The notes under the pieces were generated by a model. It saw only the letters and a program-made list of their open reading frames with translations, was not told the DNA's origin and did not search any database. From Struthio camelus (Eukaryota > Chordata > Aves > Struthioniformes > Struthionidae): DNA of 64,000 nt. The stretch spans positions 62,001 through 126,000 of the forward strand of contig NC_090968.1 of assembly GCF_040807025.1 (NCBI RefSeq), given 5' to 3'. Every line of letters starts with the position of its first letter. Within the stretch, counting starts at the first letter, position 1. Position numbers and translations under genes: made by a program. Below are positions 1 through 64,000 of the stretch, piece after piece.

Positions 1-2381
1 GAGCATAGCTCTGCTCGGGTAGCAGCCACAGCAGCAGCCGGTAGAGGAACTCCTGGTCATACTGGGAAGCGTAGAGCACCACGGCGCCCAGCACGAAGCC
101 GACGACCAGCTCCAGGCAGATGAAGAGCGTGCAGAGTCTCCTGGGGCACAGCGCAGGCATGGGAGAGGGCGCAGGGCAGGTGCATCCCAACCCTCTCCTG
201 CCCTGCACCCACCGCTGGGCCACGCGGGCCCCTTCAGCCAGCCCCACCGTCTGCGCCCCCACCCCCCAACACGCACTGCTCGTCGCTCCCTGGTGGAGGG
301 TTGCAGAAGAGCCGCCAGGAGCCCAGAAAGAAGAAAGCTTGGCGCAAGGAATGCGCTGCCGGGGCGTGATTCCCAGCTGCAAAGCCCACAGCCAGTGAGC
401 AGGACCCGCCAGGCCGCAGCCCGCTCGCTGCACAGCAGCCCACACGTGAGCCGCAGGGCATCAGGGACCCCAGGGGCAACTCACTGCAGCCACGTAGCCA
501 TGCCGCATCTCTTTGCCAGCTCCTGCCTCTCCTGCAGGCCAACACAGAGCGGGGACACTTGTGGGACCCACACGGGGCTGCATGGCGCCCCTCTCCCCAG
601 CAAGACCCTGCCAGCTCCTGCAGGCTTTGGCGCTGCCTCTCCCCCTTACCAGCTTCGCTTCCAGCAGCTCCGGCAGCACAGACCCCTCCACCTCGGGCTC
701 CTGCTCCATCTGCTGCTTGCTGCAGGCAACAGAGCTTGCTTGGGCGAGCGCTGACCTCCATGGCCGCTGGGGCTGCCCGTCGCAACATACTGCTGCCCCA
801 CAGCAGCCATCGGGGTCTCCTGTCCCGCCACATGCTGCACAGAGCCCCTGCATCCCCTCCCCGAGGCCGGCACTGGCGTCCTCTGGCCCTCCAGCTGCAG
901 CACAGAGCTGCTGCATGCGCCTGTGGGGAGAGGTGTCCCCGGTGCCCACTCACTAGGCATTTTCCAGCTCCAGCTCCTCCACTTCCTCTCGAAGTGGCCT
1001 CAGTTCAGCCCGCAGCACCTGGCAGACAGAAGGGGCCCGGTCCACGTGCCTGCTGCAGCCTCCTCCAAAGCCCCCGGCCAGTGGGCGCCCACCACCCTCT
1101 GCCCTCGCCCCTTTGGCACTACCTTTGCCCGCTTCTCCTGCTCACGCAGCTGCTGCTTCAGCTGGGCCGAGCGCTGCTGCTCCTGCAACTCACAGGGCAC
1201 ACAATGCAATGCCACCAGTGGAGCTGGCAGCTGGGCAGCCCCCTCCGCCTCCAGCCCCAGGGCTCGGCCCCCTCGCAACTGCCCCGCCCCAGGGCCCCGG
1301 GAGGGCTGGCCACAGACAAGGCCAGCCAAAGGGGAGTCACGGCCCCTGGGGCTAGTGCCCTCCCCAGGCCCACTGCTGGCCAAGGCTGAGGGGTGCACCG
1401 ATGCCAGCACTGGCACCCCACCAGCACTGGCACCCCACTGCTGCCAGCGCAGCTCTCCCTCTCCCCTGTACCTCGTCGAGCTCCTGCAGCCTCATGCGCC
1501 TCTCCTCCTTGGCTGCCTGCAAGCGCTCCTGCGGCAGAGGAGAGGAAGAGGAGCACTCAGCAGGGCACGGGCTCTCTCCTGTGAGATCTGCTCCTGGCAG
1601 CGGGTCCCAGGCCCTCCGCCCTCCCGGCTGCCCTCGGCCCCCAGCTCCCACTCTGCCACTGTCCCTCGCACGCGCCTCCCCTCTGTACCCAGCTCTGCAG
1701 GCACCAGCGGGCAGCCAGAGGCCCCTGGCTCCGCTCACCTCCAGCTGGGGCAGCAGCTCCTCCATCACCTGCAGCTCCTGCTGGCTGCTGCAGCACCGCT
1801 GCCTGAGGGCACAGTTCTCCCGTGCCAGCTCCTGGGCAGCAGCCTGCAGCTCCTGCTTCTCCTCCTGCTGCATGGGGAAGGGGGCAGAGCAGGGCTTCAG
1901 AGCCAAGCAGAGGGGGCACAGAGCAGGCCTTCAGCGGGGGCACCACCAGCCCCGCGCACCAAGGCCACTCCACGCCTACCAGGCACCGCAGCAGCTCCTT
2001 GCAATGGCCCCTCTCCTCCTTGCTTTCATTCAGCTGCTCCAGCAGCCTGCTGTGCTCGGCCAGCAGCCCTTCCAGCTCCTCCGCCCCTCTCCTGCGCCTC
2101 TGCTGCCTGCAGCAACGGGGTGCCATCACACCACACGCACCGGCACAGGCCCTCCCACCTGCCTGCCCTTCCTCCGCCAACCTCCGCACACCTCCCCAGC
2201 CTCCTGCATTCCCGCGCCCAGCCACGTCGCGATCACCCCACCTGGCCACCTGCTTGGTCAGGCGGGCGTTTGTGCCCTGCAGCGCCTCATAGTCCTTCTC
2301 CAGCGCCTCCAGGAGATTCAGCAGCTCCTGCTTCTGCGCCTGTACCCGCTGCAGGGCCAGCTTCACATCCGCCACCTCCAT
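1..2381 (-). CDS. TMCO5-like: TMCO5-like coiled-coil membrane protein, copy 1 (3' end cut by window)
   Basis: The gene is predicted from splice signals on the minus strand. Coding exons in transcript order are 2242-2381, 1980-2106, 1739-1867, 1472-1528, 1123-1182 (or to 1188 with an alternative acceptor), 954-1018, 650-719, 485-531 and 1-140. Every exon is bounded by an AG acceptor and a GT donor, and all phases join in frame. The product starts MEVADVKLALQRVQ. It is a long, Glu/Gln/Leu-rich heptad-type coiled coil (residues ~1-230), followed by a hydrophobic anchor at ~234-255 and a short tail. The last 62 bp of exon 9, about 20 codons and the stop, lie outside the window. Total length (298 aa in full copies), many small exons and the tail pattern (FLY..L..LLP, then L.LW.E.LLPS) match what I recall of TMCO5A/B, which is about 288 aa in human. 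Function is poorly known; the mammalian genes are mainly testis-expressed. Acidic D30 is shared with copy 3. The family call is from memory of the pattern, not from alignment. Confidence 0.7.
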
Positions 2382-3560
2382 GGCTTGGGCTGTGCGCTGG
2401 GAGGCAGCACGGTGTGAGGGGGCTACAGCCCGTGTGCTCGGGCACACAGGGACGCTCACGTGGTCACTACCCTTCCCGGCATAGACACACATAAACACTC
2501 GCGCACACTTACAGACCCATATTGCGTGTGCTCCAAACGATGTCCTCGTGCACAGCTGGAAGCAGCCACCCTGCTCCCCCACAGTCCACGTGTGCCAGGC
2601 ACACATGTACAGCCCTGGCCCACGGGCAGGCACACTCGGGCTGTGGCGCTGGCAGTTCCCCGAGTCCCACCGCCCCCACCGCCCGGCCCGACCCGGTCCA
2701 GCCCGTGCTGGACGTCCCCCACGCAGCTCACCTCCACTCTGCAAGCACGCCCCGTGGGAGCCCAGCCGCCTCTGCCAGGCAGGGCACGAGGAGGCACAGG
2801 CAGCGGTGCCTCTGGCGAGCGGTACCAAGGTCTGCTGCCAGCCCCAGAGCACGAGCCCAGCACCAGCCCCAAAAGCCTTGCTCGACCCCCCGCGCCTCAC
2901 ACCCGAGCTTGGCACGAGTCTGACCACCAGGCAGCTGGGCGAGACTCTGCAGCCGCCCGAGGCAATGCAGCAGCGCTGCGCTGTCACAAGAGGTTGGGGC
3001 CGTCACAAAGGGCCGTCACAAAGGGCCCCCGAGAGCGCTGGCCAGGGGTGGCCAGTGCCCCCCAGCAGGCACCCGCCTCTTGTGCTCCCCCAGCCTCCTC
3101 CCCGGGCACGGAGGCCTAAAGCCCAGGGCTGGAGATGGGAGGAGAAAGCCCTGGGGAAGCCCTTCATCCCCACAGCCTCTGCTGCAAGATGCCAGCTGGC
3201 CTGGCCCAAAAGGGCTCTGCGCTAGAGCCCAACCACTGGGGACCCTGTGGCAGCAGGGGCAGACAGGCAGACGCCTTTCCCAATGCATGGCAGACTCATT
3301 TCCCGCCATGGGGATGGTGGCCTTGCTTGGCCCACAGCTCCCAAGCCGTTCCTCTGAAACAGAGGCCAGCCTCCAGTCCCCTTTGCACGGAGAGCAAGCC
3401 AGCTTTCTGTGCAACAGTTGTGGCCAGTCACTCCCTGTGTCCTCTGAGCCGGCCTGCCTTGTTGGGGTCTAGCGGTCAGTGGCACAGGGCGCCGGCAGGA
3501 GCCAGCAGGGCAGCAGGGACAGGCGTCGCACCTGGAGCCCACACGTTGCCCAGAGCACAG
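2382..3560. other. GC-rich 5' flank of TMCO5-like copy 1
   Basis: No protein gene is recognised here. On the minus strand an acceptor-like tcccag ends at 2397, just before the ATG exon, so a short 5' UTR piece (2382-2396) is likely in the coding exon. A donor-like signal at 2730-2731 (ctcac) could end an upstream untranslated exon starting at 2732. At 2983-3025 the motif gtcacaa occurs three times, two of them as the direct repeat cgtcacaaaggg (3001, 3014), which on the gene's strand read TTGTGAC(GG). The equivalent regions are 22753-23931, 43130-44308 and 63495-64000. Confidence 0.5.
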
Positions 3561-4413
3561 CCCGGTAGGGGCATGCTTAGACTCATGTCATGGCTCTTCA
3601 CTAATGGGCGGGTATCAGATCTACTGGCAGAATGATGAACACTAACAGAAGCGCAGATCTACTAGCAGAATTGCTAACAAGGCCATCTCAAATACAAGGA
3701 GATCCCATAGGGGCCCCTGCACTGTGTGCTTCCCAGGGAGATAGCTTGGAGTGGGCCATAGCTGATGCATCGCATGGCGGGTATGCTGCCTATCTCTCAC
3801 ATCTTGCATGCAGATCAGAGACACTGCAGGTTCAGTTCTCGGACGTGCTCCCCAACCAACAGCATACCGAGAAAGAGCACGCCAACACCCACTCCCCCTA
3901 TCAGCTAGCTGAGAGAGAGGAGCTTCCCGCTGATGCCAGCTACCCACAGCTATTGTCTCGCGGGAAGCTCAGGGGCTGTGCTCCAGCGGGCAGACCCCTC
4001 ACGCGCTATAATCACCCTTTTCGCAGTGTTGTCCTGGAGCGATCAGTCCAGCCTTGCCGATCCGCTGCGCTTTGGGCCTGGGAATCTGCGGGGGACAGAT
4101 CACTAAGCCTCAGGGAGACAAGCTGTGCCTGTGCTGTTTGGCAGCCACCCTTAGTTTTCATGCTTAACGCCCGAGCTCTCCTTCCTCCTAGCCGTAAGCT
4201 TATTGAAGCCAGCCTGGACACCAGTTTGTCCACAGCACAGGCTCAGGTGACAGGTATTTTTTTGCAGTAAGCGGTCATTCCTGCGAGAGCCTACTGTGAC
4301 TGACCAACAACGCCTACAATGGGAGAAGGCTCAGAGGGCAAGGTGCCCCATGAATCTCAAGGACAGTGTAGGATGCAGCTCACTAACCGCAGCTGTTGCA
4401 CACAGACCTGACC
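3561..4413. other. Unrecognised stretch with a 212-codon open frame
   Basis: The composition changes from strongly GC-rich to mixed. An ATG-started frame runs 3632-4270 on the plus strand (212 aa, MMNTNRSADLLAELL...). It has no domain that I know, many Ser/Ala/Arg/Leu, and no clear codon bias, so I do not call it a gene. A short imperfect direct repeat, cagatctact(a/g)gcagaat, occurs near 3616 and 3655. An old LTR fragment is possible, but I see no defined ends. The same stretch is in units 2 (24003-24641 for the frame) and 3 (44380-45018). Confidence 0.3.
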
Positions 4414-4619
4414 AGCGTTGTGACGCTGAGCGTGTCTGAGACTGGAAATGGCAACCACATTGGTATTGTGATTGGTATTGTGCTTGAACTGTCTAGCTAG
4501 ATGTTGTTCAGTGTATACACTTGTACTGTGATACACTTGAATTGTGCTCTCAGGGCATTGCTGAATCATTGTGCTAAATCAACACCCCCTGTAACATCAG
4601 ATTCCCTCAAAAGAAACTT
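4414..4619 (+). repeat. Dispersed repeat, member A (unit 1)
   Basis: This segment is clearly related to 19112-19298 in the same unit. Both begin agcgttgtgac and share cacattggt(a/g)ttgtgat, gtgtacacttg-type and ctaaatca(a/g)aca(c)cccc.tgta(a/g)catca blocks in the same order, with several indels. It is followed at once by a CR1 3' end. It is probably a transposable-element remnant of unidentified family (an LTR or SINE piece). Confidence 0.6.
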
Positions 4620-4639
4620 TTGAGGCCTGTGAGGGTGAC

Positions 4640-4829
4640 GGAGCACTGGCAGAGGTTGCCCGGAGAGCTTGTGGAGTCTCCTTCGCTGGAGATTTTCAAA
4701 ACCGGCCTGGACGCGGTCCTGGGCAACATGCTCTAGAGGACCCGGCTTGAGCAGGGGGGTTGGACTAGATGATCTCCAGAGGTCCCTTCCAGGCTTGGCC
4801 ATTGCGTGCTTCTGTGTGATTCTGTGAAC
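4640..4829 (+). mobile_element. CR1 LINE 3' end (copy A, unit 1)
   Basis: The order of motifs is that of avian CR1 3' ends: ttgcccggagagcttgtggagtctcc, ctggagattttcaaaaccggcctgga, a gggcaacatgctctag block, ggttggactagatgatctccagaggtcccttcca, and a tail ending in repeated attctgtg-type units at 4829. Only about 190 bp of the 3' end is present; the element is 5'-truncated and has no coding capacity. Plus orientation. Confidence 0.93.
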
Positions 4830-7169
4830 CTGACAGCCACTGCAGGCAAGGCTGACACTGATTATCACACGGCCAGCTGATGCTCTGGCAGGGTTTGGGT
4901 CTCATAGTTGCTCTATCAGAGCAAGCAGGCGCTTGCACGCGTCTTGGCCCACCGCTGTCCCTTCAGAAGTTCAAAGGTGTTGGTGTGTGCAGGGCGGATT
5001 CCCCTCCTCCCTCCCTCCCTCCCTCCACCTCCACTGATTACAGTGGGAGCTTAGACAAGGAGCTGGCATGCAGACAGCCATTTTGTGCTCACCAAAACTG
5101 GGGACAGGGGAATCCCCCCTCCTGAGAGTGTGTGGAGTGCACGGGATGGAACGGAATCCCGCTTCATGCCAGGGCCTTCTCAATGTATTGTTTACCTCCT
5201 CTAAATCAGTCCCTGAAGCATGAGGAAAGTAACTCCCTTCTTGGCCCTGTCTAGGAGTCCTGTCTTCTCATGAGATGGGAATAGGGCCTTCTAGCGGGAC
5301 ATTTCCGGCTGTAAGGGTGAGGCGGGGGCAAGGCCTGGACTCCTGGCAGGGACAGATACACTGTTTCTATCACTGTGTCAGAGCGGGCTTCTCTGTAATA
5401 AATGGGGATTTCCTCAGTGCAGTGCTTGAAGGTTGGGCTCTTCTTCCAAAGGTGGAGTCAACAATGCGCTCAAGGGCTTTCAGCCTGAAGGGGCCTGTTG
5501 CTTTTTGGGGGTTCTCCATGGGCTCGAGGCGATGAGCCCATGGGATGATGTGTTAGGGAAGGAGGGCTGGATTCAGCTCTCGCTTGTGGGTAGCCAGTGC
5601 TCCTGGAGGTGGTGAATGGTCAAGTGGTATCTCCCAAACGACAGGGCTGGAGACTGATTCCCATCCTTCTCCAAGGGAGTATGGAGCCACCAGGAGAGCA
5701 CAGGGCATCTCCAAGGGCACCACGTGCCCTCGGGGTGGGCAGTGAATGGAGCTTCACAAAATCAGGTGGAGTCATCCAAAGGTAAAGGCCTAAACCAATG
5801 AATGTGCAGGCCAGTGAGAGCCCTACAGTCCCACGAGAGGCAGTGGGGACCCCGGAGGCCCAGGGAAAGGAGCCTGGAGAGCGGTTCACGTCACCTTCAA
5901 TGAAAAGCCATGGGCTTGATCTAGGGCCACACCTGAACACAGCCTGAGCTGTTTGAAGTGCCCTGCGATTGCTCAGAGCATCGTCCATGGCCACCTACCC
6001 TTTGGTAGGGGGTTGTCTGTCCCGCGGGGTCTGCTTCCCACCCTGACCACCACGGCCAGGGCGGAGTCACCCTGTGGCCCCAGGGCACCACGGTCCGCTC
6101 CCACTGCAGAGCAGCACCCCCAGCTCGGGTCGCTACACAGGGGAAGGCTCCAGGAATGGCCGGGCAGGCCAGCGCCGATGCACTCACCTGGGGAAAGGCT
6201 CTTTGGGCAGCAGGAACGTCCCTGGAGAGCAGCAAAGCAACAACCGTGTGCTTGCAAGGAGGAATAAGCGAGCGAGAAGTCTGTTTCTCTGTGTGTCAGC
6301 TAAGGGCAGGCTGGTGTGTCCTGGGGGCAGCAGGAGCTGCCTGAGGAGCCGCAGGGCAGGGACTCTGGCGCTGTCCTGGAGGGAGGCGCTGGCACGAGGG
6401 AGCTGCAGGCCGTCTGGGGGCAGGGAATCTCCTTGACACAAGAACAAGGGGCACAGAGTGTCACTGTCCTCTGCTTCCTTGTGCCACTGGGGCCAGGGAC
6501 AGTTTGGAAGCTGACGAGGCAGCTGACACCCTGCCCCTACCCACCCCTTCCCCCGTGCTGCTGTGCTTTCAAGGGGGCTTGGGCTGTGGTGTGAGTGCTA
6601 CTGTGCCGCAGAAACACGGGCCTCGACCCCTCGCTGCAGCCCCCACTGCCCTCCTGCCCCTGCCCTGCCGCCCTGCCGTCCTCCCCACGCTGCCCTGCCT
6701 CCTGACTCCTCTCCCCACACCGCAGGGCCCGGCAGTGCAGCAGGCGCAGGCACAGCCCCGCAGCTGCTGCCTGGTCCCCGGCCCTCCCCGCCTCCCTCCA
6801 CACCAGGGCTCCAGCCCCAGCCAGGCAGCAGGTCCGGCCTCTCCCCCCAGCTCCTGGCCTGGCTCCTCCCGCACTCCCACCCCCTGGCAGGGAGCTGGAG
6901 CTGCCCTGGTCCCGGGCAACTGGCCAGCACCAGGGCTGGCATAGGGCCCGGGTGGACAGGCAGTGCGGGGGGGCAGTGGGGCAGGGCGAGCAGCCTCCCT
7001 CAGGGCCCCACGGCTGGGCCAGGAGGGATGAGGCCATGCGGCCAGCTGGGCTCCAGCTGCTGCTTTGATGTCAGCTCCATGGAGGGACCGTTGGGGTTTG
7101 CTCCCTTTGCAGGGGAATGGCTGGAGGCGGAGACCTTGCCGGGGCCTGGCCCAGACCGGGGCAGTGCGC
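4830..7169. other. Non-coding stretch, GC-rich, with minus-strand splice-like signals
   Basis: No gene is recognised. A (CCCT)n run lies at 5003-5026. On the minus strand there are isolated splice-like signals: a 33-34-nt segment near 6190-6223 (acceptor ctgctctccag, donor gtgagtgc) and a good donor ccaaag|gtaggtgg near 5999. These could be exons of a short non-coding transcript, but no reading frame links them. From about 6520 to 7060 the DNA is very C-rich on the plus strand, which produces long spurious open frames rich in Pro/Ser/Ala. Equivalent stretches are 25201-27539 and 45571-47911. Confidence 0.35.
5003..5026. repeat. (CCCT)n simple repeat
   Basis: A short tetranucleotide run of ccct/ctcc, apparently of equal length in the three units (also at 25374-25397 and 45745-45768). 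Confidence 0.8.
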
Positions 7170-7537
7170 TACTGATCAAATTGAAGGACGCAGCCCCCTT
7201 TTCCTCCACCAAAATGATCCACAGACTATTAGGGCACGTGCGTTTAATCCACAGTACTCCTTATGGGACCGAAGGCAAAAGAAATGTGCTGTCCGTTCTT
7301 CTAGGTGAAAAAACGACGTTGGTTTGTGTCGCCATCTTTGCCCTTCTAGCTTCCAGGACTGTTAAAACAGCAGTGAATTTTGTGGTGGGAACAAAATTGA
7401 GAAAGGGTTTGTTGAAACGGCTTAAGAGAAAACCTGAAACAATTTCTGATTTTGTTACCTATAGGCCACAAAGATTATGTTACTCTTTTGCTATTCCCGA
7501 GGGGAAGGCATTTACCGCCACAGCTGAAAAGTGAGCT
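7170..7537 (+). other. A+T-richer open block of unknown identity
   Basis: The base composition drops sharply in GC between two GC-rich flanks. One plus-strand frame stays open from well upstream to the stop at 7532-7534. Its last ~105 codons (MIHRLLGHVRLIH... LRKGLLKRLKRKPETISDF...) have a hydrophobic stretch (TTLVCVAIFALLA) followed by a basic segment, which could be mere chance. I do not recognise the family. It may be a remnant of an inserted element or processed sequence. The unit-2 and unit-3 equivalents are 27540-27907 and 47912-48279. Confidence 0.3.
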
Positions 7538-7689
7538 TAGGTTGTCCCAGTTGGGTCAGTCATTTTTCTCAACTGCTATTGTTTCTCTGTCTCTACTGCT
7601 GGGAGGCAACTCTCTGGACCGACTGAACTCAGTTATGCCTCTAGGATCTTTGGCTTGAGCCGGCATGAGGTGCTGCCATGCTGTGGTGG

Positions 7690-7837
7690 CAGAAAGAAAT
7701 GCTAGAGAGGCTGTGGAGTCTCCCTCACTGGAGGTATTCAAAACCCAACAGGGCCCGGCCCTGAGCAACCTGCTCTAGCTGACCCTGACCATCTCCAGAG
7801 GTCCCTTCCACCCTCCGCCATTCCGTGGTTCCGTGAC
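7690..7837 (+). mobile_element. CR1 LINE 3' end (copy B, unit 1)
   Basis: A diverged, 5'-truncated CR1 3' end: gaggctgtggagtctccctc, ggaggtattcaaaacccaac, gagcaacctgctctagctgaccctg, atctccagaggtcccttcca, then a degenerate tail (attccgtggttccgtgac). It has more changes from the CR1 consensus than copy A and lacks the usual ttggactagatg block. Confidence 0.88.
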
Positions 7838-8470
7838 CCTGCAGTTGTTGATATTCAACTCTCAGAACAAGCCTGAGTTCTACCGGACGGAGGTGACGCC
7901 GCACTGCAAGCTCAAAAGCTTCCTGGTCTTGGGAGGTGCACAGACAGTGTATTCAGAGTGAGCAAGCAGGTAGATCTTCCTTTAAAAAGCAGAACCACTC
8001 AGAATTCACTGAGCTCAAGGGGAGGTCCTTGCCACCTCCCTCTGGTCTGCAGGAAACACATCTGGCTGCCCTTAGACAGTTCTCGGCCGTCCTGGATATC
8101 CCACCTCAGCTATTCATGCCTCAGCTAGGCATTACCTCCCCCCACTCCCCAGGAGCCCTCTCCTCCAGGCTTCTCCTCCTTCTTCCTAAGTGCTGGCTAA
8201 TTCCACAGATTCATGCCTTGCTTCTGCCTCCCTTTATGGTACCTACGATGACTTCTCTGAAGTTCTGGGGCTGCCTTTATACAGTCGCAGTTACCAAGCC
8301 ACGTGCAGGATTTTCCCCTAACTGCAGCCTGTTCCCTTTACAGCCACATACAGTCGTGTGCTCTACAGGCCCTCAAGCTGACAGCGCGCCAGAGAGAGCG
8401 CACCTGAACCCTTGGAGGAGGTGAGGCACGTTTGGCTCCCCCACCCGCACGGCCCCCAGCAGAGGAGCCC
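7838..8470 (+). other. 5' flank of TOPORS-like copy 1
   Basis: This lies between the CR1 fragment and the inferred start codon. It contains a TATA-like TTTATA at 8276-8281, about 190 bp before the ATG at 8471; any transcription start near 8305 is a guess. No other gene is seen. Equivalents are 28208-28840 and 48580-49212. Confidence 0.3.
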
Positions 8471-11152
8471 ATGGAGGTAGGTGCCACCCACCCTCGCCCC
8501 TCACCCCACGAGCGGCAACACAGGCAGAGGGAAGGGGCTTGCTCTTCTTGCGCTGAGAGGGGCCATCGCACTGCCGCCAACGCCAAAAGGTTCGTCACCT
8601 CTCCACCAATCCTTTGAAAAGGGTGAGGGTCAGAGCTGCCAGGGGCAGGGCAGGGCTTGTGGACTTCTGCTGCAATTTGGCTGGGCGGCAGGGCACATAC
8701 TCCTGCTGGGCTCACTTGGCTGACAGGCATGCTGTGCATCTGTGGCCAGTGCCGTGTGTGTAGCAAGAGGCTGCAGGGGTCTCCAGGAGTGCTGAGAGAC
8801 CTCGTTGCCTCTTCCTCGGAGTGCACTTGCAGCTGTGGTGAGCTGCACTTGGAACTATGCTGCAGGCTGGGCTGTGCAAGGAAGCAGAGGTGGTCAGTGG
8901 GGTTTTGGGAAGTGCTGAGTCCCAAGCAGCAAGGGCATGCTTTTGAAGAGGGCAAGGAGAAAGGGCAGGGTGCCCAAGAATGGCAAGGATGCCCACGTTC
9001 CCCGGGGGCAGCATGTTGGTTCCTGAGCTTTCTGGCAGCTCCCAGTTCGTAAAGGAAGAGTTGCTCTGAGAACTGTCTGAATGCATGCTCCCCCAGCCTC
9101 CTGTGCTCTGCTGATGCGGCTGGTACTGGTGCAAAGAGGGACCTCTTCCTTTCCGGAGGAAGGAGGGAGGCAGATGTCGGCAATTCCTAGGCAGTTCCTG
9201 AGCCGGGACATTTTTCAATGTCTTTCCTTCCTCTCTTGCTGAGTTAGGAGGAGACTGACCCATGACACCTCCCTGTCATGGGAGGGCACCGAGGCCTTCC
9301 TGGGTGATAGGCACCAGTGCCTGTGTTCTTTCTTCTCATCCTGAAAGAAGCCTCGTGTGGGTTTCTGTGCCAATGGCTCTTCTGCACCGCTGCCTGCACC
9401 ATAGTCCGCCCTCCACACTGCCCTCCGCAGTCTTCCCAGGAAGGGCAATGATCTCGGCCTCTCTTTCTGCAGCGGAGTGCAGCATCAGCAGCTGAGGCAC
9501 CTGCAACGGATGGCAGCTCCTTACCCTCAGCTCCCCCCAGCCCTCTGCAGCAGACAACACCAAGACCTGCAGCTCCAGACGCTACGTGTCCCATCTGCCT
9601 GGACACCTTGGACAACGTGGCCTACATAAAACCTTGCTTCCATAAGTTTTGCTTTAGTTGTGTGTTCCGGTGGTCGAAAACAAAGGCCGAATGCCCGCTG
9701 TGCAAGCAGGCTTTCCGATCAATTCTGCACACAGTGGTGGCAGAAGATGACTACCAGGAGCATGTCATCAGGCCCCCCGAAGATGGTTCTGTTGCCAGCC
9801 ATCAGCAACGGAGAGCTCCTCACCGCCCTGCCATCCGGAGGCGCCGTCACCCTGCAGCTCACCCGCAGCAGCCTTCCCCTTCTCCTCAGATGCGACCCTC
9901 TCCGCAGAACAGCAGCAGGCTGGAGGGGACCCGGAGGCACACCAGGCAGAGGCAGAGAGAGGGAGGGCTGCTGGAGCCACGCCAGAGGCTGTCCCCACAG
10001 AGGCAGGCCAGGGCTGACAGGAGACCTCAGGGGCATGCGGCAGCGACGGAGGAGGAGATGCTGAACTTCCGCCGCTCTCTGTACCGCACAGGGATGCGCG
10101 TGCAAAGGGCTCCCGATGGCGGCCACCCCCAGGACATCTCGGCAGACTTCTTCTGCCGCAGCCCGGCCAGCATTCAGAGACTGCTGCCCTGGCTGCAGCG
10201 GGAACTGAGAGTCCTCTTTGGAGTCCACCAGACATTGCTAACTGTCACGGAGCTCATTGTCCTGACAAACCTGAGGAGGTACGACCTGGACAGTCAGGCC
10301 TTTGCTGAGGACTTAGAGCTGCTTCTGCTGAGTCGCACCGAGCAGTTCCTCCACGAGCTCATCAGCTTTGCCCGCTGCTCGTGCAGCATGGAGACCTACG
10401 ACCAGCAGGCCATGTATGGCTACCGTGCTCCCAGCCGGCACGAAGGAAGCCCCTCAGCCTCATTGAGCCTGGCAGCTGCTGCAGGGACGGCCCGGACTCC
10501 TGTGCCAGCCCAGAGCCCATCCCGAGCTAGTAGCCCTGGGCTCACGGAGCTTCCTGGCCCCTCGTACGCCATCCCCCACGAGCTTGCCGCAGCCACACAG
10601 TCTGCCCAGCAGCCGCGGCGAAGCTCTGATGATGGGGCAGCTCGAGCAGGAGGAGAAGCCTGGAGAGAGTTGCTGGCTCCTGCCGACCCCCAGGACAGTG
10701 ACTCCTCGTCAGACAGTTGTGTCCTTGTAGGGTCCTGGAAGCCCTGGGCAGAGGGAAGCCCTGAATGCATTGTGCTCTCCTCAGACTCAGAGCACTCAGC
10801 CGCGGCAGAGGAAAAGGAAGCTGGGCAGAATGAGCAGCCGCTCCATGGGTCCAGCCGGAGCTGCAGCAAAGCCAGCGGGAGCTGCTTGCCCAGCTCCGCC
10901 ATGCCGAAGGAAACTGGCTGGAGCTGCCGCGGCTGCTGCCCCACTGCCCCCAGGGAGGAGACAGAGCCCCGGCAGGGGCAGGTGGAGGATGTGGCTGGTT
11001 GCTCTGTGCAGGGCTGCAGCCAGATCCCCTTTGCTCCTGGCAGCGGCAGGCAATGCTCACCCGGGAGTCCCCGGCTGCCCAGAAAGAGGAGGGCAGGCAG
11101 CCCCGAGGCCTGTACCCAGCCCAGCAAGAGGCAGGCATGGCCTCAGCGTTAG
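8471..11152 (+). CDS. TOPORS-like: TOPORS-like RING-finger E3 ligase, copy 1
   Basis: The large coding exon is 9473-11152 (stop TAG at 11150). The RING domain opens in frame with no ATG before it and a stop at 9449-9451, so the start must come from an upstream exon. A pyrimidine-rich acceptor ends at 9472. At 8471 the sequence ATGGAG is followed by a strong donor (gtaggt), and the phase fits; this gives MERSAASAAEAP... and 561 residues. Exon 1 is the less certain part. The RING is C3HC4 with all ligands present: C41, C44, C57, H59, C62, C65, C76, C79. It and the flanking LQQT...CPICLD match TOPORS, a nuclear ubiquitin/SUMO E3 that binds topoisomerase I and p53. Residues ~236-318 (RLLPWLQRELRVLFG...RYDLDSQAF...FLHELISFARC) match its second conserved region. 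Acidic Ser-rich stretches with hydrophobic cores (~417-440, ending ECIVLSSDSE) resemble SUMO-interacting motifs. The C-terminus is basic (PRKRR, PSKR), likely nuclear localisation. Human TOPORS is about 1045 aa, so the long C-terminal RS region is missing. Copy-specific residue: M198. Confidence 0.85.
8477..9472 (+). other. Inferred intron of TOPORS-like copy 1
   Basis: The sequence starts gtaggtgcc and ends tctttctgcag, both good splice consensus. It joins ATG-GAG to the RING exon in phase 0. Short open frames inside it have no recognisable content. If an extra exon lies here I do not see it. Equivalents are 28847-29842 and 49219-50214. Confidence 0.5.
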
Positions 11153-13080
11153 GAAGGAGAGAGGAAGATGGCCAGGAAGCAGAGACGAGAGCAGCCAGAG
11201 AAGCCTGTGGCAATGGCGGCTAGGTAAGAAGACCGAAAGAAGTGGAAAACGGGCTGGACTGCTGCCCTCCAAGGGTTGTCTTCAGCGGTACAAGGTCTGG
11301 CAGTCAGCTGACTGTGAGTAGTGGCCTCCTTGGGAGAAGGTAGCAATGCTAGGGCAAAGACTGGTTCAGGTGTTCTTAATGAGGCGATGGAGGGCTCTCG
11401 GGGCAAGCTTGGAGTAGGAGTTGGACTAGACGCTGGCAGATGCAGGGCCCACACGGATGAGGAAGTCTGTCAGTCCCCCCAGCAGTTATTCTAGGAGATG
11501 GCTGTCTGAAAGCACCTTTGGCAGGACACTGCGGGGCCAGGTTTGTATAAAGACCAGTGCAATCCAGCTGGTTGCCGTGACAAATGCTGAGGAGAGTGAA
11601 GGGGTCCCTCGTGACTCACTTGCCTTCTGTCACCCTCTGCTCTCCCTTGGCAGGCAAGGAAGTGGTGGGTTTTCCGCACAGACCTGAGGTGCACCGAGCC
11701 CCTCTCCTTGTGTGTGTGTGGGCCTCCCACCAAAATGCCTGAGCTCCCCTGCAGCTGTTCCCCAAATGGCCCTGTCTGGGCTGGAGAACGGGGAGGCATA
11801 AAACTCCCCAGCATACACTTCTGGGGAGGAACCCTCTCAGCTTCCCCTCTGCTGGAAAAGTGGCTTGCCTCCGTGTTTCTGCTCCTTTCGCTCTCACCCC
11901 ACCTGCTCTAGGGGCTTTTAATCTCCTTGCGTGCCTTACTTCTTCCCCTTTGCGTTGCTGGCGTGCAGTGCTAACCACGGTGTTGGAGCGGGTGCCACCT
12001 TCCAGGTAAGAAGCTGGCCCTGGGGTTTTTCACCAGTGCTGCTGCTGGCTAAGGAGCTCGTCACCTGAACGCACTTAAGGCACCTGGGATGTGAGCTGCT
12101 GGAGAGCTGCCAGAGCTCAGGATGCAAGAAGACTGGCTTGAATTGTCTAGCTCTCCTCAGCTTGGAGGCAGAGCTAGCCCTGCCAGGACATGGCTTCCAG
12201 GCTGACAACCCTGCTTTGAAGCTTCTTTGAAGCAGGAGCAAAATCATTTCTGGGAGGTGTGTCACATTCCGCATGTCCGATGGCTGCTGAGGACCGGGCT
12301 GCAGCAGTGGTGAGCGTAGCTGTGGCTGTGGGGGTTGGCAGGGCTGAGCAATGCAGCCTCTGGCCTCTCTCCCCAGGCCCCCTGCAATGAGGTGAGGAAC
12401 TGCTCACTGAGGTGAGCCCATCTCCATGCTTGTGCCTCAGGGGGCATGTTATTCCCAGCTCACAGAGGCCTTCAGCTTTCCCACATGTTAACTTAGGAGT
12501 TAACATCTCTGCCTGAAAGCAAACCCTGGGACTGCAACCTTGGCTAGGTTTTGGTAGGAACAACGGGAACTCCCAGCTCGATACAAAGGGAGGCACTCCC
12601 AGCGCAGCACCCTAAGCCCAGGCTGACGGAGGCAGGCTCTCTTGTGCTCCTGCTTTCTGAGCCAGGGACTCTGGGGTCCTTGGCTGCACAAAGGCACAGC
12701 TCCAGCTGAAGTGGTGCCGGTTAGACTCGCCAACCCAGCAGCCACTGTGTGCTCCGGCTTCCCTAAAACACAGGCGGCATCTCCCCTTCCTCCTCTCGCA
12801 GCTCTTCCAGAGAACACTTGTGCGCAACTAGCTTTCAGGACTGGTCTCTGATGTCCTATGGCTCCCTGTCAGCGTGAGTCAGAGAGGATTTGGGGCAAAC
12901 TCCCGTCCTCAGGCTTTTCCCTTAGCCAGCACCAGGCAACACCATGCCGAGATGAGATTTCCCTCACTTGTCTATCGAGATATATTTCTCTGGAGTCACG
13001 AGAGTGATAACAGGAGTGCAGTGAGAAATTAAATAATAACACAAGCTTGTTCTTCCAGGAAAAAAGTATTGCCTACTCAC
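11153..13080 (+). other. 3' region of TOPORS-like copy 1 with splice-like signals
   Basis: A strong donor (ctag|gtaagaag) lies at 11224, 71 nt past the stop. A pyrimidine-rich acceptor ending at 11968 and a donor at 12006 (ttccag|gtaagaag) bracket a 37-nt exon-like segment, 11969-12005. Further acceptor-like (ctctctccccag, ending near 12377) and acceptor (cttgttcttccag, near 13058) signals follow. ATTAAA occurs near 13028. These may be 3' untranslated exons or a separate transcript; the evidence is splice motifs only. Equivalents are 31523-33450 and 51895-53822. Confidence 0.35.
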
Positions 13081-13140
13081 CCGCAGGATTCCGCAGAGGC
13101 GCCAAAACCTCGTCCAGCTGAGATGCTGGGGAAGCTTCAC
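13081..13140 (-). other. Exon-like segment, member 1 of a duplicated pair (unit 1)
   Basis: On the minus strand an acceptor (gtgcctgtag) and a donor (gtgagtag) enclose exactly 60 nt, open in the frame reading GEASPASQLDEVLAPLRNPAG. A related segment lies at 13296-13355. No gene containing these is recognised. Equivalents are 33451-33510 and 53823-53882. Confidence 0.4.
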
Positions 13141-13295
13141 CTACAGGCACACCTGCAATCAGAGAGGAGATTTGCTTCCCTTCTATACCATGACATACGT
13201 CTTTTGAGCCAGCATCGGGATTACAGAGGGGGAAAAGAAACGCTTAAAAAGAGACAAAGCTTGTCCTTGCCAGCAAAAAAAGTCTGACTCCTTAC

Positions 13296-13355
13296 CAGTG
13301 GCGTCCTGCAGAGGCTCCCTTACCTCTCCCAGCTGAGCAGCTGGGTACGCAGTGT
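13296..13355 (-). other. Exon-like segment, member 2 of a duplicated pair (unit 1)
   Basis: This is related to 13081-13140 by eye over about 85 nt (shared gcagaggc, ccagctgag, ggcaca blocks in order). It keeps a donor (gtaaggag) and reads DTAYPAAQLGEVREPLQDATG, but the acceptor position has gtg in place of tag, so it may be a dead exon or use another acceptor. Equivalents are 33666-33725 and 54038-54097. Confidence 0.35.
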
Positions 13356-14370
13356 CCACGGGCACATCGGTAAGCAGACACGGAGCAGCAGAACTGCGCT
13401 GGGCCGACAGTGAACACCCAGGGACTGGCTGAGGCCCAGAGGGGAGACATGACCGTCCCCACACTTGCCTGCCTGCAGTGCGCTGGAGCTGGGAGAGAAC
13501 CCAGGAGTTTGGACTCCCAGTCAGCCCTTCCCCTGCTCTACGCCAATGACCCCTGCCCTTCCGCTTCCCACACGTTCCGAGTCCCAGAGCACCTCGCCAG
13601 AGCAGGAGAGACTTCCAGTCTCTACCATTTCTCACTGCTGAGGACTTGCCTTTGCAATCTTGAGATCACGCCTAATTCAAGAAACTTTATTTTGAAGTGC
13701 CAAAATTCCTTCTGGAAACAACCACACAAAGCTCTGGAGCCCTCAGGACACATCAGCACATTAGCCCCACTGAGCTTCCTTTCTTTTGCTTGAACCAAAA
13801 GAACTAACTGCAGCGGCAGGTTATTCTTTCTTAGGCAAAGCTGCAGCACAAGCACCTCACCCGTGTTTCTCCCAGTGCCTTATAGGCAGCAGAGGGATGC
13901 TGAAGCAGGAGAATAAGGAGCTGGAGAATAAGTTCCATGTTTGCAGAGTGCTCTCCAGTGGCTCTCCCTCTCCCTGCCACGGGGCTCCTCAGCCCTTCTC
14001 TTCACCAGGGAAGCTCAGCTCAGGGGCTGTGTGGTGTCTCGTAAATGCTCGCCCATCTCTCACAGACTTTTCAGCACTCTTGCCGGCAACAAGGGACTCA
14101 CTAGAACAGCAGAGGCGGCGCATCCACAGCAACAGCTCTACACCTCCCCCCTTCCCCACTCTTGGCACTGAATCGGGAAAGCATCCGAGTTCCTCTGCTC
14201 AACAGAGGCAAGGGCAGCCCCCCTCGCAACCTGGCCAAATGGTCCTTCCCAGAGACACGGCTGGCCGCAGGGGCACCTCCCTCCCAGGGCTCCCCTCCAC
14301 CTCCACGGCACGATGGAGAACACAGCCTGCAAACGGATCCCACCGCTCCTGCCAAGGCTCTTTTGAGAAT
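13356..14370. other. No gene recognised
   Basis: Mixed-composition DNA with several short open frames and none with recognisable protein features. It looks like ordinary intronic or intergenic sequence. Confidence 0.4.
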
Positions 14371-14680
14371 GTAGGGTAGTTACAGTGATAGGATGCTGTT
14401 AGGATAGCTAGCGTAGAGTTGGTTATCATAGTCTTAGCGTGTAGTTACTTACAGTATTCTTAGAGCAGTTGGAGTATCCTTAGGTCATTGTAATTTCTCT
14501 AAGGGTAGGAGACAGCTAGTCTGCCTGGCTATACTTAGGGCAGTTATTATAGTTATCATATAGTTACCATTAGCATTATTACTTATAGTTAGAGTTAGTT
14601 AGAGTTACTGTTCGTAGTTATCCTTAGGCCATAGTAATTCTTGCTGGAGGGTAGTTAATGTTAGAGGAGAGTATTAGGAT
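14371..14680. repeat. TTAG/GTTA-rich degenerate tract (unit 1)
   Basis: About 300 bp dominated by variants of tagtta, gttag, cttagg and ttatag, including agttagagttagttagagtta and runs such as tatagttatcatatagtta. It is distinctly A+T/T+G-rich against its neighbours. It is a degenerate simple-sequence tract; a worn interstitial telomere-like (TTAGGG) origin is possible but not shown, since few exact ttaggg units exist. Confidence 0.65.
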
Positions 14681-17600
14681 GGTTTCAGATAGCTAGCCTG
14701 GCAGGAGGCTAGCTCCCCCACTCCCCACCAGCTGGGGCACAGCAAGCTCATGGGCTTGCACTTTAGGTGCAGTAGCTAACTCCTAAGAGAGGAACTGTCT
14801 GCACAGGCAGGACAAGAAGAAAAAAGCTTAATCCCTACGTTGCAGCCGATAGAGGAAAATCGGAGTGCTGGCTGCTTTTTGGAAGAAGGCGTCAGAAACA
14901 TAATTAACACGAGAGTTCCTCAGCAGGAGGTGATCACAGTGTTACCCTCACAGGGCATGTCTCCCCACAGCTGCTGCGGCGTTGTTTCCCACACCATCTT
15001 CCTGCAGAAGGAAGACCCTTGACTCGCACCCGAAAAACATGCCACTGAAAAGGAATCCTAGGAGAAAGCAGCAGAAATACGCTTAAGCATCCCAGCTGCC
15101 AAGTCTTTCAGGTGACAAAGTTCATCTGAGGAACACCCCATACCTGCCACTTTGGGGGCAGCATGGTTTTGCCCACCCCCCTCCTGAATGGGGGCAAGAC
15201 AGGACAACCCAGCAAAACCACATCGCCTTCACTAACAACAGCTTGCAAGCCCCTGAGGAAAAGCTGCCCCTCAAAACAACTCCTGTTTTAACAGGTCACA
15301 GGGTTAAACACCTTCCTCCCCTAAAGACATTACAAAGCCATTGGCTGCCGTCCCTTGCCCAAGAGGAACTGCACAGCTTCTGCTGGCAAGCAGGTATCAG
15401 AAATCCAGGCAGACAACACAGCTCTGCCCTGTGAGCTTCCAGCCCTGATCCCACCCACCAAACATGGGGGAGCTACAAACCCCCCCGGGCCCTGCCCCGG
15501 ACACTTCACAGCTACAGAACTGCCCCACTTCTCTCATTTCGGCAAGGCATCTGTTACTGTTCAGGAGTTCCTCTCACCCGTGTGAAATGACACGGGTTTG
15601 TCTCTGGAGACACAATCTGCCTACTTGCCCAGAAAAAACCCACAGCCGCTTCCATTCAGTCACTGTGGAATTTCCAAATGAATGCAAAACAGAGGGAGAA
15701 CTTTCCTCTCTCTCGGTTTCCCAGCCCACTTGCCCTCTCAGCTGGTACATCAAGAACAGGACGAGATGCCTGTGGGCTTTCTCTAAGAGCTTAGGCTCAG
15801 TAGTACAGATTAAGGCCTCATGAGGAGGAGGTCCAGTTCCCTTTTCCGGGCGGAACAACCCACTCCGGAACAGAGATGTCTTTGTAACGCCTCCTTTGTA
15901 GCGCCGCCTTCTGATGTCTTTGCGCCTTCCCTTCTTCCGGCAGAGAGTGGCTGCTTAAAACAAAACCAAAGCAAAAAAGCACCCCACTCATTCATCTCCC
16001 TGTTTTGGGCCAAAAGAGCTGCAGAAGGATCAAAGGACACCGAATGGCTGCGCAATAAAGCATCAGAGGATATTCACTGCAGGGGAAGTAAAGCATCTAG
16101 GGGGCCAAAACACCCAAACCTTAACTTTACATGCACAAATGACAGGCTGTGACCTAGTGGTTATTGGCCAGGGAGACCCAGCCAGTCAAGCAGAGCGCTC
16201 CATGAAAGCACGTGCTCCTTGCTTTGCCGAGGTCAAAAGGAGGAAAGCAAATGCAAGAAGAAAAGGGACAGAGAATCAGGCAAGGAACCGCATTAGGCCC
16301 TTCCACAGATTCACGGTGTGCCTGAGTGGGTGCCCCTCTGCAAGCACACATACAGGAAAGGCCCTTGGGCTACTGCCTCTGGCAGGGGAAGCTCCCAGGC
16401 CACAGCCTGCTGGAAGAATGCTCGGAGGAAAAAAAAAGAAAACATCAGTATATAGTGCCCTCTTCTGATCCTCCTTCCTAGACAGCTGCTGTTCAACACT
16501 GCCCAAGAGAGTACCAGTGTGAACCAACAGCTCGTTTGACCCAGTGGACCCCGCTGCTCCTGCTCTGGAAAGCTGTTGGTGTAATCGTCTTCCCCACCTC
16601 GGCATCAATGGCAAAGACATCTAAGGAAGCCAGGTTAGCTAGAGATTTGTGTTACGCCAGCTAACACATGCAGAAATGCTTGCTAACGCTGCAGAGCTGC
16701 AATAATTTGGAAGCTCTAACAGTGGGAGGTGCCAGGAGGAGAGTTACAAAGCTCTTGGAAGAACGCAATGCCCTCCGTGGACAGCACGCTTCCGCTTCAG
16801 CTGTCAGGCTGCTACTAGGAAGCCCCTCCCCGACAGTCTGCCCTCAGGTCAAAAGCCTAGCTTTACTGATTGCTCTCTAAAGGCAGTTCCTTTGTGCCAG
16901 GGGCCACCACGTACTTCACAGCAAAGCTTTGGCTCTGAATATACTGGGGAGTTGGCACAACCCAGGCATCCAAGACCCTGCAAGGAGGGCTCATGCTACG
17001 GCCTGACATAGGCTGGGAGCAGCACCATGAGGCTAAAGGGAGAGCAACCCATACGCCCCATCCTCAAGGACAAAAAGGATGAGGTCTGCTATCCTTGCAG
17101 GTTTTTAAGGAACTGCTTGTTAACACCACATAAGACCCAAGTGCTTTGGAATTAAGTAAATCCTTGCTCAGGAACCAAAACAACCAATAGGCATGGCAGG
17201 GATTGAACTGCCAAGCCGGAAGGTCCAAATACATCGGCTCACTCAAGCAGCCTTGGAAGCGGATGCAGCAGCAGCCGCACTGCTGAGGCTCTTGTGCATC
17301 CCGGTGCAATTCAGGGCATGCCCGCATCGTGACGGAGGAAGGATGAGCACTCTCACTGTCGGTTAGGTAACTGCCTTGCTCATAAGCATGTGAATTAATG
17401 AATCATCGAGTTAACAAATCAGTGAACTAGCTAATTAAGTAACTACAGAATTAATGACTTAGGCTAGTCTGCACAGAAAGGATTCACTCTTTCTTTGCTT
17501 TTGGGGTTTTTTTTTTCTTTTTTACCTAATAAGCTCATAAGACTAAAGTTGGTTTCACAAAGTACGCTGTCCTGTAAATTTGAGAGATCACAACGTGACA

Positions 17601-18460
17601 CACAGATCCGCCTTTTCCTGGGAGAGACCTACAACCAACACTCAGGGTAGCCCATGCTCATTGTGCTTTAAAGGCACCCAAGCCAGTATGGTGATAAGAG
17701 ACTCTGTACCTGACCAGATCATTTCGCAGTGGGCCCCAAGCATCACCACATTGATGTCTGCACTGACAGATGGGAAAGTGTTCGGAGAAAAACCACGAGT
17801 CAGCTTTCAAGCACCATTAGATGTATGGGGCTCTCAGGTTATGAGGGACAACGCAGACAGATTCCTCATACGCACTGGCTGAGTAGGAAGCGTCAACTCG
17901 GACAAAGAGGCCTTCTGACTATCATGTGAAAGTTGACGAGGACTGGAGCACGGCATCTGCTGGGGCTTTAACTGCAAGACTCCACACTGGACCAAGTTAG
18001 TCATTTTGCAAGAAGGGATGCTGCTCCTGCCTCACAAGCAGAGCTTGTCATTTTGTACCACCCAACAGCCTTTCCTCAGATTCCAGGATCTACCCCAAAA
18101 TAATTACAAAACTCATAGCTTTGCATAACAATGGCACAGACATGTGAAAAAAGTACTTGTCAACTACCACGTAAATAACAAACAGTGAAAAGAGGAAAAA
18201 AACCCAGCTCATGGGGACAATAGCAAATGTGTGCACATGACATTCTGACAAACTGCTGGCTAGAGAAGAAAATTGTTTGCCAGCAATCCAATTACACCTG
18301 ACCTCCCTGCAGGGGACGATTCAGGACACCTGCAACAGTTCCATGCCTTCAGCTTTCTAGAGAAGCTCCAGAGAAGACACGAACCTGATCTAAACAAGGG
18401 AACTTGGCTTGTCCCGAAAAGGTGCAATTTGCTTACTTGCTTTGGAAGCTCTGCCATCAT
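14681..18460. other. Unassigned stretch, no gene recognised
   Basis: Moderate-GC DNA without a recognisable gene. It contains an A+T-rich patch near 17380-17460 (gaattaatgaatcatcgagtt-type sequence) and a poly-T run near 17506-17522 that differs by one or two bases between units. Open frames up to ~120 codons occur in all frames and show no domain or codon bias. Equivalents are 35051-38829 and 55423-59200. Confidence 0.4.
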
Positions 18461-18476
18461 AAACAAACAAACAAAA
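18461..18476. repeat. (AAAC)n microsatellite (unit 1)
   Basis: Three aaac units and a short A run, followed within 20 bp by a poly-C run (acaccccccccc). The length varies between units. Confidence 0.85.
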
Positions 18477-19111
18477 TACCATACACACCCCCCCCAAACA
18501 GTTACAAAGGGATTATTTAAGAGTCTTGCCTAAAGTCTGCATTAATTTAAGACCAGGGCACCCAAAGGTGCACACAGAATTTGTCACTCACCATTACTGC
18601 AAACAGCCAGAGACACTACAAAGGTCAGCCCGAGGAGAAGAGGGTTAAGTAACAATACCCACTCTTGACCAGAGAGACTGTTGTTCTGTCCTTCTTTACC
18701 AAACACTTGGTGCGTTAGAAGCCGTTTGATCACACAGGGCAAGACCCATTTTCTCCTCGTGATTCAGAAGGGAACAGGGGAGTCTTGGCTTTCCTAAAGC
18801 AGCCATAGCCAGGAAACACTGATGCACAGAAGGCAGAAGCAAGGAAACGTGAACCCCTGCTTAGCTAGCTCCGTCTCCAGCAGCAATGCACACCTCGAGC
18901 AGAGGGTTTTGCTCTGTCTTTACCATTTGGGTTTAAGCAAGGGCCTGGGCGAAAGGAATTAAGGACATTTGTGTCGAGGAACATTGGAAACAAAGGGAAG
19001 AAAATGGGCCCTAACCTGTAAAGGGTTTGAAAAAGTTCTTGATGCAAAGGAGAGCAACGGGCTTGAGCTGGCTTCAACCCACGTATTCCTTCCTGGCGAC
19101 TGGGGAGGCCC
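18477..19111. other. Unassigned stretch before dispersed repeat B
   Basis: No gene is recognised. The region shows a few indels between units, including loss of 'ga' in gccagagacac near 38990 in unit 2 only. Equivalents are 38854-39490 and 59217-59855. Confidence 0.4.
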
Positions 19112-19298
19112 AGCGTTGTGACAGTGAGCCCATGATAGTAATGGGTAAAGGGGATCACATTGGTGTTGTGATGGAACTGTATAATGCAACTGCTAGAGTT
19201 TGTGAAGTGTACACTTGCATTGTGGTTTCAGACTGTTGCTGTATCGCTCTGCTAAATCAGACATCCCATGTAGCATCAAATACCTCGAAAGGAAACTG
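19112..19298 (+). repeat. Dispersed repeat, member B (unit 1)
   Basis: Related to 4414-4619 (see that entry) and in the same orientation. It carries the more complete ...ctgctaaatcagacatcccatgtag... type end and runs into very GC-rich DNA, without a CR1 behind it. Confidence 0.6.
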
Positions 19299-19785
19299 TT
19301 ATGGGGATGGGAGCTCTCACAGCTCCAGGCCTTTCTGCCCCTGTCGCGCTACAACACTGGCTGAAAGCACCACTCCGTTTCCCCCGGAGGGTGGCAAACA
19401 GCTCCCGCGCCCAGCTCAGGTTTCGGGGGCCAGTTCCCTTCCAGCGACTCCCACAGGGGAGCCCAGCAGAGCGGGGCCCAGTGGCAGCAGCCTTTCCTGG
19501 CGGAGGCTCCGCTGGAGGACAACTCCCACTGCCCCGGGGCCGGCCTCACGCTGCTGGGGTGAGGGCAGGAGCCGGAGCCGCCCGCGAGGCCGCGTGTGGA
19601 GAGAGCAGAGAGCTCGGAGCTGTGACGTGCGGGTCTGCGGGGGACCGGCCTCGGGCGGCGGTGGGGAGGGCAGTGGCACCTGGCGCTGCAGGGCCCCGGG
19701 CCTGGGCTGCTGAAGAGAAGGAAGGGGAGGCCCAGGTAATGAGAAGCTCCTGTGTGTCTTCGGCCTTGCGGCTGAGGAAGTAAAA
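19299..19785. other. Very GC-rich, CpG-rich stretch
   Basis: CpG-dense DNA (ccgcccgcgaggccgcgtgt and similar) of CpG-island character. It includes a plus-strand donor (gaggcccag|gtaatgag) at 19737. It could be the promoter and first exon of a transcript reading right towards the block at 19786-20095. Equivalents are 39678-40164 and 60043-60529. Confidence 0.35.
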
Positions 19786-20095
19786 GGGGGTGATTGTGGT
19801 GGTGCTGATGAGGGGCCTGGAGGACATCCCCTGTCTGGAGATGGTCAGCAAGAGCATGCTGGTGCTGGCCAAAGTGGTGCATGAGCTGAAGGGCAAGGAC
19901 CTGGGCTCCGCTTTCAGGGACACTGCCAAGTGCAAAGACCATGGCGGGGCACGGTGGCCCTCACGAGTCCACAACGTCTGCTCGATTCACACGCCATCTC
20001 CAGGCTCGGACGCCTTTGCCTGCTCAACACCCTGGGACAAGACAACCCCGGGCCTTGGAAAGTACACCAAGTACACCAAAGGAAGGAAACCCTGA
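19786..20095 (+). pseudogene. Coding-like block of unknown identity (unit 1)
   Basis: The plus-strand frame beginning near 19786 reads VIVVVLMRGLEDIPCLEMVS, then KSMLVLAKVVHELKGKDLGS, with strong G/C preference at third codon positions up to about 19945. After that the amino-acid composition deteriorates (HGGARWPSRVHN...), and the frame ends at 20093. I do not recognise the family. It looks like a true exon or a fossil of one: the first ~55 codons are convincing, the rest may be frameshifted. It lies about 215 bp past the TMCO5-like stop on the opposite strand, tail to tail. Confidence 0.35.
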
Positions 20096-20309
20096 ACCCC
20101 CTCCCCCCCCCAACAACCACCTCAAATCACCCCCTGCCCACAAAGGCCACCATGTGAAAAGACTCTGGGGCTCCAAGGGCCTCTCTCTGCGTGCGCACAA
20201 AGCACACTCGACCACACCAAAGTGGTCTCCGAGGACGTCTTATTCAGCGGGCACCCAGCAGGCTCCACGAGGCCGAGACCTACGGAGACGTGGGGCTGGG
20301 CGACGGCTG

Positions 20310-22752
20310 TCAGGAAGGCAGCAGCCCCTCACTCCACAGGCTCAGGGTCTCTCCCAGCACGTACACCAGGTGAGCATAGCTCTGCTTGGGTAGCAGCCAC
20401 AGCAGCAGCCGGTAGAGGAACTCCTGGTCATACTGGGAAGCGTAGAGCACCACGGCGCCCAGCACGAAGCCGACGACCAGCTCCAGGCAGATGAAGAGCG
20501 TGCAGAGTCTCCTGGGGCACAGCGCAGGCATGGGAGAGGGCGCAGGGCAGGTGCATCCCAACCCTCTCCTGCCCTGCACCCACCGCTGGGCCACGCGGGC
20601 CCCTTCAGCCAGCCCCACCGTCTGCGCCCCCACCCCCCAACACGCACTGCTCGTCGCTCCCTGGTGGAGGGTTGCAGAAGAGCCGCCAGGAGCCCAGAAA
20701 GAAGAAAGCTTGGCGCAAGGAATGCGCTGCCGGGGCGTGATTCCCAGCTGCAAAGCCCACAGCCAGTGAGCAGGACCCGCCAGGCCGCAGCCCGCTCGCT
20801 GCACAGCAGCCCACACGTGAGCCGCAGGGCATCAGGGACCCCAGGGGCAACTCACTGCAGCCACGTAGCCATGCCGCATCTCTTTGCCAGCTCCTGCCTC
20901 TCCTGCAGGCCAACACAGAGCGGGGACACTTGTGGGACCCACACGGGGCTGCATGGCGCCCCTCTCCCCAGCAAGACCCTGCCAGCTCCTGCAGGCTTTG
21001 GCGCTGCCTCTCCCCCTTACCAGCTTCGCTTCCAGCAGCTCCGGCAGCACAGACCCCTCCACCTCGGGCTCCTGCTCCATCTGCTGCTTGCTGCAGGCAA
21101 CAGAGCTTGCTTGGGCGAGCGCTGACCTCCACGGCCGCTGGGGCTGCCCGTCGCAACATACTGCTGCCCCACAGCAGCCATCGGGGTCTCCTGTCCCGCC
21201 ACATGCTGCACAGAGCCCCTGCATCCCCTCCCCGAGGCCGGCACTGGCGTCCTCTGGCCCTCCAGCTGCAGCACAGAGCTGCTGCATGCGCCTGTGGGGA
21301 GAGGTGTCCCCGGTGCCCACTCACTAGGCATTTTCCAGCTCCAGCTCCTCCACTTCCTCTCGAAGTGGCCTCAGTTCAGCCCGCAGCACCTGGCAGACAG
21401 AAGGGGCCCGGTCCACGTGCCTGCTGCAGCCTCCTCCAAAGCCCCCGGCCAGTGGGCGCCCACCACCCTCTGCCCTCGCCCCTTTGGCACTACCTTTGCC
21501 CGCTTCTCCTGCTCACGCAGCTGCTGCTTCAGCTGGGCCGAGCGCTGCTGCTCCTGCAACTCACAGGGCACACAATGCAATGCCACCAGTGGAGCTGGCA
21601 GCTGGGCAGCCCCCTCCGCCTCCAGCCCCAGGGCTCGGCCCCCTCGCAACTGCCCCGCCCCAGGGCCCCGGGAGGGCTGGCCACAGACAAGGCCAGCCAA
21701 AGGGGAGTCACGGCCCCTGGGGCTAGTGCCCTCCCCAGGCCCACTGCTGGCCAAGGCTGAGGGGTGCACCGATGCCAGCACTGGCACCCCACCAGCACTG
21801 GCACCCCACTGCTGCCAGCGCAGCTCTCCCTCTCCCCTGTACCTCGTCGAGCTCCTGCAGCCTCATGCGCCTCTCCTCCTTGGCTGCCTGCAAGCGCTCC
21901 TGCGGCAGAGGAGAGGAAGAGGAGCACTCAGCAGGGCACGGGCTCTCTCCTGTGAGATCTGCTCCTGGCAGCGGGTCCCAGGCCCTCCGCCCTCCCGGCT
22001 GCCCTCGGCCCCCAGCTCCCACTCTGCCACTGTCCCTCGCACGCGCCTCCCCTCTGTACCCAGCTCTGCAGGCACCAGCGGGCAGCCAGAGGCCCCTGGC
22101 TCCGCTCACCTCCAGCTGGGGCAGCAGCTCCTCCATCACCTGCAGCTCCTGCTGGCTGCTGCAGCACCGCTGCCTGAGGGCACAGTTCTCCCGCGCCAGC
22201 TCCTGGGCAGCAGCCTGCAGCTCCTGCTTCTCCTCCTGCTGCATGGGGAAGGGGGCAGAGCAGGGCTTCAGAGCCAAGCAGAGGGGGCACAGAGCAGGCC
22301 TTCAGCAGGGGCACCACCAGCCCCACGCACCAAGGCCACTCCACGCCTACCAGGCACCGCAGCAGCTCCTTGCAATGGCCCCTCTCCTCCTTGCTTTCAT
22401 TCAGCTGCTCCAGCAGCCTGCTGTGCTCGGCCAGCAGCCCTTCCAGCTCCTCCGCCCCTCTCCTGCGCCTCTGCTGCCTGCAGCAACGGGGTGCCATCAC
22501 ACCACACGCACCGGCACAGGCCCTCCCACCTGCCTGCCCTTCCTCCGCCAACCTCCGCACACCTCCCCAGCCCCCTGCATTCCCGCGCCCAGCCACGTCG
22601 CGATCACCCCACCTGGCCACCTGCTTGGTCAGGCGGGCGTTTGTGCCCTGCAGCGCCTCATATTCCTTCTCCAGCGCCTCCAGGAGATTCAGCAGCTCCT
22701 GCTTCTGCGCCTGTACCCGCTGCAGGGCCAGCTTCACATCCGCCACCTCCAT
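20310..22752 (-). CDS. TMCO5-like: TMCO5-like coiled-coil membrane protein, copy 2 (complete)
   Basis: This is the first complete copy. Exons in transcript order are 22613-22752 (ATG at 22752), 22351-22477, 22110-22238, 21843-21899, 21494-21553 (or 21559), 21325-21389, 21021-21090, 20856-20902 and 20310-20511 (TGA at 20312-20310). Exon lengths are 140, 127, 129, 57, 60, 65, 70, 47 and 202 nt. The junction phases (2,0,0,0,0,2,0,2) close perfectly and give 298 residues. The coiled coil covers about residues 1-230. The single strong membrane segment begins in the last exon (residues ~234-255, LCTLFICLELVVGFVLGAVV), leaving about 43 residues after it. There is no N-terminal signal peptide, so a tail-anchor-like topology with a cytoplasmic coiled coil is inferred. 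Copy-specific residues are E30 (also in copy 4) and K274 (E in the others). Its 3' end faces the end of unit 1, convergent with the TOPORS-like gene at 8471-11152. I see no canonical AATAAA just past the stop. Confidence 0.72.
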
Positions 22753-24784
22753 GGCTTGGGCTGTGCGCTGGGAGGCAGCACGGTGTGAGGGGGCTACAGC
22801 CCGTGTGCTCGGGCACACAGGGACGCTCACGTGGTCACTACCCTTCCCGGCATATACACACATAAACACTCGCGCACACTTACAGACCCATATTGCGTGT
22901 GCTCCAAACGATGTCCTCGTGCACAGCTGGAAGCAGCCACCCTGCTCCCCCACAGTCCACGTGTGCCAGGCACACATGTACAGCCCTGGCCCACGGGCAG
23001 GCACACTCGGGCTGTGGCGCTGGCAGTTCCCCGAGTCCCACCGCCCCCACCGCCCGGCCCGACCCGGTCCAGCCCGTGCTGGACGTCCCCCACGCAGCTC
23101 ACCTCCACTCTGCAAGCACGCCCCGTGGGAGCCCAGCCGCCTCTGCCAGGCAGGGCACGAGGAGGCACAGGCAGCGGTGCCTCTGGCGAGCAGTACCAAG
23201 GTCTGCTGCCAGCCCCAGAGCACGAGCCCAGCACCAGCCCCAAAAGCCTTGCTCGACCCCCCGCGCCTCACACCCGAGCTTGGCACGAGTCTGACCACCA
23301 GGCAGCTGGGCGAGACTCTGCAGCCGCCCGAGGCAATGCAGCAGCGCTGCGCTGTCACAAGAGGTTGGGGCCGTCACAAAGGGCCGTCACAAAGGGCCCC
23401 CGAGAGCGCTGGCCAGGGGTGGCCAGTGCCCCCCGGCAGGCACCCGCCTCTTGTGCTCCCCCAGCCTCCTCCCCGGGCACGGAGGCCTAAAGCCCAGGGC
23501 TGGAGATGGGAGGAGAAAGCCCTGGGGAAGCCCTTCATCCCCACAGCCTCTGCTGCAAGATGCCAGCTGGCCTGGCCCAAAAGGGCTCTGCGCTAGAGCC
23601 CAACCACTGGGGACCCTGTGGCAGCAGGGGCAGACAGGCAGACGCCTTTCCCAATGCATGGCAGACTCATTTCCCGCCATGGGGATGGTGGCCTTGCTTG
23701 GCCCACAGCTCCCAAGCCGTTCCTCTGAAACAGAGGCCAGCCTCCAGTCCCCTTTGCACGGAGAGCAAGCCAGCTTTCTGTGCAACAGTTGTGGCCAGTC
23801 ACTCCCTGTGTCCTCTGAGCCGGCCTGCCTTGTTGGGGTCTAGCGGTCAGTGGCACAGGGCGCCGGCAGGAGCCAGCAGGGCAGCAGGGACAGGCGTCGC
23901 ACCTGGAGCCCACACGTTGCCCAGAGCACAGCCCGGTAGGGGCATGCTTAGACTCATGTCATGGCTCTTCACTAATGGGCGGGTATCAGATCTACTGGCA
24001 GAATGATGAACACTAACAGAAGCGCAGATCTACTAGCAGAATTGCTAACAAGGCCATCTCAAATACAAGGAGATCCCATAGGGGCCCCTGCACTGTGTGC
24101 TTCCCAGGGAGATAGCTTGGAGTGGGCCATAGCTGATGCATCGCATGGCGGGTATGCTGCCTATCTCTCACATCTTGCATGCAGATCAGAGACACTGCAG
24201 GTTCAGTTCTCGGACGTGCTCCCCAACCAACAGCATACCGAGAAAGAGCACGCCAACACCCACTCCCCCTATCAGCTAGCTGAGAGAGAGGAGCTTCCCG
24301 CTGATGCCAGCTACCCACAGCTATTGTCTCGCGGGAAGCTCAGGGGCTGTGCTCCAGCGGGCAGACCCCTCACGCGCTATAATCACCCTTTTCGCAGTGT
24401 TGTCCTGGAGCGATCAGTCCAGCCTTGCCGATCCGCTGCGCTTTGGGCCTGGGAATCTGCGGGGGACAGATCACTAAGCCTCAGGGAGACAAGCTGTGCC
24501 TGTGCTGTTTGGCAGCCACCCTTAGTTTTCATGCTTAACGCCCGAGCTCTCCTTCCTCCTAGCCGTAAGCTTATTGAAGCCAGCCTGGACACCAGTTTGT
24601 CCACAGCACAGGCTCAGGTGACAGGTATTTTTTTGCAGTAAGCGGTCATTCCTGCGAGAGCCTACTGTGACTGACCAACAACGCCTACAATGGGAGAAGG
24701 CTCAGAGGGCAAGGTGCCCCATGAATCGCAAGGACAGTGTAGGATGCAGCTCACTAACCGCAGCTGTTGCACACAGACCTGACC

Positions 24785-24990
24785 AGCGTTGTGACGCTGA
24801 GCGTGTCTGAGACTGGAAATGGCAACCACATTGGTATTGTGATTGGTATTGTGCTTGAACTGTCTAGCTAGATGTTGTTCAGTGTATACACTTGTACTGT
24901 GATACACTTGAATTGTGCTCTCAGGGCATTGCTGAATCATTGTGCTAAATCAACACCCCCTGTAACATCAGATTCCCTCAAAAGAAACTT
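24785..24990 (+). repeat. Dispersed repeat, member A (unit 2)
   Basis: This is the unit-2 counterpart of the element at 4414-4619, identical in the part I compared except for bases just upstream. It is related to member B at 39491-39677. Confidence 0.6.
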
Positions 24991-25010
24991 TTGAGGCCTG
25001 TGAGGGTGAC

Positions 25011-25200
25011 GGAGCACTGGCAGAGGTTGCCCGGAGAGCTTGTGGAGTCTCCTTCGCTGGAGATTTTCAAAACCGGCCTGGACGCGGTCCTGGGCAACAT
25101 GCTCTAGAGGACCCGGCTTGAGCAGGGGGGTTGGACTAGATGATCTCCAGAGGTCCCTTCCAGGCTTGGCCATTGCGTGCTTCTGTGTGATTCTGTGAAC
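25011..25200 (+). mobile_element. CR1 LINE 3' end (copy A, unit 2)
   Basis: This is the unit-2 counterpart of the truncated CR1 at 4640-4829. It has the same insertion point after the dispersed repeat, so the insertion predates the tandem amplification. Confidence 0.93.
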
Positions 25201-28059
25201 CTGACAGCCACTGCAGGCAAGGCTGACACTGATTATCACACGGCCAGCTGATGCTCTGGCAGGGTTTGGGTCTCATAGTTGCTCTATCAGAGCAAGCAGG
25301 CGCTTGCACGCGTCTTGGCCCACCGCTGTCCCTTCAGAAGTTCAAAGGTGTTGGTGTGTGCAGGGCGGATTCCCCTCCTCCCTCCCTCCCTCCCTCCACC
25401 TCCACTGATTACAGTGGGAGCTTAGACAAGGAGCTGGCATGCAGACAGCCATTTTGTGCTCACCAAAACTGGGGACAGGGGAATCCCCCCTCCTGAGAGT
25501 GTGTGGAGTGCACGGGATGGAACGGAATCCCGCTTCATGCCAGGGCCTTCTCAATGTATTGTTTACCTCCTCTAAATCAGTCCCTGAAGCATGAGGAAAG
25601 TAACTCCCTTCTTGGCCCTGTCTAGGAGTCCTGTCTTCTCATGAGATGGGAATAGGGCCTTCTAGCGGGACATTTCCGGCTGTAAGGGTGAGGCGGGGGC
25701 AAGGCCTGGACTCCTGGCAGGGACAGATACACTGTTTCTATCACTGTGTCAGAGCGGGCTTCTCTGTAATAAATGGGGATTTCCTCAGTGCAGTGCTTGA
25801 AGGTTGGGCTCTTCTTCCAAAGGTGGAGTCAACAATGCGCTCAAGGGCTTTCAGCCTGAAGGGGCCTGTTGCTTTTTGGGGGTTCTCCATGGGCTCGAGG
25901 CGATGAGCCCATGGGATGATGTGTTAGGGAAGGAGGGCTGGATTCAGCTCTCGCTTGTGGGTAGCCAGTGCTCCTGGAGGTGGTGAATGGTCAAGTGGTA
26001 TCTCCCAAACGACAGGGCTGGAGACTGATTCCCATCCTTCTCCAAGGGAGTATGGAGCCACCAGGAGAGCACAGGGCATCTCCAAGGGCACCACGTGCCT
26101 CGGGGTGGGCAGTGAATGGAGCTTCACAAAATCAGGTGGAGTCATCCAAAGGTAAAGGCCTAAACCAATGAATGTGCAGGCCAGTGAGAGCCCTACAGTC
26201 CCACGAGAGGCAGTGGGGACCCCGGAGGCCCAGGGAAAGGAGCCTGGAGAGCGGTTCACGTCACCTTCAATGAAAAGCCATGGGCTTGATCTAGGGCCAC
26301 ACCTGAACACAGCCTGAGCTGTTTGAAGTGCCCTGCGATTGCTCAGAGCATCGTCCATGGCCACCTACCCTTTGGTAGGGGGTTGTCTGTCCCGCGGGGT
26401 CTGCTTCCCACCCTGACCACCACGGCCAGGGCGGAGTCACCCTGTGGCCCCAGGGCACCACGGTCCGCTCCCACTGCAGAGCAGCACCCCCAGCTCGGGT
26501 CGCTACACAGGGGAAGGCTCCAGGAATGGCCGGGCAGGCCAGCGCCGATGCACTCACCTGGGGAAAGGCTCTTTGGGCAGCAGGAACGTCCCTGGAGAGC
26601 AGCAAAGCAACAACCGTGTGCTTGCAAGGAGGAATAAGCGAGCGAGAAGTCTGTTTCTCTGTGTGTCAGCTAAGGGCAGGCTGGTGTGTCCTGGGGGCAG
26701 CAGGAGCTGCCTGAGGAGCCGCAGGGCAGGGACTCTGGCGCTGTCCTGGAGGGAGGCGCTGGCACGAGGGAGCTGCAGGCCGTCTGGGGGCAGGGAATCT
26801 CCTTGACACAAGAACAAGGGGCACAGAGTGTCACTGTCCTCTGCTTCCTTGTGTCCCTGGGGCCAGGGACAGTTTGGAAGCTGACGAGGCAGCTGACACC
26901 CTGCCCCTACCCACCCCTTCCCCCGTGCTGCTGTGCTTTCAAGGGGGCTTGGGCTGTGGTGTGAGTGCTACTGTGCCGCAGAAACACGGGCCTCGACCCC
27001 TCGCTGCAGCCCCCACTGCCCTCCTGCCCCTGCCCTGCCGCCCTGCCGTCCTCCCCACGCTGCCCTGCCTCCTGACTCCTCTCCCCACACCGCAGGGCCC
27101 GGCAGTGCAGCAGGCGCAGGCACAGCCCCGCAGCTGCTGCCTGGTCCCCGGCCCTCCCCGCCTCCCTCCACACCAGGGCTCCAGCCCCAGCCAGGCAGCA
27201 GGTCCGGCCTCTCCCCCCAGCTCCTGGCCTGGCTCCTCCCGCACTCCCACCCCCTGGCAGGGAGCTGGAGCTGCCCTGGTCCCGGGCAACTGGCCAGCAC
27301 CAGGGCTGGCATAGGGCCCGGGTGGACAGGCAGTGCGGGGGGGCAGTGGGGCAGGGCGAGCAGCCTCCCTCAGGGCCCCACGGCTGGGCCAGGAGGGATG
27401 AGGCCATGCGGCCAGCTGGGCTCCAGCTGCTGCTTTGATGTCAGCTCCATGGAGGGACCGTTGGGGTTTGCTCCCTTTGCAGGGGAATGGCTGGAGGCGG
27501 AGACCTTGCCGGGGCCTGGTCCAGACCGGGGCAGTGCGCTACTGATCAAATTGAAGGACGCAGCCCCCTTTTCCTCCACCAAAATGATCCACAGACTATT
27601 AGGGCACGTGCGTTTAATCCACAGTACTCCTTATGGGACCGAAGGCAAAAGAAATGTGCTGTCCGTTCTTCTAGGTGAAAAAACGACGTTGGTTTGTGTC
27701 GCCATCTTTGCCCTTCTAGCTTCCAGGACTGTTAAAACAGCAGTGAATTTTGTGGTGGGAACAAAATTGAGAAAGGGTTTGTTGAAACGGCTTAAGAGAA
27801 AACCTGAAACAATTTCTGATTTTGTTACCTATAGGCCACAAAGATTATGTTACTCTTTTGCTATTCCCGAGGGGAAGGCATTTACAGCCACAGCTGAAAA
27901 GTGAGCTTAGGTTGTCCCAGTTGGGTCAGTCATTTTTCTCAACTGCTATTGTTTCTCTGTCTCTACTGCTGGGAGGCAACTCTCTGGACCGACTGAACTC
28001 AGTTATGCCTCTAGGATCTTTGGCTTGAGCCGGCATGAGGTGCTGCCATGCTGTGGTGG

Positions 28060-28207
28060 CAGAAAGAAATGCTAGAGAGGCTGTGGAGTCTCCCTCACTG
28101 GAGGTATTCAAAACCCAACAGGGCCCGGCCCTGAGCAACCTGCTCTAGCTGACCCTGACCATCTCCAGAGGTCCCTTCCACCCTCCGCCATTCCGTGGTT
28201 CCGTGAC
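28060..28207 (+). mobile_element. CR1 LINE 3' end (copy B, unit 2)
   Basis: Unit-2 counterpart of the CR1 fragment at 7690-7837, at the same site about 0.65 kb before the inferred first exon of the TOPORS-like gene. Confidence 0.88.
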
Positions 28208-28840
28208 CCTGCAGTTGTTGATATTCAACTCTCAGAACAAGCCTGAGTTCTACCGGACGGAGGTGACGCCGCACTGCAAGCTCAAAAGCTTCCTGGTCTT
28301 GGGAGGTGCACAGACAGTGTATTCAGAGTGAGCAAGCAGGTAGATCTTCCTTTAAAAAGCAGAACCACTCAGAATTCACTGAGCTCAAGGGGAGGTCCTT
28401 GCCACCTCCCTCTGGTCTGCAGGAAACACATCTGGCTGCCCTTAGACAGTTCTCGGCCGTCCTGGATATCCCACCTCAGCTATTCATGCCTCAGCTAGGC
28501 ATTACCTCCCCCCACTCCCCAGGAGCCCTCTCCTCCAGGCTTCTCCTCCTTCTTCCTAAGTGCTGGCTAATTCCACAGATTCATGCCTTGCTTCTGCCTC
28601 CCTTTATGGTACCTACGATGACTTCTCTGAAGTTCTGGGGCCGCCTTTATACAGTCGCAGTTACCAAGCCACGTGCAGGATTTTCCCCTAACTGCAGCCT
28701 GTTCCCTTTACAGCCACATACAGTCGTGTGCTCTACAGGCCCTCAAGCTGACAGCGCGCCAGAGAGAGCGCACCTGAACCCTTGGAGGAGGTGAGGCACG
28801 TTTGGCTCCCCCACCCGCACAGCCCCCAGCAGAGGAGCCC

Positions 28841-31522
28841 ATGGAGGTAGGTGCCACCCACCCTCGCCCCTCACCCCACGAGCGGCAACACAGGCAGAGG
28901 GAAGGGGCTTGCTCTTCTTGCGCTGAGAGGGGCCATCGCACTGCCGCCAACGCCAAAAGGTTCGTCACCTCTCCACCAATCCTTTGAAAAGGGTGAGGGT
29001 CAGAGCTGCCAGGGGCAGGGCAGGGCTTGTGGACTTCTGCTGCAATTTGGCTGGGCGGCAGGGCACATACTCCTGCTGGGCTCACTTGGCTGACAGGCAT
29101 GCTGTGCATCTGTGGCCAGTGCCGTGTGTGTAGCAAGAGGCTGCAGGGGTCTCCAGGAGTGCTGAGAGACCTCGTTGCCTCTTCCTCGGAGTGCACTTGC
29201 AGCTGTGGTGAGCTGCACTTGGAACTATGCTGCAGGCTGGGCTGTGCAAGGAAGCAGAGGTGGTCAGTGGGGTTTTGGGAAGTGCTGAGTCCCAAGCAGC
29301 AAGGGCATGCTTTTGAAGAGGGCAAGGAGAAAGGGCAGGGTGCCCAAGAATGGCAAGGATGCCCACGTTCCCCGGGGGCAGCATGTTGGTTCCTGAGCTT
29401 TCTGGCAGCTCCCAGTTCGTAAAGGAAGAGTTGCTCTGAGAACTGTCTGAATGCATGCTCCCCCAGCCTCCTGTGCTCTGCTGATGCGGCTGGTACTGGT
29501 GCAAAGAGGGACCTCTTCCTTTCCGGAGGAAGGAGGGAGGCAGATGTCGGCAATTCCTAGGCAGTTCCTGAGCCGGGACATTTTTCAATGTCTTTCCTTC
29601 CTCTCTTGCTGAGTTAGGAGGAGACTGACCCATGACACCTCCCTGTCATGGGAGGGCACCGAGGCCTTCCTGGGTGATAGGCACCAGTGCCTGTGTTCTT
29701 TCTTCTCATCCTGAAAGCAGCCTCGTGTGGGTTTCTGTGCCAATGGCTCTTCTGCACCGCTGCCTGCACCATAGTCCGCCCTCCACACTGCCCTCCGCAG
29801 TCTTCCCAGGAAGGGCAATGATCTCGGCCTCTCTTTCTGCAGCGGAGTGCAGCATCAGCAGCTGAGGCACCTGCAACGGATGGCAGCTCCTTACCCTCAG
29901 CTCCCCCCAGCCCTCTGCAGCAGACAACACCAAGACCTGCAGCTCCAGACGCTACGTGTCCCATCTGCCTGGACACCTTGGACAACGTGGCCTACATAAA
30001 ACCTTGCTTCCATAAGTTTTGCTTTAGTTGTGTGTTCCGGTGGTCGAAAACAAAGGCCGAATGCCCGCTGTGCAAGCAGGCTTTCCGATCAATTCTGCAC
30101 ACAGTGGTGGCAGAAGATGACTACCAGGAGCATGTCATCAGGCCCCCCGAAGATGGTTCTGTTGCCAGCCATCAGCAACGGAGAGCTCCTCACCGCCCTG
30201 CCATCCGGAGGCGCCATCACCCTGCAGCTCACCCGCAGCAGCCTTCCCCTTCTCCTCAGATGCGACCCTCTCCGCAGAACAGCAGCAGGCTGGAGGGGAC
30301 CCGGAGGCACACCAGGCAGAGGCAGAGAGAGGGAGGGCTGCTGGAGCCACGCCAGAGGCTGTCCCCACAGAGGCAGGCCAGGGCTGACAGGAGACCTCAG
30401 GGGCATGCGGCAGCGACGGAGGAGGAGACGCTGAACTTCCGCCGCTCTCTGTACCGCACAGGGATGCGCGTGCAAAGGGCTCCCGATGGCGGCCACCCCC
30501 AGGACATCTCGGCAGACTTCTTCTGCCGCAGCCCGGCCAGCATTCAGAGACTGCTGCCCTGGCTGCAGCGGGAACTGAGAGTCCTCTTTGGAGTCCACCA
30601 GACATTGCTAACTGTCACGGAGCTCATTGTCCTGACAAACCTGAGGAGGTACGACCTGGACAGTCAGGCCTTTGCTGAGGACTTAGAGCTGCTTCTGCTG
30701 AGTCGCACCGAGCAGTTCCTCCACGAGCTCATCAGCTTTGCCCGCTGCTCGTGCAGCATGGAGACCTACGACCAGCAGGCCATGTATGGCTACCGTGCTC
30801 CCAGCCGGCACGAAGGAAGCCCCTCAGCCTCATTGAGCCTGGCAGCTGCTGCAGGGACGGCCCGGACTCCTGTGCCAGCCCAGAGCCCATCCCGAGCTAG
30901 TAGCCCTGGGCTCACGGAGCTTCCTGGCCCCTCGTACGCCATCCCCCACGAGCTTGCCGCAGCCACACAGTCTGCCCAGCAGCCGCGGCGAAGCTCTGAT
31001 GATGGGGCAGCTCGAGCAGGAGGAGAAGCCTGGAGAGAGTTGCTGGCTCCTGCCGACCCCCAGGACAGTGACTCCTCGTCAGACAGTTGTGTCCTTGTAG
31101 GGTCCTGGAAGCCCTGGGCAGAGGGAAGCCCTGAATGCATTGTGCTCTCCTCAGACTCAGAGCACTCAGCCGCGGCAGAGGAAAAGGAAGCTGGGCAGAA
31201 TGAGCAGCCGCTCCATGGGTCCAGCCGGAGCTGCAGCAAAGCCAGCGGGAGCTGCTTGCCCAGCTCCGCCATGCCGAAGGAAACTGGCTGGAGCTGCCAC
31301 GGCTGCTGCCCCACTGCCCCCAGGGAGGAGACAGAGCCCCGGCAGGGGCAGGTGGAGGATGTGGCTGGTTGCTCTGTGCAGGGCTGCAGCCAGATCCCCT
31401 TTGCTCCTGGCAGCGGCAGGCAATGCTCACCCAGGAGTCCCCGGCTGCCCAGAAAGAGGAGGGCAGGCAGCCCTGAGGCCTGTACCCAGCCCAGCAAGAG
31501 GCAGGCATGGCCTCAGCGTTAG
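28841..31522 (+). CDS. TOPORS-like: TOPORS-like RING-finger E3 ligase, copy 2
   Basis: The inferred exon 1 start ATGGAG is at 28841-28846, with donor gtaggt following. The large exon is 29843-31522. The frame is intact over 561 residues and all eight RING ligands are kept. Compared with copies 1 and 3 it has H127 (R), H488 (R) and R533 (G); at residue 198 it has T, like copy 3. All replacements fall outside the RING and outside the ~236-318 conserved block, in low-complexity Arg/Pro/Ser/Gln-rich linkers. A TATA-like TTTATA lies about 200 bp upstream of the inferred ATG in the aligned position (8276 in copy 1), which is a weak promoter candidate. Confidence 0.85.
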
Positions 31523-34500
31523 GAAGGAGAGAGGAAGATGGCCAGGGAGCAGAGACGAGAGCAGCCAGAGAAGCCTGTGGCAATGGCGGCTAGGTAAGAA
31601 GACCGAAAGAAGTGGAAAACGGGCTGGACTGCTGCCCTCCAAGGGTTGTCTTCAGCGGTACAAGGTCTGGCAGTCAGCTGACTGTGAGTAGTGGCCTCCT
31701 TGGGAGAAGGTAGCAATGCTAGGGCAAAGACTGGTTCAGGTGTTCTTAATGAGGCGATGGAGGGCTCTCGGGGCAAGCTTGGAGTAGGAGTTGGACTAGA
31801 CGCTGGCAGATGCAGGGCCCACACGGATGAGGAAGTCTGTCAGTCCCCCCAGCAGTTATTCTAGGAGATGGCTGTCTGAAAGCACCTTTGGCAGGACACT
31901 GCGGGGCCAGGTTTGTATAAAGACCAGTGCAATCCAGCTGGTTGCCGTGACAAATGCTGAGGAGAGTGAAGGGGTCCCTCGTGACTCACTTGCCTTCTGT
32001 CACCCTCTGCTCTCCCTTGGCAGGCAAGGAAGTGGTGGGTTTTCCGCACAGACCTGAGGTGCACCGAGCCCCTCTCCTTGTGTGTGTGTGGGCCTCCCAC
32101 CAAAATGCCTGAGCTCCCCTGCAGCTGTTCCCCAAATGGCCCTGTCTGGGCTGGAGAACGGGGAGGCATAAAACTCCCCAGCATACACTTCTGGGGAGGA
32201 ACCCTCTCAGCTTCCCCTCTGCTGGAAAAGTGGCTTGCCTCCGTGTTTCTGCTCCTTTCGCTCTCACCCCACCTGCTCTAGGGGCTTTTAATCTCCTTGC
32301 GTGCCTTACTTCTTCCCCTTTGCGTTGCTGGCGTGCAGTGCTAACCACGGTGTTGGAGCGGGTGCCACCTTCCAGGTAAGAAGCTGGCCCTGGGGTTTTT
32401 CACCAGTGCTGCTGCTGGCTAAGGAGCTCGTCACCTGAACGCACTTAAGGCACCTGGGATGTGAGCTGCTGGAGAGCTGCCAGAGCTCAGGATGCAAGAA
32501 GACTGGCTTGAATTGTCTAGCTCTCCTCAGCTTGGAGGCAGAGCTAGCCCTGCCAGGACATGGCTTCCAGGCTGACAACCCTGCTTTGAAGCTTCTTTGA
32601 AGCAGGAGCAAAATCATTTCTGGGAGGTGTGTCACATTCCGCATGTCCGATGGCTGCTGAGGACCGGGCTGCAGCAGTGGTGAGCGTAGCTGTGGCTGTG
32701 GGGGTTGGCAGGGCTGAGCAATGCAGCCTCTGGCCTCTCTCCCCAGGCCCCCTGCAATGAGGTGAGGAACTGCTCACTGAGGTGAGCCCATCTCCATGCT
32801 TGTGCCTCAGGGGGCATGTTATTCCCAGCTCACAGAGGCCTTCAGCTTTCCCACATGTTAACTTAGGAGTTAACATCTCTGCCTGAAAGCAAACCCTGGG
32901 ACTGCAACCTTGGCTAGGTTTTGGTAGGAACAACGGGAACTCCCAGCTCGATACAAAGGGAGGCACTCCCAGCGCAGCACCCTAAGCCCAGGCTGACGGA
33001 GGCAGGCTCTCTTGTGCTCCTGCTTTCTGAGCCAGGGACTCTGGGGTCCTTGGCTGCACAAAGGCACAGCTCCAGCTGAAGTGGTGCCGGTTAGACTCGC
33101 CAACCCAGCAGCCACTGTGTGCTCCGGCTTCCCTAAAACACAGGCGGCATCTCCCCTTCCTCCTCTCGCAGCTCTTCCAGAGAACACTTGTGCGCAACTA
33201 GCTTTCAGGACTGGTCTCTGATGTCCTATGGCTCCCTGTCAGCGTGAGTCAGAGAGGATTTGGGGCAAACTCCCGTCCTCAGGCTTTTCCCTTAGCCAGC
33301 ACCAGGCAACACCATGCCGAGATGAGATTTCCCTCACTTGTCTATCGAGATATATTTCTCTGGAGTCACGAGAGTGATAACAGGAGTGCAGTGAGAAATT
33401 AAATAATAACACAAGCTTGTTCTTCCAGGAAAAAAGTATTGCCTACTCACCCGCAGGATTCCGCAGAGGCGCCAAAACCTCGTCCAGCTGAGATGCTGGG
33501 GAAGCTTCACCTACAGGCACACCTGCAATCAGAGAGGAGATTTGCTTCCCTTCTATACCATGACATACGTCTTTTGAGCCAGCATCGGGATTACAGAGGG
33601 GGAAAAGAAACGCTTAAAAAGAGACAAAGCTTGTCCTTGCCAGCAAAAAAAGTCTGACTCCTTACCAGTGGCGTCCTGCAGAGGCTCCCTTACCTCTCCC
33701 AGCTGAGCAGCTGGGTACGCAGTGTCCACGGGCACATCGGTAAGCAGACACGGAGCAGCAGAACTGCGCTGGGCTGACAGTGAACACCCAGGGACTGGCT
33801 GAGGCCCAGAGGGGAGAAATGACCGTCCCCACACTTGCCTGCCTGCAGTGCGCTGGAGCTGGGAGAGAACCCAGGAGTTTGGACTCCCAGTCAGCCCTTC
33901 CCCTGCTCTACGCCAATGACCCCTGCCCTTCCGCTTCCCACACGTTCCGAGTCCCAGAGCACCTCGCCAGAGCAGGAGAGACTTCCAGTCTCTACCATTT
34001 CTCACTGCTGAGGACTTGCCTTTGCAATCTTGAGATCACGCCTAATTCAAGAAACTTTATTTTGAAGTGCCAAAATTCCTTCTGGAAACAACCACACAAA
34101 GCTCTGGAGCCCTCAGGACACATCAGCACATTAGCCCCACTGAGCTTCCTTTCTTTTGCTTGAACTAAAAGAACTAACTGCAGCGGCAGGTTATTCTTTC
34201 TTAGGCAAAGCTGCAGCACAAGCACCTCACCCGTGTTTCTCCCAGTGCCTTATAGGCAGCAGAGGGATGCTGAAGCAGGAGAATAAGGAGCTGGAGAATA
34301 AGTTCCATGTTTGCAGAGTGCTCTCCAGTGGCTCTCCCTCTCCCTGCCACGGGGCTCCTCAGCCCTTCTCTTCACCAGGGAAGCTCAGCTCAGGGGCTGT
34401 GTGGTGTCTCGTAAATGCTCGCCCATCTCTCACAGACTTTTCAGCACTCTTGCCGGCAACAAGGGACTCACTAGAACAGCAGAGGCGGCGCATCCACAGC

Positions 34501-34740
34501 AACAGCTCTACACCTCCCCCCTTCCCCACTCTTGGCACTGAATCGGGAAAGCATCCGAGTTCCTCTGCTCAACAGAGGCAAGGGCAGCCCCCCTCGCAAC
34601 CTGGCCAAATGGTCCTTCCCAGAGACACGGCTGGCCGCAGGGGCACCTCCCTCCCAGGGCTCCCCTCCACCTCCACGGCACGATGGAGAACACAGCCTGC
34701 AAACGGATCCCACCGCTCCTGCCAAGGCTCTTTTGAGAAT

Positions 34741-35050
34741 GTAGGGTAGTTACAGTGATAGGATGCTGTTAGGATAGCTAGCGTAGAGTTGGTTATCATA
34801 GTCTTAGCGTGTAGTTACTTACAGTATTCTTAGAGCAGTTGGAGTATCCTTAGGTCATTGTAATTTCTCTAAGGGTAGGAGACAGCTAGTCTGCCTGGCT
34901 ATACTTAGGGCAGTTATTATAGTTATCATATAGTTACCATTAGCATTATTACTTATAGTTAGAGTTAGTTAGAGTTACTGTTCGTAGTTATCCTTAGGCC
35001 ATAGTAATTCTTGCTGGAGGGTAGTTAATGTTAGAGGAGAGTATTAGGAT
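34741..35050. repeat. TTAG/GTTA-rich degenerate tract (unit 2)
   Basis: Unit-2 counterpart of the tract at 14371-14680, with the same length and pattern. Confidence 0.65.
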
Positions 35051-38000
35051 GGTTTCAGATAGCTAGCCTGGCAGGAGGCTAGCTCCCCCACTCCCCACCA
35101 GCTGGGGCACAGCAAGCTCATGGGCTTGCACTTTAGGTGCAGTAGCTAACTCCTAAGAGAGGAACTGTCTGCACAGGCAGGACAAGAAGAAAAAAGCTTA
35201 ATCCCTACGTTGCAGCCGATAGAGGAAAATCGGAGTGCTGGCTGCTTTTTGGAAGAAGGCGTCAGAAACATAATTAACACGAGAGTTCCTCAGCAGGAGG
35301 TGATCACAGTGTTACCCTCACAGGGCATGTCTCCCCACAGCTGCTGCGGCGTTGTTTCCCACACCATCTTCCTGCAGAAGGAAGACCCTTGACTCGCACC
35401 CGAAAAACATGCCACTGAAAAGGAATCCTAGGAGAAAGCAGCAGAAATACGCTTAAGCATCCCAGCTGCCAAGTCTTTCAGGTGACAAAGTTCATCTGAG
35501 GAACACCCCATACCTGCCACTTTGGGGGCAGCATGGTTTTGCCCACCCCCCTCCTGAATGGGGGCAAGACAGGACAACCCAGCAAAACCACATCGCCTTC
35601 ACTAACAACAGCTTGCAAGCCCCTGAGGAAAAGCTGCCCCTCAAAACAACTCCTGTTTTAACAGGTCACAGGGTTAAACACCTTCCTCCCCTAAAGACAT
35701 TACAAAGCCATTGGCTGCCGTCCCTTGCCCAAGAGGAACTGCACAGCTTCTGCTGGCAAGCAGGTATCAGAAATCCAGGCAGACAACACAGCTCTGCCCT
35801 GTGAGCTTCCAGCCCTGATCCCACCCACCAAACATGGGGGAGCTACAAACCCCCCCGGGCCCTGCCCCGGACACTTCACAGCTACAGAACTGCCCCACTT
35901 CTCTCATTTCGGCAAGGCATCCGTTACTGTTCAGGAGTTCCTCTCACCCGTGTGAAATGACACGGGTTTGTCTCTGGAGACACAATCTGCCTACTTGCCC
36001 AGAAAAAACCCACAGCCGCTTCCATTCAGTCACTGTGGAATTTCCAAATGAATGCAAAACAGAGGGAGAACTTTCCTCTCTCTCGGTTTCCCAGCCCACT
36101 TGCCCTCTCAGCTGGTACATCAAGAACAGGACGAGATGCCTGTGGGCTTTCTCTAAGAGCTTAGGCTCAGTAGTACAGATTAAGGCCTCATGAGGAGGAG
36201 GTCCAGTTCCCTTTTCCGGGCGGAACAACCCACTCCGGAACAGAGATGTCTTTGTAACGCCTCCTTTGTAGCGCCGCCTTCTGATGTCTTTGCGCCTTCC
36301 CTTCTTCCGGCAGAGAGTGGCTGCTTAAAACAAAACCAAAGCAAAAAAGCACCCCACTCATTCATCTCCCTGTTTTGGGCCAAAAGAGCTGCAGAAGGAT
36401 CAAAGGACACCGAATGGCTGCGCAATAAAGCATCAGAGGATATTCACTGCAGGGGAAGTAAAGCATCTAGGGGGCCAAAACACCCAAACCTTAACTTTAC
36501 ATGCACAAATGACAGGCTGTGACCTAGTGGTTATTGGCCAGGGAGACCCAGCCAGTCAAGCAGAGCGCTCCATGAAAGCACGTGCTCCTTGCTTTGCCGA
36601 GGTCAAAAGGAGGAAAGCAAATGCAAGAAGAAAAGGGACAGAGAATCAGGCAAGGAACCGCATTAGGCCCTTCCACAGATTCACGGTGTGCCTGAGTGGG
36701 TGCCCCTCTGCAAGCACAAATACAGGAAAGGCCCTTGGGCTACTGCCTCTGGCAGGGGAAGCTCCCAGGCCACAGCCTGCTGGAAGAATGCTCGGAGGAA
36801 AAAAAAAGAAAACATCAGTATATAGTGCCCTCTTCTGATCCTCCTTCCTAGACAGCTGCTGTTCAACACTGCCCAAGAGAGTGCCAGTGTGAACCAACAG
36901 CTCGTTTGACCCAGTGGACCCCGCTGCTCCTGCTCTGGAAAGCTGTTGGTGTAATCGTCTTCCCCACCTCGGCATCAATGGCAAAGACATCTAAGGAAGC
37001 CAGGTTAGCTAGAGATTTGTGTTACGCCAGCTAACACATGCAGAAATGCTTGCTAACGCTGCAGAGCTGCAATAATTTGGAAGCTCTAACAGTGGGAGGT
37101 GCCAGGAGGAGAGTTACAAAGCTCTTGGAAGAACGCAATGCCCTCCGTGGACAGCACGCTTCCGCTTCAGCTGTCAGGCTGCTACTAGGAAGCCCCTCCC
37201 CGACAGTCTGCCCTCAGGTCAAAAGCCTAGCTTTACTGATTGCTCTCTAAAGGCAGTTCCTTTGTGCCAGGGGCCACCACGTACTTCACAGCAAAGCTTT
37301 GGCTCTGAATATACTGGGGAGTTGGCACAACCCAGGCATCCAAGACCCTGCAAGGAGGGCTCATGCTACGGCCTGACATAGGCTGGGAGCAGCACCATGA
37401 GGCTAAAGGGAGAGCAACCCATACGCCCCATCCTCAAGGACAAAAAGGATGAGGTCTGCTATCCTTGCAGGTTTTTAAGGAACTGCTTGTTAACACCACA
37501 TAAGACCCAAGTGCTTTGGAATTAAGTAAATCCTTGCTCAGGAACCAAAACAACCAATAGGCATGGCAGGGATTGAACTGCCAAGCCGGAAGGTCCAAAT
37601 ACATCGGCTCACTCAAGCAGCCTTGGAAGCGGATGCAGCAGCAGCCGCACTGCTGAGGCTCTTGTGCATCCCGGTGCAATTCAGGGCATGCCCGCATCGT
37701 GACGGAGGAAGGATGAGCACTCTCACTGTCGGTTAGGTAACTGCCTTGCTCATAAGCATGTGAATTAATGAATCATCGAGTTAACAAATCAGTGAACTAG
37801 CTAATTAAGTAACTACAGAATTAATGACTTAGGCTAGTCTGCACAGAAAGGATTCACTCTTTCTTTGCTTTTGGGGTTTTTTTTTCTTTTTTACCTAATA
37901 AGCTCATAAGACTAAAGTTGGTTTCACAAAGTACGCTGTCCTGTAAATTTGAGAGATCACAACGTGACACACAGATCCGCCTTTTCCTGGGAGAGACCTA

Positions 38001-38829
38001 CAACCAACACTCAGGGTAGCCCATGCTCATTGTGCTTTAAAGGCACCCAAGCCAGTATGGTGATAAGAGACTCTGTACCTGACCAGATCATTTCGCAGTG
38101 GGCCCCAAGCATCACCACATTGATGTCTGCACTGACAGATGGGAAAGTGTTCGGAGAAAAACCACGAGTCAGCTTTCAAGCACCATTAGATGTATGGGGC
38201 TCTCAGGTTATGAGGGACAACGCAGACAGATTCCTCATACGCACTGGCTGAGTAGGAAGCGTCAACTCGGACAAAGAGGCCTTCTGACTATCATGTGAAA
38301 GTTGACGAGGACTGGAGCACGGCATCTGCTGGGGCTTTAACTGCAAGACTCCACACTGGACCAAGTTAGTCATTTTGCAAGAAGGGATGCTGCTCCTGCC
38401 TCACAAGCAGAGCTTGTCATTTTGTACCACCCAACAGCCTTTCCTCAGATTCCAGGATCTACCCCAAAATAATTACAAAACTCATAGCTTTGCATAACAA
38501 TGGCACAGACATGTGAAAAAAGTACTTGTCAACTACCACGTAAATAACAAACAGTGAAAAGAGGAAAAAAACCCAGCTCATGGGGACAATAGCAAATGTG
38601 TGCACATGACATTCTGACAAACTGCTGGCTAGAGAAGAAAATTGTTTGCCAGCAATCCAATTACACCTGACCTCCCTGCAGGGGACGATTCAGGACACCT
38701 GCAACAGTTCCATGCCTTCAGCTTTCTAGAGAAGCTCCAGAGAAGACACGAACCTGATCTAAACAAGGGAACTTGGCTTGTCCCGAAAAGGTGCAATTTG
38801 CTTACTTGCTTTGGAAACTCTGCCATCAT

Positions 38830-38853
38830 AAACAAACAAACAAACAAACAAAA
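38830..38853. repeat. (AAAC)n microsatellite (unit 2, expanded)
   Basis: Five aaac units, two more than in units 1 and 3. The following ccaaacaaacag (against ccaaacag in unit 1) is also longer by one unit. Confidence 0.85.
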
Positions 38854-39490
38854 TACCATGCACACCCCCCCCAAACAAACAGTTACAAAGGGATTATTTA
38901 AGAGTCTTGCCTAAAGTCTGCATTAATGTAAGACCAGGGCACCCAAAGGTGCACACAGAATTTGTCACTCACCATTACTGCAAACAGCCAGACACTACAA
39001 AGGTCAGCCCGAGGAGAAGAGGGTTAAGTAACAATACCCACTCTTGACCAGAGAGACTGTTGTTCTGTCCTTCTTTACCAAACACTTGGTGCGTTAGAAG
39101 CCGTTTGATCACACAGGGCAAGACCCATTTTCTCCTCGTGATTCAGAAGGGAACAGGGGAGTCTTGGCTTTCCTAAAGCAGCCATAGCCAGGAAACACTG
39201 ATGCACAGAAGGCAGAAGCAAGGAAACGTGAACCCCTGCTTAGCTAGCTCCGTCTCCAGCAGCAATGCACACCTCGAGCAGAGGGTTTTGCTCTGTCTTT
39301 ACCATTTGGGTTTAAGCAAGGGCCTGGGCGAAAGGAATTAAGGACATTTGTGTCGAGGAACATTGGAAACAAAGGGAAGAAAACGGGCCCTAACCTGTAA
39401 AGGGTTTGAAAAAGTTCTTGATGCAAAGGAGAGCAACGGGCTTGAGCTGGCTTCAACCCACGTATTCCTTCCTGGCGACTGGGGAGGCCC

Positions 39491-39677
39491 AGCGTTGTGA
39501 CAGTGAGCCCATGATAGTAATGGGTAAAGGGGATCACATTGGTGTTGTGATGGAACTGTATAATGCAACTGCTAGAGTTTGTGAAGTGTACACTTGCATT
39601 GTGGTTTCAGACTGTTGCTGTATCGCTCTGCTAAATCAGACATCCCATGTAGCATCAAATACCTCGAAAGGAAACTG
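39491..39677 (+). repeat. Dispersed repeat, member B (unit 2)
   Basis: Unit-2 counterpart of 19112-19298, starting agcgttgtgacagtgagc. Confidence 0.6.
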
Positions 39678-40164
39678 TTATGGGGATGGGAGCTCTCACA
39701 GCTCCAGGCCTTTCTGCCCCTGTCGCGCTACAACACTGGCTGAAAGCACCACTCCGTTTCCCCCGGAGGGTGGCAAACAGCTCCCGCGCCCAGCTCAGGT
39801 TTCGGGGGCCAGTTCCCTTCCAGCGACTCCCACAGGGGAGCCCAGCAGAGCGGGGCCCAGCGGCAGCAGCCTTTCCTGGCGGAGGCTCCGCTGGAGGACA
39901 ACTCCCACTGCCCCGGGGCCGGCCTCACGCTGCTGGGGCGAGGGCAGGAGCCGGAGCCGCCCGCGAGGCCGCGTGTGGAGAGAGCAGAGAGCTCGGAGCT
40001 GTGACGTGCGGGTCTGCGGGGGACCGGCCTCGGGCGGCGGTGGGGAGGGCAGTGGCACCTGGCGCTGCAGGGCCCCGGGCCTGGGCTGCTGAAGAGAAGG
40101 AAGGGGAGGCCCAGGTAATGAGAAGCTCCTGTGTGTCTTCGGCCTTGCGGCTGAGGAAGTAAAA

Positions 40165-40474
40165 GGGGGTGATTGTGGTGGTGCTGATGAGGGGCCTGGA
40201 GGACATCCCCTGTCTGGAGATGGTCAGCAAGAGCATGCTGGTGCTGGCCAAAGTGGTGCATGAGCTGAAGGGCAAGGACCTGGGCTCCGCTTTCAGGGAC
40301 ACTGCCAAGTGCAAAGACCATGGCGGGGCACGGTGGCCCTCACGAGTCCACAACGTCTGCTCGATTCACACGCCGTCTCCAGGCTCGGACGCCTTTGCCT
40401 GCTCAACACCCTGGGACAAGACAACCCCGGGCCTTGGAAAGTACACCGAGTACACCAAAGGAAGGAAACTCTGA
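40165..40474 (+). pseudogene. Coding-like block of unknown identity (unit 2)
   Basis: Unit-2 counterpart of 19786-20095. The first ~55 codons are unchanged; late differences (tacaccgagtacacc, ggaaactctga) change only residues near the end. Confidence 0.35.
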
Positions 40475-40686
40475 ACCCCCTCCCCCCCAACAACCACCTC
40501 AAATCACCCCCTGCCCACAAAGGCCACCATGTGAAAAGACTCTGGGGCTCCAAGGGCCTCTCTCTGCGTGCGCACAAAGCACACTCGACCACACCAAAGC
40601 GGTCTCCGAGGACGTCTTATTCAGCGGGCACCCAGCAGGCTCCACGAGGCCGAGACCTACGGAGACGTGGGGCTGGGCGACGGCTG

Positions 40687-43129
40687 TCAGGAAGGCAGCA
40701 GCCCCTCACTCCACAGGCTCAGGGTCTCTCCCAGCACGTACACCAGGTGAGCATAGCTCTGCTCGGGTAGCAGCCACAGCAGCAGCCGGTAGAGGAACTC
40801 CTGGTCATACTGGGAAGCGTAGAGCACCACGGCGCCCAGCACGAAGCCGACGACCAGCTCCAGGCAGATGAAGAGCGTGCAGAGTCTCCTGGGGCACAGC
40901 GCAGGCATGGGAGAGGGCGCAGGGCAGGTGCATCCCAACCCTCTCCTGCCCTGCACCCACCGCTGGGCCACGCGGGCCCCTTCAGCCAGCCCCACCGTCT
41001 GCGCCCCCACCCCCCAACACGCACTGCTCGTCGCTCCCTGGTGGAGGGTTGCAGAAGAGCCGCCAGGAGCCCAGAAAGAAGAAAGCTTGGCGCAAGGAAT
41101 GCGCTGCCGGGGCGTGATTCCCAGCTGCAAAGCCCACAGCCAGTGAGCAGGACCCGCCAGGCCGCAGCCCGCTCGCTGCACAGCAGCCCACACGTGAGCC
41201 GCAGGGCATCAGGGACCCCAGGGGCAACTCACTGCAGCCACGTAGCCATGCCGCATCTCTTTGCCAGCTCCTGCCTCTCCTGCAGGCCAACACAGAGCGG
41301 GGACACTTGTGGGACCCACACGGGGCTGCATGGCGCCCCTCTCCCCAGCAAGACCCTGCCAGCTCCTGCAGGCTTTGGCGCTGCCTCTCCCCCTTACCAG
41401 CTTCGCTTCCAGCAGCTCCGGCAGCACAGACCCCTCCACCTCGGGCTCCTGCTCCATCTGCTGCTTGCTGCAGGCAACAGAGCTTGCTTGGGCGAGCGCT
41501 GACCTCCATGGCCGCTGGGGCTGCCCGTCGCAACATACTGCTGCCCCACAGCAGCCATCGGGGTCTCCTGTCCCGCCACATGCTGCACAGAGCCCCTGCA
41601 TCCCCTCCCCGAGGCCGGCACTGGCGTCCTCTGGCCCTCCAGCTGCAGCACAGAGCTGCTGCATGCGCCTGTGGGGAGAGGTGTCCCCGGTGCCCACTCA
41701 CTAGGCATTTTCCAGCTCCAGCTCCTCCACTTCCTCTCGAAGTGGCCTCAGTTCAGCCCGCAGCACCTGGCAGACAGAAGGGGCCCGGTCCACGTGCCTG
41801 CTGCAGCCTCCTCCAAAGCCCCCGGCCAGTGGGCGCCCACCACCCTCTGCCCTCGCCCCTTTGGCACTACCTTTGCCCGCTTCTCCTGCTCACGCAGCTG
41901 CTGCTTCAGCTGGGCCGAGCGCTGCTGCTCCTGCAACTCACAGGGCACACAATGCAATGCCACCAGTGGAGCTGGCAGCTGGGCAGCCCCCTCCGCCTCC
42001 AGCCCCAGGGCTCGGCCCCCTCGCAACTGCCCCGCCCCAGGGCCCCGGGAGGGCTGGCCACAGACAAGGCCAGCCAAAGGGGAGTCACGGCCCCTGGGGC
42101 TAGTGCCCTCCCCAGGCCCACTGCTGGCCAAGGCTGAGGGGTGCACCGATGCCAGCACTGGCACCCCACCAGCACTGGCACCCCACTGCTGCCAGCGCAG
42201 CTCTCCCTCTCCCCTGTACCTCGTCGAGCTCCTGCAGCCTCATGCGCCTCTCCTCCTTGGCTGCCTGCAAGCGCTCCTGCGGCAGAGGAGAGGAAGAGGA
42301 GCACTCAGCAGGGCACGGGCTCTCTCCTGTGAGATCTGCTCCTGGCAGCGGGTCCCAGGCCCTCCGCCCTCCCGGCTGCCCTCGGCCCCCAGCTCCCACT
42401 CTGCCACTGTCCCTCGCACGCGCCTCCCCTCTGTACCCAGCTCTGCAGGCACCAGCGGGCAGCCAGAGGCCCCTGGCTCCGCTCACCTCCAGCTGGGGCA
42501 GCAGCTCCTCCATCACCTGCAGCTCCTGCTGGCTGCTGCAGCACCGCTGCCTGAGGGCACAGTTCTCCCGCGCCAGCTCCTGGGCAGCAGCCTGCAGCTC
42601 CTGCTTCTCCTCCTGCTGCATGGGGAAGGGGGCAGAGCAGGGCTTCAGAGCCAAGCAGAGGGGGCACAGAGCAGGCCTTCAGCGGGGGCACCACCAGCCC
42701 CGCGCACCAAGGCCACTCCACGCCTACCAGGCACCGCAGCAGCTCCTTGCAATGGCCCCTCTCCTCCTTGCTTTCATTCAGCTGCTCCAGCAGCCTGCTG
42801 TGCTCGGCCAGCAGCCCTTCCAGCTCCTCCGCCCCTCTCCTGCGCCTCTGCTGCCTGCAGCAACGGGGTGCCATCACACCACACGCACCGGCACAGGCCC
42901 TCCCACCTGCCTGCCCTTCCTCCGCCAACCTCCGCACACCTCCCCAGCCCCCTGCATTCCCGCGCCCAGCCACGTCGCGATCACCCCACCTGGCCACCTG
43001 CTTGGTCAGGCGGGCGTTTGTGCCCTGCAGCGCCTCATAGTCCTTCTCCAGCGCCTCCAGGAGATTCAGCAGCTCCTGCTTCTGCGCCTGTACCCGCTGC
43101 AGGGCCAGCTTCACATCCGCCACCTCCAT
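40687..43129 (-). CDS. TMCO5-like: TMCO5-like coiled-coil membrane protein, copy 3 (complete)
   Basis: Exons in transcript order are 42990-43129, 42728-42854, 42487-42615, 42220-42276, 41871-41930 (or 41936), 41702-41766, 41398-41467, 41233-41279 and 40687-40888. All splice sites and phases are as in copy 2, giving 298 residues with D30 and E274. In the exons I see only silent or conservative differences from the other copies; for example the exon-3 codon for Ala in 'ELARE' is GCG here and GCA in copy 1. Nothing disrupts the frame. Upstream, at about 43480, the sequence ctcac|ctccactc reads as a good donor on the minus strand and may end a 5' untranslated exon. Confidence 0.72.
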
Positions 43130-45161
43130 GGCTTGGGCTGTGCGCTGGGAGGCAGCACGGTGTGAGGGGGCTACAGCCCGTGTGCTCGGGCACACAGGGA
43201 CGCTCACGTGGTCACTACCCTTCCCGGCATATACACACATAAACACTCGTGCACACTTACAGACCCATATTGCGTGTGCTCCAAACGATGTCCTCGTGCA
43301 CAGCTGGAAGCAGCCACCCTGCTCCCCCACAGTCCACATGTGCCAGGCACACATGTACAGCCCTGGCCCACGGGCAGGCACACTCGGGCTGTGGCGCTGG
43401 CAGTTCCCCGAGTCCCACCGCCCCCACCGCCCGGCCCGACCCGGTCCAGCCCGTGCTGGACGTCCCCCACGCAGCTCACCTCCACTCTGCAAGCACGCCC
43501 CGTGGGAGCCCAGCCGCCTCTGCCAGGCAGGGCACGAGGAGGCACAGGCAGCGGTGCCTCTGGCGAGCGGTACCAAGGTCTGCTGCCAGCCCCAGAGCAC
43601 GAGCCCAGCACCAGCCCCAAAAGCCTTGCTCGACCCCCCGCGCCTCACACCCGAGCTTGGCACGAGTCTGACCACCAGGCAGCTGGGCGAGACTCTGCAG
43701 CCGCCCGAGGCAATGCAGCAGCGCTGCGCTGTCACAAGAGGTTGGGGCCGTCACAAAGGGCCGTCACAAAGGGCCCCCGAGAGCGCTGGCCAGGGGTGGC
43801 CAGTGCCCCCCGGCAGGCACCCGCCTCTTGTGCTCCCCCAGCCTCCTCCCCGGGCACGGAGGCCTAAAGCCCAGGGCTGGAGATGGGAGGAGAAAGCCCT
43901 GGGGAAGCCCTTCATCCCCACAGCCTCTGCTGCAAGATGCCAGCTGGCCTGGCCCAAAAGGGCTCTGCGCTAGAGCCCAACCACTGGGGACCCTGTGGCA
44001 GCAGGGGCAGACAGGCAGACGCCTTTCCCAATGCATGGCAGACTCATTTCCCGCCATGGGGATGGTGGCCTTGCTTGGCCCACAGCTCCCAAGCCGTTCC
44101 TCTGAAACAGAGGCCAGCCTCCAGTCCCCTTTGCACGGAGAGCAAGCCAGCTTTCTGTGCAACAGTTGTGGCCAGTCACTCCCTGTGTCCTCTGAGCCGG
44201 CCTGCCTTGTTGGGGTCTAGCGGTCAGTGGCACAGGGCGCCGGCAGGAGCCAGCAGGGCAGCAGGGACAGGCGTCGCACCTGGAGCCCACACGTTGCCCA
44301 GAGCACAGCCCGGTAGGGGCATGCTTAGACTCATGTCATGGCTCTTCACTAATGGGCGGGTATCAGATCTACTGGCAGAATGATGAACACTAACAGAAGC
44401 GCAGATCTACTAGCAGAATTGCTAACAAGGCCATCTCAAATACAAGGAGATCCCATAGGGGCCCCTGCACTGTGTGCTTCCCAGGGAGATAGCTTGGAGT
44501 GGGCCATAGCTGATGCATCGCATGGCGGGTATGCTGCCTATCTCTCACATCTTGCATGCAGATCAGAGACACTGCAGGTTCAGTTCTCGGACGTGCTCCC
44601 CAACCAACAGCATACCGAGAAAGAGCACGCCAACACCCACTCCCCCTATCAGCTAGCTGAGAGAGAGGAGCTTCCCGCTGATGCCAGCTACCCACAGCTA
44701 TTGTCTCGCGGGAAGCTCAGGGGCTGTGCTCCAGCGGGCAGACCCCTCACGCGCTATAATCACCCTTTTCGCAGTGTTGTCCTGGAGCGATCAGTCCAGC
44801 CTTGCCGATCCGCTGCGCTTTGGGCCTGGGAATCTGCGGGGGACAGATCACTAAGCCTCAGGGAGACAAGCTGTGCCTGTGCTGTTTGGCAGCCACCCTT
44901 AGTTTTCATGCTTAACGCCCGAGCTCTCCTTCCTCCTAGCCGTAAGCTTATTGAAGCCAGCCTGGACACCAGTTTGTCCACAGCACAGGCTCAGGTGACA
45001 GGTATTTTTTTGCAGTAAGCGGTCATTCCTGCGAGAGCCTACTGTGACTGACCAACAACGCCTACAATGGGAGAAGGCTCAGAGGGCAAGGTGCCCCATG
45101 AATCGCAAGGACAGTGTAGGATGCAGCTCACTAACCGCAGCTGTTGCACACAGACCTGACC

Positions 45162-45360
45162 AGCGTTGTGACGCTGAGCGTGTCTGAGACTGGAAATGGC
45201 AACCACATTGGTATTGTGATTGGTATTGTGCTTGAACTGTCTAGCTAGATGTTGTTCACACTTGTACTGTGATACACTTGAATTGTGCTCTCAGGGCATT
45301 GCTGAATCATTGTGCTAAATCAACACCCCCTGTAACATCAGATTCCCTCAAAAGAAACTT
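45162..45360 (+). repeat. Dispersed repeat, member A (unit 3, 7-bp deletion)
   Basis: This is the unit-3 counterpart. It lacks 7 bp near 45257 relative to units 1 and 2 (the gtgtata-containing stretch), making it a useful marker for this unit. Confidence 0.6.
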
Positions 45361-45380
45361 TTGAGGCCTGTGAGGGTGAC

Positions 45381-45570
45381 GGAGCACTGGCAGAGGTTGC
45401 CCGGAGAGCTTGTGGAGTCTCCTTCGCTGGAGATTTTCAAAACCGGCCTGGACGCGGTCCTGGGCAACATGCTCTAGAGGACCCGGCTTGAGCAGGGGGG
45501 TTGGACTAGATGATCTCCAGAGGTCCCTTCCAGGCTTGGCCATTGCGTGCTTCTGTGTGATTCTGTGAAC
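45381..45570 (+). mobile_element. CR1 LINE 3' end (copy A, unit 3)
   Basis: This is the unit-3 counterpart of the truncated CR1. A 1-bp insertion (ccacttgcagg) lies just beyond its tail, near 45582. Confidence 0.93.
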
Positions 45571-48431
45571 CTGACAGCCACTTGCAGGCAAGGCTGACAC
45601 TGATTATCACACGGCCAGCTGATGCTCTGGCAGGGTTTGGGTCTCATAGTTGCTCTATCAGAGCAAGCAGGCGCTTGCACGCGTCTTGGCCCACCGCTGT
45701 CCCTTCAGAAGTTCAAAGGTGTTGGTGTGTGCAGGGCGGATTCCCCTCCTCCCTCCCTCCCTCCCTCCACCTCCACTGATTACAGTGGGAGCTTAGACAA
45801 GGAGCTGGCATGCAGACAGCCATTTTGTGCTCACCAAAACTGGGGACAGGGGAATCCCCCCTCCTGAGAGTGTGTGGAGTGCACGGGATGGAACGGAATC
45901 CCGCTTCATGCCAGGGCCTTCTCAATGTATTGTTTACCTCCTCTAAATCAGTCCCTGAAGCATGAGGAAAGTAACTCCCTTCTTGGCCCTGTCTAGGAGT
46001 CCTGTCTTCTCATGAGATGGGAATAGGGCCTTCTAGCGGGACATTTCCGGCTGTAAGGGTGAGGCGGGGGCAAGGCCTGGACTCCTGGCAGGGACAGATA
46101 CACTGTTTCTATCACTGTGTCAGAGCGGGCTTCTCTGTAATAAATGGGGATTTCCTCAGTGCAGTGCTTGAAGGTTGGGCTCTTCTTCCAAAGGTGGAGT
46201 CAACAATGCGCTCAAGGGCTTTCAGCCTGAAGGGGCCTGTTGCTTTTTGGGGGTTCTCCATGGGCTCGAGGCGATGAGCCCATGGGATGATGTGTTAGGG
46301 AAGGAGGGCTGGATTCAGCTCTCGCTTGTGGGTAGCCAGTGCTCCTGGAGGTGGTGAATGGTCAAGTGGTATCTCCCAAACGACAGGGCTGGAGACTGAT
46401 TCCCATCCTTCTCCAAGGGAGTATGGAGCCACCAGGAGAGCACAGGGCATCTCCAAGGGCACCACGTGCCCTCGGGGTGGGCAGTGAATGGAGCTTCACA
46501 AAATCAGGTGGAGTCATCCAAAGGTAAAGGCCTAAACCAATGAATGTGCAGGCCAGTGAGAGCCCTACAGTCCCACGAGAGGCAGTGGGGACCCCGGAGG
46601 CCCAGGGAAAGGAGCCTGGAGAGCGGTTCACGTCACCTTCAATGAAAAGCCATGGGCTTGATCTAGGGCCACACCTGAACACAGCCTGAGCTGTTTGAAG
46701 TGCCCTGCGATTGCTCAGAGCATCGTCCATGGCCACCTACCCTTTGGTAGGGGGTTGTCTGTCCCGCGGGGTCTGCTTCCCACCCTGACCACCACGGCCA
46801 GGGCGGAGTCACCCTGTGGCCCCAGGGCACCACGGTCCGCTCCCACTGCAGAGCAGCACCCCCAGCTCGGGTCGCTACACAGGGGAAGGCTCCAGGAATG
46901 GCCGGGCAGGCCAGCGCCGATGCACTCACCTGGGGAAAGGCTCTTTGGGCAGCAGGAACGTCCCTGGAGAGCAGCAAAGCAACAACCGTGTGCTTGCAAG
47001 GAGGAATAAGCGAGCGAGAAGTCTGTTTCTCTGTGTGTCAGCTAAGGGCAGGCTGGTGTGTCCTGGGGGCAGCAGGAGCTGCCTGAGGAGCCGCAGGGCA
47101 GGGACTCTGGCGCTGTCCTGGAGGGAGGCGCTGGCACGAGGGAGCTGCAGGCCGTCTGGGGGCAGGGAATCTCCTTGACACAAGAACAAGGGGCACAGAG
47201 TGTCACTGTCCTCTGCTTCCTTGTGCCACTGGGGCCAGGGACAGTTTGGAAGCTGACGAGGCAGCTGACACCCTGCCCCTACCCACCCCTTCCCCCGTGC
47301 TGCTGTGCTTTCAAGGGGGCTTGGGCTGTGGTGTGAGTGCTACTGTGCCGCAGAAACACGGGCCTCGACCCCTCGCTGCAGCCCCCACTGCCCTCCTGCC
47401 CCTGCCCTGCCGCCCTGCCGTCCTCCCCACGCTGCCCTGCCTCCTGACTCCTCTCCCCACACCGCAGGGCCCGGCAGTGCAGCAGGCGCAGGCACAGCCC
47501 CGCAGCTGCTGCCTGGTCCCCGGCCCTCCCCGCCTCCCTCCACACCAGGGCTCCAGCCCCAGCCAGGCAGCAGGTCCGGCCTCTCCCCCCAGCTCCTGGC
47601 CTGGCTCCTCCCGCACTCCCACCCCCTGGCAGGGAGCTGGAGCTGCCCTGGTCCCGGGCAACTGGCCAGCACCAGGGCTGGCATAGGGCCCGGGTGGACA
47701 GGCAGTGCGGGGGGGCAGTGGGGCAGGGCGAGCAGCCTCCCTCAGGGCCCCACGGCTGGGCCAGGAGGGATGAGGCCATGCGGCCAGCTGGGCTCCAGCT
47801 GCTGCTTTGATGTCAGCTCCATGGAGGGACCGTTGGGGTTTGCTCCCTTTGCAGGGGAATGGCTGGAGGCGGAGACCTTGCCGGGGCCTGGCCCAGACCG
47901 GGGCAGTGCGCTACTGATCAAATTGAAGGACGCAGCCCCCTTTTCCTCCACCAAAATGATCCACAGACTATTAGGGCACGTGCGTTTAATCCACAGTACT
48001 CCTTATGGGACCGAAGGCAAAAGAAATGTGCTGTCCGTTCTTCTAGGTGAAAAAACGACGTTGGTTTGTGTCGCCATCTTTGCCCTTCTAGCTTCCAGGA
48101 CTGTTAAAACAGCAGTGAATTTTGTGGTGGGAACAAAATTGAGAAAGGGTTTGTTGAAACGGCTTAAGAGAAAACCTGAAACAATTTCTGATTTTGTTAC
48201 CTATAGGCCACAAAGATTATGTTACTCTTTTGCTATTCCCGAGGGGAAGGCATTTACAGCCACAGCTGAAAAGTGAGCTTAGGTTGTCCCAGTTGGGTCA
48301 GTCATTTTTCTCAACTGCTATTGTTTCTCTGTCTCTACTGCTGGGAGGCAACTCTCTGGACCGACTGAACTCAGTTATGCCTCTAGGATCTTTGGCTTGA
48401 GCCGGCATGAGGTGCTGCCATGCTGTGGTGG

Positions 48432-48579
48432 CAGAAAGAAATGCTAGAGAGGCTGTGGAGTCTCCCTCACTGGAGGTATTCAAAACCCAACAGGGCCCGG
48501 CCCTGAGCAACCTGCTCTAGCTGACCCTGACCATCTCCAGAGGTCCCTTCCACCCTCCGCCATTCCGTGGTTCCGTGAC
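48432..48579 (+). mobile_element. CR1 LINE 3' end (copy B, unit 3)
   Basis: Unit-3 counterpart of the CR1 fragment at 7690-7837, with the same truncation and the same missing block. Confidence 0.88.
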
Positions 48580-49212
48580 CCTGCAGTTGTTGATATTCAA
48601 CTCTCAGAACAAGCCTGAGTTCTACCGGACGGAGGTGACGCCGCACTGCAAGCTCAAAAGCTTCCTGGTCTTGGGAGGTGCACAGACAGTGTATTCAGAG
48701 TGAGCAAGCAGGTAGATCTTCCTTTAAAAAGCAGAACCACTCAGAATTCACTGAGCTCAAGGGGAGGTCCTTGCCACCTCCCTCTGGTCTGCAGGAAACA
48801 CATCTGGCTGCCCTTAGACAGTTCTCGGCCGTCCTGGATATCCCACCTCAGCTATTCATGCCTCAGCTAGGCATTACCTCCCCCCACTCCCCAGGAGCCC
48901 TCTCCTCCAGGCTTCTCCTCCTTCTTCCTAAGTGCTGGCTAATTCCACAGATTCATGCCTTGCTTCTGCCTCCCTTTATGGTACCTACGATGACTTCTCT
49001 GAAGTTCTGGGGCCGCCTTTATACAGTCGCAGTTACCAAGCCACGTGCAGGATTTTCCCCTAACTGCAGCCTGTTCCCTTTACAGCCACATACAGTCGTG
49101 TGCTCTACAGGCCCTCAAGCTGACAGCGCGCCAGAGAGAGCGCACCTGAACCCTTGGAGGAGGTGAGGCACGTTTGGCTCCCCCACCCGCACAGCCCCCA
49201 GCAGAGGAGCCC

Positions 49213-51894
49213 ATGGAGGTAGGTGCCACCCACCCTCGCCCCTCACCCCACGAGCGGCAACACAGGCAGAGGGAAGGGGCTTGCTCTTCTTGCGCTGAGA
49301 GGGGCCATCGCACTGCCGCCAACGCCAAAAGGTTCGTCACCTCTCCACCAATCCTTTGAAAAGGGTGAGGGTCAGAGCTGCCAGGGACAGGGCAGGGCTT
49401 GTGGACTTCTGCTGCAATTTGGCTGGGCGGCAGGGCACATACTCCTGCTGGGCTCACTTGGCTGACAGGCATGCTGTGCATCTGTGGCCAGTGCCGTGTG
49501 TGTAGCAAGAGGCTGCAGGGGTCTCCAGGAGTGCTGAGAGACCTCGTTGCCTCTTCCTCGGAGTGCACTTGCAGCTGTGGTGAGCTGCACTTGGAACTAT
49601 GCTGCAGGCTGGGCTGTGCAAGGAAGCAGAGGTGGTCAGTGGGGTTTTGGGAAGTGCTGAGTCCCAAGCAGCAAGGGCATGCTTTTGAAGAGGGCAAGGA
49701 GAAAGGGCAGGGTGCCCAAGAATGGCAAGGATGCCCACGTTCCCCGGGGGCAGCATGTTGGTTCCTGAGCTTTCTGGCAGCTCCCAGTTCGTAAAGGAAG
49801 AGTTGCTCTGAGAACTGTCTGAATGCATGCTCCCCCAGCCTCCTGTGCTCTGCTGATGCGGCTGGTACTGGTGCAAAGAGGGACCTCTTCCTTTCCGGAG
49901 GAAGGAGGGAGGCAGATGTCGGCAATTCCTAGGCAGTTCCTGAGCCGGGACATTTTTCAATGTCTTTCCTTCCTCTCTTGCTGAGTTAGGAGGAGACTGA
50001 CCCATGACACCTCCCTGTCATGGGAGGGCACCGAGGCCTTCCTGGGTGATAGGCACCAGTGCCTGTGTTCTTTCTTCTCATCCTGAAAGCAGCCTCGTGT
50101 GGGTTTCTGTGCCAATGGCTCTTCTGCACCGCTGCCTGCACCATAGTCCGCCCTCCACACTGCCCTCCGCAGTCTTCCCAGGAAGGGCAATGATCTCGGC
50201 CTCTCTTTCTGCAGCGGAGTGCAGCATCAGCAGCTGAGGCACCTGCAACGGATGGCAGCTCCTTACCCTCAGCTCCCCCCAGCCCTCTGCAGCAGACAAC
50301 ACCAAGACCTGCAGCTCCAGACGCTACGTGTCCCATCTGCCTGGACACCTTGGACAACGTGGCCTACATAAAACCTTGCTTCCATAAGTTTTGCTTTAGT
50401 TGTGTGTTCCGGTGGTCGAAAACAAAGGCCGAATGCCCGCTGTGCAAGCAGGCTTTCCGATCAATTCTGCACACAGTGGTGGCAGAAGATGACTACCAGG
50501 AGCATGTCATCAGGCCCCCCGAAGATGGTTCTGTTGCCAGCCATCAGCAACGGAGAGCTCCTCACCGCCCTGCCATCCGGAGGCGCCGTCACCCTGCAGC
50601 TCACCCGCAGCAGCCTTCCCCTTCTCCTCAGATGCGACCCTCTCCGCAGAACAGCAGCAGGCTGGAGGGGACCCGGAGGCACACCAGGCAGAGGCAGAGA
50701 GAGGGAGGGCTGCTGGAGCCACGCCAGAGGCTGTCCCCACAGAGGCAGGCCAGGGCTGACAGGAGACCTCAGGGGCATGCGGCAGCGACGGAGGAGGAGA
50801 CGCTGAACTTCCGCCGCTCTCTGTACCGCACAGGGATGCGCGTGCAAAGGGCTCCCGATGGCGGCCACCCCCAGGACATCTCGGCAGACTTCTTCTGCCG
50901 CAGCCCGGCCAGCATTCAGAGACTGCTGCCCTGGCTGCAGCGGGAACTGAGAGTCCTCTTTGGAGTCCACCAGACATTGCTAACTGTCACGGAGCTCATT
51001 GTCCTGACAAACCTGAGGAGGTACGACCTGGACAGTCAGGCCTTTGCTGAGGACTTAGAGCTGCTTCTGCTGAGTCGCACCGAGCAGTTCCTCCACGAGC
51101 TCATCAGCTTTGCCCGCTGCTCGTGCAGCATGGAGACCTACGACCAGCAGGCCATGTATGGCTACCGTGCTCCCAGCCGGCACGAAGGAAGCCCCTCAGC
51201 CTCATTGAGCCTGGCAGCTGCTGCAGGGACGGCCCGGACTCCTGTGCCAGCCCAGAGCCCATCCCGAGCTAGTAGCCCTGGGCTCACGGAGCTTCCTGGC
51301 CCCTCGTACGCCATCCCCCACGAGCTTGCCGCAGCCACACAGTCTGCCCAGCAGCCGCGGCGAAGCTCTGATGATGGGGCAGCTCGAGCAGGAGGAGAAG
51401 CCTGGAGAGAGTTGCTGGCTCCTGCCGACCCCCAGGACAGTGACTCCTCGTCAGACAGTTGTGTCCTTGTAGGGTCCTGGAAGCCCTGGGCAGAGGGAAG
51501 CCCTGAATGCATTGTGCTCTCCTCAGACTCAGAGCACTCAGCCGCGGCAGAGGAAAAGGAAGCTGGGCAGAATGAGCAGCCGCTCCATGGGTCCAGCCGG
51601 AGCTGCAGCAAAGCCAGCGGGAGCTGCTTGCCCAGCTCCGCCATGCCGAAGGAAACTGGCTGGAGCTGCCGCGGCTGCTGCCCCACTGCCCCCAGGGAGG
51701 AGACAGAGCCCCGGCAGGGGCAGGTGGAGGATGTGGCTGGTTGCTCTGTGCAGGGCTGCAGCCAGATCCCCTTTGCTCCTGGCAGCGGCAGGCAATGCTC
51801 ACCCGGGAGTCCCCGGCTGCCCAGAAAGAGGAGGGCAGGCAGCCCTGAGGCCTGTACCCAGCCCAGCAAGAGGCAGGCATGGCCTCAGCGTTAG
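49213..51894 (+). CDS. TOPORS-like: TOPORS-like RING-finger E3 ligase, copy 3
   Basis: The inferred exon 1 start ATGGAG is at 49213-49218 with the same gtaggt donor; the large exon is 50215-51894. It is intact, 561 residues, with RING ligands complete. Variable residues are R127, T198, R488 and G533: copy-1 state at three sites and copy-2 state at one. The protein is divergently arranged to the TMCO5-like gene at 40687-43129 of the same unit and convergent with the one at 61052-63494. If functional it would be expected to act in the nucleus as a ubiquitin (and possibly SUMO) ligase; that role is known for TOPORS and only inferred here. Confidence 0.85.
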
Positions 51895-54800
51895 GAAGGA
51901 GAGAGGAAGATGGCCAGGGAGCAGAGACGAGAGCAGCCAGAGAAGCCTGTGGCAATGGCGGCTAGGTAAGAAGACCGAAAGAAGTGGAAAACGGGCTGGA
52001 CTGCTGCCCTCCAAGGGTTGTCTTCAGCGGTACAAGGTCTGGCAGTCAGCTGACTGTGAGTAGTGGCCTCCTTGGGAGAAGGTAGCAATGCTAGGGCAAA
52101 GACTGGTTCAGGTGTTCTTAATGAGGCGATGGAGGGCTCTCGGGGCAAGCTTGGAGTAGGAGTTGGACTAGACGCTGGCAGATGCAGGGCCCACACGGAT
52201 GAGGAAGTCTGTCAGTCCCCCCAGCAGTTATTCTAGGAGATGGCTGTCTGAAAGCACCTTTGGCAGGACACTGCGGGGCCAGGTTTGTATAAAGACCAGT
52301 GCAATCCAGCTGGTTGCCGTGACAAATGCTGAGGAGAGTGAAGGGGTCCCTCGTGACTCACTTGCCTTCTGTCACCCTCTGCTCTCCCTTGGCAGGCAAG
52401 GAAGTGGTGGGTTTTCCGCACAGACCTGAGGTGCACCGAGCCCCTCTCCTTGTGTGTGTGTGGGCCTCCCACCAAAATGCCTGAGCTCCCCTGCAGCTGT
52501 TCCCCAAATGGCCCTGTCTGGGCTGGAGAACGGGGAGGCATAAAACTCCCCAGCATACACTTCTGGGGAGGAACCCTCTCAGCTTCCCCTCTGCTGGAAA
52601 AGTGGCTTGCCTCCGTGTTTCTGCTCCTTTCGCTCTCACCCCACCTGCTCTAGGGGCTTTTAATCTCCTTGCGTGCCTTACTTCTTCCCCTTTGCGTTGC
52701 TGGCGTGCAGTGCTAACCACGGTGTTGGAGCGGGTGCCACCTTCCAGGTAAGAAGCTGGCCCTGGGGTTTTTCACCAGTGCTGCTGCTGGCTAAGGAGCT
52801 CGTCACCTGAACGCACTTAAGGCACCTGGGATGTGAGCTGCTGGAGAGCTGCCAGAGCTCAGGATGCAAGAAGACTGGCTTGAATTGTCTAGCTCTCCTC
52901 AGCTTGGAGGCAGAGCTAGCCCTGCCAGGACATGGCTTCCAGGCTGACAACCCTGCTTTGAAGCTTCTTTGAAGCAGGAGCAAAATCATTTCTGGGAGGT
53001 GTGTCACATTCCGCATGTCCGATGGCTGCTGAGGACCGGGCTGCAGCAGTGGTGAGCGTAGCTGTGGCTGTGGGGGTTGGCAGGGCTGAGCAATGCAGCC
53101 TCTGGCCTCTCTCCCCAGGCCCCCTGCAATGAGGTGAGGAACTGCTCACTGAGGTGAGCCCATCTCCATGCTTGTGCCTCAGGGGGCATGTTATTCCCAG
53201 CTCACAGAGGCCTTCAGCTTTCCCACATGTTAACTTAGGAGTTAACATCTCTGCCTGAAAGCAAACCCTGGGACTGCAACCTTGGCTAGGTTTTGGTAGG
53301 AACAACGGGAACTCCCAGCTCGATACAAAGGGAGGCACTCCCAGCGCAGCACCCTAAGCCCAGGCTGACGGAGGCAGGCTCTCTTGTGCTCCTGCTTTCT
53401 GAGCCAGGGACTCTGGGGTCCTTGGCTGCACAAAGGCACAGCTCCAGCTGAAGTGGTGCCGGTTAGACTCGCCAACCCAGCAGCCACTGTGTGCTCCGGC
53501 TTCCCTAAAACACAGGCGGCATCTCCCCTTCCTCCTCTCGCAGCTCTTCCAGAGAACACTTGTGCGCAACTAGCTTTCAGGACTGGTCTCTGATGTCCTA
53601 TGGCTCCCTGTCAGCGTGAGTCAGAGAGGATTTGGGGCAAACTCCCGTCCTCAGGCTTTTCCCTTAGCCAGCACCAGGCAACACCATGCCGAGATGAGAT
53701 TTCCCTCACTTGTCTATCGAGATATATTTCTCTGGAGTCACGAGAGTGATAACAGGAGTGCAGTGAGAAATTAAATAATAACACAAGCTTGTTCTTCCAG
53801 GAAAAAAGTATTGCCTACTCACCCGCAGGATTCCGCAGAGGCGCCAAAACCTCGTCCAGCTGAGATGCTGGGGAAGCTTCACCTACAGGCACACCTGCAA
53901 TCAGAGAGGAGATTTGCTTCCCTTCTATACCATGACATACGTCTTTTGAGCCAGCATCGGGATTACAGAGGGGGAAAAGAAACGCTTAAAAAGAGACAAA
54001 GCTTGTCCTTGCCAGCAAAAAAAGTCTGACTCCTTACCAGTGGCGTCCTGCAGAGGCTCCCTTACCTCTCCCAGCTGAGCAGCTGGGTACGCAGTGTCCA
54101 CGGGCACATCGGTAAGCAGACACGGAGCAGCAGAACTGCGCTGGGCCGACAGTGAACACCCAGGGACTGGCTGAGGCCCAGAGGGGAGACATGACCGTCC
54201 CCACACTTGCCTGCCTGCAGTGCGCTGGAGCTGGGAGAGAACCCAGGAGTTTGGACTCCCAGTCAGCCCTTCCCCTGCTCTACGCCAATGACCCCTGCCC
54301 TTCCGCTTCCCACACGTTCCGAGTCCCAGAGCACCTCGCCAGAGCAGGAGAGACTTCCAGTCTCTACCATTTCTCACTGCTGAGGACTTGCCTTTGCAAT
54401 CTTGAGATCACGCCTAATTCAAGAAACTTTATTTTGAAGTGCCAAAATTCCTTCTGGAAACAACCACACAAAGCTCTGGAGCCCTCAGGACACATCAGCA
54501 CATTAGCCCCACTGAGCTTCCTTTCTTTTGCTTGAACTAAAAGAACTAACTGCAGCGGCAGGTTATTCTTTCTTAGGCAAAGCTGCAGCACAAGCACCTC
54601 ACCCGTGTTTCTCCCAGTGCCTTATAGGCAGCAGAGGGATGCTGAAGCAGGAGAATAAGGAGCTGGAGAATAAGTTCCATGTTTGCAGAGTGCTCTCCAG
54701 TGGCTCTCCCTCTCCCTGCCACGGGGCTCCTCAGCCCTTCTCTTCACCAGGGAAGCTCAGCTCAGGGGCTGTGTGGTGTCTCGTAAATGCTCGCCCATCT

Positions 54801-55112
54801 CTCACAGACTTTTCAGCACTCTTGCCGGCAACAAGGGACTCACTAGAACAGCAGAGGCGGCGCATCCACAGCAACAGCTCTACACCTCCCCCCTTCCCCA
54901 CTCTTGGCACTGAATCGGGAAAGCATCCGAGTTCCTCTGCTCAACAGAGGCAAGGGCAGCCCCCCTCGCAACCTGGCCAAATGGTCCTTCCCAGAGACAC
55001 GGCTGGCCGCAGGGGCACCTCCCTCCCAGGGCTCCCCTCCACCTCCACGGCACGATGGAGAACACAGCCTGCAAACGGATCCCACCGCTCCTGCCAAGGC
55101 TCTTTTGAGAAT

Positions 55113-55422
55113 GTAGGGTAGTTACAGTGATAGGATGCTGTTAGGATAGCTAGCGTAGAGTTGGTTATCATAGTCTTAGCGTGTAGTTACTTACAGTATT
55201 CTTAGAGCAGTTGGAGTATCCTTAGGTCATTGTAATTTCTCTAAGGGTAGGAGACAGCTAGTCTGCCTGGCTATACTTAGGGCAGTTATTATAGTTATCA
55301 TATAGTTACCATTAGCATTATTACTTATAGTTAGAGTTAGTTAGAGTTACTGTTCGTAGTTATCCTTAGGCCATAGTAATTCTTGCTGGAGGGTAGTTAA
55401 TGTCAGAGGAGAGTATTAGGAT
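55113..55422. repeat. TTAG/GTTA-rich degenerate tract (unit 3)
   Basis: Unit-3 counterpart, with one visible change (taatgtcagagg near 55400). That a degenerate simple repeat is nearly unchanged between units argues for recent duplication or ongoing homogenisation. Confidence 0.65.
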
Positions 55423-58400
55423 GGTTTCAGATAGCTAGCCTGGCAGGAGGCTAGCTCCCCCACTCCCCACCAGCTGGGGCACAGCAAGCTCATGGGCTTG
55501 CACTTTAGGTGCAGTAGCTAACTCCTAAGAGAGGAACTGTCTGCACAGGCAGGACAAGAAGAAAAAAGCTTAATCCCTACGTTGCAGCCGATAGAGGAAA
55601 ATCGGAGTGCTGGCTGCTTTTTGGAAGAAGGCGTCAGAAACATAATTAACACGAGAGTTCCTCAGCAGGAGGTGATCACAGTGTTACCCTCACAGGGCAT
55701 GTCTCCCCACAGCTGCTGCGGCGTTGTTTCCCACACCATCTTCCTGCAGAAGGAAGACCCTTGACTCGCACCCGAAAAACATGCCACTGAAAAGGAATCC
55801 TAGGAGAAAGCAGCAGAAATACGCTTAAGCATCCCAGCTGCCAAGTCTTTCAGGTGACAAAGTTCATCTGAGGAACACCCCATACCTGCCACTTTGGGGG
55901 CAGCATGGTTTTGCCCACCCCCCTCCTGAATGGGGGCAAGACAGGACAACCCAGCAAAACCACATCGCCTTCACTAACAACAGCTTGCAAGCCCCTGAGG
56001 AAAAGCTGCCCCTCAAAACAACTCCTGTTTTAACAGGTCACAGGGTTAAACACCTTCCTCCCCTAAAGACATTACAAAGCCATTGGCTGCCGTCCCTTGC
56101 CCAAGAGGAACTGCACAGCTTCTGCTGGCAAGCAGGTATCAGAAATCCAGGCAGACAACACAGCTCTGCCCTGTGAGCTTCCAGCCCTGATCCCACCCAC
56201 CAAACATGGGGGAGCTACAAACCCCCCCGGGCCCTGCCCCGGACACTTCACAGCTACAGAACTGCCCCACTTCTCTCATTTCGGCAAGGCATCTGTTACT
56301 GTTCAGGAGTTCCTCTCACCCGTGTGAAATGACACGGGTTTGTCTCTGGAGACACAATCTGCCTACTTGCCCAGAAAAAACCCACAGCCGCTTCCATTCA
56401 GTCACTGTGGAATTTCCAAATGAATGCAAAACAGAGGGAGAACTTTCCTCTCTCTCGGTTTCCCAGCCCACTTGCCCTCTCAGCTGGTACATCAAGAACA
56501 GGACGAGATGCCTGTGGGCTTTCTCTAAGAGCTTAGGCTCAGTAGTACAGATTAAGGCCTCATGAGGAGGAGGTCCAGTTCCCTTTTCCGGGCGGAACAA
56601 CCCACTCCGGAACAGAGATGTCTTTGTAACGCCTCCTTTGTAGCGCCGCCTTCTGATGTCTTTGCGCCTTCCCTTCTTCCGGCAGAGAGTGGCTGCTTAA
56701 AACAAAACCAAAGCAAAAAAGCACCCCACTCATTCATCTCCCTGTTTTGGGCCAAAAGAGCTGCAGAAGGATCAAAGGACACCGAATGGCTGCGCAATAA
56801 AGCATCAGAGGATATTCACTGCAGGGGAAGTAAAGCATCTAGGGGGCCAAAACACCCAAACCTTAACTTTACATGCACAAATGACAGGCTGTGACCTAGT
56901 GGTTATTGGCCAGGGAGACCCAGCCAGTCAAGCAGAGCGCTCCATGAAAGCACGTGCTCCTTGCTTTGCCGAGGTCAAAAGGAGGAAAGCAAATGCAAGA
57001 AGAAAAGGGACAGAGAATCAGGCAAGGAACCGCATTAGGCCCTTCCACAGATTCACGGTGTGCCTGAGTGGGTGCCCCTCTGCAAGCACAAATACAGGAA
57101 AGGCCCTTGGGCTACTGCCTCTGGCAGGGGAAGCTCCCAGGCCACAGCCTGCTGGAAGAATGCTCGGAGGAAAAAAAAAGAAAACATCAGTATATAGTGC
57201 CCTCTTCTGATCCTCCTTCCTAGACAGCTGCTGTTCAACACTGCCCAAGAGAGTACCAGTGTGAACCAACAGCTCGTTTGACCCAGTGGACCCCGCTGCT
57301 CCTGCTCTGGAAAGCTGTTGGTGTAATCGTCTTCCCCACCTCGGCATCAATGGCAAAGACATCTAAGGAAGCCAGGTTAGCTAGAGATTTGTGTTACGCC
57401 AGCTAACACATGCAGAAATGCTTGCTAACGCTGCAGAGCTGCAATAATTTGGAAGCTCTAACAGTGGGAGGTGCCAGGAGGAGAGTTACAAAGCTCTTGG
57501 AAGAACGCAATGCCCTCCGTGGACAGCACGCTTCCGCTTCAGCTGTCAGGCTGCTACTAGGAAGCCCCTCCCCGACAGTCTGCCCTCAGGTCAAAAGCCT
57601 AGCTTTACTGATTGCTCTCTAAAGGCAGTTCCTTTGTGCCAGGGGCCACCACGTACTTCACAGCAAAGCTTTGGCTCTGAATATACTGGGGAGTTGGCAC
57701 AACCCAGGCATCCAAGACCCTGCAAGGAGGGCTCATGCTACGGCCTGACATAGGCTGGGAGCAGCACCATGAGGCTAAAGGGAGAGCAACCCATACGCCC
57801 CATCCTCAAGGACAAAAAGGATGAGGTCTGCTATCCTTGCAGGTTTTTAAGGAACTGCTTGTTAACACCACATAAGACCCAAGTGCTTTGGAATTAAGTA
57901 AATCCTTGCTCAGGAACCAAAACAACCAATAGGCATGGCAGGGATTGAACTGCCAAGCCGGAAGGTCCAAATACATCGGCTCACTCAAGCAGCCTTGGAA
58001 GCGGATGCAGCAGCAGCCGCACTGCTGAGGCTCTTGTGCATCCCGGTGCAATTCAGGGCATGCCCGCATCGTGACGGAGGAAGGATGAGCACTCTCACTG
58101 TCGGTTAGGTAACTGCCTTGCTCATAAGCATGTGAATTAATGAATCATCGAGTTAACAAATCAGTGAACTAGCTAATTAAGTAACTACAGAATTAATGAC
58201 TTAGGCTAGTCTGCACAGAAAGGATTCACTCTTTCTTTGCTTTTGGGTTTTTTTTTCTTTTTTACCTAATAAGCTCATAAGACTAAAGTTGGTTTCACAA
58301 AGTACGCTGTCCTGTAAATTTGAGAGATCACAACGTGACACACAGATCCGCCTTTTCCTGGGAGAGACCTACAACCAACACTCAGGGTAGCCCATGCTCA

Positions 58401-59200
58401 TTGTGCTTTAAAGGCACCCAAGCCAGTATGGTGATAAGAGACTCTGTACCTGACCAGATCATTTCGCAGTGGGCCCCAAGCATCACCACATTGATGTCTG
58501 CACTGACAGATGGGAAAGTGTTCGGAGAAAAACCACGAGTCAGCTTTCAAGCACCATTAGATGTATGGGGCTCTCAGGTTATGAGGGACAACGCAGACAG
58601 ATTCCTCATACGCACTGGCTGAGTAGGAAGCGTCAACTCGGACAAAGAGGCCTTCTGACTATCATGTGAAAGTTGACGAGGACTGGAGCACGGCATCTGC
58701 TGGGGCTTTAACTGCAAGACTCCACACTGGACCAAGTTAGTCATTTTGCAAGAAGGGATGCTGCTCCTGCCTCACAAGCAGAGCTTGTCATTTTGTACCA
58801 CCCAACAGCCTTTCCTCAGATTCCAGGATCTACCCCAAAATAATTACAAAACTCATAGCTTTGCATAACAATGGCACAGACATGTGAAAAAAGTACTTGT
58901 CAACTACCACGTAAATAACAAACAGTGAAAAGAGGAAAAAAACCCAGCTCATGGGGACAATAGCAAATGTGTGCACATGACATTCTGACAAACTGCTGGC
59001 TAGAGAAGAAAATTGTTTGCCAGCAATCCAATTACACCTGACCTCCCTGCAGGGGACGATTCAGGACACCTGCAACAGTTCCATGCCTTCAGCTTTCTAG
59101 AGAAGCTCCAGAGAAGACACGAACCTGATCTAAACAAGGGAACTTGGCTTGTCCCGAAAAGGTGCAATTTGCTTACTTGCTTTGGAAGCTCTGCCATCAT

Positions 59201-59216
59201 AAACAAACAAACAAAA
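59201..59216. repeat. (AAAC)n microsatellite (unit 3)
   Basis: Three aaac units as in unit 1, but with the longer ccaaacaaacag downstream that unit 2 has. Confidence 0.85.
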
Positions 59217-59855
59217 TACCATGCACACCCCCCCCAAACAAACAGTTACAAAGGGATTATTTAAGAGTCTTGCCTAAAGTCTGCATTAATTTAAGACCAG
59301 GGCACCCAAAGGTGCACACAGAATTTGTCACTCACCATTACTGCAAACAGCCAGAGACACTACAAAGGTCAGCCCGAGGAGAAGAGGGTTAAGTAACAAT
59401 ACCCACTCTTGACCAGAGAGACTGTTGTTCTGTCCTTCTTTACCAAACACTTGGTGCGTTAGAAGCCGTTTGATCACACAGGGCAAGACCCATTTTCTCC
59501 TCGTGATTCAGAAGGGAACAGGGGAGTCTTGGCTTTCCTAAAGCAGCCATAGCCAGGAAACACTGATGCACAGAAGGCAGAAGCAAGGAAACGTGAACCC
59601 CTGCTTAGCTAGCTCCGTCTCCAGCAGCAATGCACACCTCGAGCAGAGGGTTTTGCTCTGTCTTTACCATTTGGGTTTAAGCAAGGGCCTGGGCGAAAGG
59701 AATTAAGGACATTTGTGTCGAGGAACATTGGAAACAAAGGGAAGAAAACGGGCCCTAACCTGTAAAGGGTTTGAAAAAGTTCTTGATGCAAAGGAGAGCA
59801 ACGGGCTTGAGCTGGCTTCAACCCACGTATTCCTTCCTGGCGACTGGGGAGGCCC

Positions 59856-60042
59856 AGCGTTGTGACAGTGAGCCCATGATAGTAATGGGTAAAGGGGATC
59901 ACATTGGTGTTGTGATGGAACTGTATAATGCAACTGCTAGAGTTTGTGAAGTGTACACTTGCATTGTGGTTTCAGACTGTTGCTGTATCGCTCTGCTAAA
60001 TCAGACATCCCATGTAGCATCAAATACCTCGAAAGGAAACTG
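59856..60042 (+). repeat. Dispersed repeat, member B (unit 3)
   Basis: Unit-3 counterpart of 19112-19298, starting agcgttgtgacagtgagc. Confidence 0.6.
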
Positions 60043-60529
60043 TTATGGGGATGGGAGCTCTCACAGCTCCAGGCCTTTCTGCCCCTGTCGCGCTACAACA
60101 CTGGCTGAAAGCACCACTCCGTTTCCCCCGGAGGGTGGCAAACAGCTCCCGCGCCCAGCTCAGGTTTCGGGGGCCAGTTCCCTTCCAGCGACTCCCACAG
60201 GGGAGCCCAGCAGAGCGGGGCCCAGCGGCAGCAGCCTTTCCTGGCGGAGGCTCCGCTGGAGGACAACTCCCACTGCCCCGGGGCCGGCCTCACGCTGCTG
60301 GGGCGAGGGCAGGAGCCGGAGCCGCCCGCGAGGCCGCGTGTGGAGAGAGCAGAGAGCTCGGAGCTGTGACGTGCGGGTCTGCGGGGGACCGGCCTCGGGC
60401 GGCGGTGGGGAGGGCAGTGGCACCTGGCGCTGCAGGGCCCCGGGCCTGGGCTGCTGAAGAGAAGGAAGGGGAGGCCCAGGTAATGAGAAGCTCCTGTGTG
60501 TCTTCGGCCTTGCGGCTGAGGAAGTAAAA

Positions 60530-60839
60530 GGGGGTGATTGTGGTGGTGCTGATGAGGGGCCTGGAGGACATCCCCTGTCTGGAGATGGTCAGCAAGAGCA
60601 TGCTGGTGCTGGCCAAAGTGGTGCATGAGCTGAAGGGCAAGGACCTGGGCTCCGCTTTCAGGGACACTGCCAAGTGCAAAGACCATGGCGGGGCACGGTG
60701 GCCCTCACGAGTCCACAACGTCTGCTCGATTCACACGCCGTCTCCAGGCTCGGACGCCTTTGCCTGCTCAACACCCTGGGACAAGACAACCCCGGGCCTT
60801 GGAAAGTACACCGAGTACACCAAAGGAAGGAAACTCTGA
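60530..60839 (+). pseudogene. Coding-like block of unknown identity (unit 3)
   Basis: Unit-3 counterpart of 19786-20095, identical in the readable stretch to the unit-2 copy. Confidence 0.35.
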
Positions 60840-61051
60840 ACCCCCTCCCCCCCAACAACCACCTCAAATCACCCCCTGCCCACAAAGGCCACCATGTGAA
60901 AAGACTCTGGGGCTCCAAGGGCCTCTCTCTGCGTGCGCACAAAGCACACTCGACCACACCAAAGCGGTCTCCGAGGACGTCTTATTCAGCGGGCACCCAG
61001 CAGGCTCCACGAGGCCGAGACCTACGGAGACGTGGGGCTGGGCGACAGCTG

Positions 61052-63494
61052 TCAGGAAGGCAGCAGCCCCTCACTCCACAGGCTCAGGGTCTCTCCCAGC
61101 ACGTACACCAGGTGAGCATAGCTCTGCTCGGGTAGCAGCCACAGCAGCAGCCGGTAGAGGAACTCCTGGTCATACTGGGAAGCGTAGAGCACCACGGCGC
61201 CCAGCACGAAGCCGACGACCAGCTCCAGGCAGATGAAGAGCGTGCAGAGTCTCCTGGGGCACAGCGCAGGCATGGGAGAGGGCGCAGGGCAGGTGCATCC
61301 CAACCCTCTCCTGCCCTGCACCCACCGCTGGGCCACGCGGGCCCCTTCAGCCAGCCCCACCGTCTGCGCCCCCACCCCCCAACACGCACTGCTCGTCGCT
61401 CCCTGGTGGAGGGTTGCAGAAGAGCCGCCAGGAGCCCAGAAAGAAGAAAGCTTGGCGCAAGGAATGCGCTGCCGGGGCGTGATTCCCAGCTGCAAAGCCC
61501 ACAGCCAGTGAGCAGGACCCGCCAGGCCGCAGCCCGCTCGCTGCACAGCAGCCCACACGTGAGCCGCAGGGCATCAGGGACCCCAGGGGCAACTCACTGC
61601 AGCCACGTAGCCATGCCGCATCTCTTTGCCAGCTCCTGCCTCTCCTGCAGGCCAACACAGAGCGGGGACACTTGTGGGACCCACACGGGGCTGCATGGCG
61701 CCCCTCTCCCCAGCAAGACCCTGCCAGCTCCTGCAGGCTTTGGCGCTGCCTCTCCCCCTTACCAGCTTTGCTTCCAGCAGCTCCGGCAGCACAGACCCCT
61801 CCACCTCGGGCTCCTGCTCCATCTGCTGCTTGCTGCAGGCAACAGAGCTTGCTTGGGCGAGCGCTGACCTCCATGGCCGCTGGGGCTGCCCGTCGCAACA
61901 TACTGCTGCCCCACAGCAGCCATCGGGGTCTCCTGTCCCGCCACATGCTGCACAGAGCCCCTGCATCCCCTCCCCGAGGCCGGCACTGGCGTCCTCTGGC
62001 CCTCCAGCTGCAGCACAGAGCTGCTGCATGCGCCTGTGGGGAGAGGTGTCCCCGGTGCCCACTCACTAGGCATTTTCCAGCTCCAGCTCCTCCACTTCCT
62101 CTCGAAGTGGCCTCAGTTCAGCCCGCAGCACCTGGCAGACAGAAGGGGCCCGGTCCACGTGCCTGCTGCAGCCTCCTCCAAAGCCCCCGGCCAGTGGGCG
62201 CCCACCACCCTCTGCCCTCGCCCCTTTGGCACTACCTTTGCCCGCTTCTCCTGCTCACGCAGCTGCTGCTTCAGCTGGGCCGAGCGCTGCTGCTCCTGCA
62301 ACTCACAGGGCACACAAAGCAATGCCACCAGTGGAGCTGGCAGCTGGGCAGCCCCCTCCGCCTCCAGCCCCAGGGCTCGGCCCCCTCGCAACTGCCCCGC
62401 CCCAGGGCCCCGGGAGGGCTGGCCACAGACAAGGCCAGCCAAAGGGGAGTCACGGCCCCTGGGGCTAGTGCCCTCCCCAGGCCCACTGCTGGCCAAGGCT
62501 GAGGGGTGCACCGATGCCAGCACTGGCACCCCACCAGCACTGGCACCCCACTGCTGCCAGCGCAGCTCTCCCTCTCCCCTGTACCTCGTCGAGCTCCTGC
62601 AGCCTCATGCGCCTCTCCTCCTTGGCTGCCTGCAAGCGCTCCTGCGGCAGAGGAGAGGAAGAGGAGCACTCAGCAGGGCACGGGCTCTCTCCTGTGAGAT
62701 CTGCTCCTGGCAGCGGGTCCCAGGCCCTCCGCCCTCCCGGCTGCCCTCGGCCCCCAGCTCCCACTCTGCCACTGTCCCTCGCACGCGCCTCCCCTCTGTA
62801 CCCAGCTCTGCAGGCACCAGCGGGCAGCCAGAGGCCCCTGGCTCCGCTCACCTCCAGCTGGGGCAGCAGCTCCTCCATCACCTGCAGCTCCTGCTGGCTG
62901 CTGCAGCACCGCTGCCTGAGGGCACAGTTCTCCCGCGCCAGCTCCTGGGCAGCAGCCTGCAGCTCCTGCTTCTCCTCCTGCTGCATGGGGAAGGGGGCAG
63001 AGCAGGGCTTCAGAGCCAAGCAGAGGGGGCACAGAGCAGGCCTTCAGCGGGGGCACCACCAGCCCCGCGCACCAAGGCCACTCCACGCCTACCAGGCACC
63101 GCAGCAGCTCCTTGCAATGGCCCCTCTCCTCCTTGCTTTCATTCAGCTGCTCCAGCAGCCTGCTGTGCTCGGCCAGCAGCCCTTCCAGCTCCTCCGCCCC
63201 TCTCCTGCGCCTCTGCTGCCTGCAGCAACGGGGTGCCATCACACCACACGCACCGGCACAGGCCCTCCCACCTGCCTGCCCTTCCTCCGCCAACCTCCGC
63301 ACACCTCCCCAGCCCCCTGCATTCCCGCGCCCAGCCACGTCGCGATCACCCCACCTGGCCACCTGCTTGGTCAGGCGGGCGTTTGTGCCCTGCAGCGCCT
63401 CATATTCCTTCTCCAGCGCCTCCAGGAGATTCAGCAGCTCCTGCTTCTGCGCCTGTACCCGCTGCAGGGCCAGCTTCACATCCGCCACCTCCAT
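61052..63494 (-). CDS. TMCO5-like: TMCO5-like coiled-coil membrane protein, copy 4 (complete)
   Basis: Exons in transcript order are 63355-63494, 63093-63219, 62852-62980, 62585-62641, 62236-62295 (or 62301), 62067-62131, 61763-61832, 61598-61644 and 61052-61253. The product is 298 residues with E30 and E274. Exon 7 carries a silent change (alanine codon GCA where the others have GCG, near 61769). The intron before exon 5 has 'cacaaagcaatg' where the other copies read 'cacaatgcaatg', outside the splice sites. The coding region is intact, but the 5' flank is cut by the window end about 0.5 kb upstream, so its promoter is only partly visible. Confidence 0.72.
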
Positions 63495-64000
63495 GGCTTG
63501 GGCTGTGCGCTGGGAGGCAGCACGGTGTGAGGGGGCTACAGCCCGTGTGCTCGGGCACACAGGGACGCTCACGTGGTCACTACCCTTCCCGGCATATACA
63601 CACATAAACACTCGCGCACACTTACAGACCCATATTGCGTGTGCTCCAAACGATGTCCTCGTGCACAGCTGGAAGCAGCCACCCTGCTCCCCCACAGTCC
63701 ACGTGTGCCAGGCACACATGTACAGCCCTGGCCCACGGGCAGGCACACTCGGGCTGTGGCGCTGGCAGTTCCCCGAGTCCCACCGCCCCCACCGCCCGGC
63801 CCGACCCGGTCCAGCCCGTGCTGGACGTCCCCCACGCAGCTCACCTCCACTCTGCAAGCACGCCCCGTGGGAGCCCAGCCGCCTCTGCCAGGCAGGGCAC
63901 GAGGAGGCACAGGCAGCGGTGCCTCTGGCGAGCGGTACCAAGGTCTGCTGCCAGCCCCAGAGCACGAGCCCAGCACCAGCCCCAAAAGCCTTGCTCGACC
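61114..64000. repeat. Tandem unit 4 (partial, runs off window end)
   Basis: The first 2887 bp of a fourth unit are present, collinear with unit 1 without indels over this stretch. It contains the 5' exons and most of the last exon of a TMCO5-like gene; the final part of that last exon lies just left of the arbitrary cut, at 61052-61113. The sequence breaks off in the gene's 5' flank, so the array continues to the right. Confidence 0.97.

Follow-up and report, generated by a model that had tools for sequence, protein, structure and literature searches.

A two-gene tandem amplicon of TOPORS-like and TMCO5-like genes next to a satellite on a small contig of the ostrich

Gene-bearing tandem arrays have been described mainly on sex chromosomes and, with the completion of the chicken genome, also on the chicken dot chromosomes. 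In the chicken, amplicons of testis-expressed genes lie in pericentromeric heterochromatin beside satellite DNA (PMC9974502). The array analyzed here, on ostrich contig C27, shares with the chicken dot-chromosome amplicons many tandem copies of protein-coding genes, a GC-rich composition, an adjoining satellite and a small chromosome; of the features of the chicken dot type, tandem gene copies, a satellite neighbor and microchromosome size are found on C27. The chicken dot amplicons hold other genes, however (for example OR29G, with 386 intact copies), whereas each 20-kb unit on C27 carries two unrelated genes, and the ostrich array is known here from its sequence, whereas testis expression and pericentromeric position are properties of the chicken amplicons. 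The HINT1W array of the chicken W, in which a unit of 5,648 bp is duplicated 52 times (PMC9974502), and the chicken Z testis amplicons have in common with C27 a gene-bearing tandem unit and high GC; they are nevertheless sex-linked, with a smaller unit described for one gene, while C27 bears no sign of sex linkage. The human TSPY array, with a 20.4-kb unit in ~20-40 copies (PMC3924835), resembles C27 in its nearly equal unit length, tandem arrangement and similar copy number, but the genes are different, the host of C27 is a bird, and C27 is not Y-linked. Identity of the C27 array with TSPY was considered and rejected, the genes of the unit being TOPORS-like and TMCO5-like and the genome that of a bird; the equal unit length is taken as a coincidence.

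The window, meaning the whole stretch of 64,000 nucleotides that was analyzed (C27:62001-126000), is filled by 3.14 head-to-tail units that are ~99.8% alike. The initial annotation had proposed a head-to-tail array with a period of ~20.37 kb, and shared 24-mers, self-BLAST and genome coordinates all agree with it. Within the window, shared 24-mers recur only at offsets near 20.37, 40.74 and 61.11 kb, and none are shared in inverted orientation; self-BLAST matches positions 20372-64000 to 1-43635 with 99.76% identity and 61114-64000 to 1-2887 with 99.79%; and the unit bounds in the genome (62001, 82372, 102749 and 123114) give spacings of 20371, 20377 and 20365 bp, exactly those reported in that annotation. 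Unit 1 (1..20371; 20,371 bp) has its phase fixed by the window start and is followed by unit 2 (20372..40748; 20,377 bp), unit 3 (40749..61113; 20,365 bp) and the start only of unit 4 (61114..64000, placed by self-BLAST and genome match), no strand being assigned to the units. When the three full units, delimited by the three spacings, are aligned, they differ in 45 columns by substitution and in 27 by gaps; 36 of the 45 substitutions are transitions, the pairwise counts are 40, 23 and 27 substitutions, and private substitutions number 22, 18 and 5 in the full units and 2 in the partial fourth.

Several smaller features were seen in the same unit. Two tandem exon-like stretches at 13083-13378 on the minus strand, 47% alike, carry a repeated 25-residue motif; one has splice-like ends and the other lacks an AG acceptor, and they may perhaps be remains of a third gene. 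Two related fragments at 4663-4816 and 7705-7835 are 69% alike and resemble avian CR1 3' ends. Positions 4532-4621 and 19210-19300 of a single unit hold two similarly oriented copies of a further repeat, 76% alike.

Beyond the window the array continues along C27 in both directions. With window positions 1-3,000 as query (40 of 68 candidates scored), 27 full-length copies were recovered, all on the plus strand of C27 with starts from 906 to 518820, together with one inverted partial copy; with unit part 14401-17400 (40 of 140 candidates scored) there were likewise 27 copies, all on C27, and outside C27 only pieces at 76-81%. The first base of the contig corresponds to unit position 19465, and because the contig thus starts inside a unit, the left end of the array is missing; the right end comes at C27:538,213, where the 27th unit stops (unit position 19404). 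The array is thus confirmed as real, with neither end inside the window, as supposed, and the proposal of an ampliconic locus with a possibly high copy number holds, with 27 unit starts assembled and the array cut by the contig start. At its right end the array folds back: an inverted 12.6-kb partial unit (C27:538211-550798, 99.76%) comes directly after the 27th unit, the two overlapping by 3 bp. Directly after this inverted copy lies a GC-rich satellite of 31 bp, whose higher-order offsets are 3,253 and 2,508 bp. A 31-mer taken from it matches the genome at 817 places, all of them forward, and the 100 listed of these are all at C27:551060-606125; the satellite word is present in 1-kb C27 samples at 700 and 900 kb and absent from those at 1.0, 1.2 and 1.5 Mb. 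The far end of C27 consists of telomeric TTAGGG repeats, and the array sits at the opposite, unfinished end. At 7,997,582 bp the contig is microchromosome-sized, and it is probably a microchromosome.

The 26 unit spacings fall into three length classes that lie in runs (A7-B4-C2-B3-A3-B2-A5), with spacings, in order, of 20.36 kb seven times, 19.45 four times, 18.66 twice, 19.46 three times, 20.36 three times, 19.45 twice and 20.36 five times. Class B corresponds to class A minus ~904 non-coding bp (unit 5322-6224; one B unit read); class C is shorter again than class B, by 805 bp lying within the TOPORS-like gene (unit 9771-10575; one C unit read, the 904-bp loss in class C being taken from its size); for the second C unit the 805-bp deletion is deduced from its size and a missing protein match. 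The seven runs are fewer than shuffles give (permutation p 0.0003). Divergence also rises with distance between units (Spearman 0.47, Mantel p 0.007) in a sample of 9 of the 27 units, ~6 kb each, that is biased in that eight of the nine are the best-scoring matches to the window. Runs and distance pattern are as expected from unequal crossing-over between neighbors, the mechanism that we infer, and an assembly artefact would hardly produce them.

The first of the two genes in the unit is TOPORS-like and lies on the plus strand. Its main exon, identified in copy 1 (9473..11152) by RING match, homology and splice reading and present as an open frame in copies 2 (29843..31522) and 3 (50215..51894), encodes 559 residues, preceded by a putative two-codon first coding exon (ATGGAG) that was read from the bare DNA letters at 8471..8476, with the same at 28841 and 49213. 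An alternative 3' exon at 11969..12068 (end approximate), also on the plus strand and joined to a donor after 10599, accounts for the 33-residue tail of the ostrich protein record P0004 ('E3 ubiquitin-protein ligase Topors-like, partial'), to which spliced copy 1 is identical at 373 of 374 residues, tail included; P0004 probably comes from the same assembly as the window and so is not independent of it. The protein contains a C3HC4 RING finger (PF13923, PF13639 and PF00097, all above the Pfam cut-off), and its best named matches are Topors or Topors-like (among 120 of 174 listed). It has the RING and the first half in common with TOPORS, and its alignment to the kiwi protein of 1004 residues covers residues 7-547 at 45% identity. 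At 559-561 residues against ~1,000, however, it lacks the arginine/serine-rich C-terminal half, the kiwi alignment stopping at residue 547. In the tree it groups with bird TOPORS (99/97) as against the other vertebrates included. It is 72% identical to protein P0003, ungapped over 534 residues and open to the same end, and P0003 groups with a Rhea pennata protein (100/100). Topors-like clusters at 90% identity have 13 members in Rhea pennata and 21 in ostrich, members being sequences and not counted genes.

A protein search of the genome (46 of 902 candidates scored) found on C27 25 plus-strand TOPORS-like copies and one inverted; each has a single TAG, identified as the natural stop in those copies that were read. 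Two of the 27 units have no TOPORS-like match in this search, and one of these two, read directly, has the 805-bp deletion in its RING gene; the two intact genes per unit of the initial annotation are thus found within the window, where copy 1 of the TMCO5-like gene is cut by the edge, but not in the deleted unit beyond it and probably not in the second. Variable codons among the window copies of the TOPORS-like gene comprise 4 that change the amino acid and 1 that is silent, where the neutral expectation is 71% changing; this ratio is near neutral, and selection within the array is therefore unsupported.

The second gene is TMCO5-like and lies on the minus strand, with nine exons and 298 residues in a hand-made model whose introns are GT/AG. 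Copy 1 (1..2381) shows the first 8 exons, its last exon being cut by the window start and found whole in the genome at C27:61942-62145; copy 2 (20310..22752) is the one modeled, and copies 3 (40687..43129) and 4 (61052..63494) are intact. Emu protein P0001 (79%) agrees with the model at the seven junctions that join exons 2 to 9; the first exon rests on C27 and C41 sequences. On C27 there are 27 TMCO5-like last exons, 0 of them with a stop (132 of 392 candidates scored). Residues 1-220 are rich in L, E and Q, and a 19-residue hydropathy peak of 2.6 from residue 236 marks a single hydrophobic C-terminal segment; the protein is accordingly predicted to be a coiled coil with a C-terminal membrane segment. 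This architecture, in which a long coiled coil is combined with a single membrane segment at the C terminus, is what it shares with TMCO5 and TMEM191, along with weak Pfam matches; it differs from them in that scores fall below the gathering thresholds and in its tandem arrays on two contigs. Ranked by E-value, TMCO5 comes first among the Pfam families and TMEM191C second, but the TMCO5 match scores 15.6 bits for the window protein and 23.7 for the emu protein (gathering cut-off 32.2), and that to TMEM191C 16.1 and 18.0 bits (cut-off 32.7); TMEM191C being as near by bits, the protein is best described as resembling TMCO5 below threshold. Variable codons in the first 8 exons of the four window copies number 1 changing and 2 silent, and the last exon in the window adds 1 changing.

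Both genes have relatives elsewhere in the genome. A separate TMCO5-like array on C41 (4032543-4164099) has at least 18 last exons, a unit of ~7.86 kb and a GC fraction of 0.65; its units are ~99% alike among themselves and have only the TMCO5-like gene region in common with the C27 unit, at 78-79% DNA identity over most of that region. One C41 copy and one C27 copy have the same exon lengths and splice sites, with exons 88.4% and introns 78.7% identical and dN/dS of 0.37 (NG86) or 0.17 (YN00), and this comparison shows protein-level constraint. More distant TMCO5-like last exons occur on C33 (3), C47 (1) and C167 (3), among the matches listed (132 of 392 scored); the distant copies at C167:16610-144598 and C33:2672996-2737260 lie ~64 kb apart (~63.9 kb on C167), a spacing that hints at another, far longer tandem unit. 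Canonical TOPORS is at C41:18074737-18077748. TOPORS-like genes occur on C1 (46 of 902 scored), with 10 at 7989226-8036740, mostly 4.7 kb apart, 3 at 21.99-23.26 Mb and 4 at 138.97-139.66 Mb; near 134.06 Mb of C1 there is an inverted, divergent TOPORS-like pair, matched in two pieces. The genes of the first three C1 regions have open frames, and pairs of C1 copies give dN/dS of 0.46-0.56. In a tree, the C27 gene falls into a single clade with three sampled C1 copies and the two rhea-like rows (100/100), a grouping to be taken with caution as long branches meet in it.

The explanation that we prefer, and hold to be somewhat better than an even bet, is that the locus is a real two-gene amplicon of the heterochromatin type on a small ostrich contig, shaped by crossing-over and with products acting in the germline. 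The array would grow, shrink and homogenize by unequal crossing-over between neighboring units, through which variants spread to neighbors. Both proteins would be made in male germ cells. The TMCO5-like protein might, as a membrane-anchored coiled coil, take part in vesicle or microtubule work in spermatids, mouse TMCO5 being located on the spermatid manchette (PMC6687282), and the TOPORS-like protein may be a short ligase for ubiquitin and/or SUMO, derived from TOPORS by loss of its arginine/serine-rich C-terminal half. A germline role is proposed for both ostrich genes, the mouse precedent applying to the TMCO5-like one.

The strongest competitor, which we rate as possible though unlikely, is that the array is a passive by-product, its units riding on satellite expansion and its genes kept by inheritance and not through any benefit of high copy number. 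This would fit the adjoining satellite, the near-neutral variable codons of the TOPORS-like gene, and the gene-breaking 805-bp deletion, seen in the one unit read and deduced in a second; it is at odds with the amplification of both families elsewhere (TMCO5-like on C41, TOPORS-like on C1) and with the constraint on the TMCO5-like protein between C41 and C27. In a wider scheme, germline amplicons on several chromosomes (joint on C27, separate on C41 and C1) would co-evolve in an arms race of the male germline, in ostrich and perhaps in other palaeognaths; a ubiquitin/SUMO ligase of shortened TOPORS type and a spermatid protein resembling TMCO5 would have been amplified repeatedly because of their part in it, for example in conflict between chromosomes transmitted through spermatids. 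We regard this wider scheme as improbable.

A sex-linked amplicon (W or Z), comparable to HINT1W or the Z amplicon of the chicken or to TSPY in humans, is very unlikely. The kinds of genes and the unit size are reminiscent of those systems, and a related array lies on the same contig as canonical TOPORS, C41, whose length of 89.9 Mb falls in the range (82-93 Mb) found for many contigs that carry TOPORS in other birds. C27, however, is a separate contig of 8.0 Mb with a telomere at one end, and a 2-kb sample from it at 5.0 Mb (one sample) has no counterpart on other contigs, an 86-bp stretch on C27 itself being its only counterpart in the genome; an assembled Z-W pair would give a counterpart elsewhere, and its absence counts against sex linkage, an idea raised with the initial annotation that these results leave unsupported. 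That the array is mostly an assembly artefact, with one or two true units falsely repeated, is scarcely credible, for although it reaches a contig end and P0004 is not independent of the assembly, the private substitutions in every unit of the window, the partial fourth included, amount to more versions than two haplotypes of a single unit could supply, and the excess of transitions, the nested deletion classes in runs and the 13 member sequences of the Rhea pennata Topors-like cluster also speak against it.

No earlier report of this ostrich array was found in the literature searched, in which the two-gene amplicon is new, its kind being already known in chicken. Coming from a palaeognath, it adds a second lineage for comparison, one in which each unit holds two unrelated genes, each gene has sister arrays on other contigs, and the nested deletion classes preserve a record of local exchange. 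It thereby becomes possible to test whether amplicons of this type go back to the ancestor of birds, and whether they are under selection or are simply carried along by satellite growth.
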